Below, in pieces: positions 1 through 34,881 of a stretch of DNA of 34,881 nucleotides. The stretch's first letter is position 1, and the number at the start of each line of letters is the position of its first letter. The position numbers were made by a program, and so were the translations under genes. The notes beneath the pieces were generated by a model. The model saw only the letters and a list, made by a program, of their open reading frames with translations, was not told where the DNA came from and searched no databases. The stretch covers positions 1 through 34,881 of the forward strand of contig NZ_QVMV01000015.1 of NCBI RefSeq assembly GCF_003417465.1. Direction: 5' to 3'. The DNA comes from Wenzhouxiangella sp. 15190. Lineage in GTDB: Bacteria; Pseudomonadota; Gammaproteobacteria; Xanthomonadales; Wenzhouxiangellaceae.

Positions 1-74
1 TGTGCGAATACATGAGGATTCCGAGCACCGCCGGACGCCGTCAGGCGCACGCGCAGTAGTTTTGCAGAGGCTTT

Positions 75-806
75 CTATTCTTCCCAGTCGTCGTCGATGA
101 AAGACTCGTAGTCGGGCAGTTCGTCTTCACCATCGGTAATGGCGTGATTGCGCCGCTGCAGCCAGCCGTCGCGCACGAAGCTGTAGGGATCGTAGGCCGA
201 CTCTATGTCCTCGTCGAGCGGCAGCATCGCGTGGCGGCCCTGTATGATGTTCAGGCCGATGAGTCCATGGGTGGTCTCTTCCAGAGTCCAGCGCCAGGCA
301 ATGTCGGCATAACCGTCCGGTATCCGGCCCAGGCCGTCGCGAACGGTCGAGGGGCCCATCAGGGGCAAAATGAAGAAGCGGCTGTTTTCCCAGCCCCAGA
401 CAGCGAAAGTCTGGCCAAAGTCTTCCTCGAAATCCTCGATGTCACCATTCGAGGCGACGTCGAACAGACCGCCGAGACCGAGCGTGGCATTGAACACGAA
501 GCGGGCAAATTCCGTACCCGCGTCACCGGGACGCCCCTGCAATAGCAGGTTGATCTGGTCCACCGGTGAGCGGATGTTGGTGAAGAAGTTGCGAATACTG
601 CGCCGGACCGGTGTCGGCGTGACCTTGCCGTAGCCAACGGCCAGGGGGCGGATGATCGCCCGATCGATGGCCGAGTTGAACTGGAACATGTTGCGGTTGT
701 AGGGCTCCCAAGGGTCGCGCGGATGGCGCTCATCTGGCGGCGGTGCTGTCGTAGCGCAACCGGCCAGCAACAGAGCGGCCATCAACGTTGTGATTCCTGC
801 CTTCAT
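75..806 (-). CDS. mlaA: MlaA outer-membrane lipoprotein (VacJ)
   Basis: Outer-membrane component of the Mla pathway, which removes mislocalised phospholipid from the outer leaflet and hands it to periplasmic MlaC. The 243-residue product begins with a lipoprotein signal (LLLAGC, lipidated Cys17) and then the family hallmark DPWEPYNRNMF at about residues 31-41. The conserved MlaA body follows and the tail is very acidic (DDDWEE). The start was set at 806 because the lipobox then sits at the right distance and the ATG overlaps the mlaB stop by 4 bp. An upstream in-frame extension to 956 lacks family similarity. It is the last gene of the mlaFEDCBA operon; in E. coli mlaA lies elsewhere, so finding it inside the operon is informative but not unique. 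Family assignment is firm. Confidence 0.95.
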   Translation of the reverse strand: MKAGITTLMAALLLAGCATTAPPPDERHPRDPWEPYNRNMFQFNSAIDRAIIRPLAVGYGKVTPTPVRRSIRNFFTNIRSPVDQINLLLQGRPGDAGTEFARFVFNATLGLGGLFDVASNGDIEDFEEDFGQTFAVWGWENSRFFILPLMGPSTVRDGLGRIPDGYADIAWRWTLEETTHGLIGLNIIQGRHAMLPLDEDIESAYDPYSFVRDGWLQRRNHAITDGEDELPDYESFIDDDWEE

Positions 807-1126
807 GATGGGACCTTTTCGGTACTGGCATTGCTGTCTTCTTCCACCCATCCAAGCAGCGGCGCCACGCCGGTCAACCGTGCAATAACGCGCAGGCTCT
901 CCGGCGGTTGTTCGAACTCGATCTGTCGATCCTTCCGCCGTGCCCGGGACTGCCACTCCAGTAGCAGGGCCAGCGCGCTGGAGTCGCCACTTTCGACATC
1001 GGCGAGGCTGACGGTGGCCGGGGGTGTTGGCCCGTCGAATCGGTCGCGGTAGCGGCTTTCGAGTTCAGCCACTTCCCGAATGGACAGGGTGCCTTCGAGC
1101 CGCAGCGTGTCTGCACCGTCAGTCAT
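803..1126 (-). CDS. mlaB: MlaB-like STAS-domain protein
   Basis: Small cytoplasmic STAS protein of 107 residues. In the Mla ABC transporter MlaB binds the ATPase MlaF and is needed for complex stability. The sequence shows the STAS pattern: beta strands near the N terminus (TLRLEGTLSIREV), a middle loop VESGDSSALALLL at about residues 44-56 matching the region where E. coli MlaB has its key Thr, and a C-terminal helix. The start at 1126 gives an 8-bp overlap with mlaC; the longer frame to 1228 would run deep into mlaC. Sequence identity within STAS families is low, so the call leans on position between mlaC and mlaA. Confidence 0.85.
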   Translation of the reverse strand: MTDGADTLRLEGTLSIREVAELESRYRDRFDGPTPPATVSLADVESGDSSALALLLEWQSRARRKDRQIEFEQPPESLRVIARLTGVAPLLGWVEEDSNASTEKVPS

Positions 1127-1727
1127 CGACTTCAACCTGGTATTGGCCGCTTTCGAGACGCTCGAGCATTTTCTCGAAACTGGACTGGCGGATTTCACGA
1201 TCGATCTGAGACCGGAAGGTCGCCACATAGGAGATGCCCTCGACGATCACGTCGAAAACCTGCCAGCCTTGCTCGGTTTTACGCATGACATAGTCGACGG
1301 GTGCACGTTCGCCGTTTTCGAGTCTGACCCGGGTGCGCACCCGGGTCTGGCGCTCGGTGTTGTCGCCGGCCAGCGGCAGTATCTCGACCCGATCGTTCAG
1401 GTCGTAATCGAGCAAGGCCGTCGCATAACGATTGAGTAGCTGGTTGGCGAGCGCGTTGGCGAAGGCCTCGATTTGCTCGCGTTCCTTACCGCGGCCGTGC
1501 CGACCGAGCACCAGCCGCGCCGAGTAGATTTCGTCGATCGTAGGCAGCAGGATGGCCTTGATTTCGTCCTTGAGTGCCTCGGGGTTCTCGCTGTAGGTGT
1601 CGCGCCTGTCGTCGATCAGTTGCGCCAGCTCATTGGTGGTTTCCTTGATAACGGAAACCGGATCGGTGGCAGCGATGGACTGGCCGGTGGCCAGCAGCAG
1701 AAATGTCAGTAACAGGACACGCATCAT
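1119..1727 (-). CDS. mlaC: MlaC periplasmic phospholipid-binding protein
   Basis: Soluble periplasmic shuttle that carries phospholipid between MlaA at the outer membrane and MlaFEDB at the inner membrane. The 202-residue product has a Sec signal peptide of about 19 residues (hydrophobic VLLLTFLLLATG, likely cut after SIAA). A Tol-tolerance/MlaC-family fold follows with the typical FDVIVEGISYVATFRSQ segment near residues 158-174. It overlaps mlaD by 4 bp and mlaB by 8 bp, which suggests coupled translation. Length and order match the family. Confidence 0.93.
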   Translation of the reverse strand: MMRVLLLTFLLLATGQSIAATDPVSVIKETTNELAQLIDDRRDTYSENPEALKDEIKAILLPTIDEIYSARLVLGRHGRGKEREQIEAFANALANQLLNRYATALLDYDLNDRVEILPLAGDNTERQTRVRTRVRLENGERAPVDYVMRKTEQGWQVFDVIVEGISYVATFRSQIDREIRQSSFEKMLERLESGQYQVEVDD

Positions 1728-2191
1728 TCTTCTCCTTCCCCCTCGCTGTTGAACATGTATCGGCTGATGAGCTGCTCGAGCACCATGGCCGAGCTGGTGA
1801 TCAGGATGCGATCACCGTCGGCGAGCGCCTCCGGCGATCCACCGGGCTCGAGGCCCACGTACTGATCACCGAGAATGCCGCTGGTCAGAATCGAGGCCGA
1901 TGTGTCCTCGGGCAGGTTGTCGTATTCGCTGCTTATCAGGAGCGTTACCTCGGCTTCGAAGGTTTCCGGGTCGAGATCGATCGACTCGACCATGCCGATG
2001 GTGACGCCGCCCATGCTGACCGACGCGCGCGGCTTGAGCCCCCCGACGTTGGAGAAACTGGCGGTCAGCTCGTAACTATCGCCCGAGACCACGCCACGGT
2101 CGGTGGCGTGCAGCGCCAGGAAGACCAGGGCGGCGATGGCGAGTAGCAGGAAAATGCCTGCGGTCAGTTCGATCTGGTGGGAAGATTTCAT
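1724..2191 (-). CDS. mlaD: MlaD, MCE-domain lipid transport subunit
   Basis: Inner-membrane-anchored MCE protein whose hexameric ring forms the periplasmic lipid channel of the MlaFEDB complex. The 155-residue protein has one N-terminal transmembrane helix (about residues 10-27), one MCE domain (about 38-117) with the usual SMGGVTIG and GLEPGG stretches, and a short C-terminal helix (MVLEQLISRYMF) like the pore-lining helix of E. coli MlaD. It is 12 bp downstream of mlaE and overlaps mlaC by 4 bp. Confidence 0.95.
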   Translation of the reverse strand: MKSSHQIELTAGIFLLLAIAALVFLALHATDRGVVSGDSYELTASFSNVGGLKPRASVSMGGVTIGMVESIDLDPETFEAEVTLLISSEYDNLPEDTSASILTSGILGDQYVGLEPGGSPEALADGDRILITSSAMVLEQLISRYMFNSEGEGEE

Positions 2192-2203
2192 GATGTTCTC
2201 AAC

Positions 2204-2971
2204 TCAAAGCATGAATGCCGACAGGATGAAGTCCAGAATCAGTACCGCGATGGCGGTGGCGATAACCGTCTGCGTGGTGGCCAGCGCCACGCCTTCGCTG
2301 GTGGGTCGCGCCGACCAGCCGAACCACACGGCCAGCCAGGCGGCGACGAACCCGAAACACACCGCCTTGAGCAGTCCGCCGCCGAAGTCGCGTACGAGTT
2401 CCACCGACGACTGCATGTTGGACCAGAAGGTGATCGGATCGCTGCCCATCAGGAAGACGGCGAAAAAGACGCCGCCGACGATGGCGGTGACGTTGAAGAT
2501 GAGTACGAGCGCGGGCAGGGCGATCAGCCCCGCCAGCAGGCGAGGCTGAACGATGCGTTCCATCGGGTCGATGGCCATCAGATCGAGCGCGTCGAGCTGT
2601 TCGGTGGCGCGCATCAGCCCGATCTCGGCCGTGATCGAGGTGCCGGCCCGACCGGCGAAAAGCAGGGCGGCAAGAACCGGGCCCAGTTCTCGAAACAGCG
2701 ACAGCGCCAGAACGGTCGAGACCGCGTCGGCCGCACCGAATCGGGTGAGCGTGTCGTAGGTCTGCAGCGTCAGGACCAGGCCGACGAAAAAGCCGGATAT
2801 GACGATGATCACCAGCGAGCGCACGCCGGCAAAGTAGACCTGGCGGAGGATTTCCGCGAACTGTCGGCGGCCGAAGCGCATGCGCGAGAAAGCGGTCAGC
2901 AAAAACAGTACCGCCCGTCCCAGTTCGCGTACCGGAGCGGTTAGCGCCGTACGGGGTGCGGCAGTACTCAC
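2204..2971 (-). CDS. mlaE: MlaE ABC transporter permease
   Basis: Integral membrane permease of the Mla phospholipid ABC transporter; it works as a dimer with MlaF (ATPase), MlaD and MlaB. The 255-residue product has about five to six hydrophobic helices and the family signature RAGTSITAEIGLMRATEQLDAL in its centre. This matches the coupling region conserved from E. coli MlaE to plant TGD1. The start codon overlaps the mlaF stop by 4 bp. Confidence 0.95.
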   Translation of the reverse strand: MSTAAPRTALTAPVRELGRAVLFLLTAFSRMRFGRRQFAEILRQVYFAGVRSLVIIVISGFFVGLVLTLQTYDTLTRFGAADAVSTVLALSLFRELGPVLAALLFAGRAGTSITAEIGLMRATEQLDALDLMAIDPMERIVQPRLLAGLIALPALVLIFNVTAIVGGVFFAVFLMGSDPITFWSNMQSSVELVRDFGGGLLKAVCFGFVAAWLAVWFGWSARPTSEGVALATTQTVIATAIAVLILDFILSAFML

Positions 2972-3786
2972 GAGTCCGCCTCCTGCAGCAGCAATTCCTC
3001 ATCCAGGTCCCGGGCGGGATAATGGAACGGCACCGGCCCGTCCGGCTCGCCCTGCATGAACTGGCGAACCAGCGGGTCCTCGCTGGCGGCCAGTTCGTCC
3101 GGCGTTCCGGTTGCGATGATACGGCGGTCGGCGATGATGCAAGCATGGTCCGCCAGTCTCGCGACTTCACGCACGTCGTGGGTGATGACCACGCTGGTGG
3201 TACCGAGTGCGCCGTTGATGTCGCGTATCAGGCGGAGGGAAACCCCCAGCGAAATCGGGTCGAGCCCGGCAAATGGCTCGTCGTAGAAAACGATCTTCGG
3301 ATCCAGCGCCATGGCGCGGGCGGTGGCGATTCGTCGTTTCATGCCGCCGGAAAGCTCTGCCGGATAGAGGTCAGCGGCACCCCGGAGCCCCACCATCTCG
3401 AGTTTCATCAGCACCAGGCGGCGAATCAGGGATTCGGACAGTTTCGTGTGCTCCCGCAGCGGCAGCGCCACGTTGTCGAAACTGGTCAGGTCGGTAAACA
3501 GCGCGCCGTTTTGCAGCAAGACGCCAATGTCGCGGCGAAGCCGGCCCAGCGATTTGCCATCCAGGCGGTCGACCCGCGTGTCGCCGATCCACACCTCGCC
3601 GTGATCGGGCCTGAGCTGGCCGGTTGCCAGGCGCAGCACCGTGGTCTTGCCCGCGCCGCTGGGGCCCATGACGGCAGTTACGCGGCCAGCGGGAATCTCG
3701 AGGTTGAAATCCTCGAGAATCGTTCGCCCGCCCAGACGGATCGTCACGTCCTTGAGCGAAATGGCTATGGTGGAAGACTCGGTCAT
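2968..3786 (-). CDS. mlaF: MlaF ABC transporter ATPase
   Basis: Cytoplasmic ATPase of the Mla complex, 272 residues. Visible motifs: Walker A GPSGAGKTT (41-49), ABC signature LSGGM (145-149), Walker B IVFYDE (165-170, catalytic Glu170) and switch His203 in ITHD. A C-terminal extension after about residue 245 ends in an acidic DLDEELLLQEADS, like the MlaF tail that wraps the partner subunit. The start at 3786 begins the ABC fold directly; an in-frame extension to 3912 runs into repeat DNA and is not credible. It is the first gene of mlaFEDCBA. A weak -10-like GACAAT lies seven bases before the ATG, so a leaderless transcript is possible. Confidence 0.95.
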   Translation of the reverse strand: MTESSTIAISLKDVTIRLGGRTILEDFNLEIPAGRVTAVMGPSGAGKTTVLRLATGQLRPDHGEVWIGDTRVDRLDGKSLGRLRRDIGVLLQNGALFTDLTSFDNVALPLREHTKLSESLIRRLVLMKLEMVGLRGAADLYPAELSGGMKRRIATARAMALDPKIVFYDEPFAGLDPISLGVSLRLIRDINGALGTTSVVITHDVREVARLADHACIIADRRIIATGTPDELAASEDPLVRQFMQGEPDGPVPFHYPARDLDEELLLQEADS

Positions 3787-4041
3787 GTTGTTCGTATTGT
3801 CCCGGCCAGTGTGTGATCCGACCGCGAAGACTTCAGTAAGTTTTGGGTTGGTCGATACGAAACGCGGGTGCTCTTGATCTCCAAGCGCTGAATGAGGTGC
3901 TCGAATTTTCAAATTCGAAGCACCAAATCACAAACAAATCCGAATGACCGAAATTTGAATGCCCGAAACAGGTCCACATCCGTAGTCGATAGACACATGC
4001 GCGGCGCCGTTCACGGCCCGCGCCGTGCCCCCAACGCTGCC
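3787..4041. other. Intergenic region mlaF-hslU
   Basis: This 255-bp gap lies between the 3' end of hslU and the 5' end of mlaF, both on the minus strand. It holds the mlaF promoter region next to 3786 and a repeat array (3896-3970, listed separately). No convincing gene was seen. A clear intrinsic terminator with a T-run for hslU was not found, so the hairpin in the repeat may serve that role. Confidence 0.5.
3896..3970. repeat. Heptamer-type repeat with hairpin (array A)
   Basis: A hairpin of 13/14 bases (arms 3896-3908 and 3911-3924, one bulged base, 2-base loop) is followed by degenerate 7-base units such as CGAAGCA, CCAAATC, ACAAACA, CGAATGA and CGAAATT. The 29 bases at 3916-3944 match 3916-like sequence at 6037-6065 (array B) in 25 of 29 positions and in the same orientation. 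The hslVU operon is therefore bracketed by two related arrays. Function unknown; a terminator or mRNA-end stabiliser role is inference. Confidence 0.7.
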
Positions 4042-5382
4042 TTACAAGATATAACGGCTCAAATCCTCATTTCCTGCCAGGTCCTTGAGCGATCGGTCGA
4101 CGTAGTCGGCGTCGATGACGACCTTTTCGCTGGAGCGATCCGGAGCGGAATAGGAAATATCCTCGAGCAGGCGCTCCAGAACCGTATGCAGACGCCGCGC
4201 GCCGATGTTCTCGGTCGACTCGTTGACTGAAAAGCTGATCTCGGCCAGGCGCGTTATGGCGTCTTCGGTGAACTCGAGCTCGACGCCCTCGGTGGCCAGC
4301 AGTGCGGTGTACTGCTCGGTCAGGCAGGCGTCCGGCTCGGTCAGGATGCGCTTGAAGTCGTCGACCGCCAGCGCCCGCAATTCGACGCGAATGGGCAGGC
4401 GCCCCTGCAACTCGGGCACCAGGTCCGACGGTTTGGAAACATGAAAGGCGCCCGAGGCGATGAAGAGCATGTGGTCGGTGCTGACCGGGCCGTAGCGCGT
4501 GTTGACGGTGGCGCCCTCGACCAGTGGCAGCAGGTCGCGTTGCACGCCCTCGCGCGAGACTTCGCCGGAGCCGCCGCCTTCGGCGCGGCGCGCAACCTTG
4601 TCGATCTCGTCGATGAACACGATGCCGTGCTGCTCGGCCGTCTGCAGGGCCTGCTGCTTGACCTCTTCTTCGTTGATCATGCGCGCGGCTTCTTCTTCGA
4701 CCAGCACCGGGATGGCGTCCTTGACCTTCATGCGGCGTTTCTGCTTGCGCTGGCCGGACATGTTGGAAAACATCTGCTGGAGCTGGTTGGTCATCTCCTC
4801 CATGCCCGGCGGCGCCATGATCTCCACGCCCAGGTTCATGTCGAGGTCGATTTCGATCTCGCGATCGTTGAAATCGCCGTCGAGCAGCTTCTGCATCATC
4901 TTCCGCCGGGTTTCCGAAGAAGTTTCGACGGTTTCTTCGGGGGCGTTGGAAAAACCCGAGCTTTGCTGACGCGGCAACATGATGTCGAGTACGCGTTCGA
5001 TAGCGGCATCCTCGGCGCGTGAGCGCACCTTGGTCATGGCTTCGTCTCGGGCGAGTTTGTAGGCCACTTCGGTAAGATCGCGCACGATCGACTCGACGTC
5101 CTTGCCGACGTAGCCGACCTCGGTGAACTTGGTTGCCTCGACCTTGATGAAGGGCGCTTTTGCCAGGGTTGCCAGGCGGCGGGCGATCTCGGTCTTGCCC
5201 ACCCCGGTGGGACCGATCATCAGGATATTCTTGGGCGTGATTTCCGGCTGCAGTTTTTCGTCGACCTGCATCCGGCGCCAGCGGTTTCTCAGGGCAATGG
5301 CCACGGCGCGCTTGGCGGCGGCCTGGCCGATGATGTGCCGGTCCAGTTCCTGGACGATTTCACGGGGTGTCATCTGGGACAT
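4042..5382 (-). CDS. hslU: HslU, ATPase of the HslVU protease
   Basis: AAA+ unfoldase that feeds substrates into the HslV peptidase (ATP-dependent two-component protease in the cytosol). The 446-residue protein has Walker A GPTGVGKT (57-64), pore loop GYVGKD (90-95), an intermediate I-domain (about 110-240), Walker B IVFIDE (254-259) and the sensor/C-domain. The C-terminal tail SRYIL corresponds to the residues that dock into HslV. It starts 3 bp after the hslV stop, so the pair is cotranscribed with hslV first. Length is normal. Confidence 0.97.
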
Positions 5383-5385
5383 TGT

Positions 5386-5943
5386 TTAATGGCCTTCGGC
5401 TGAACTGGTTTCGAGCGTTTCGACAGTGAAATTCTGGTTCGTGTAGATGCAGACTTCGCCGGCGATCGTCAACGCCTCCCGGCAAATGGTTTCGGCATCC
5501 AGATCGGTGTGGCGCTGCAGTGCGCGGGCGGCAGACTGGGCGAAGGGGCCGCCGGAGCCGATCGCGATCAAGCCTTCCTCGGGCTCGATCACGTCACCGT
5601 TTCCGGAGATGATCAGCGAGGCTTCCTGGTCCGCGACGGCCAACAGGGCTTCGAGGCGGCGCAGCAGGCGGTCGGTGCGCCAGTCCTTCGCCAGTTCGAC
5701 AGCGGCCCGGGTGAGGTGGCCGGAATGCATTTCCAGCTTGCTCTCGAAACGCTCGAACAGGGTGAAGGCGTCGGCCGTGGCGCCGGCGAAGCCGGCCAGA
5801 ACCTGGCCCTTGTAAAGCCTTCTGACCTTGCGCGCGTTGGATTTCATGACGGTGTTGCCGAGCGTGACCTGCCCGTCACCGGCAATCACCACCTGGTCGC
5901 CGCGCCGGACCGAAATGATGGTCGTGCCGCGATACTGTTCCAT
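5386..5943 (-). CDS. hslV: HslV, proteasome-like peptidase
   Basis: Peptidase subunit of HslVU, related to proteasome beta subunits, 185 residues. The nucleophile is the first Thr of TTIISVRRG; here it is residue 7, so the six residues MEQYRG must be removed, rather than only Met as in E. coli. Longer N termini of this kind occur in Lysobacterales HslV. Conserved blocks [30 protein letters not shown] and AIGSGGPFA are present. The start at 5943 was chosen as the closest ATG to the mature Thr; the upstream in-frame extension translates intergenic repeat DNA. Confidence 0.96.
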
Positions 5944-6022
5944 GCTTCGACTCGCTGCCAATGGGTGAGGAAACAACATGGGGATTAAGCGGGTGGAAGG
6001 CAATGAACCCACGCGAGGCCTC

Positions 6023-6147
6023 TCAAATCCGAAATCCGAAGCACCAAATCCGAAACAAATATGAAGCACCAAATTCGAAACGGCACCCGTTTTGGTTTTT
6101 CGGATTTCGTGCTTGTTTCGTATTTCGATATTCGAATTTCGAATTTA
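6023..6147. repeat. Inverted heptamer array (array B), xerC-hslV gap
   Basis: The left arm (6023-6057) reads as five 7-base units: TCAAATC, CGAAATC, CGAAGCA, CCAAATC, CGAAACA. The right arm (6099-6147) carries the same kind of unit on the minus strand (CGAAATT, CGAATAT, CGAAATA, CGAAACA). Arms pair over 6030-6040 with 6099-6109 (11/11) and 6044-6048 with 6091-6095. A tip hairpin AAACGG-CAC-CCGTTT lies at 6078-6092. The xerC stop codon (6145-6147) is the outer end of the right arm. The rest of the 201-bp gap (5944-6022) holds the hslV upstream region with no recognised site. Confidence 0.8.
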
Positions 6148-7068
6148 ATCGTCGGATTGGTTCTCCGAGTTGTTCCGCTGTTTTTTGGCTCTCGGATGCG
6201 TCTCGTCATACACCTTCGCCAGGTGCTGGAAGTCCAGGTGGGTGTAGATCTGGGTGGTGGTCAGGTTGGCGTGGCCGAGCAGTTCCTGGACGGCGCGCAG
6301 GTCGCCGGAGGACTCGAGGATGTGTGAGGCGAACGAGTGACGCAATTGATGGGGGTGGACGTTCTGGTCGAGACCCTGCCGCTGTGACCAATAGGCGACG
6401 CGTTTCTGGATGGCGCGCACGCCCAGGGGCCGCCCCTTGAGACTGGTAAAAACGCGCGATTGATCCACGCCGGCGGTGCTGGTGTGGATACGTCGCCATT
6501 GATTCAGCGCCCGCACGGCGTGCCGGCCGACCGGGACGACCCGCTCGCGCCGGCCCTTGCCGAGAACGCGAACCAGGCCGTCGGCCAGGTCGAGCTGTTG
6601 CCAGGTCAGGCCGGCCAGTTCACTCACGCGCAGGCCCGAGGCGTAAAAGAGTTCGAGCACGGCCCGATCACGGGTGGCCAGTTCGTCTTCTTCGGGAATG
6701 TTGAGCAATGCCAGGACCTGATCGACATCGAGTACTTCCGGCAGCTTGCGCCGCACCTTCGGCGCGCGCACGCCCTGGCTGGGATCGCCGTCGATAATGC
6801 GTTCGCGTCGAAGATAGCGAAACAGACGCCTCAGACCCGAAAGGCGGCGCTGAACGCTTCGCGGGCTCAACCCGCGCCGGTGCTCGCTGGCGGCGAAGCT
6901 GCGCACATCGGCCTGCCCGAGAGATTCGATTTCCGTGATGTCGTGCTTGCGGCACCAATCAATGAGGCGCTCGAGATCACGCCGGTAGGCATCGATGGTC
7001 GCCGGGCTGAGTCCCGCCTCGTCAGCGGCGTGGGCAAGAAAGGCGGAAACGGCCGCCTGGACGTTCAT
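6145..7068 (-). CDS. xerC: XerC tyrosine recombinase
   Basis: Site-specific recombinase that acts with XerD at dif to resolve chromosome dimers. The 307-residue protein has the N-terminal SAM-like core-binding domain (1-95) and the C-terminal catalytic domain. Catalytic residues are visible: Arg147 (GLRVSEL), Lys171, His240 and Arg243 (HQLRHS), His266 (LLGHAN) and nucleophile Tyr275 (TQIYTHL). The neighbours DUF484 and dapF match the conserved dapF-DUF484-xerC housekeeping order, so this is XerC rather than a phage or integron integrase. The stop codon TAA coincides with the edge of array B. Confidence 0.95.
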   Translation of the reverse strand: MNVQAAVSAFLAHAADEAGLSPATIDAYRRDLERLIDWCRKHDITEIESLGQADVRSFAASEHRRGLSPRSVQRRLSGLRRLFRYLRRERIIDGDPSQGVRAPKVRRKLPEVLDVDQVLALLNIPEEDELATRDRAVLELFYASGLRVSELAGLTWQQLDLADGLVRVLGKGRRERVVPVGRHAVRALNQWRRIHTSTAGVDQSRVFTSLKGRPLGVRAIQKRVAYWSQRQGLDQNVHPHQLRHSFASHILESSGDLRAVQELLGHANLTTTQIYTHLDFQHLAKVYDETHPRAKKQRNNSENQSDD

Positions 7069-7077
7069 GTCAGGCGC

Positions 7078-7758
7078 TCAGGCGCGCTTGCGTTCGTCGC
7101 CGCGGTCCTGCTCAAGCCGGTGCCGGATGGTCGTGCCCAGCAGTTCGAGGAACAGGGTGCCCATATTGGGATGGAATCGCTCGGCGGACTCGGATCCGAT
7201 TGCGAGCAGGCCCACGCCGTTGATCGGCACCAGGGCGGCCGAACCTATGTCCTCGTGCCGGCTGGGGAAAAGGACCTCGAGCTTGGCGCGAGTGAAGCGT
7301 CCGAATTCGATGTTTCCCTGCTCGAGCAGGTTTTCAAACCATTCGGGCACGCCGGATTCGTGAAGCGTTACTGCGGCGATCTTGTCCAGGTCCTCGTGGC
7401 CTTCGAGCAGATGCAGCCGGACACTGCGTGCATCGAAGTCACCAGCCAGGCGGTCGATCAGTCGCTCGATGAATTCACCCGCCGTACGGGTGGTCATCAC
7501 CTCCAGGGTGAGTTGGTGCAGGCGTTGCATCAATCGCTCGTTTTCCCCGGCAATGCCGGCCAGGGTGTCGAGCTGGGCGTGCAGTTGATGGTTTTCCCGG
7601 CGCAGGCGGGAAACCTGGACCTCGATCAGCGAACTCGCGTCCGTCTCGTGCGGCAGCTGGAGTTGTTCGAGGACTTCCGGATGGCGTTCGAAAAAGTCTG
7701 GGTTGGACGCCAGCCACTCGATGACATCGTCTTCGTTCAGCTTGTTTGCGTCGGACAT
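7078..7758 (-). CDS. DUF484 family protein
   Basis: Conserved protein of unknown biochemical role that lies between dapF and xerC in many gammaproteobacteria. The 226 residues show an N-terminal helical motif (VIEWLASNPDFFERHPEVL, residues 12-30), a coiled-coil stretch (about 48-90) and a GAF-like C-terminal domain (about 90-215). The gene starts inside the dapF 3' end (22-bp overlap), with GGAG eight bases before its ATG, and ends 9 bp before xerC. The family call is secure; a link to chromosome segregation is only suggested by its position. Confidence 0.92.
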   Translation of the reverse strand: MSDANKLNEDDVIEWLASNPDFFERHPEVLEQLQLPHETDASSLIEVQVSRLRRENHQLHAQLDTLAGIAGENERLMQRLHQLTLEVMTTRTAGEFIERLIDRLAGDFDARSVRLHLLEGHEDLDKIAAVTLHESGVPEWFENLLEQGNIEFGRFTRAKLEVLFPSRHEDIGSAALVPINGVGLLAIGSESAERFHPNMGTLFLELLGTTIRHRLEQDRGDERKRA

Positions 7759-8597
7759 GATATGACTCCTTCAAACACTTGGCGGGCGGGTCCGGTGGTG
7801 AGCACCGGCTGTCCCGGTCCGAGCCAATTTACCACAAGCGTTCCACCCGGCTGTACGACTTCGACGGGGTTTTCGACCCGATCGAGGCTCAAGAGTATCG
7901 CCGCGGCGGCACAGGCGCCGCTGCCGCAGGCGCGGGTGGGTCCGGCGCCGCGCTCGAAAACTCGCAAGCGGATACGCCGGGGCGATTCGACCATCGCGAG
8001 ACCCACGTTGGCGCCGTGCGTCAGCGCGGGATGTTGTCCGAGCGCCCGACCGATGTGTTCCAGTCGCCCGGCCTCGGGCGGGCGGTCATCGATCAGCAGC
8101 AAATGCGGGTTGCCCATGGAGGCGCCGTAGACGCTCACTTTTTCTCCGCTGACGGTGAACTGCCGTGGAAAACCTTCCGCTCCGGACAGGCCGACTGCCG
8201 TGGGCGAGAAATCCGGTACCCCCAGCGTAGCGCTGATTTCATCGTCGGAGTGGTAGTGCGCCTCGACGGTGCCCGCCGCGGTGGCCAGGCGAACCTTTCC
8301 CTCGAGCCCGTCGTGGCGGGACAGCCACAGGGCGACGGCCCGCATGCCGTTGCCGCATTGTTCGGCCTCGCTCCCGTCGCCGTTGCGGATTTCGACCCGG
8401 CAATGGTGTGTATCGTCGTCACTCGGGCGAAGCACCAACAGTTGATCAAAGCCGACCCCGCGATGCCGATCGGCCCATTGCCGGACAATCTCGCCCGGCA
8501 GGTTCACCGAGCGTTCGCGGGCGTCGATCAGCATGAAGTCGTTGCCCAGCGCTTCGAGCTTGTCGAAGGCCAGGTTTCCGATTACCCGCTCGGGCAT
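7737..8597 (-). CDS. dapF: Diaminopimelate epimerase DapF
   Basis: Converts LL- to meso-diaminopimelate for lysine and peptidoglycan synthesis, without a cofactor, by a two-cysteine mechanism. In the 286-residue product Cys81 lies in EQCGNGMRA and Cys224 in RACGSGACA, the two catalytic bases. The start at 8597 gives the usual FDKLEALGNDFMLID N terminus and leaves a 4-bp gap to the lptM stop; the longer frame to 8678 overlaps lptM. Order lptM-dapF-DUF484-xerC is typical. Confidence 0.96.
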   Translation of the reverse strand: MPERVIGNLAFDKLEALGNDFMLIDARERSVNLPGEIVRQWADRHRGVGFDQLLVLRPSDDDTHHCRVEIRNGDGSEAEQCGNGMRAVALWLSRHDGLEGKVRLATAAGTVEAHYHSDDEISATLGVPDFSPTAVGLSGAEGFPRQFTVSGEKVSVYGASMGNPHLLLIDDRPPEAGRLEHIGRALGQHPALTHGANVGLAMVESPRRIRLRVFERGAGPTRACGSGACAAAAILLSLDRVENPVEVVQPGGTLVVNWLGPGQPVLTTGPARQVFEGVISCPTQTS

Positions 8598-8601
8598 GTC
8601 C

Positions 8602-8778
8602 TCAAGCTCCCGACGAGTCGGACTGCTTGCCGGCTTCTTCATCCTCGTCGGCTTCCGAAGGAGCCGTCGCCGGTTCATCCTCGGGCAGGTACAGATCGCC
8701 CTTGAGTCCGCAGCCTGTGTTTACAAGCACTGCAATGACCAACAGGACGACCGCGAGGACGGTTAAACTTGCACGCAT
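8602..8778 (-). CDS. lptM: LptM-type (YifL) small lipoprotein
   Basis: Tiny lipoprotein of 58 residues that in E. coli assists oxidative maturation of the LPS translocon LptD. A hydrophobic signal is followed by the lipobox and the hallmark NTGCGLKGDLYLP, with lipidated Cys23. After that comes a low-complexity acidic tail rich in E, D and S. The ATG at 8778 shares two bases with the ATG of the divergent esterase gene. A GGAG six bases upstream of its start lies inside the esterase coding region. Assignment rests on the CGLKGxLYLP motif and its place before dapF. Confidence 0.9.
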   Translation of the reverse strand: MRASLTVLAVVLLVIAVLVNTGCGLKGDLYLPEDEPATAPSEADEDEEAGKQSDSSGA

Positions 8779-9457
8779 GAACGACTCCACTGACCTGAAA
8801 CTTGAACGCGTGGTGCTCGAGACCGGCGAAAACCCGGAACACGCCGTGGTATGGCTGCACGGGCTGGGAGCCGACGGGCACGATTTCGAGCCGATTGTAC
8901 CGCAGCTCTCCAGCGCCTCTCGGCGGCCGGTGCGCTTTATCTTCCCGCATGCGCCGGTGCGGCCGGTCACCATCAACGCGGGCATGTCCATGCGCGCCTG
9001 GTACGACATTCTCGGCGCCGAAATCGACCGCGATCAGGATACGGCGGGCATTCACGCCTCGCTCGGCATGATCGACGCACTGCTCGACGATGAAATTGCC
9101 GCCGGCATCGAGCCGGGCAATATCGTTCTCGCCGGTTTCTCCCAGGGCGGTGCCGTCGCGTTGCGCTGCGGCCTGGCGCGTTCCGAACCCCTGAGTGGCC
9201 TGATCGGGCTTTCCACCTACCTGCTCGAAGCCGACCGGCTGGAAGCCTGGGCCGGCAAGGACGCGCGCCGGATGCCCTTGTTCATGGGCCACGGCGACCA
9301 CGATCCGATCGTGCCGGTGGACCTGGGCGAGGCCAGCGCGAAGCGGCTGCGCTCGGCCGGTTTTGAGGTGACTTGGCAGACCTGGCGCATGCCGCATGCC
9401 GTCTGTCCCGAAGAAATCGCTGCCCTCGATCGCTGGCTGGAGCAGAGATTGTCGTGA
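8777..9457 (+). CDS. Alpha/beta-hydrolase carboxylesterase
   Basis: Serine esterase of the phospholipase/carboxylesterase (acyl-protein thioesterase-like, YpfH/EstB) family, 226 residues, probably cytoplasmic with no signal peptide. The catalytic triad is visible: Ser122 in GFSQGG, Asp176 in GDHDPIVP and His207 in MPHAVC. The oxyanion segment LHGLGADGHDFEP is at residues 28-40. Natural substrate cannot be read from the sequence. The chosen ATG gives the family N terminus, although no good ribosome site precedes it. A TAAACT box seven bases upstream could be the -10 of a leaderless mRNA. Translation overlaps the next gene by GTGA. Confidence 0.88.
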   Translation: MNDSTDLKLERVVLETGENPEHAVVWLHGLGADGHDFEPIVPQLSSASRRPVRFIFPHAPVRPVTINAGMSMRAWYDILGAEIDRDQDTAGIHASLGMIDALLDDEIAAGIEPGNIVLAGFSQGGAVALRCGLARSEPLSGLIGLSTYLLEADRLEAWAGKDARRMPLFMGHGDHDPIVPVDLGEASAKRLRSAGFEVTWQTWRMPHAVCPEEIAALDRWLEQRLS

Positions 9458-10176
9458 GCGACATGCGCGTGCTCATCGTCGACGACGAGCAACCGGCCGC
9501 AGATCGCCTGGCCCGTCTGATCGACGAGTTGCCCACGGTCGAGGTCAGCGCCATCGTCATGCAGGCCGAGCAGGTGGTCGATCGTTGCCGCGAGCTGGTG
9601 CCGGATGTCGTTTTGCTGGATGTTGAAATGCCCGGGCTGGACGGGATCGAGCTGGCGAGCGAGTTGCGTCGCCTGAATCCTCGGCCCGCCGTGATTTTCG
9701 TCACTGCCTTCGAGCAGTATGCCGTCGATGCATTCGAACTGGCGGCCGTGGATTACCTGGTCAAGCCGGTACGCGCCGCGCGGCTGGGCCGTGCGCTGGA
9801 GCGCGCGCGCAATCGGCCGATCGGCCCCGGCACCACGCTGCGGACGCGGCTGGGCGATCGTGTGTTGTCCATCCCCGTCGTCGATATTCGCGCCCTCGTT
9901 GCGGAGGACAAGTACACTGTCGTGCATTTCGACAAGGGCGAGGCGCTGGTCGACGACTCGCTTGTGAGCCTTGAGCAACGTTTCAATCGTCAGTTCATCC
10001 GCATTCATCGGAAGGCCCTGGTGGCCCGTCGCTATCTGCGCGGTCTGTTCCGCGATGAACAGGGACAGGAGCGGGTCGAACTGGACGGCAGTGATTGTCA
10101 GCCACCCGTTAGCCGTCGCAACCTGTCGCTGGTGCGCCAGGTGCTCAATGGCCGTGAACTTGGAGAGAATCCATGA
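9454..10176 (+). CDS. LytTR-family response regulator (AlgR-like)
   Basis: Two-component regulator with an N-terminal receiver (about residues 4-120; acidic DDE at 10-12, phospho-acceptor Asp56 in LLDVEMPG, Lys104 in LVKPV) and a C-terminal LytTR DNA-binding domain (about 140-235). The GTG at 9454 overlaps the esterase stop and has GGAG 11 bases upstream; ATG at 9463 is an alternative start that would remove three residues. In pseudomonads algR precedes hemC and follows the kinase gene fimS/algZ. Here hemC follows (4-bp overlap) but an esterase stands where the kinase would be, so the partner kinase must be encoded elsewhere. Confidence 0.9.
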   Translation: MSDMRVLIVDDEQPAADRLARLIDELPTVEVSAIVMQAEQVVDRCRELVPDVVLLDVEMPGLDGIELASELRRLNPRPAVIFVTAFEQYAVDAFELAAVDYLVKPVRAARLGRALERARNRPIGPGTTLRTRLGDRVLSIPVVDIRALVAEDKYTVVHFDKGEALVDDSLVSLEQRFNRQFIRIHRKALVARRYLRGLFRDEQGQERVELDGSDCQPPVSRRNLSLVRQVLNGRELGENP

Positions 10177-11087
10177 AGATGCTCAGAATCGCGACCCGCA
10201 AGTCGAAGCTGGCGCTTTGGCAAACCGAGCATGTTGCCGAGCTGCTGCGTGAGAGACATCCCGAACTGGAGGTGAGCCTGGTGCCCTTGAGTACGCGCGG
10301 CGACGAGGTACTCGATCGTTCTCTCGCGGAGATCGGCGGCAAGGGCTTGTTTCTCAAGGAGCTTGAGCGCGCCATACTCGATGGCCAGGCCGATATCGCC
10401 GTGCATTCCCTCAAGGACGTGCCGGCCGGACCTTCGAGTGAATTCGACCTGGCGGCTTTCCTGCCGCGGGGTGACTGGCGCGACTGGTGGATCACCCGGG
10501 ATGGTGCCCGCCCGGAAGATTTGCCCGCCGGCTCGAAAGTCGGAACCGCCAGCCTGCGTCGTCAAAGCCAGTTGCTGGCGCGTTGTCCTCATCTGAAGGT
10601 CGTGACCGTACGCGGCAATGTCCAGACTCGGCTGGCGAAGCTCGATTCGGGAGAAGTCGACGCGTTGATACTTGCCGCGGCAGGCCTGCAGCGACTCGAG
10701 ATCGAACGTGAATACACGCTGCCACTGGAGCCGCCGTCGTTTCTGCCGTCGGCCGGGCAGGGCGTGGTCGTCGTTCAATGCCGGGCCGGCGAAGAAGAAA
10801 CCCGCGAGCTGCTGCATCCGCTCAATTGTCCCGATACCGTGGCGACCATGCGCGCCGAACGCGCTGTCGTAGCCGAGCTCGGCGGCGATTGCCGCATGCC
10901 CCTGGCGGCCTTTGCGCAACTGGAACAGGGGCGCATCCGGCTCGATGCCCGGCTGGCGAGTCCGGATGGCAGCGAAGTGCTCGATGCTGCTGTGTCGGGA
11001 GATGTCAATGACGCCGGAGAACTGGGCCGAAAGGCGGCCCACTCCCTGCTCGACCAGGGCGGAATGAGAATTCTGTCACAGCTTTGA
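10173..11087 (+). CDS. hemC: Porphobilinogen deaminase (hydroxymethylbilane synthase)
   Basis: Polymerises four porphobilinogen molecules into hydroxymethylbilane in tetrapyrrole synthesis. The 304-residue protein has the N-terminal RIATRKSKLALWQ, catalytic Asp82 in HSLKDVP, the GTASLRRQ and RGNVQTRL loops and Cys240 in GGDCRMPL. Cys240 is the attachment site for the dipyrromethane cofactor (E. coli has GGCQVPI). The ATG overlaps the stop of the upstream regulator by 4 bp, suggesting coupling. Confidence 0.96.
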   Translation: MKMLRIATRKSKLALWQTEHVAELLRERHPELEVSLVPLSTRGDEVLDRSLAEIGGKGLFLKELERAILDGQADIAVHSLKDVPAGPSSEFDLAAFLPRGDWRDWWITRDGARPEDLPAGSKVGTASLRRQSQLLARCPHLKVVTVRGNVQTRLAKLDSGEVDALILAAAGLQRLEIEREYTLPLEPPSFLPSAGQGVVVVQCRAGEEETRELLHPLNCPDTVATMRAERAVVAELGGDCRMPLAAFAQLEQGRIRLDARLASPDGSEVLDAAVSGDVNDAGELGRKAAHSLLDQGGMRILSQL

Positions 11088-11358
11088 AGATCGTCTTCCA
11101 CTCGATTCCGCTGGAGTATGGACAAGCGAATGCAACTGTGTCACAGTAAACAGCAACTAGAGATAAAGGGGCGTGACGATTTGCTTTCCGGGCGTCACCC
11201 ACGGTTCAATTTGCTGAGGTGCGTCCCCCTACTGCCAACGCCAACACGCAAGCCCCCAGCACTTTGGCAGGTTGTGCCAGACGCCCGGAATCTTCTCCCG
11301 AAAGCCTGTCCAAGCGGCAGGCTTTCGTTTTTTCAGCACCTGACAACAGGCTTGTGTC
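11088..11358 (+). promoter_or_regulatory. Structured leader/attenuator candidate before hemD
   Basis: This 271-bp gap is long for an otherwise tightly packed operon. An 11-base perfect closing stem (11186-11196 with 11280-11290) encloses a 7-base inner stem (11232-11238 with 11264-11270). An intrinsic terminator follows. GCTTTC at 11183-11188 can pair instead with GAAAGC at 11300-11305, the 5' arm of the terminator, and this pairing overlaps the closing stem. Mutually exclusive folds of this kind are typical of attenuators. A dyad ACTGTG-T-CACAGT (11135-11147) lies upstream. No known RNA family was recognised; an independent small RNA ending at the terminator is the alternative. Confidence 0.5.
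11300..11334 (+). terminator. Intrinsic terminator upstream of hemD
   Basis: GAAAGCCTG (11300-11308) and CAGGCTTTC (11318-11326) form a perfect 9-bp stem with a 9-base loop, followed by a six-T run. It reads on the plus strand. It ends only 24 bases before the hemD ATG, so hemD transcription must read through it or start at or within it. Confidence 0.85.
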
Positions 11359-12132
11359 ATGTCTGAAAGGACGCTTGTACTGATCACTCGAACGCGCCCG
11401 GCCGCGCAGGAACTGGCCGATCGCGTCTCCGAACTGGGTCTTGAGCCTCTCGAGTGTGCGCCGTTCCGGCTCGAATCGCCGGAAAAACCGGCAAAGGTCG
11501 CCGATGACCTGGCTACGGCCCTGCCGGCTGATCGCGTCATCCTTACTAGCCATGAAGCCGTACGCCAGGCGGTGAGCCTGGTGGGTGCCGAAGCCCTCAA
11601 CCGTTCGCTGATCATCGTGCCGGGGCAGGGAACGGCTTCCGTTGCCCGTGAACTCGGTCTGGACAATGTCATTTTCCCGGAACGTCATGGAACCAGCGAG
11701 GCGGTGCTCGCCATGCCGGAGTTGCGCGATGTGGACGGACTCGAAATCCTGATACTGGCAGCCGCCGGAGGCCGCAGCCTGATGGGGGAGGTGCTGGAGC
11801 GACGCGGTGCCGCCGTCGAGCGGATTCATGTCTATCGCCGGGTAGCCTGCGACCTGCCGCCGGAGGCTCCTAAAAAAATCGGCGCCGCCGGGTCGCTGGT
11901 CACGCTGGGCGCCAGCCTGGAAGCCGTCTCCGGACTGGTCGAGCGGCTGCCCGAAGCGGCCAGGAAGCGGGTTTTTTCGTCATTGCTGGTCGTGCCTTCC
12001 CAGCGCGTGGCCGAGCACGCCGACAAGCTCGGTTTCCGTCACTGTGTTGCGGCGAGTGGTGCTTCCGATGAGGCGATGCTGACGCGGATGGAGCGTTCGC
12101 ACCGGAATGATCAATCAACATCATCCCGATGA
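11359..12132 (+). CDS. hemD: Uroporphyrinogen-III synthase
   Basis: Cyclises hydroxymethylbilane to uroporphyrinogen III with inversion of ring D. The 257-residue product shows the bilobed HemD pattern of low conservation: N-terminal LVLITRTRPAAQELADRV, middle SHEAVRQAV and IIVPGQGTASVARELG, and a C-terminal VVPSQRVAEHADKLGF motif. It sits between hemC and hemX as usual. The Shine-Dalgarno is weak (CAGG, eight bases upstream). The start lies directly downstream of an intrinsic terminator, which suggests regulated read-through. Confidence 0.92.
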   Translation: MSERTLVLITRTRPAAQELADRVSELGLEPLECAPFRLESPEKPAKVADDLATALPADRVILTSHEAVRQAVSLVGAEALNRSLIIVPGQGTASVARELGLDNVIFPERHGTSEAVLAMPELRDVDGLEILILAAAGGRSLMGEVLERRGAAVERIHVYRRVACDLPPEAPKKIGAAGSLVTLGASLEAVSGLVERLPEAARKRVFSSLLVVPSQRVAEHADKLGFRHCVAASGASDEAMLTRMERSHRNDQSTSSR

Positions 12133-12186
12133 TTTGCGTTAATCTCGACTGATATTTGCAAGCGGGCTGCGTTTCCCGAAAACCCG

Positions 12187-13419
12187 ATGAACGAGCAGAA
12201 GGAAGGCCACGCACAATCACCCGATTCCGGGCCGGATTCGAAGCCGTCGGAAGCATCCGAAGCGGATCACCCGACTGTCGAAGCACAGGGTGGAGCGGAA
12301 TCGTCAAACGAAAACGAAGCTGCTCCAGGCCGAGGCAGTCCAGCCATCGCCTGGCTGGCACTGCTGCTGGCATTGGCTGCCGGCGGCCTGGCGGGCTGGC
12401 AGTGGTGGCTGGCGCATACGGGTGATGGCGCCCGCGATCTCATTTCAAGGATCGACGATCACGCCGGCGCAATCGAATCGCAGGCCGGGCGAATCGATCA
12501 ATTGGGTGAACGTTTCGATTCCTTCGATGCCCGTCTGGAGGAAGTAGCCAATCGAGCCGACTCGCGTGATTTCGACCCCGATGCACTGCGCCGCCGGATT
12601 CGATCACTGGCCGATACCAATGCCGAGCTCCGGGAGGATTTGAGTTCGCTGTCGCAGCGATTCGATGACGCCGTCTCGGACCTGCAAACGCAGGTCGAGC
12701 AGGCAGGTGCCGACCGTTCCGGCCGGGTCGAGGATGCTGTCGTCGATGCCCGGTTCCGTCTCGGGCTGATCGAGGTTGCCGGCCTGCTGCGCCTGGGCCA
12801 GTCGCGCGCCGAACTCGCGGCCGATCCAGTCGGTGCCGTTGCCGCCTATCAACAGGCACAGTCACGTCTCGAAACCATCGAGGATGGCCGCGTGGAGCGT
12901 CTTCGCCAGTTGGTGGCACGAGAGCTTGAAACGCTGCGGTCGGTCGACACGACGGACTGGTCGGCGCTGGCCGGCCAACTGTCCGCGATCGAGACCGAGT
13001 CAGGCCAGTGGCCGCTGGCCGGATCGGGCAAGCCCGAAGGCGGGGAAAAACCAACCGCTCAAGCCGGCGATACCGACGAAGGTTGGTGGGCGAGCCTGCG
13101 CCGCTCCTTCGGCAGCCTGGTCCGCGTGACGCCGCGGGAGGCGGCCCCATTGTCACCGGCAGCCGCGGAAAGCGTGAGAGAGCGTCTCCGTCTTCACCTG
13201 GCGGCTGCGCAGGCTGCCGCAGCACGCCGAAACACCGACGAGCTGGCGCGCCAACTCGATATCGCGAACGGGCTCATCCGGGCGCATTTCGACACGGCGG
13301 CCGATCCGGTGTCGCAAGCGCTCGAAACCATCTCCGAGGCCGCAGCGACCGAAACGCCCTCGGCACCTGATCTGGGCGCCGCCCTGGCCGAAGCCGAACG
13401 TCGAATGGCCGCGTCGTGA
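12187..13419 (+). CDS. hemX: HemX-like inner-membrane protein
   Basis: The 410-residue protein has a charged, low-complexity N terminus (1-50), one transmembrane helix (about 53-75) and a large periplasmic helical part with coiled coils (about 85-180). It belongs to the gammaproteobacterial HemX (YfhA/HemX-type, formerly mis-called uroporphyrinogen methyltransferase) family. No SAM-binding methyltransferase motif is visible. Biochemical role is unknown; the constant place between hemD and hemY implies a structural or regulatory part in haem metabolism. Its stop overlaps the hemY GTG start (GTGA). Confidence 0.9.
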   Translation: MNEQKEGHAQSPDSGPDSKPSEASEADHPTVEAQGGAESSNENEAAPGRGSPAIAWLALLLALAAGGLAGWQWWLAHTGDGARDLISRIDDHAGAIESQAGRIDQLGERFDSFDARLEEVANRADSRDFDPDALRRRIRSLADTNAELREDLSSLSQRFDDAVSDLQTQVEQAGADRSGRVEDAVVDARFRLGLIEVAGLLRLGQSRAELAADPVGAVAAYQQAQSRLETIEDGRVERLRQLVARELETLRSVDTTDWSALAGQLSAIETESGQWPLAGSGKPEGGEKPTAQAGDTDEGWWASLRRSFGSLVRVTPREAAPLSPAAAESVRERLRLHLAAAQAAAARRNTDELARQLDIANGLIRAHFDTAADPVSQALETISEAAATETPSAPDLGAALAEAERRMAAS

Positions 13420-14612
13420 AGCGGTTGTTGATCATCGTTCTGGCGGCGGTCGCCCTGGTGGCGACGGCTTTTATTGCACCGTATCTGGCGGAAGATCCCG
13501 GTCACGTTCAACTCGAGATCGGGAGTTGGCGCATCGAGATGTCGGTGCTCGTGCTGGTCGGTGCCGTCCTGCTGGTCTGGATTGCGCTGTCCGTGCTCGT
13601 GGGCCTGTTTCGCCTGCCGTCTCGCGTCATCAGAAAAGCGCGTGAGCATCGCTCGCGACGGCAGCTCGAGAAAGGGTTCCTGGCATTGACCGAAGGGGAT
13701 TGGCCGGCCGCCGAACGTGCCCTGCAGAAATCCCTGCGCTATCGCGATTCGACGGCTGGCTATCTTGCTGCCGCGCGTGCGGCTCAGGGGCGTGGTGACA
13801 ACAGTGGACGGGACCGCTGGCTTGAGCATGCCGACAGCCGTTTCGGACACCGTCATTTCGTGACCGGGCTGGCGCGCGCCCGGCTACTGGCAGCGGAGGG
13901 TCGGAGCGAGGAAGCCATCGCCCTGCTCGAGAAACTGCACCTGAAAAAGCCGCGACATGAAGGTGTGCTTCGCTTGCTGCTGGAGAACTATCAGGATCTG
14001 GGTCGGTGGCGGGACCTGCGCTTGCTGACCCCCGCCCTGCGCCGCGCCGGCGTTGTCGATCGTGAGCGCGCCACGGAGCTGACCGTGCTCGCGGCCCGGC
14101 GCGAACTGGATGCCAGCAGCGACATCGATCAGCTCGAGTCCAGCTGGAAGGAATTGCCGCGCAAACTGCGCGGGCGCCGCGAGCTGGTGTCCGCCTATGC
14201 CCGGCGGGCCGCCGACCTGGGCCGCACCGCCCGGGCATCGGGCCTGCTCGAGCACCACCTTGCAGGAGATCCCGACGACGAATTGTTGTCGCTGTACGCG
14301 TCTTCCGACGAAGGTGAACTCACGCATCGCATCAAGCAGTGCGAAAAGTGGCTGGAATCGCATCCCGATCATATCGGGTTGCAACAGACCCTGGGACTGC
14401 TTTATCTCGACGATCGCCAGTATGATCGAGCGCGGGATTGCCTGGAGAGAGTGGTCCGGGAACGGCCCAACAGCCGCGCCTACGCCGCACTCGGCCGCGT
14501 TCTCGATCGCGCGGGCAAGCTCGAAGCGGCGGCCCAGTGTTACCGGAATGCCCTGCGGCTTCGGGATGGCCGCGGCGCGGAGCCGCTGCCGCCGCCATCG
14601 GAGCCTGTCTGA
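13416..14612 (+). CDS. hemY: HemY-like TPR membrane protein
   Basis: The 398-residue protein has two N-terminal transmembrane helices (about 3-24 and 43-66) and a long chain of tetratricopeptide-like helices facing the cytoplasm or periplasm. The last repeats (QTLGLLYLDDRQYDRARDCLERV and YAALGRVLDRAGKLEAAAQCY) are clear. This is the proteobacterial HemY family, unrelated to the Bacillus protoporphyrinogen oxidase of the same name. Start codon is GTG inside the hemX stop. Its stop lies four bases before the first unit of array C. Confidence 0.92.
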   Translation: MKRLLIIVLAAVALVATAFIAPYLAEDPGHVQLEIGSWRIEMSVLVLVGAVLLVWIALSVLVGLFRLPSRVIRKAREHRSRRQLEKGFLALTEGDWPAAERALQKSLRYRDSTAGYLAAARAAQGRGDNSGRDRWLEHADSRFGHRHFVTGLARARLLAAEGRSEEAIALLEKLHLKKPRHEGVLRLLLENYQDLGRWRDLRLLTPALRRAGVVDRERATELTVLAARRELDASSDIDQLESSWKELPRKLRGRRELVSAYARRAADLGRTARASGLLEHHLAGDPDDELLSLYASSDEGELTHRIKQCEKWLESHPDHIGLQQTLGLLYLDDRQYDRARDCLERVVRERPNSRAYAALGRVLDRAGKLEAAAQCYRNALRLRDGRGAEPLPPPSEPV

Positions 14613-14615
14613 ATT

Positions 14616-14718
14616 GAGTGTGAAGTGTTAAGTGTAAAGTGTGAAGTAAAACAAAGCGTTAACTGATAGTCTTTGCTTGGCACCTTCACACTTCACACTT
14701 CACACTTCACACTTCAAA
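14616..14718. repeat. Inverted heptamer array (array C), hemY/egtD convergent gap
   Basis: The left arm (14619-14646) has four TGTGAAG-type units, two of them with one change. The right arm has four perfect CTTCACA units (14684-14711) plus CTTCAAA. Arms pair in 26 of 28 positions across a 37-base loop that contains CAAAG (14652-14656) and CTTTG (14671-14675). It fills the space between two convergent genes, and the last two codons and stop of egtD lie inside the right arm. A bidirectional terminator role is likely by position; the mechanism is inference. Confidence 0.9.
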
Positions 14719-15672
14719 CCCACCGCCCTCGGCGGTGAGCCAGTGCATCGAAAACAACCCATCCGGATCGAACCAGACCTTCTCCGATGTCAATCCGGCC
14801 TCGGCGGCCAGTTTCCGGAAGGAATCCACCGAGTACTTGTGGCTGTTCTCGGTATGAATCGATTCGCCTTGTTCGAACTCGAAAACATGATCGTCGATGA
14901 CAATCCGGGTCGGGTGTTGCGCAACCAGGTGCATCTCGATGCGCTCGCGGGATTCGTTGTAGCGCGCTTCATGGGCGAATGCGCCGAGGTCGACTTGCGC
15001 ATCGAGTTCACGTCTCACACGCTCGAGCAGATTGCGGTTGAATGCCGCCGTGATGCCGCCGGCATCGTCGTAGGCCGCGATCAGGCGTTCGGCCGGTTTG
15101 ACCAGGTCGACCCCGATCAGAAGCGCGCCCCCGGTGCCGGCAATACCGCTCAGTCGCGCGAGAAAGTCGATTGCCTGGTGTCGCTCGAAATTGCTGATGG
15201 TCGAGCCGGGGAAGTAGACGATTCTTCGCCTGGCCGCCGGATCGAGCAACAGCTCGCTATCGGCGATCGGCTGCGTGTAGTCGGCCTGAACCGGCCGGAT
15301 TTCGATATCGGGAAAGGCCGATTCGAGATCACGGGTCGATTGCGCCAGTGCCGCGTCCGAGATTTCGATGGGTGTGTAGGTGCGTGGCGATTCCAGGCTG
15401 GCGAGTAACCGGCGCGTTTTTATGCCGGCTCCGGATCCCAGTTCGATGACGTGTGCGTCGGGGCCGATCATCGATGCGATCTCATCGAGGTGCGCCTCGT
15501 GCAGGGCCAGATCCGCCCGGGTCACGTAGTATTCCGGCGTCTCGCAGATCTGCTCGAACAGTGCGGATCCGCTGGCGTCGTAGAGATACTTGCAGGGAAT
15601 CGATCGGGGCTCGGCCGAAAGGCCGGCGAGAACGTCTTCGCGGAACCGCTCGCTCTCCGAATCCAGGCTCAT
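14707..15672 (-). CDS. egtD: L-histidine N-alpha-methyltransferase EgtD
   Basis: SAM-dependent enzyme that trimethylates histidine to hercynine, the first step of ergothioneine synthesis. The 321-residue product has CKYLYDASGSALFEQI and TPEYYVTRAD (about 27-54), SAM-binding VIELGSGAG (75-83), YTPIEIS and YFPGSTISNF, all typical of EgtD (DUF2260 family). The start at 15672 overlaps the egtB stop by 4 bp; the frame to 15771 runs into egtB. The last residues EV and the stop codon are encoded by the CTTCACA repeat of array C, so the repeat has set the exact C terminus. Confidence 0.95.
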   Translation of the reverse strand: MSLDSESERFREDVLAGLSAEPRSIPCKYLYDASGSALFEQICETPEYYVTRADLALHEAHLDEIASMIGPDAHVIELGSGAGIKTRRLLASLESPRTYTPIEISDAALAQSTRDLESAFPDIEIRPVQADYTQPIADSELLLDPAARRRIVYFPGSTISNFERHQAIDFLARLSGIAGTGGALLIGVDLVKPAERLIAAYDDAGGITAAFNRNLLERVRRELDAQVDLGAFAHEARYNESRERIEMHLVAQHPTRIVIDDHVFEFEQGESIHTENSHKYSVDSFRKLAAEAGLTSEKVWFDPDGLFSMHWLTAEGGGFEV

Positions 15673-17021
15673 CGGATGCGCGCGAGGCGGATGCCGCTGA
15701 ACTGCCAGCGATCGGGCGGATAGAAAAAGTTGCGGTAAGTGGCGCGAACATGGCCTTCCGGCGTGGCGCAACTGCCACCACGCAGGACCATCTGGTTGGC
15801 CATGAACTTGCCGTTGTATTCACCCACGGCGCCGGGAGGCGCCTTGAAGCCGGGGTAGGGTGCGTAGCTCGAGGCCGTCCACTCCCAGACATTGCCGAAC
15901 AGGCCCGCGGCGGTATCGGGCGGTGTATCGGGATTGACGGCACGGGGATGGAATCGGCCATCCTCGGCAAAGGGTCCGCTTCGATCCGTGGTGGCCGTGG
16001 CGGCGATTTCCCACTCCGCCTCGGTAGGCAGACGGGCGCCGGCCCACTGCGCATAGGCGCAAGCCTCGTAGAAGCTTACATGCGCCAGGGTTTCGAGTGG
16101 ATCAACCCGGCGCAGGCCGCCCAGCGTATACAGCCACCACTGGCCACCTTCGTCCTGCTGCCAGTACATGGGTGCCCGTGTGCCGGTCTCCCGCAACCAG
16201 GCCCAGCCGTCGGATAGCCAGAGATCCGGGTTGTCGTAGCCGCCGTCCTGCATGAAGGCAAGAAATTCACCGCAGGTCACGGGCCGTGAAGCCAGTTCGA
16301 AGGCTTCCACCACTTCCCGGTGGCGCGGCATCTCGTTGTCGAAACAGAAACAGCCGTCTTCCATTGCGCCGATTTCGGCAATGCGCTCGTCGAAACCAAG
16401 CCAGTGCAGTGGCGGTTCCCGGCCTTCGCAGGGCGGCGGGCATTCCGTCCAGGCCGGATACATCGGGTTGTGTGAAAAGCCGTGCTTGAGGTCGGTGGCA
16501 ATGAGTTCCTGATGCTGCTGTTCATGGTTGAGCCCCAGTCGGATGATGTCCGTGAGCTCGGTCCATTGCGCGTTAGCGGCATTTTCGATCAGTGCGAGCA
16601 TGCCGTCATCGACTGCACGTCGGTAGCGGTCCACCTCGTCGACGTTCGGTCGTGATATCAGGCCTCGCTGCGGTCGTGGATACTGGTCACCCACGCCGTT
16701 GTAGTAGGAATTGAACAGATAACGCCAGGTTGGATCGGTCTCGCGCCAGTTCGGGTTGCGGGGCTTGATCACGAAAGTCTCGAAAAACCAGGTGGTGTGG
16801 GCGCGATGCCACTTGACCGGGCTGGCACAGGGCATGGACTGCAGGTTCTGGTCCTCGGGAGAAAGCATTTCCGCCAGCCTTTCGGTTGTCGCCCGCACGG
16901 CGAGAAAGTCCTCGATGAGTTGCTCGCGCGTAAGGGATTCGATGCCCTGCCTGTTGCTCAGCGGCACGGCATTGCTCCGGTGTGTTCCCCGAGTTCGCAT
17001 CTCGGTCGAGGTTGTAACCAT
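15669..17021 (-). CDS. egtB: Ergothioneine synthase EgtB
   Basis: Non-haem iron sulfoxide synthase that joins hercynine to a cysteine donor using O2. In the 450-residue protein a DinB-like domain gives likely iron ligands His75 (HRAH), His166 and His170 (HEQQHQE). A C-terminal formylglycine-enzyme-like domain (about 200-450) has GNVWEWTAS and RGGSCATPEGHVRATYRNFF. OvoA is less likely because a fused methyltransferase domain is absent and EgtD follows. No egtA, egtC or egtE is in the window, so the sulfur donor (cysteine or gamma-glutamylcysteine) is open. Its ATG shares one base with the pilR stop (TGATG); ATG at 17000 is an alternative. Confidence 0.93.
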   Translation of the reverse strand: MVTTSTEMRTRGTHRSNAVPLSNRQGIESLTREQLIEDFLAVRATTERLAEMLSPEDQNLQSMPCASPVKWHRAHTTWFFETFVIKPRNPNWRETDPTWRYLFNSYYNGVGDQYPRPQRGLISRPNVDEVDRYRRAVDDGMLALIENAANAQWTELTDIIRLGLNHEQQHQELIATDLKHGFSHNPMYPAWTECPPPCEGREPPLHWLGFDERIAEIGAMEDGCFCFDNEMPRHREVVEAFELASRPVTCGEFLAFMQDGGYDNPDLWLSDGWAWLRETGTRAPMYWQQDEGGQWWLYTLGGLRRVDPLETLAHVSFYEACAYAQWAGARLPTEAEWEIAATATTDRSGPFAEDGRFHPRAVNPDTPPDTAAGLFGNVWEWTASSYAPYPGFKAPPGAVGEYNGKFMANQMVLRGGSCATPEGHVRATYRNFFYPPDRWQFSGIRLARIR

Positions 17022-18427
17022 CAGTCGATATCGTACTTCTTGATCTTGTAGCGGAATGAACGGAACGAAATGCCGAGTTGCCGGGCAGCTTCGGTCTTGT
17101 TGTACTTGGCGTCGACCAGCGCCTTTTCCAGGATGCGTTTTTCGATGTCTTCCATGTAATCGTCCAGGCTCCGGTTCTGCGGCGGACTGACATCGACCTC
17201 TTCGTCCTCGATAACCGATTGCTCGATGTTGAGATCCTCGACCGTGATCTCGTCGTCTTCACACAAGGTCACGGCCCGCTGGAGAATATTGACCAGCTCT
17301 CGCACGTTACCCGAGAACTTGTGATTCTGGAGTTTATCCATGGCGGCCGTGCTGAGCTTTCGCGGCGGCTCGCCCCACTGCTCGCCGATCACGCCCAGGA
17401 AGTGCTCGGCCAGCAGGCGGATATCGCCCCGACGATCGCGCAGGCTGGGCATGGGCAGATCGATGACATTGAGGCGGTAGTAGAGATCGTTGCGGAAGTC
17501 ACCCGACTCGACAAGCGGCTTGAGCGGCTTGTGCGTGGCCGAGAGTATGCGAACGTCGATCTTGAGTTCCTCGCGCCCGCCGATGGGGCGCACGGTCTTT
17601 TCCTGAATGACGCGCAGCAGCTTGACCTGCATGTTCAGCGGCAGGTCGGCCACTTCGTCGAGAAACAGTGTGCCGCGATTGGCCGCCTGGAAGAGGCCTT
17701 CCTTGTCGGTATCGGCACCGGTGAAGCTGCCTTTCATGTGTCCAAAGAATTCGCTTTCCATCAGTTCGGATGGAATGGCCCCGCAGTTGACGGCCACGAA
17801 CGGCTTTTCCGCGCGCGGGCCGAGGTCATGGATCAGGCGGGCAGCCAGTTCCTTGCCGGTGCCGGATTCGCCGCTGACGAGAACCGGTGCCTGGCTTCGG
17901 GCCAGTTTGGTAATCGTCTGGCGGACCCGGTCCATGGCTTGCGAGCGGCCCACAAGGCGCTGCCGCAGCAAGCTCTCTCCGCGTGGCGTACCGGCAGTGG
18001 AATGTTCCGCGGGTTTTTGCTCGTCGGGCTTGCTCGCCTGTTGTTCGGTATCGTCTTCGCGCAGCTTGAGGGCGGTGCGAACCATGTTGCGCAGCACTTC
18101 CAGGTCGACCGGCTTGGACACGAAATCGAAAGCGCCGTACTTGAGCGCGGTCACCGCATCATCGACCTTGCCGTAGGCGGTGATCATGGCAACCGGCAAG
18201 TTCGGATGATCGCGCGAGATTTCCTTGATCAGGCTCAGCCCGTTGCCATCGGGCAGGCGCATGTCAGTCAGGCAGAGAGCATAGTCGGTGCCGTTGGCCA
18301 GCAGTCGGCGCGCACTGGACAGATCTTCGGCGGTGTCGACGTCCAGCCCCATGCGGGTGAGGGTCATGTCGAGCAATTCCCTCAGATCCGGTTCATCGTC
18401 TACCACCAAAGCGCGCAGTTCGCTCAT
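17021..18427 (-). CDS. pilR: PilR-type sigma-54 response regulator
   Basis: NtrC-family activator of 468 residues. Receiver: Asp55 phospho-acceptor (CLTDMRLPDG) and Lys105. AAA+ domain: Walker A GESGTGKE (186-193) and sigma-54 contact loop GSFTGA (233-238), with Ser as in PilR of Pseudomonas rather than the more common Ala. The C-terminal Fis-type helix-turn-helix (about 440-465, NKTEAARQLGISFRSFRYKIKK) matches PilR closely. It likely acts with PilS to switch on sigma-54-dependent pilin transcription. It is coupled to egtB by a one-base overlap, so phospho-relay genes and ergothioneine genes are probably on one transcript. Confidence 0.93.
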   Translation of the reverse strand: MSELRALVVDDEPDLRELLDMTLTRMGLDVDTAEDLSSARRLLANGTDYALCLTDMRLPDGNGLSLIKEISRDHPNLPVAMITAYGKVDDAVTALKYGAFDFVSKPVDLEVLRNMVRTALKLREDDTEQQASKPDEQKPAEHSTAGTPRGESLLRQRLVGRSQAMDRVRQTITKLARSQAPVLVSGESGTGKELAARLIHDLGPRAEKPFVAVNCGAIPSELMESEFFGHMKGSFTGADTDKEGLFQAANRGTLFLDEVADLPLNMQVKLLRVIQEKTVRPIGGREELKIDVRILSATHKPLKPLVESGDFRNDLYYRLNVIDLPMPSLRDRRGDIRLLAEHFLGVIGEQWGEPPRKLSTAAMDKLQNHKFSGNVRELVNILQRAVTLCEDDEITVEDLNIEQSVIEDEEVDVSPPQNRSLDDYMEDIEKRILEKALVDAKYNKTEAARQLGISFRSFRYKIKKYDID

Positions 18428-18458
18428 TGCCGTCCTCGAAGTTCAGCTTCTGATTGGG

Positions 18459-20111
18459 TCAACCCGTGGCCCGTTTCGCCCGGGCCGGCTGGCTGTCCCT
18501 GTTTTCCGTCATTTCTCCGGATTCCGGTCGCCGAAGCAGAATGCGGAAGCAGGCGCCCCGGTTGGGGACCTGAACATATTCCAGCGGGGCCTGATTGGCA
18601 TCGCAAAGCTGCCTCGCCAGGTAAAGGCCCAGGCCAGATCCCTGTTTGTGGGTCGTGAAGAATGGTTCGAATACTTGTGACCTCTTTTCCAGCGGGATTC
18701 CGGGACCATTGTCGATGATATCCAGCGCGATTTCACGATGCCCGCGGATCGGGCTGACCCGCAGGGTGATCACCACCTCCTGTCCGTCGACGCTGGCGTG
18801 CTTGAGGGCATTGTCCATCAGGTTCCAGACGGCCTGATTGAGCTGGCTGGAATCGATCATCACCATGATCGAGGCGGAGGGGATTTCCAGCTTGACGCGA
18901 CCGGCATCAAGCTTGTGATAGCGTCGAAAGTCGCTGGCCAGTTTGCGGATCCAGCTGATCAGGTTGACCGACTCGATGCGGGCACGCTCTCGGCGCGAGA
19001 GCTTCAGGACATTTTCGACAATATCATTCATTCGGGTGGCATGATTGAGCATCATGCCGAGCAGCTTTCGGTCGGCCTTGTTTAGATCTTCGGATTCATT
19101 GAGAAGCTGGGCGGCGTGGCTGAGTGCACCGAGGGGGTTTCGGATTTCGTGCGCAATGCTGGCTGAAAGCCGGGCGAGCGATGCCTGGGCCAGGTCGCGG
19201 GCTCGACGGGTCAGCACCGAGGTGTCCTCGAGAAAGATCAGGGTCGCCTCGGAATCGTCCACCCCGGGCATGGTCAGCATGGTGGGTACCACGGCCGACT
19301 GCGTGGATTGCAGCAGCAAGCCTTCGTCCATGACCTTGCCGGTCTTGCGCCAGCGCTCCAGGCGGTCGGCAAGCGGCGGCGCTATGCTCCGGAGGTTGCG
19401 GTCGCTGACCGGTGGGTTGCCCAGCAAGTACCACGCCGCTTCGTTCATCTGGCGAATCCGGTTGTGCGAGTCGACCACCAGGACGCCGGAGCGCAATTTG
19501 TGAATGATGAGCTCGTTGATGTGGCCGAGATTGGCCAGATCGAGGCCGCGGCGTTCAGCCAAAAGCTTGTACTCGCGTCCCCAGCGTCCCAGCAGGGAGG
19601 CGCCGACGGCGATACCGAAGGCGCCCGCGCCATACAGCGCGGCCTGAAACAACGAGCTCGCCTCCAGGGAACCCCGATGGTTGAGCCAGGCATCCAGGAG
19701 CAGGCCCAGGGTCACCAGGGACGCGAACAGCAGCGTGGTTCGGGCGTCCAGTATCAGCCCGGTAATGCCGACGGTGAATAGCAGCAGGATGACCAGGGCA
19801 CTTTCGATGCCGCCGAAAGCATGCAGGATCAGGCCGATCAGGATCAGGTCGCTGGCCAGGGAGAACGACGCGAGTTCGGCGACTTCCATGCGGCGCCGCA
19901 GGTGCAGCACCATGAAACCGACGGCTCCGACGGCATAGGTCAGGGCCGCCGCCTGCGCCAGAAAGAGTCTGTAGCCTTCGAGTTCGGAAGCCGGCGGGCC
20001 GAAAACGGCACCCAGCGCGGCGAACGACACAAGCAGCCGAAAGGCATTGAGGTAGTGCAGGGCGCGGCCTACAGTCTGTTCGTCGCCAACCAGTGTGCCG
20101 AACGCTCTCAA
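18459..20111 (-). CDS. pilS: PilS-type sensor histidine kinase
   Basis: Membrane sensor kinase of 550 residues: six hydrophobic helices in residues 1-175 with short loops, a PAS-like domain (about 200-300), phospho-acceptor His321 in SIAHEIRNPLGALSHA, and the ATPase boxes DNGPGIP and GSGLGLYLA. This is the PilS architecture, and the gene precedes pilR by 31 bp. The start codon is TTG with GGAG eight bases upstream; no better ATG exists before the first helix. In Pseudomonas PilS senses pilin in the membrane; the signal here is assumed, not shown. Confidence 0.92.
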   Translation of the reverse strand: MRAFGTLVGDEQTVGRALHYLNAFRLLVSFAALGAVFGPPASELEGYRLFLAQAAALTYAVGAVGFMVLHLRRRMEVAELASFSLASDLILIGLILHAFGGIESALVILLLFTVGITGLILDARTTLLFASLVTLGLLLDAWLNHRGSLEASSLFQAALYGAGAFGIAVGASLLGRWGREYKLLAERRGLDLANLGHINELIIHKLRSGVLVVDSHNRIRQMNEAAWYLLGNPPVSDRNLRSIAPPLADRLERWRKTGKVMDEGLLLQSTQSAVVPTMLTMPGVDDSEATLIFLEDTSVLTRRARDLAQASLARLSASIAHEIRNPLGALSHAAQLLNESEDLNKADRKLLGMMLNHATRMNDIVENVLKLSRRERARIESVNLISWIRKLASDFRRYHKLDAGRVKLEIPSASIMVMIDSSQLNQAVWNLMDNALKHASVDGQEVVITLRVSPIRGHREIALDIIDNGPGIPLEKRSQVFEPFFTTHKQGSGLGLYLARQLCDANQAPLEYVQVPNRGACFRILLRRPESGEMTENRDSQPARAKRATG

Positions 20112-20408
20112 GACTTGTTCTCCAGGTTCAGCGAAGCCGCGGTCAACACCGGCTCTTGGGGCATTCTGCTACGTCCCTTCGCGATGTTTACTGACCCTGA
20201 GTATACTACTCCCCGAGCTTACCGGGCCGCCGTCTGCCCCGGACGTCGCCTTTGCCTGTTGGCCTCGTAATTCCGCTCTGCGGGGGCTTTCGGTTTGATA
20301 ATTGGGGCGGCTTGATCCAGAATACGCCGGTTTAGGCGCTTCCGGCCAGCCGGCCGGGTGCTGGACTTTCAGGATCGAATTCATCCACCAAAGAACGGGT
20401 TTCCAAGC
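20112..20408. promoter_or_regulatory. Divergent pilS/sucC promoter region
   Basis: This 297-bp gap must hold the promoters of the pilSR-egtBD and sucCD units. A self-complementary GTATAC at 20201-20206 supplies a TATACT -10-like hexamer on each strand, but no matching -35 was found at 16-18 bp on either side. The sequence near sucC is otherwise GC-rich, with no gene and no clear ribosome site beyond a weak purine stretch. Confidence 0.4.
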
Positions 20409-21572
20409 ATGAATTTTCATGAGTATCAGGCCAAGGAGCTGTTCGAGCAGTACGGCATTCCGGTGCCGCGCGGACAGTTGGCAACCACCGCTGAGGAGGC
20501 CGTGAGCGCGGCCAAGGCGATTGGCGGCAGTGAATGGGTCATCAAGGCCCAGGTCCATGCCGGTGGGCGCGGCAAGGCCGGCGGCGTCAAGCTGGTCTCC
20601 AGCCTTGACGAGGTTCGCGATGCCGCCGACAAGATGCTCGGCATGAACATCGAGACCTACCAGACGGGCGGTCGTGCGCTGCCGGTCAACTCGGTGCTGG
20701 TTGCAGAGGCCACCGACATCAAGCAGGAGCTCTACCTGGGCGCCCTGGTCGATCGCGCACAGAAGTCGGTCGTGTTCATGGGCTCGGCCGCCGGGGGCGT
20801 CGACATTGAGCAGGTCGCTTCCGAAACGCCCGAAAAGATCATCACTGCGCCGGTGGACACCGCGGCCGGCTTCATGCCTTACCAGGCGCGCCACATCGGC
20901 TTCCGCATGGGACTCGACGCCAAACAGGTGCGCCAGTTGATCAAGATCATGGATGGACTCTATCGCCTGTTCATGGAAAAGGACATCAGCCTCATCGAGG
21001 TCAATCCGCTGATCATCGACGGCAACGGCGACCTGAGTGCGCTCGATGCCAAGCTCAACGCCGACGACAACGCGCTTTTCCGGCACGCCGACATTGCCGA
21101 AATGCGCGACGAGTCGCAGGAGGATCCGACCGAGCTGGCTGCCAGCAAGCACGACCTCAACTACGTCACGCTCGACGGCAATATCGCCTGCATGGTCAAT
21201 GGCGCCGGCCTGGCGATGGCGACCATGGACGTCATCAAGCTCGCCGGCGGCGAGCCGGCCAATTTCCTCGACGTCGGCGGCGGCACCAATGCCGAGCGTG
21301 TCAAGGAGGCGTTCAAGCTCATCCTGGAGGGCGATAACGTCAAGGCCATCCTGGTCAATATCTTCGGCGGCATCGTGCGTTGCGACGCGATCGCCGAGGG
21401 CATCATCAACGCGGTCAAGGACGTCGAGATGAATGTTCCGCTGGTTGTCCGCCTAGAGGGCACCAACGTGGATAAGGGCAAGGAACTGCTCGCCAATAGC
21501 GGCTTCGACATCATCCCCGCCGACGATCTCAATGACGGTGCGCGCAAGGCCGTGGAAGCGGCCGGCGCCTGA
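20409..21572 (+). CDS. sucC: Succinyl-CoA synthetase beta subunit
   Basis: TCA-cycle enzyme that couples succinyl-CoA cleavage to NDP phosphorylation; the beta subunit binds nucleotide and succinate. The 387-residue ATP-grasp protein begins [20 protein letters not shown], has the glycine-rich [12 protein letters not shown] (51-62), and a C-terminal ligase domain with [11 protein letters not shown] and [10 protein letters not shown]. The start at 20409 matches the family N terminus; an upstream in-frame Met at 20358 adds 17 unrelated residues. sucD follows after 11 bp. No sucAB is adjacent in the window. Confidence 0.97.
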
Positions 21573-21583
21573 AGGAATCTGTA

Positions 21584-22456
21584 ATGAGTGTATTGATCGA
21601 CAAGAAGACCAAAGTCATCTGCCAGGGCTTTACCGGAAGCCAGGGCACTTTCCATTCCGAACAGGCCATTGCCTATGGCACGCGCATGGTCGGCGGCGTG
21701 ACGCCGGGCAAGGGCGGTAACGAGCATCTCGGCCTGCCGGTGTTCAACACCGTCGACGAAGCGGTCGAGGAAACCGGTGCCGATGCCTCTATGATCTTCG
21801 TGCCGCCGCCGTTCGCGGCCGACGCCATCCTCGAGGCCGCCGACGCTGGTGTGCGCGTGATCGTTTGCATCACCGAGGGCATCCCGGTGCTCGACATGAT
21901 GCGCGTCAAGGCCGCGCTCAACAATTACGACGATGTGACCCTGATCGGTCCCAATTGCCCGGGCATCATCACGCCCGACGAGTGCAAGATCGGCATCATG
22001 CCGGGCCAGATCCACAAGAAGGGCAAGATCGGCGTCGTTTCCCGTTCGGGCACGCTGACCTACGAGGCGGTCTACCAGACCACCCAGGTGGGCCTGGGCC
22101 AGTCGACCTGCATTGGCATCGGCGGCGACCCGATCCAGGGCATGAACTTCGTCGACTGCCTGTCGCTGTTCGAGGAAGATCCCGAAACCGAGGGCATCAT
22201 CATGGTCGGCGAGATCGGTGGTTCAGCCGAGGAAGAAGCGGCGGAATTCATCGCCGATCGCGTCACCAAGCCGGTGGCCGCCTACATCGCCGGCGTCACC
22301 GCACCCCCGGGCAAACGCATGGGCCATGCCGGCGCCATCATCGCCGGCGGCAAGGGCACGGCCGAGGCCAAGTACGAAGCCCTGAAAGAGGCCGGGGTCA
22401 CCACCGTGCGCTCGCCGGTGGAACTCGGCGACGCCATCGCCGGCCGCCTGAAGTAA
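21584..22456 (+). CDS. sucD: Succinyl-CoA synthetase alpha subunit
   Basis: CoA-binding and phosphohistidine subunit of succinyl-CoA synthetase, 290 residues. The Rossmann domain starts with [20 protein letters not shown]. The active-site His248 sits in [15 protein letters not shown], as in E. coli His246. A GAAGGA ribosome site lies in the short sucC-sucD gap. The stop codon is followed four bases later by array D. Confidence 0.97.
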
Positions 22457-22460
22457 TCTA

Positions 22461-22543
22461 GGGTTCAGGTTTCAGGTTTCAGGTTTCAGGACGAGCGGCG
22501 CTCGGGATTTCCTGAAACCTGAACACTGAACCCTGAAACCTGG
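22461..22543. repeat. Inverted heptamer array (array D), sucD-nadE gap
   Basis: The left arm (22461-22490) holds GGGTTCA and three GGTTTCA units. The right arm (22511-22540) holds TGAAACC, TGAACAC, TGAACCC and TGAAACC. Arms pair in 26 of 30 positions, and the tip is a perfect small hairpin CGAGC-GGC-GCTCG (22492-22504). The array fills nearly the whole 94-bp gap. The nadE ribosome site GGAG (22542-22545) lies directly at the base of the stem, so folding could affect nadE translation or protect the sucCD mRNA end; both are inference. Confidence 0.92.
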
Positions 22544-22550
22544 AGCCTTT

Positions 22551-24170
22551 ATGCTTCGAATCGCCCTCGCGCAGGATGACTTCCAGGTCGGTCACATTAC
22601 CGGCAATCGGGATCGTATCCTCGGGCAGGTAGCGCGTGCTCGTGACGAGCTCGGCGCCGACCTGATCGTCTTTCCGGAGCTGGCGCTGACCGGTTATCCG
22701 CCGGAGGACCTGGTGTTACGCCCGGGTTTCATGCGAAGCAGCGACGCGGCGCTGGCCGAGATTGCGCAGCAGGTGCACGGAATCGATGTGATCCTGGGCC
22801 ACCCGCGTGCCGAAGGCGACAAGCGCTTCAATGCGGTCTCCTGGCTGCGCGACGGCGAAGTCATCGGCACTTACGACAAGTGGGATCTGCCCAACTACGC
22901 GGTATTCGATGAGCGCCGCTATTTCGTGCCCGGCGACAAGCCGCTGGTCATGGACGTGTCCGGCGCGAAGGTGGGCGTAATCATCTGCGAGGATACCTGG
23001 ACCCCCGAGGCATCCCGGGCCGCTCGCGAGGCAGGTGCCCAAATCATCGTATCGGTCAATGCCTCGCCGTTTTTCGAGGGCAAGCACCGCGAGCGCGCTC
23101 GCATTCTCTCTGAACGCCACGATGAAACCGGCCTTCCGCTGATTTACCTCAACTGCGTGGGCGGCCAGGATGAACTGGTGTTCGACGGCCACTCACTGGC
23201 CATCGACGGGCGGGGCGGGTTGTCCGATCCGGCACCGTTGTGCGCCGAAGCCTTGCTTTGCCTGGATTTCGATGCCGCCAGCGGCAGTTTCGATTATCGG
23301 CACTGGCCGGCCGGGGAAACCGAGCGATTGCCGGTGATCTGGGAAGTGCTCAAGCGGGGCTTGCGCGACTACGTTACCAAGAACGGTTTCGAGTCAGTGG
23401 TGCTGGGACTGTCCGGCGGTGTCGACTCGGCGCTGACCGCCGCCATCGCCGCCGACGCGCTCGGCCCGGAACAGGTACTTGCGGTGGTCATGCCCTCCCG
23501 GCATACCTCGGAGCTTTCCATGATCCTGGCCAGTGAGCAGATCGAGCTGCTCGGCCTGCGCTACGAGAACATCTCGATCGAGCCCATCTACCAGGCCCAA
23601 CTCAAGCAGCTCGCCGAGGTGTTCGAGGGCACGCGCGATAACTTCGCTGAAGAAAACCTGCAAGCGCGTGCGCGGGGCAATGTGGTCATGGCCCTGTCGA
23701 ACAAGTTCGGCCATCTACCGCTCGCGACCAGCAACAAGAGCGAGCTGGCAGTCGGCTACTCGACCATCTACGGCGACATGTGCGGCGGCTACAGTCCGAT
23801 CAAGGATGTTCTCAAGACCCTGGTCTACGAACTGGCGGCATGGCGCAATACGGTGTCGGAGGCGATTCCACAGGGCGTGATCGATCGTCCGCCATCGGCT
23901 GAGCTGGCGCCGGGCCAGACCGACCAGGACAAGCTGCCGCCCTACGATGTGCTCGACGACATCATTACCCGCTATGTCGAGCAGGACCAGTCGATCGCCG
24001 ACATCGCCGCAGTCGACGCAGACGAAGCCATCGTTCGACGGGTTGCCGGAATGGTGCTCGCCTCGGAGTTCAAGCGCCGCCAGGGCGCGCCCGGTCCGCG
24101 TATTACCCGCAAGGCCTTTGGCCGTGACCGCCGTTATCCCATCACGTCGGGCTGGCGCGACAGCGGCTAA
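22551..24170 (+). CDS. nadE: Glutamine-dependent NAD+ synthetase
   Basis: Makes NAD+ from deamido-NAD+, ATP and glutamine. The 539-residue protein joins an N-terminal nitrilase-type glutaminase and a C-terminal synthetase. Glutaminase catalytic residues are visible: Glu43 (FPELALTGY), Lys110 (KWDLPNY) and Cys146 (IICEDTW). The synthetase P-loop SGGVDS is at residues 288-293, and TSNKSELAVGYSTIYGD is the conserved later segment. The GGAG site is five bases from the ATG and touches array D. The two-domain form allows use of glutamine rather than ammonia. Confidence 0.96.
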   Translation: MLRIALAQDDFQVGHITGNRDRILGQVARARDELGADLIVFPELALTGYPPEDLVLRPGFMRSSDAALAEIAQQVHGIDVILGHPRAEGDKRFNAVSWLRDGEVIGTYDKWDLPNYAVFDERRYFVPGDKPLVMDVSGAKVGVIICEDTWTPEASRAAREAGAQIIVSVNASPFFEGKHRERARILSERHDETGLPLIYLNCVGGQDELVFDGHSLAIDGRGGLSDPAPLCAEALLCLDFDAASGSFDYRHWPAGETERLPVIWEVLKRGLRDYVTKNGFESVVLGLSGGVDSALTAAIAADALGPEQVLAVVMPSRHTSELSMILASEQIELLGLRYENISIEPIYQAQLKQLAEVFEGTRDNFAEENLQARARGNVVMALSNKFGHLPLATSNKSELAVGYSTIYGDMCGGYSPIKDVLKTLVYELAAWRNTVSEAIPQGVIDRPPSAELAPGQTDQDKLPPYDVLDDIITRYVEQDQSIADIAAVDADEAIVRRVAGMVLASEFKRRQGAPGPRITRKAFGRDRRYPITSGWRDSG

Positions 24171-24442
24171 GAATCCGCTGCAGAACTACTGAGAACGAGC
24201 GTGACGGCGTCCGGCAGGCTGCAATCCGCGTTAATGCCGGGGTAATATGTGAAGCAGTTCACAAAAATTCGCTGCTTCGATGTCTGAAAAGCAAGAGCGA
24301 GCGACCATCTTTCTCGCTGTCGGATTCCGCGCCGGGTATTCGAGTGTGGGCAGAAAAAGGGCCGGGCCGCGATGAGTATCGACGGCTTCAATCTTGTCCG
24401 GGGACGCGTTGACCGGTATGCGATCAGATCATTGGAGCGACG
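24171..24442. other. Intergenic region nadE to SARP-like regulator
   Basis: A 272-bp non-coding gap. It holds a perfect CRP-type site (24248-24263), a 7-bp inverted repeat GAAGCAG/CTGCTTC (24251-24257 and 24272-24278) that overlaps it, and a -10-like TAATAT at 24243-24248. No gene was seen. A nadE terminator with a T-run was not found; CCGGCA/TGCCGG (24211-24216 and 24235-24240) is a weak stem only. Confidence 0.5.
24248..24263. promoter_or_regulatory. CRP/Clp-type site upstream of regulator
   Basis: TGTGA-AGCAGT-TCACA matches all ten fixed positions of the CRP consensus TGTGA-N6-TCACA. It overlaps a -10-like TAATAT at 24243-24248. The centre is about 187 bp upstream of the regulator ATG. 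The protein that binds it (CRP, Clp or Vfr type) is not encoded in this window. Confidence 0.7.
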
Positions 24443-26569
24443 ATGACGGTCCCGACGAATACGCCGAATAGACGCGGGGTCGCCTGTTCCAGACTCCATG
24501 TCACGCTATTCGGCGCGTTCAAGCTGACCGGCCCCGACGGCCAGGAAATCGCCGTGACCGGGAAACGAGCGCGTGCCCTGCTGGCGATATTGTGCCTGGA
24601 ACCGGGCATCGCCATCGAACGTGACCGGGTGTGCGAATTGTTGTGGCGAGGGGGCTTCAGGGCGCAGGCCCGGGCCAGCCTGAGGCAGACACTGCTGGGG
24701 CTGAAAAAGCAGCTGTCGCCGGTCGCGCCGAATCTTTTCGACGTCACCCGCGATCGCGTCGCCATCAGCGCCGCGGCCGTGAGATCCGACCTGGCCGAAC
24801 TGGTATCGGCCCTCATCCACGGGCCGAAACCAGAGGCCAGCGAACTGCTGCTGGGAATCGGCGGCCGGCCGTTGCTCGGTCGACTGGATTTTGGCGAATC
24901 TTTCCAGCAGTGGCTGGACGTTCGGCGCGCACAGGTCGAGCAACGCCTGCAACGCGCCGTCGAGGACGCGCTTTCGGACTGGCAGCGACGCGGAGACGAC
25001 CGCGAACACGCAAGACTGCTGAATGCCTGGCGGCTGCGGGATCCGGCAACCGGGCCCAGCAAATCCGATGCAAGAATCAGGATTGCGGTGCTGCCGTTCA
25101 AGTCGTTTGACTCAGCCGATGATCAGGGCCATTTCTCTCAGGGTCTATTCGACGAGCTGATCACCACCCTGGGACAATCGCCGCAACTGCTGGTGGCCGG
25201 TCGCGGATCGTCTCTCAACACAAAGGACTCCGAGCGGCCGCTTCCGGAGATCGCCCGGGCGCTTCACGTCTCTCACCTGATCCAGGGATCGGTCAGACGG
25301 TGGAATAACGAGTTGCGTGTTCATGTGAGCCTGGTCGACGGCAACAGCGGCTTCGAGTGCTGGTCGCAGGGCTATCGCGGCAACACAGGCAATATATTCG
25401 GGTTGCAGGAAGACATCGCCCGGACCGTGAGCCGTGAGCTTGCCAGTGCGCTCGAGCTGGAGATCGGGTTGCCGGGTCCGCGCCGGACAACGCCGGACAA
25501 GGCAGCCTACGAACTCTATCTCCAGGGTCGCGCGCTGACCGCGCGCGCAATCGGCGACGGCGTGTTGGCCAAGGCCGTGGAACTGCTGGAGGCATCGCTG
25601 GCGATCGACCCCGACTTCGCCGCGTGCTGGACGGCGCTGGCCGAGGCGCATGTCTACACCGTGGTCTACACCCCATGTCATGACCGGCTCGAGAAGTCGG
25701 CCCGCATGGCCGAGTGCGCAGCCAAGGCGATCGAACTGGATCCGGCCCAAGGCCACGCGCGCGCCATGCTGGGAATCCATCGCTGGACCCAGAACGATCC
25801 TGTCGGCGCGCTCGATCTGGCGCACGAGGCCTACCGGCTCGAGCCCGACAATCCTGATGTCGCGTTGCGCCTGGGCTCGTTCCTGCTCTATATCGGCCGA
25901 ACGCGCGAGGCGCTGCCCTACATCGAGGCCGCGATCGACCAGGACCCGGTCAACGGCCGCAACTTCGGGATGCTTTGTGTCGCCCAGCTCAATCTCGGCA
26001 ACCTCGATCGAGCCGTCGCAGCCGGCCAGCGCATGGTCGATCTCGGCCTGCCGTCGATGTGGCTGGCGGTGGCCACGGCGGCATCGGGCGACCGCAAGCG
26101 CGCGGTGGAGCAGTACTGGCAGACGCGATTGTTGATGAACACGGTGATCTTTCCGCCGGCCGGCACCAGGCCGCTCAGCGGGCCGGCCCTCGATACCTAC
26201 TGGCGGCTGGCTGCCAGGGGTGTTTGCAGCGGACGCGCGGTTCACCGGAAGGTGTACTGCGCCATGCTCGACTACCTCCACGCAACCCTGCCGGATCCCT
26301 GCGACACCAGCATCGTCGCCCCGGCCATCTGGATGGGCTATGCCAGGATGGTCTTCAAGACCCTCGGAACCCAGATCACCCCGGCCAACATGTATTGCCT
26401 GATGTCGCTCTGGGCCGATATCGAACCCATCCGCCAGGTCCGTCTTCACCCCGAATTTCTCGCATTTGCCGAACGTATCGGCCTGCTCTCGGCCTGGGAC
26501 AAATACGGCTGGCCGGATCTGCTGCCCGCACCGAATTCCGCTGACCGCCCCCACCAAAGCGCGCATTAG
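24443..26569 (+). CDS. SARP-like DNA-binding / TolB / TPR regulator
   Basis: Large one-component regulator of 708 residues. The N-terminal winged helix (about 16-90) reads LFGAFKLTGPDGQEI, then RARALLAILCLEPG and RASLRQTLLGLKKQL. It is followed by a bacterial-transcriptional-activation-type helical segment (about 95-180), as in SARP/AfsR regulators. Residues about 212-340 (IAVLPFKSFD, HLIQGSVRRWNNELRV) resemble the TolB N-terminal-like domain found in CadC- and cyclase-type regulators. Residues about 350-600 are TPR-like helices. No transmembrane helix or kinase domain is visible, so it is cytoplasmic and likely senses a protein or small ligand through the TPR part. GGAG lies six bases upstream of the ATG. 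Downstream direct repeats (26581-26609) are its probable operator. Confidence 0.8.
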   Translation: MTVPTNTPNRRGVACSRLHVTLFGAFKLTGPDGQEIAVTGKRARALLAILCLEPGIAIERDRVCELLWRGGFRAQARASLRQTLLGLKKQLSPVAPNLFDVTRDRVAISAAAVRSDLAELVSALIHGPKPEASELLLGIGGRPLLGRLDFGESFQQWLDVRRAQVEQRLQRAVEDALSDWQRRGDDREHARLLNAWRLRDPATGPSKSDARIRIAVLPFKSFDSADDQGHFSQGLFDELITTLGQSPQLLVAGRGSSLNTKDSERPLPEIARALHVSHLIQGSVRRWNNELRVHVSLVDGNSGFECWSQGYRGNTGNIFGLQEDIARTVSRELASALELEIGLPGPRRTTPDKAAYELYLQGRALTARAIGDGVLAKAVELLEASLAIDPDFAACWTALAEAHVYTVVYTPCHDRLEKSARMAECAAKAIELDPAQGHARAMLGIHRWTQNDPVGALDLAHEAYRLEPDNPDVALRLGSFLLYIGRTREALPYIEAAIDQDPVNGRNFGMLCVAQLNLGNLDRAVAAGQRMVDLGLPSMWLAVATAASGDRKRAVEQYWQTRLLMNTVIFPPAGTRPLSGPALDTYWRLAARGVCSGRAVHRKVYCAMLDYLHATLPDPCDTSIVAPAIWMGYARMVFKTLGTQITPANMYCLMSLWADIEPIRQVRLHPEFLAFAERIGLLSAWDKYGWPDLLPAPNSADRPHQSAH

Positions 26570-26580
26570 TTAACACTGAT

Positions 26581-26609
26581 TGACGCAGAAATGACGCAAG
26601 TTTGACGCT
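26581..26609 (+). promoter_or_regulatory. Three 7-bp direct repeats, 11-bp period (SARP-type operator)
   Basis: TGACGCA (26581), TGACGCA (26592) and TGACGCT (26603) are separated by 4-bp spacers, giving an exact 11-bp period. SARP/OmpR-like activators are known to bind heptameric direct repeats spaced one helical turn apart. The repeats begin 12 bp after the stop codon of the SARP-like regulator and lie 80 bp before the DUF418 ATG. Confidence 0.75.
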
Positions 26610-26631
26610 GGCACCGTTGATTCGGTGCCGG
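26608..26631. repeat. Stem-loop in DUF418 promoter region
   Basis: GGCACCG (26610-26616) and CGGTGCC (26623-26629) form a perfect 7-bp stem with TTGATT as the loop; a G-T and a C-G pair can extend it. It directly follows the third direct repeat. There is no T-run, so a classic terminator is unlikely. It may be an operator or mark the end of the regulator transcript. Confidence 0.5.
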
Positions 26632-26649
26632 CCGCGGCGCAGGCTATTT

Positions 26650-26665
26650 TGTGATGGATATCACA
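26650..26665. promoter_or_regulatory. CRP/Clp-type site upstream of DUF418 gene
   Basis: TGTGA-TGGATA-TCACA is a perfect match to the CRP consensus half-sites and spacing. It abuts a -10-like TATTTT at 26645-26650 and ends 23 bp before the DUF418 ATG. Placed there, a bound regulator would more likely block than activate the promoter. Confidence 0.75.
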
Positions 26666-26688
26666 TTGAATCAGCCTGGCGGCGCAGC

Positions 26689-27909
26689 ATGACTGACCTC
26701 GCCCCAATCGCAAGCGCCGAACGTCACGAGGTTCTGGACGCGCTCAGAGGCTTTGCCCTGTTCGGCATCTTTCTGGCCAATATTCGTTTCTTCAGCGGCT
26801 GGGAGTTTCTCGGCGCGGACCAGCGAAGCGCCCTGGCCGGCAACGCATACGAGCTGATCGATTTTCTGCACCTGGCCGTCATCGACGGCAAGTTCTATAC
26901 CCTCTTTTCCTTCCTGTTCGGGCTGGGCTTTGCCCTTCAGCTGCAGCGGCTGGAAGGGCGCGGCGCGGCTGCCAGTCAGATCTACCTGCGGCGTACGAGC
27001 ATCCTGCTGGGTTTCGGCCTGATCCACCTGTTCGTGTTCTGGGTGGGTGACATTCTCACGCCGTACGCGCTGCTCGGTTTCATGTTGCTGGCCGTCCGCC
27101 ACTGGAGCGACCGGATCCTGCTGATCATCGCGGGCCTTGCGTTGCTCGTACCCATCGTCGGTTACGCGCTGTTCTGGGCGTTCGACGTGGATCCCAGCCT
27201 GGGCTTGTACAACCTGGCGTATGCCATGATGCCGCCGGGGGCTCAACATCCGATGGTCGATCTTCGCCTGAGCGACTGGAGCGAGCGGCTGCAATCCTCC
27301 TTCGCTCTTGGTGTGCTTCGTTTTGGCTATCTGTTCGATACCTGGCGCTGGCCAAAGCTCTTCGCGATCATGCTGCTTGGGTTGTGGGCCGGGCGCAGAC
27401 TCGTGCGCGGTGAACTGCTTGGCAACACCCGGCTGCTGGTCGGCGTGCTGGTGATCGGTGGATTGTCGGGGGTCATCGCCGGCCCGATCCTGGCCGCACT
27501 CGACGGGATCGGCTTTGATCGGCCGCATTCCCTGAACGGCTTGTATGCCGTCATCGCCTATACCTTTGCCGTGATTCCACTGGGCCTGGCCTATGCCGCC
27601 GGTTTCGTGCTGCTGTGGGGTCATGCTTCCGGCGGCCTGCGGTTTCTGACCGCGCCCGGGCGAATGGCGCTGACCAACTACCTGGGGCAGACCCTGATCG
27701 GACTGACAGTCTTTTACGGCATCGGTTTGAACCAGGCCGGCCAGTGGTCCGTTCAGGCGCTGATCGCGTTTGCCTGTGCTGTGTATCTCGTGCAGGCCGT
27801 CCTCTCCAACTTCTGGCTCCAGACATTTCAGTACGGCCCGATGGAATGGCTGTGGCGGACGCTGACCTATGGCACGGCGCCAAAGCTGCGTCGGGCGGTG
27901 GCGTCATGA
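26689..27909 (+). CDS. DUF418 (YeiB-like) multi-pass membrane protein
   Basis: Inner-membrane protein of 406 residues with about ten hydrophobic helices. It starts with the family's LDALRGFALFGIFLANI (about 17-33) and has a C-terminal DUF418 domain (LTAPGRMALTNYLGQTLIG, then GPMEWLWRTLTY near the end). DUF418/YeiB proteins are distant relatives of acyltransferase-3/heparan-acetyltransferase-type membrane enzymes; the substrate is unknown. The start at 26689 places the family N terminus correctly; the frame from 26602 would translate the control region. The promoter carries SARP-type repeats and a CRP-type site, so this is the most likely direct target of the upstream regulator. Confidence 0.88.
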   Translation: MTDLAPIASAERHEVLDALRGFALFGIFLANIRFFSGWEFLGADQRSALAGNAYELIDFLHLAVIDGKFYTLFSFLFGLGFALQLQRLEGRGAAASQIYLRRTSILLGFGLIHLFVFWVGDILTPYALLGFMLLAVRHWSDRILLIIAGLALLVPIVGYALFWAFDVDPSLGLYNLAYAMMPPGAQHPMVDLRLSDWSERLQSSFALGVLRFGYLFDTWRWPKLFAIMLLGLWAGRRLVRGELLGNTRLLVGVLVIGGLSGVIAGPILAALDGIGFDRPHSLNGLYAVIAYTFAVIPLGLAYAAGFVLLWGHASGGLRFLTAPGRMALTNYLGQTLIGLTVFYGIGLNQAGQWSVQALIAFACAVYLVQAVLSNFWLQTFQYGPMEWLWRTLTYGTAPKLRRAVAS

Positions 27910-28040
27910 AAGAAGGACAAAGGTTTCCTGGCCAGCCAGACATGATTTCGTGCAGAACGGAGGCTTATCTCCAAGCAGCCGAAAGCCGCGAAGACGCGGT
28001 ATCAAGCGTCAACACTGTAGAAACTCTAAAAGGAAATGCT

Positions 28041-28514
28041 ATGCAACGTTCAAATCTTGTGCGCGAATGCGCAATCGGTTTCTCCATGTTGCTGGGTGTA
28101 TTGATCGCCGCGCCAGCTGTAGCCCAATTGGAAGTCTGGGAAGACTATGAAGTCTCGGACGCTATCTGGTCACTGACCATGGTCAAGCTCGATCCGGGTA
28201 CTCAGGATATCTATCTGGAAGGCCTGAAGTCGACCTGGGTTGCAGCCAATGAAGTAGCGAAGTCTCTCGGCCATGTCGAGTATTACTCAATCCATGCCAA
28301 TCAGGCTGTCGCGCCTGATGCGTTCGATCTCCTGTTGGTTATCAAATTCCCAAGTACGGAAATGATGGCGCCGAGCCGTGAGCGATACAACGCGTTCATG
28401 GAAGCCTGGGGACAGGAGAATATGGATGCCAGCAACGAGAAGGTGCTCGAGCTGTATAACGAGATTCGCGAAATCCAGGGCGAATACCTCACCCGGGAAA
28501 TCACGATCAAGTAA
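28041..28514 (+). CDS. Small secreted protein of unknown function
   Basis: A 157-residue product with a Sec signal peptide (hydrophobic MLLGVLIAAPAVA, likely cut at about residue 28) and a mature domain of about 129 residues. The mature part (WSLTMVKLDPGTQDIYLEGL, LLLVIKFPSTEMM) has an alternating strand-helix feel that could be a dimeric alpha/beta-barrel, but no family is recognised. The ATG has AGGA eight bases upstream and starts the signal peptide directly. An earlier in-frame ATG at 27906 overlaps the DUF418 stop but would bury the signal. Base composition is visibly more AT-rich than its neighbours, which hints at transfer. Confidence 0.75.
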   Translation: MQRSNLVRECAIGFSMLLGVLIAAPAVAQLEVWEDYEVSDAIWSLTMVKLDPGTQDIYLEGLKSTWVAANEVAKSLGHVEYYSIHANQAVAPDAFDLLLVIKFPSTEMMAPSRERYNAFMEAWGQENMDASNEKVLELYNEIREIQGEYLTREITIK

Positions 28515-28529
28515 TCAGGTCGTCCACTG

Positions 28530-28556
28530 CGCTGCAGGGGGGTGTCTCTTGCAGCG
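28530..28556. repeat. Stem-loop after secreted-protein gene
   Basis: CGCTGCA (28530-28536) and TGCAGCG (28550-28556) form a perfect 7-bp stem around a 13-base loop, 15 bp after the stop codon at 28514. There is no T-run, so it is better read as an mRNA-end or processing hairpin than as an intrinsic terminator. Confidence 0.5.
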
Positions 28557-28597
28557 TGGCTGGACTCCCTTCGAGACATCTTAAAAGGAGAACTGCC

Positions 28598-28687
28598 ATG
28601 TACCGCTCAGGTCTTGTGCGCGCAGTAGGAAGCAGGACGGTAGGCAGTCAGCTAGCTTCATGTTCATTCCCCGGAGAGGAGCCATGA
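28598..28687 (+). CDS. 29-codon reading frame, duplicated gene-start remnant or leader peptide
   Basis: The frame begins with a strong ribosome site (AAAAGGAG) and encodes MYRSGLVRAVG followed by 18 further residues. Its first codons and ribosome site resemble those of the gene at 28041 (MQRSNLVREC), with TCTTGTGCGCG identical in both (28055-28065 and 28612-28622). Its TGA overlaps the ATG of the next gene (ATGA), so it would couple translation into the membrane protein. It is probably the 5' stub of a duplicated and decayed copy, kept as a translational leader. Whether the peptide itself matters is unknown. Confidence 0.5.
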   Translation: MYRSGLVRAVGSRTVGSQLASCSFPGEEP

Positions 28688-29502
28688 GTACGACGGTCTC
28701 ATGTCCGGATTACCGCACATCTGGCCGCGCGTCGGCTAGCTCGTTGACCCGCTTCATGGACAGATGGATCTTCGTGCTGATGGCGGCGTGGTTCATCGCA
28801 ATCACGCTCACCGGTTTCATCCCTACTTCCCTGGAGAAAATCGCCGCCGTCGAAGTCGGTATGCGGCCACCCTTCCCATTCATGCTGCATGCGCACGCCG
28901 TGCTGATGGGTGCATTCCTTGTGCTACTCCTGGTCCAGGCCCTACTAGCGGCAATGGGCAGGCAGCAACATCACCAGAAGCTTGGCATGGCCGGCATCGT
29001 GATGGCCCCCGCTCTCGTGGTGGTGGGTTGTCTTCTGGTTCCGATCATCCACCACCAGGTCTGGGGCATGATGCAGGCGGCTCCGCCTGAAGCGCAGGCC
29101 GAGCTTCAGCAGATCATGGTCATCATCAGCAACATCATGCTGCTGCAGATTCAGGTCGGCACCCTGTTCGCGATCTACATAGGCATCGCCCTGTATCTGC
29201 GCAAGTCCGACCCCGGCATGCACAAACGCCTGATCTTTCTTGCCGTGGCGCTTCCTCTGCCGGCTGCCTTCGATCGTATCGACTGGCTGCCCAACACTAT
29301 GCCCGAGACTCCGCTGGGCCCGATCCTGTACATCCTGCTCGCGGTGGCCCCGATGTTCATTTGGGGTCTGCTGCGCACGCGGAAGGTACAGAAGGCCTAC
29401 AGCCTCTGGCTGGCTGGCTTCCTGCCTTCCTCTCTGCTGATCTATCTGCTCTGGAACACCGACTGGTGGCAGGCCACCGCACCACGACTGGTGGGTCTGT
29501 GA
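28684..29502 (+). CDS. Seven-helix membrane protein with paired histidines
   Basis: The 272-residue product has about seven hydrophobic helices (near 28-46, 66-91, 101-122, 145-172, 182-197, 212-231, 238-257). Histidines lie near the helix ends: His69 and His71, His96 and His97, His123 and His124, and His180 in PGMHKRL. Such an arrangement recalls haem- or metal-binding membrane proteins (DUF2306/cytochrome b561-like), but no defined family was recognised. The start at 28684 has GGAGAGGA just upstream and overlaps the preceding short frame; an in-frame ATG at 28660 is less well placed. Confidence 0.8.
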   Translation: MSTTVSCPDYRTSGRASASSLTRFMDRWIFVLMAAWFIAITLTGFIPTSLEKIAAVEVGMRPPFPFMLHAHAVLMGAFLVLLLVQALLAAMGRQQHHQKLGMAGIVMAPALVVVGCLLVPIIHHQVWGMMQAAPPEAQAELQQIMVIISNIMLLQIQVGTLFAIYIGIALYLRKSDPGMHKRLIFLAVALPLPAAFDRIDWLPNTMPETPLGPILYILLAVAPMFIWGLLRTRKVQKAYSLWLAGFLPSSLLIYLLWNTDWWQATAPRLVGL

Positions 29503-29578
29503 GCCCGAATGTGTCGATGGGCAATTTGTGCGCCGCGGTGGTAACCAACGAATTCCGTCTGGACGCACGAGCCGAGTG

Positions 29579-29953
29579 ATGAGCGAACCCACGCCCACCA
29601 CGGACGACGTTGCCGCCGACTTTACGGCGCTGTGGCTGGCCGGGAAATTCCGCGCCGCCGGCGAGAAGTACTGGGCTGATGACGTGGTGAGCATCGAGCC
29701 GCACGCGCTGCCGGACGGCGCCGATCAGGTGTGCCGGGGTATCGAGGCGGTGCGAGCCAGAAATCTGCACTGGCTTGCGACTCACGGCATCGAGGACCTG
29801 AGCGTCGACGGCCCATTCGTGACAGGCGATCACTTCGCATTGTTCGCCGACATGCTGATCGCCCATGCCGGCCGGCGCACGCCGCACAGTCGAATCGCCG
29901 TGTTTGCAGTGCGCAACGGCCAGATCATCGAGGAGCGCTTCTTTTATGAATGA
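29579..29953 (+). CDS. SnoaL/NTF2-like protein
   Basis: A 124-residue cytoplasmic protein with the NTF2-like pattern: N-terminal helix (DVAADFTALWLAGKFRAAGEKYW), DDVVSIEP, then GIEAVRARNLHWL and C-terminal strands ending IAVFAVRNGQIIEERFFYE. Family members are isomerases, hydrolases or ligand-binding proteins; no catalytic residues can be named with confidence. It is 76 bp after the membrane protein and 59 bp before a VOC enzyme, with which it probably shares a transcript. Confidence 0.82.
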   Translation: MSEPTPTTDDVAADFTALWLAGKFRAAGEKYWADDVVSIEPHALPDGADQVCRGIEAVRARNLHWLATHGIEDLSVDGPFVTGDHFALFADMLIAHAGRRTPHSRIAVFAVRNGQIIEERFFYE

Positions 29954-30012
29954 GAAAGTCCGCCTGGCCCGCCAGGCGCCGTCTGCCACCAACCATTGTT
30001 GAGGAAAATGTT

Positions 30013-30594
30013 ATGCCTGCCACCCCCAAAGCCCTGGCCCACGTGGTCTACCGAACCCGCCGCTTTGCCGAGATGTTGAATTGGTACAGCACCGTGTTCG
30101 GCGCCAGGGTTCAACACCAGAACCCCGCGATGAGCTTTCTGACCTTCGACGATGAGCACCATCGGTTCGCGCTCCTCGACCTGTCCGTGATCGATCCGGA
30201 CGGATCCGAGCCGGAAGCGACAAACTGGGTCGGCGTCGATCACCTGGCCTGGACGCATGCCTCGCTGGAGAATCTCTTCACCAACTACGAGCACTGCAAG
30301 GCCAACGGCATCGAACCCTACTGGTGCGTCCACCACGGGCTGACGATTTCGATGTACTACGCTGACCCCGACGGTAACCAGATGGAATTCCAGGTCGACG
30401 CGTTCGACACCGCTGAGGAATGCAATGCCTATATTTCCGGCCCGCCTTTCGAAGCCAACCCGATCGGCGTCGAATTCGATCCTGAAGCGTGGCTGGCGGC
30501 CGTGCGTGACGGAGGCTCGTTGGACGATTTCCGGGTACGCGCTGTGCACGAGCCGGTCTCGCCGATACGAGGTGCAGTCAGTGAATTGCTCTGA
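30013..30594 (+). CDS. VOC-family (extradiol dioxygenase-like) protein
   Basis: The 193-residue protein has the vicinal-oxygen-chelate fold. Metal ligands can be proposed as His10 (LAHVVYRT), His77 (VDHLAW) and Glu125 (GNQMEFQVD), the His-His-Glu set of extradiol dioxygenases. The C-terminal YADPDGNQMEF is typical of that class. AGGA precedes the ATG at 30013. The substrate is unknown; related short proteins are often called catechol 2,3-dioxygenase-like or biphenyl-diol dioxygenase-like. It sits between two NTF2-like genes. Confidence 0.85.
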   Translation: MPATPKALAHVVYRTRRFAEMLNWYSTVFGARVQHQNPAMSFLTFDDEHHRFALLDLSVIDPDGSEPEATNWVGVDHLAWTHASLENLFTNYEHCKANGIEPYWCVHHGLTISMYYADPDGNQMEFQVDAFDTAEECNAYISGPPFEANPIGVEFDPEAWLAAVRDGGSLDDFRVRAVHEPVSPIRGAVSELL

Positions 30595-30713
30595 CGCGTT
30601 CCGCAAGTCCGACCGGCGCCCGGGACTCGAGCGATGAGCCTGACGCTCGTCACGCCCGCGCTTCATTCGCCCCGCGGCCCAACCGGAATCCACCTGAACA
30701 AGGAGAAAAGTCG

Positions 30714-31088
30714 ATGAACAATCCTCTCGCCGAGGGCGATATTCGCCAGATCGAGACGCTGATGGATACCTACATCGAAGGTGGCCGAACCGGGAGTGTG
30801 GAAACCCTGCGCCCGATCTTCCACGAATTGGCCACGATCTGCGGCCACGTCGGGCCGGATCTTTTCGCCGGCCCGATCGAGATGTTCTACGACTGGCATA
30901 CCGAGAACGGCCCGGCCGCAGACCTCGAAGCCGACGACATCCGGATCGATATCGAAGGCACGGCGGCGACAGCGCCCATCGAGCTCCACAACTGGACCGG
31001 ACATCGTTTCACCGACTTCTTCACGCTGGTCAGGATCGAAGATGGCTGGCAGATCATGAGCAAGGTGTTTTACCTGCACCCGGAGTAA
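30714..31088 (+). CDS. NTF2-like protein (putative lumazine-binding family)
   Basis: A 124-residue protein with the Lumazine_bd_2/NTF2-like pattern: IRQIETLMDTYIEGGRTGSVETLRPIFHELATICGHVG, FYDWHTENGPA, and the terminal TDFFTLVRIEDGWQIMSKVFYLHP. It is predicted cytoplasmic with no signal peptide. AAGGAG precedes the ATG. Despite the family name, lumazine binding is not shown. The 119-bp gap before it (30595-30713) holds no gene or clear signal. Confidence 0.82.
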   Translation: MNNPLAEGDIRQIETLMDTYIEGGRTGSVETLRPIFHELATICGHVGPDLFAGPIEMFYDWHTENGPAADLEADDIRIDIEGTAATAPIELHNWTGHRFTDFFTLVRIEDGWQIMSKVFYLHPE

Positions 31089-31142
31089 GGATTACCGAAG
31101 ACTTGGCCCAACATACAATCCAGTTCCACAAGGAATGCCACC

Positions 31143-32624
31143 ATGCAACGATTCATTCTTGCGCTTCTCGCCCTCTCCCTGGGCACTTCCGTTCAAGCCG
31201 GCACATCTGGTGAGGCATCGTCCCGTTCAGTGGTCGAGAGCGTCTATACCTTGTTCGCCGTGGGCGACACGGAGGGACTCGCCGGATTGATGGCGCCGGA
31301 TATTGTCTGGAACGAGGCTGAAGGCAATCCCTATGCCGATCTGAACCCCTACATTGGGCCCGAGGCCGTCATGTCCGGTTTGATGGCGCGCCTGGTCAGC
31401 GAATGGGAAGACATCAGCGTTACGCCGCATGAGTATGTCTCCGAAGGCGGTCGCGTCGTGGTCTTCGGCCGCTACAAAGAGACCTGGAAAGCCACCGGCA
31501 AGGAGCTCGACATACCGTTCGTGCATTCATGGATGGTGCAAGACGGCAAACTTGTCGCATTCCAACAATACACTGACACAGCCGCCTTGGTGGCGACGAT
31601 GAATGATCCATCGGCCTCGGGCGACGTCACGCAGTCGCATGTCGGCGCACTGAGGCAGGTCGCGTTGGTGCCAGCCAATCGTTCGCTGGTGCGGCCCGAG
31701 GACGGTGTGATGCTCGCCGACGGCACCCTGCTGATCGCCGACCAGGTGCACGGCCTCGTCGCGCTGAGCCCCGATGGCGCGAAACGCCCGTTCGGCGATT
31801 TCAAGTCAGCAGGACACATTCACGAACCGCCGGCCCGAAGCGCCGGCCCGAACGGCGTCGCGCTGGAGCCCGGCGGGATGCACGTGCTGGTGGCCGATGT
31901 GCTGACCGGGGCCATTTACCGCGTCAACAGCCAAACCGAGCAGGTGGTCCGGATTCATCAGCACGAATTCGGCGTCAATTCCGTCCGGCGCGATCGCAGC
32001 GGCGCGGTCTGGTTTACCCAGTCGACTGAAAACAACGGTCCGCATTCGGAGGCCAGGATGTTCGCGGCCGTTGATGAGAAACCCATGGACGGCGCGCTCT
32101 TTCGCCTCTCGCCGACCAATGATCACGAGCCCTTTCCCGAGCTCCGGCGCATGGATTCCGGACTGGACTTCGCCAATGGCCTGGCGATTGACGAAAAGCG
32201 CGGGTATCTGTACGTGGCGGAAACGATGGCCGATCGCATCATTGGTTACCGATTGTCGGTGCCTACCGGCAGACTGTCGAACCGACGCGTGATCTCCCGG
32301 GTCCCGACACCGGACAACATCGAACTCGATGCCGCCGGGCGGCTCTGGGTCGCCTCGCCGATCGCCAACGCGCTGCTGGTCGTCGATCCCGAATCCGGCG
32401 AATGGTCGACGGCTTTCCATCCGCAAACGGAAGAACACGATCAGCTCATGGTCGAATGGCGGCGTCGAGCCCAAAGCGGCGAACCGCGCCTTGAGCTTTT
32501 TGGCCCGGACATGTGGTCGCCTTTGCCTGGGCTTGTCACCGGCATGATCCTGACGACCGAAGGCGGCCCGATCTACCTGACCGGTCTCGGCGACGCCCTG
32601 GTCCAACTAACGAATTCGGAGTAG
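31143..32624 (+). CDS. Secreted NTF2-like / SMP-30 beta-propeller fusion
   Basis: The 493-residue protein has a Sec signal (cut after about residue 19, VQAG). An NTF2/SnoaL-like domain (about 26-150; VVESVYTLFAVGDTEGLAGL, YKETWKATGKELDIPFVHSW) is followed by an SMP-30/gluconolactonase beta-propeller (about 180-490; ADGTLLIADQVHG, PNGVALEPGGMHVLVAD, DFANGLAIDEKRGYLYVAET, PDNIELDAAGRLWVASP). SMP-30 enzymes are metal-dependent lactonases. The fusion suggests a periplasmic two-step ring-opening or ligand-delivery enzyme, but this is inference. It closes the accessory cluster. Confidence 0.85.
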   Translation: MQRFILALLALSLGTSVQAGTSGEASSRSVVESVYTLFAVGDTEGLAGLMAPDIVWNEAEGNPYADLNPYIGPEAVMSGLMARLVSEWEDISVTPHEYVSEGGRVVVFGRYKETWKATGKELDIPFVHSWMVQDGKLVAFQQYTDTAALVATMNDPSASGDVTQSHVGALRQVALVPANRSLVRPEDGVMLADGTLLIADQVHGLVALSPDGAKRPFGDFKSAGHIHEPPARSAGPNGVALEPGGMHVLVADVLTGAIYRVNSQTEQVVRIHQHEFGVNSVRRDRSGAVWFTQSTENNGPHSEARMFAAVDEKPMDGALFRLSPTNDHEPFPELRRMDSGLDFANGLAIDEKRGYLYVAETMADRIIGYRLSVPTGRLSNRRVISRVPTPDNIELDAAGRLWVASPIANALLVVDPESGEWSTAFHPQTEEHDQLMVEWRRRAQSGEPRLELFGPDMWSPLPGLVTGMILTTEGGPIYLTGLGDALVQLTNSE

Positions 32625-32680
32625 TAGCTGCCGACTTGGAACTTGCCGGTATGGGGCGCGCAGGCAGTGGCCGGATGATC

Positions 32681-32699
32681 GGGCGGGGGCGGGGGCGGG
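32681..32699 (+). promoter_or_regulatory. G-quadruplex motif
   Basis: GGGCGGGGGCGGGGGCGGG has four runs of three or more G separated by single C loops, the most stable class of intramolecular quadruplex. It lies on the coding strand about 137 bp before the aceK ATG. Effect on transcription unknown. Confidence 0.6.
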
Positions 32700-32823
32700 A
32701 CTGCAAACGAGGTATCCGGTCTGTGTACACGCATAGCTACGTGTGGCCCACCAGGTTGTCCGTGGGGGTGTAATCCCGATCCACGCGGGTTTGTTTACGC
32801 CCTGTTGGCGCATCAAAGGGCGC

Positions 32824-32829
32824 TACAAT
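32824..32829 (+). promoter_or_regulatory. Candidate -10 box for leaderless aceK transcript
   Basis: TACAAT matches the sigma-70 -10 consensus at 5 of 6 positions and ends six bases before the aceK ATG, so transcription would start at or within the start codon. No Shine-Dalgarno is present. The -35 is poor (CTGTTG at 32802-32807, 16-bp spacing). Confidence 0.5.
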
Positions 32830-32835
32830 TCCCGC

Positions 32836-34575
32836 ATGTCACGGTTGGTGGACAGTCGGCGCCAGGATCGGCGTCATCGGAATCTGGTCAGTGAAGCCAG
32901 CGGGCTGGTCGTGGCCGGCTTCGACGATTACAACGCCAGTTTCTCCGACATCACCCGTCGTGGCCAACGCCGGTTCGAGAAGGGAGATCGCGCCGGTATG
33001 CGCACTGATGTCGTCGCCCGTCTCGAGCTCTACGACCAGATCGTCAACGAGACCATCTCGCGCCTGGAAGGGCTGCTGGCCAACCGCCTGTTCTCGCGCA
33101 GCATCTGGCGCGACATGCGTGTCGTATTCGCCAGCCTGATTAAGCGCAAGCTCGACGCGGAACTCTACAAGACCTTTTTCAATACCATCACCCGGCGGCT
33201 GTTCAAGACCCGTGGTGTGGATTCGGCCATCGAGTTTGTGGCGTTCGACTTCCAGCCCAGCGATCGCATCACGCACCCGGTTGCACGCTACACCTATATC
33301 GTCGGCGAGCGCCTGGCCGATGCCTTCGGGCGAATTCTGGACGATTACGCATTCGGTCTGCCCTGGGTGGATGCCGAACGCGATGCCGGACGACTGGCCG
33401 GGCGCATGGAACAGGTGCTCGAGGGCGACGAGGCGCTTTCGATCGAGCTGCTCGAAACCGTCTTCTATCGGGAGGGACGCGCCTATCTGGTGGGACGGGT
33501 GCTGGGGCGTACCCGGCATGTACCCTGCGTGATTGCGCTGTGCCGTCGTGACAATGCCATCGCCGTCGACGCCTTGCTGACCCGTCGGCTGCAGTTGAGC
33601 ATCCTGTTCGGTTACACCTACAGCTATTTTCTGGCCGATCTGCCGACCGTGGCCGACGCGGTCGTTTTCCTGCGCAGCCTACTTCCCGACAAGCCGGTGG
33701 ACGAACTCTACTCCGTTCTGGGTCGGGCCAAGCAGGGAAAGACCGAGCGCTATCGCGCTTTCCGACGTTACATGAGCGATCATCCTGATGAACGTTTCGA
33801 GGTGGCCGAGGGCAAGCGGGGCATGGTCATGGCGGTGTTCACGCTGCCCGGCTACCCCCTGGTATTCAAGCTTCTGCGCGACAAGTTCGCACCGGAGAAG
33901 ACCATCAAGCGCCATCAGGTGATCGAGCGTTACCAACTTGTCTACCGCCACGATCGGGTCGGGCGCCTGCTCGATGTGCAGGAGTTCAAGTCATTGCGTT
34001 TCGAACGCGACCGCTTTGCCCCGGAACTGTTGGAAGAATTGCTGGAGGAGTGTTCGCGGATCGTTCGGGTGGATGGTGACGACCTGGTCATCCGTCACTG
34101 TTATGTCGAGCGGCGGGTACGACCCCTGGATCTTTACCTGTCCGAAGTCGAGGTCGGCGGGGCAAAGCAGGTTCTGGTCGACATGGGGCAGGCGCTGAAG
34201 GATCTGGCGCGTTCGAATATCTTTGCCGGCGACTTGTTGCCCAAGAACTTCGGCGTGACGCGTTCGGGCAGGGTCGTGTTCTACGACTACGACGAACTGG
34301 CCTTGTTGACCGACTGCCGGTTTCGAAGGATGCCGAAAGCCCGCGATGATATCGACATCTATAGCGACGAGACCTGGTTTCACGTGGCCGACAACGATGT
34401 CTTTCCGGAGGAATTTCCCCGTTTCATGGCGCTCAGGCGTGATTACCTGGAGGTCCTCGAGGAAGCCCACGGAGAGCTGTTCGAAGCCGAGTGGTGGCAG
34501 GGGATCCAGGAACGAATTGTCTCGGGCGAGGCGCTGGATGTGCCGCCTTATGGAGAGGAGGCGAGGTTGTCCTGA
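32836..34575 (+). CDS. aceK: Isocitrate dehydrogenase kinase/phosphatase
   Basis: Bifunctional enzyme that phosphorylates and dephosphorylates isocitrate dehydrogenase to divert flux into the glyoxylate bypass. The 579-residue protein has the N-terminal regulatory part (DDYNASFSDITRRGQRRFE) and the kinase-like C-terminal half with FKLLRDKFAPEK. The catalytic segment NIFAGDLLPKNFGV and FYDYDEL match E. coli AceK. The start at 32836 gives the family N terminus; the frame from 32743 adds 31 residues of intergenic sequence. aceA and aceB are not adjacent in the window, so aceK appears to stand alone here. Confidence 0.95.
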   Translation: MSRLVDSRRQDRRHRNLVSEASGLVVAGFDDYNASFSDITRRGQRRFEKGDRAGMRTDVVARLELYDQIVNETISRLEGLLANRLFSRSIWRDMRVVFASLIKRKLDAELYKTFFNTITRRLFKTRGVDSAIEFVAFDFQPSDRITHPVARYTYIVGERLADAFGRILDDYAFGLPWVDAERDAGRLAGRMEQVLEGDEALSIELLETVFYREGRAYLVGRVLGRTRHVPCVIALCRRDNAIAVDALLTRRLQLSILFGYTYSYFLADLPTVADAVVFLRSLLPDKPVDELYSVLGRAKQGKTERYRAFRRYMSDHPDERFEVAEGKRGMVMAVFTLPGYPLVFKLLRDKFAPEKTIKRHQVIERYQLVYRHDRVGRLLDVQEFKSLRFERDRFAPELLEELLEECSRIVRVDGDDLVIRHCYVERRVRPLDLYLSEVEVGGAKQVLVDMGQALKDLARSNIFAGDLLPKNFGVTRSGRVVFYDYDELALLTDCRFRRMPKARDDIDIYSDETWFHVADNDVFPEEFPRFMALRRDYLEVLEEAHGELFEAEWWQGIQERIVSGEALDVPPYGEEARLS

Positions 34576-34881
34576 GGTCTAAGCGATAAGGCGTTAGCGA
34601 TGGGTCATCGCATGCTTGGTCGCCAGATCGGCTAGTTGCCGAGCGGCCGCTGTGACGGCTTCGACAAGTCAACTTCTGTTTCGCCCGGCGCGCTTCGCGC
34701 GCTCTTGCGGCGAGTTACTTTTTTCTCGCGCGAAAAAAGTAACCAAAAGCGCGCTTAAAAGATTGCGGATGCACCGCAGGACCAACCGGACGTGCGGGCT
34801 TCAGGATCTTGCTTCCGCCTTCGCTCCAGCTCCGTCTAGACACATGGCGTCTTCGACGTCCCTGGGGCGTAATCGGCATTC
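34576..34881. repeat. Non-coding tail with two strong stem-loops
   Basis: These 306 bases after aceK hold no credible gene. GCGCGC-TTC-GCGCGC (34688-34702) forms a tight hairpin. GTTACTTTTTTC (34714-34725) and GAAAAAAGTAAC (34732-34743) form a perfect 12-bp stem around TCGCGC. The GTTACTTTTT...AAAAAGTAAC hairpin type recurs between genes in many proteobacteria, Lysobacterales among them, and is often mis-translated as short basic ORFs. It could end aceK transcription in either direction. Confidence 0.65.

Follow-up and report, generated by a model that had tools for sequence, protein, structure and literature searches.

The stretch of DNA considered here, called the window, spans all 34,881 nucleotides analysed of contig NZ_QVMV01000015.1 from Wenzhouxiangella sp. 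15190, whose genome is referred to below as the own genome. Degenerate heptamer arrays, each in the form of two opposed arms, are located at 6023-6147, 14616-14718, and 22461-22543, and each has one end at a distance of 0-4 bases from a stop codon, namely that of xerC (stop 6145-6147, array end 6146), hemY (gene end 14612, array start 14617), and sucD (gene end 22456, array start 22460); the three gene names were checked and confirmed. This layout had been described in an initial annotation, whose count of four array-bearing gaps holds at these three sites and is weaker at 3896-3970, a single degenerate arm with no partner that stays below the period-7 threshold. Five period-7 segments scoring ≥14 were found in the window, compared with a mean of 0.02 (maximum 1) in 100 first-order Markov windows, and the remaining lags between 4 and 15 gave 0 to 3 such segments (3 at lag 14). 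RNA folding returned z-scores of −4.2, −7.4, and −7.2 for 6023-6147, 14616-14718, and 22461-22543, respectively, and −3.8 for 3896-3970. The window contains three gene-less copies and one half-copy (3896-3970) of an element type, with the following boundaries and SW alignment scores:

3896..3970, plus strand: solo degenerate arm of the CGAAAT family, past the hslU stop; SW 33 against the arm of L170, where 20 shuffles reached at most 14.5.
6023..6147, unstranded: gene-less element of the CGAAAT family with opposed arms and a tip hairpin, adjoining the xerC stop; SW 35 (L170) and 30.5 (L125) to reference arms, and fold.
14616..14719, unstranded: gene-less element of the TGAAGTG family, 4 nt past the hemY stop; SW 31 (L293) and 26 (L169) to reference arms, and fold.
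22460..22548, unstranded: gene-less element of the TTTCAGG/TGAAACC family, which takes up the greater part of the sucD-nadE gap; SW 29 to the L298 arm, and fold.

The egtD stop codon sits within the right arm of the element at 14616..14719. In SW alignment, all four sites match the inverted arms of elements that encode an IVP, the PF05635/TIGR02436 protein named "23S rRNA intervening sequence protein"; the window copies carry no IVP gene, and their assignment is made by the arms alone. The IVP gene family is already known, mainly from rRNA. An Rfam scan of the window gave no match, and the sites do not lie inside 23S rRNA and are therefore not intervening sequences (IVS) in the strict sense. 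The window arrays are probably the arms of IVP/IVS-type elements, a reading that includes a predicted cutting of the stems by RNase III and a putative lineage-specific recognition of the arms by the IVP. The refuting condition named in the initial annotation, that the arrays prove to be pieces of a single known transposon or REP family, applies by half: they are arms of the elements of a known gene family, which fall into several sequence families and not one.

A complete element measures ≈ 0.4-0.8 kb (median 492 bp) and is composed, in this order, of an arm rich in G or A whose short tandem units are mostly heptamers, the PF05635 gene, and the reverse-complement arm. Over 139 arms, the median was 5.3 units per arm. 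In the own genome, all five detected IVP genes are placed between opposed short-unit arms, the unit being different at each and the period being 7 in four cases and 8 in one. Across many phyla, inverted arms at SW ≥ 14 were found at 100 of 119 testable IVP loci compared with 9 of 338 control positions, and at SW ≥ 16.5 at 90 of the 119 compared with none of the 338. Other control draws reached higher maxima of 34.5 (n = 315), 15.5 (n = 235), and 23 (n = 417, 99% point 16.5), because fake genes can land on other elements. The arm period in common was 7 or 14 at 89 of the 119 loci (controls 9/338), 8 at 11, and 9 at 3. When four loci found via an arm-motif search are dropped, arms remain in 97 of 115; at 19 of the 119 the SW test found no inverted arms, and at two of these, L173 and L180, the arrays on both sides of the IVP gene have the same orientation. 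The proteins P0001, P0003, and P0004 score above both cut-offs for PF05635/TIGR02436 membership, and the IVP profile retrieves 2GSC at E 4e-37. This IVP relative is an assembly of five bundles.

The motif YGAANNN, proposed in the initial annotation as the shared core of the arrays, did not survive closer inspection. The YGAA strand runs towards the element centre in the TGAAGTG and CGAAAT families and outwards in TGAAACC, and further own-genome arms (AGAAAAT, GTTGGCTG, TCTGTGG) have no YGAA at all; as a universal core it was rejected, being a reading-strand coincidence of three families. The reversed-pattern control of the YGAANNN scan (63 matches vs. 70) provides no null, because TGAAGTG arrays match the reversed pattern. 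What stays constant is the period and the opposed arms, together with a strand polarity (for IVP subfamily A, G outnumbers C on the inward strand in 69/70), and the suggestion of an unusual element with one architecture and differing units was borne out. Closely related IVPs tend to use one unit, and other IVPs differ in their unit: arms are alike in 10 of 14 IVP pairs at ≥70% protein identity, the arms of the other four pairs not being in common, and in ≈ 0.5% of pairs below 40%. TTTCAGG arms are found with very different IVPs (L298 vs. L308/L310, 23-27% identity), which weakens a strict one-to-one recognition. A protein reader of the arrays, as envisaged earlier, is plausible because arm and protein co-vary.

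Gene-less copies with IVP-element arms occur throughout the own genome, where 58 of 60 sites match reference IVP-element arms compared with 0 of 60 shuffled sites (53 of 55 without three self-matching IVP elements and two overlapping duplicates). The heptamers might instead have arisen separately in each gap, through slippage or strand-switch copying, with no mobile element involved. Perfect tandem runs with varying copy number would fit such an origin, as would arms that are on average closer within one site than across species; at sucD-nadE, the median arm-arm score is 15 within one element vs. 8 between species, and the own partner arm is the best match overall for only 3 of 19 elements. 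Such an origin is scarcely probable, however, as own-genome copies at unrelated loci align over arms and centre for 140-200 bp at 67-86% (among the 45 longest pairs listed), a 22-mer of the CGAAAT arm recurs across many phyla in at least 112 stretches, and one gene family, IVP, occupies the space between the arms in 100/119 cases. Disfavoured as an origin, local expansion could persist as a route of unit renewal: the earlier idea of isolated events fails since the sites belong to dispersed families with gene-carrying members, and slippage or arm-to-arm copying may renew the units. PF05635 is present in 39 of 40 tested genomes that have the 22-mer; an IVP gene lies directly inside the 22-mer motif at only 3 of 80 loci, with constant orientation, so that an IVP inside the cross-phylum CGAAAT arm was rejected as a rule.

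YGAA arrays occur in 22 of 29 relatives with IVP genes vs. 10 of 32 without (p 0.0008), and are missing in 7 of the 29 with PF05635. In sister species, the sucD-nadE gap carries either a full IVP element or hairpins that lack the gene and are built from other units, and corresponding gaps in some sister species are devoid of the element. This absence, and the location of IVP genes within the hairpin, speak against an origin of the hairpins as host-selected terminators or mRNA stabilisers, to which their position directly past stop codons and their strong folds would be well suited. A consensus scan of 22300-22700, covering this site only, found no terminator-like site, and a terminator at sucD/nadE was rejected on this basis. 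A non-selfish origin of this kind is considered very unlikely; secondary use of the hairpins by the host may occur. Direct transposition or excision of elements was not seen, and the flanks of 60 CGAAAT elements gave a mean repeat of 2.17 vs. 2.02 in shuffled sequence (maximum 2.38), fuzzy ends being able to hide short target duplications. Movement is deduced from the copies and the turnover of sites, since no associated transposase, reverse transcriptase, or target duplication was found.

With regard to enzymes acting in trans, the elements could be REP/RAYT- or IS200-like and be moved by a hairpin-reading Y1 (HUH) transposase. The hairpins, the lack of a target duplication, and the presence of three Y1_Tnp genes among those of the own genome are compatible with this; yet the presence of Y1_Tnp is unrelated to that of IVP in 61 genomes (Fisher p 0.80), and nine IVP-bearing genomes, six of them ≥94% complete, have neither Y1_Tnp nor RVT_1, which makes such a transposase quite improbable. 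The architecture of REP/BIME with RAYT is unlike that of the window elements, even though intergenic palindromes are found in both. Similarly, the elements resemble MITEs in being short, gene-less, and dispersed, with inverted ends and a gene-carrying relative, and differ from them in their tandem-heptamer ends and in that no transposase and no target duplication (the ends being fuzzy) was detected. Alternatively, they might be retroelements, the IVP being an Avd-like partner of a reverse transcriptase acting in trans. In its favour, PMC10053308 describes 2GSC (PF05635) as apparently homologous to Avd (4DWL), the DGR protein, and the Avd model gave a weak match in one of three tested IVPs (16.9 bits vs. 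a cut-off of 80). On the other hand, RVT_1 was not found in the own genome, where a DGR/Avd system would have it, and is not associated with IVP in 61 genomes (p 0.78), and a profile of 22 IVPs retrieved 2GSC and 2RLD, with 4DWL absent from the matches up to E 10. A structure search with an IVP model (pLDDT 73, 4 sequences) yielded noise only, with no match at E ≤ 0.001 and 4DWL at E 8. The retroelement explanation is accordingly unlikely, and both reverse transcriptase and Y1 transposase were dropped as drivers for want of an association with IVP in the 61 genomes.

A close known counterpart of the IVP/IVS-type elements is the 23S rRNA IVS with an S23p/IVP gene (e.g., Coxiella), with which they share the PF05635 gene and terminal inverted repeats. 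The available portion of PMC4990558 reports heptamer repeats upstream of the IVP gene in the Coxiella rRNA element, excision by RNase III in Coxiella and others, and a 28-bp stem, and it argues that the Coxiella IVP protein is unlikely to be produced in vivo. One of 20 scanned IVP loci, L268 on an Azospirillum lipoferum plasmid, lies within LSU/23S rRNA and has heptamer arms. Unlike the rRNA IVS, the window elements lie between genes and carry no IVP gene themselves, and across loci the unit varies from lineage to lineage. The GGGAATC / GGGGA(C/T)T intergenic repeats of Xanthomonas and Nostoc, as far as the accessible part of PMC4692102 describes them, likewise have period 7, convergent pairs, and positions between aligned genes and near stop codons; their strand bias, read here as G-rich strand inwards, agrees with that of IVP arms. 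The same part states that they are generally not found with mobile elements, and the words S23, XCC0516, and four-helix do not occur in it. GGGAATC arrays were found in 3 of 26 searched genomes, with an IVP between such arms in one of the three, and a constant pairing with a GGGAATC-armed IVP was therefore rejected; at L195, CGGGAATC arms enclose a (partial) IVP. The TAACTGA repeats of Beggiatoaceae are also intergenic heptamers and differ, according to the accessible text of PMC4679880, in being direct repeats mostly just 5' of start codons.

As to a mechanism for the IVP/IVS-type elements, transcription of the host operon would allow the arms to pair as a long stem, which RNase III would cut, by analogy with the rRNA version, so that an element placed within rRNA or between co-directional genes would do little damage. 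The IVP protein would recognise arms belonging to its own lineage, acting on full and gene-less copies alike, the DNA chemistry being left to host or novel enzymes, and slippage plus arm-to-arm copying in the opposed tandem arms would keep them matched while the unit drifts. In a full-text search without preprints, and with many journals outside its scope, no paper linking intergenic heptamers to IVP genes was found. The connection offers a candidate origin for bacterial intergenic heptamer repeats, which earlier descriptions left without one, and places a widespread protein family of undefined function in a genomic context, and it renders two old questions testable, the mobility of rRNA intervening sequences and the role of the IVP protein. 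The turnover between sister species, with several units and a gene-carrying copy in one gap, also affects the interpretation of intergenic hairpins, repeats, and assembly breaks. More tentatively, and with appreciable doubt, one may envisage bacteria-wide selfish elements with self-renewing heptamer ends, in which a pentameric IVP ring would read its own unit, protein and unit co-evolving as a code; this would join the Xanthomonas/Nostoc heptamer repeats, the rRNA intervening sequences, and many intergenic hairpins by a route without known transposase or reverse transcriptase. Here, one heptamer might perhaps correspond to one IVP subunit (cf. the median of 5.3 units per arm).

The initial annotation placed YGAANNN heptamer arrays in four intergenic gaps of the window, and a period-7 scan supports this at three of them, while the fourth (3896-3970) carries a lone degenerate arm.

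Repeat features of the window
6090-6146: period-7 segment of the xerC-side site (period-7 scan)
14617-14647 and 14684-14719: period-7 segments of the hemY/egtD site (period-7 scan)
22460-22490 and 22511-22548: period-7 segments of the sucD/nadE site (period-7 scan)
3896-3970: fourth site, single degenerate arm (sequence reading and arm alignment)

Against the five segments at three sites, 100 first-order Markov windows averaged 0.02, and the other lags from 4 to 15 gave 0-3 segments each in the window. The opposed-arm build proposed for three of the four sites was confirmed, with strong folds at each, and the suggested proximity to stop codons (0-4 bases) holds for one end of each of the three. 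The surrounding genes are hslU, hslV, xerC, a hemY-type gene, egtD, sucD and nadE (NCBIfam). The egtD stop codon (14707-14709) falls within the right arm of its element (14684-14719), so that the last egtD codons come from the element.

Five genes for the "23S rRNA intervening sequence protein" (IVP, PF05635) were detected in the organism's own genome, and all five are enclosed by opposed arms of short tandem units.

IVP elements of the own genome (locus, contig, arm unit)
L166, C6: AGAAAAT/AGTAAAT
L167, C15: GTTGGCTG, 8-base unit
L168, C22: TCTGTGG
L169, C22: TGAAGTG
L170, C39: CGAAATY

The TGAAGTG site of the window matches the arms of L293 and L169, its CGAAAT sites match those of L170, and at sucD/nadE the match is to L298, which is an IVP element in G003, a sister species. 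With L166 to L170 and L298 as references, 58 of 60 array sites matched an IVP arm (shuffled, 0/60), a figure that is not an unbiased genome-wide rate, the sites coming from stretches picked around pattern hits; removal of three self-matching IVP elements and two overlapping duplicates leaves 53/55. The matches fall to L166, L168, L169, L170 and L298, and none to L167. In the 3.13 Mb own genome the pattern YGAA(NNNYGAA)x3 gave 70 matches, merged into 38 sites; the unit families at own-genome sites are TGAAGTG, TTTCAGG/TGAAACC and CGAAATY, and further units, AGTAAAT/AGAAAAT and ACCACAG, would be missed by it. Among the 45 longest pairs listed, CGAAAT elements at unrelated loci are 67-86% identical over ~140-180 bp, and the longer TGAAGTG element 75-83% over 163-203 bp; as these alignments span arms and centres alike, the sites are dispersed copies. 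Contigs of this draft genome start or stop within heptamer arrays (C6:1, C9:1, C17:1, end of C29), so assemblies may break at the elements and copy numbers may be underestimated.

The generality of the arms was assessed on IVP loci from relatives (34 of 49 matches, own genome included), from 40 genomes with the cross-phylum arm motif (30, one per genome, from a longer list) and from plasmids (12 of 36 records), on 40 more stretches chosen by match score and place, not arms, and on four loci from the arm-motif search. Dropped before counting were the duplicates L292 and L296 and two loci that were not found as distinct open frames, namely L198 (a fragment under the Pfam cut-off, without arms) and L239 (interrupted by an in-frame stop, its arms scoring SW 15), which left 120 distinct IVPs, 119 of them testable (L288 was too short). 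Inverted arms reach a local alignment score (SW) of at least 14 at 100/119 loci versus 9/338 positions of fake genes within these loci, and of at least 16.5 at 90/119 versus 0/338; at SW>=14 they were not detected at 19/119, and exclusion of the four arm-motif loci gives 97/115. Other control draws had highest single scores of 34.5 (n=315), 15.5 (n=235) and 23 (n=417), because fake genes can land on other elements. The best common arm period was 7 in 78 loci, 14 in 11, 8 in 11 and 9 in 3, with period 7 or 14 in 9/338 controls.

The arms also have a polarity, and their similarity rises with that of the proteins. Under our own motif split, which 6/100 fit neither way, the inward strand has G>C in 69/70 members of subfamily A (N-I-x-E-G) and A>T in 23/24 of subfamily B (G-A-N-Y-x-E-A), purine excess alone being a weaker rule (85/100 inward, 14 outward). 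Arms are alike (SW>=13) in 10/14 pairs when protein identity is 70% or more, in 12.5% of the 32 pairs between 60 and 70% and in 0.3-0.6% of pairs below 40%; reversed-polarity likeness was absent among pairs of at least 50% protein identity. The position and strand bias reported for Xanthomonas and Nostoc heptamers, as excerpted from PMC4692102, match the elements described here. In two IVP-like proteins (L308, L310) NSxPAQLAEKN replaces NIAEG, and their TTTCAGG arms resemble those of L298 at 23-27% protein identity, which may reflect convergence or arm exchange.

The sucD-nadE gap was searched in 30 genomes of the genus and was unreadable in G004, G010, G014, G020 and G021.

Contents of the sucD-nadE gap by genome
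TTTCAGG hairpins: G000 (own genome), G003, G016, G008, G025, G013, G022, G019, G002, G005
TTTACGG, TTTCCGG or TTGACGG types: G027, G009, G011, G028, G015, G017
GGGACCA arrays: G001, G012
Hairpin with ~9-base unit: G024
Full IVP element, GTTGCAA/GTTGTCA arms, PF05635 matches adjoining sucD: G018, G029
Degenerate hairpins: G026, G006
No element: G007, G023

Units in the xerC-hslV gap likewise differ by species, several of which lack an element. Repeats with units of ~9-10 bases (CACGGAAAG, ACGCAGATTT, ACACAGATGA) occur in gaps of this kind, in the sucD-nadE gap of L201, after hslU in L329 and near 12285 of L049, and may belong to this class with a longer unit. Among 19 sucD-nadE elements, the median arm score is 15 within an element versus 8 across elements, the own partner being unsurpassed elsewhere in 3/19 (G027, G017, G012); the right arm of the two full IVP elements was not captured in this comparison.

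Beyond the anatomy, dispersal by sequence, arm-protein co-variation and site turnover established here, a mode of action can be proposed, in which the arms would pair into a stem in mRNA for RNase III to cut, an IVP ring would recognise the arms, gene-less copies would be acted on in trans, and units would be renewed by slippage and arm-to-arm copying. The within- and across-element arm scores of the sucD-nadE gap bear on this last step. Neither an association of IVP with RVT_1 (p 0.78) or Y1_Tnp (p 0.80) nor target duplication was found. Five residues (Q, S, N, E and E) do not vary across an alignment of 22 IVP sequences from both subfamilies and are each at least 96% conserved in larger sets, so the protein carries a conserved polar site. 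Five chains each are listed for 2GSC and 2RLD, and the published title for 2GSC, as cited in PMC10053308, names five four-helix bundles in one assembly.

One arm contains the 22-mer CGAATATCGAAATCCGAAACAA, which recurs exactly in at least 112 stretches (chance expectation about 0.03 by our own estimate), and the titles of the matches listed name Desulfobacterota, Patescibacteria, Planctomycetota, Omnitrophota, Verrucomicrobia and Acidobacteriota, among others. Of these, 80 loci were read, 41 of which led to 40 genomes; PF05635 is present in 39/40, compared with 0/14 control genomes and 29/61 relatives. At 3/80 loci an IVP gene was identified inward of the motif, at a distance of 36-58 bp and always in a single orientation. 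Elements with both ends set by simple patterns run mostly from AAATYCGAA to TTCGRATTT (61 rows).

One of 20 scanned IVP loci falls within 23S rRNA: L268, from a plasmid of Azospirillum lipoferum, where arms at 830-865 and at 1263-1298 enclose the gene. The excerpted text of PMC4990558 describes a tandem array of GACAGAT heptamers and a stem of 28 bp in the Coxiella rRNA intervening sequence (IVS), the excision of IVS by RNase III and the old idea that they are mobile-element remnants, and according to an extract of PMC11270868, insertions in the rRNA of CPR bacteria contain IVP genes. The elements in rRNA and those between genes therefore have one architecture in common. Heptamer-armed IVP elements also lie between cas6 and cas4 on plasmids of Anabaena sp. 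90 (L262) and Pseudanabaena galeata (L265); such insertions may explain the 23S_rRNA_IVP genes that PMC3936711 reports in cas loci.
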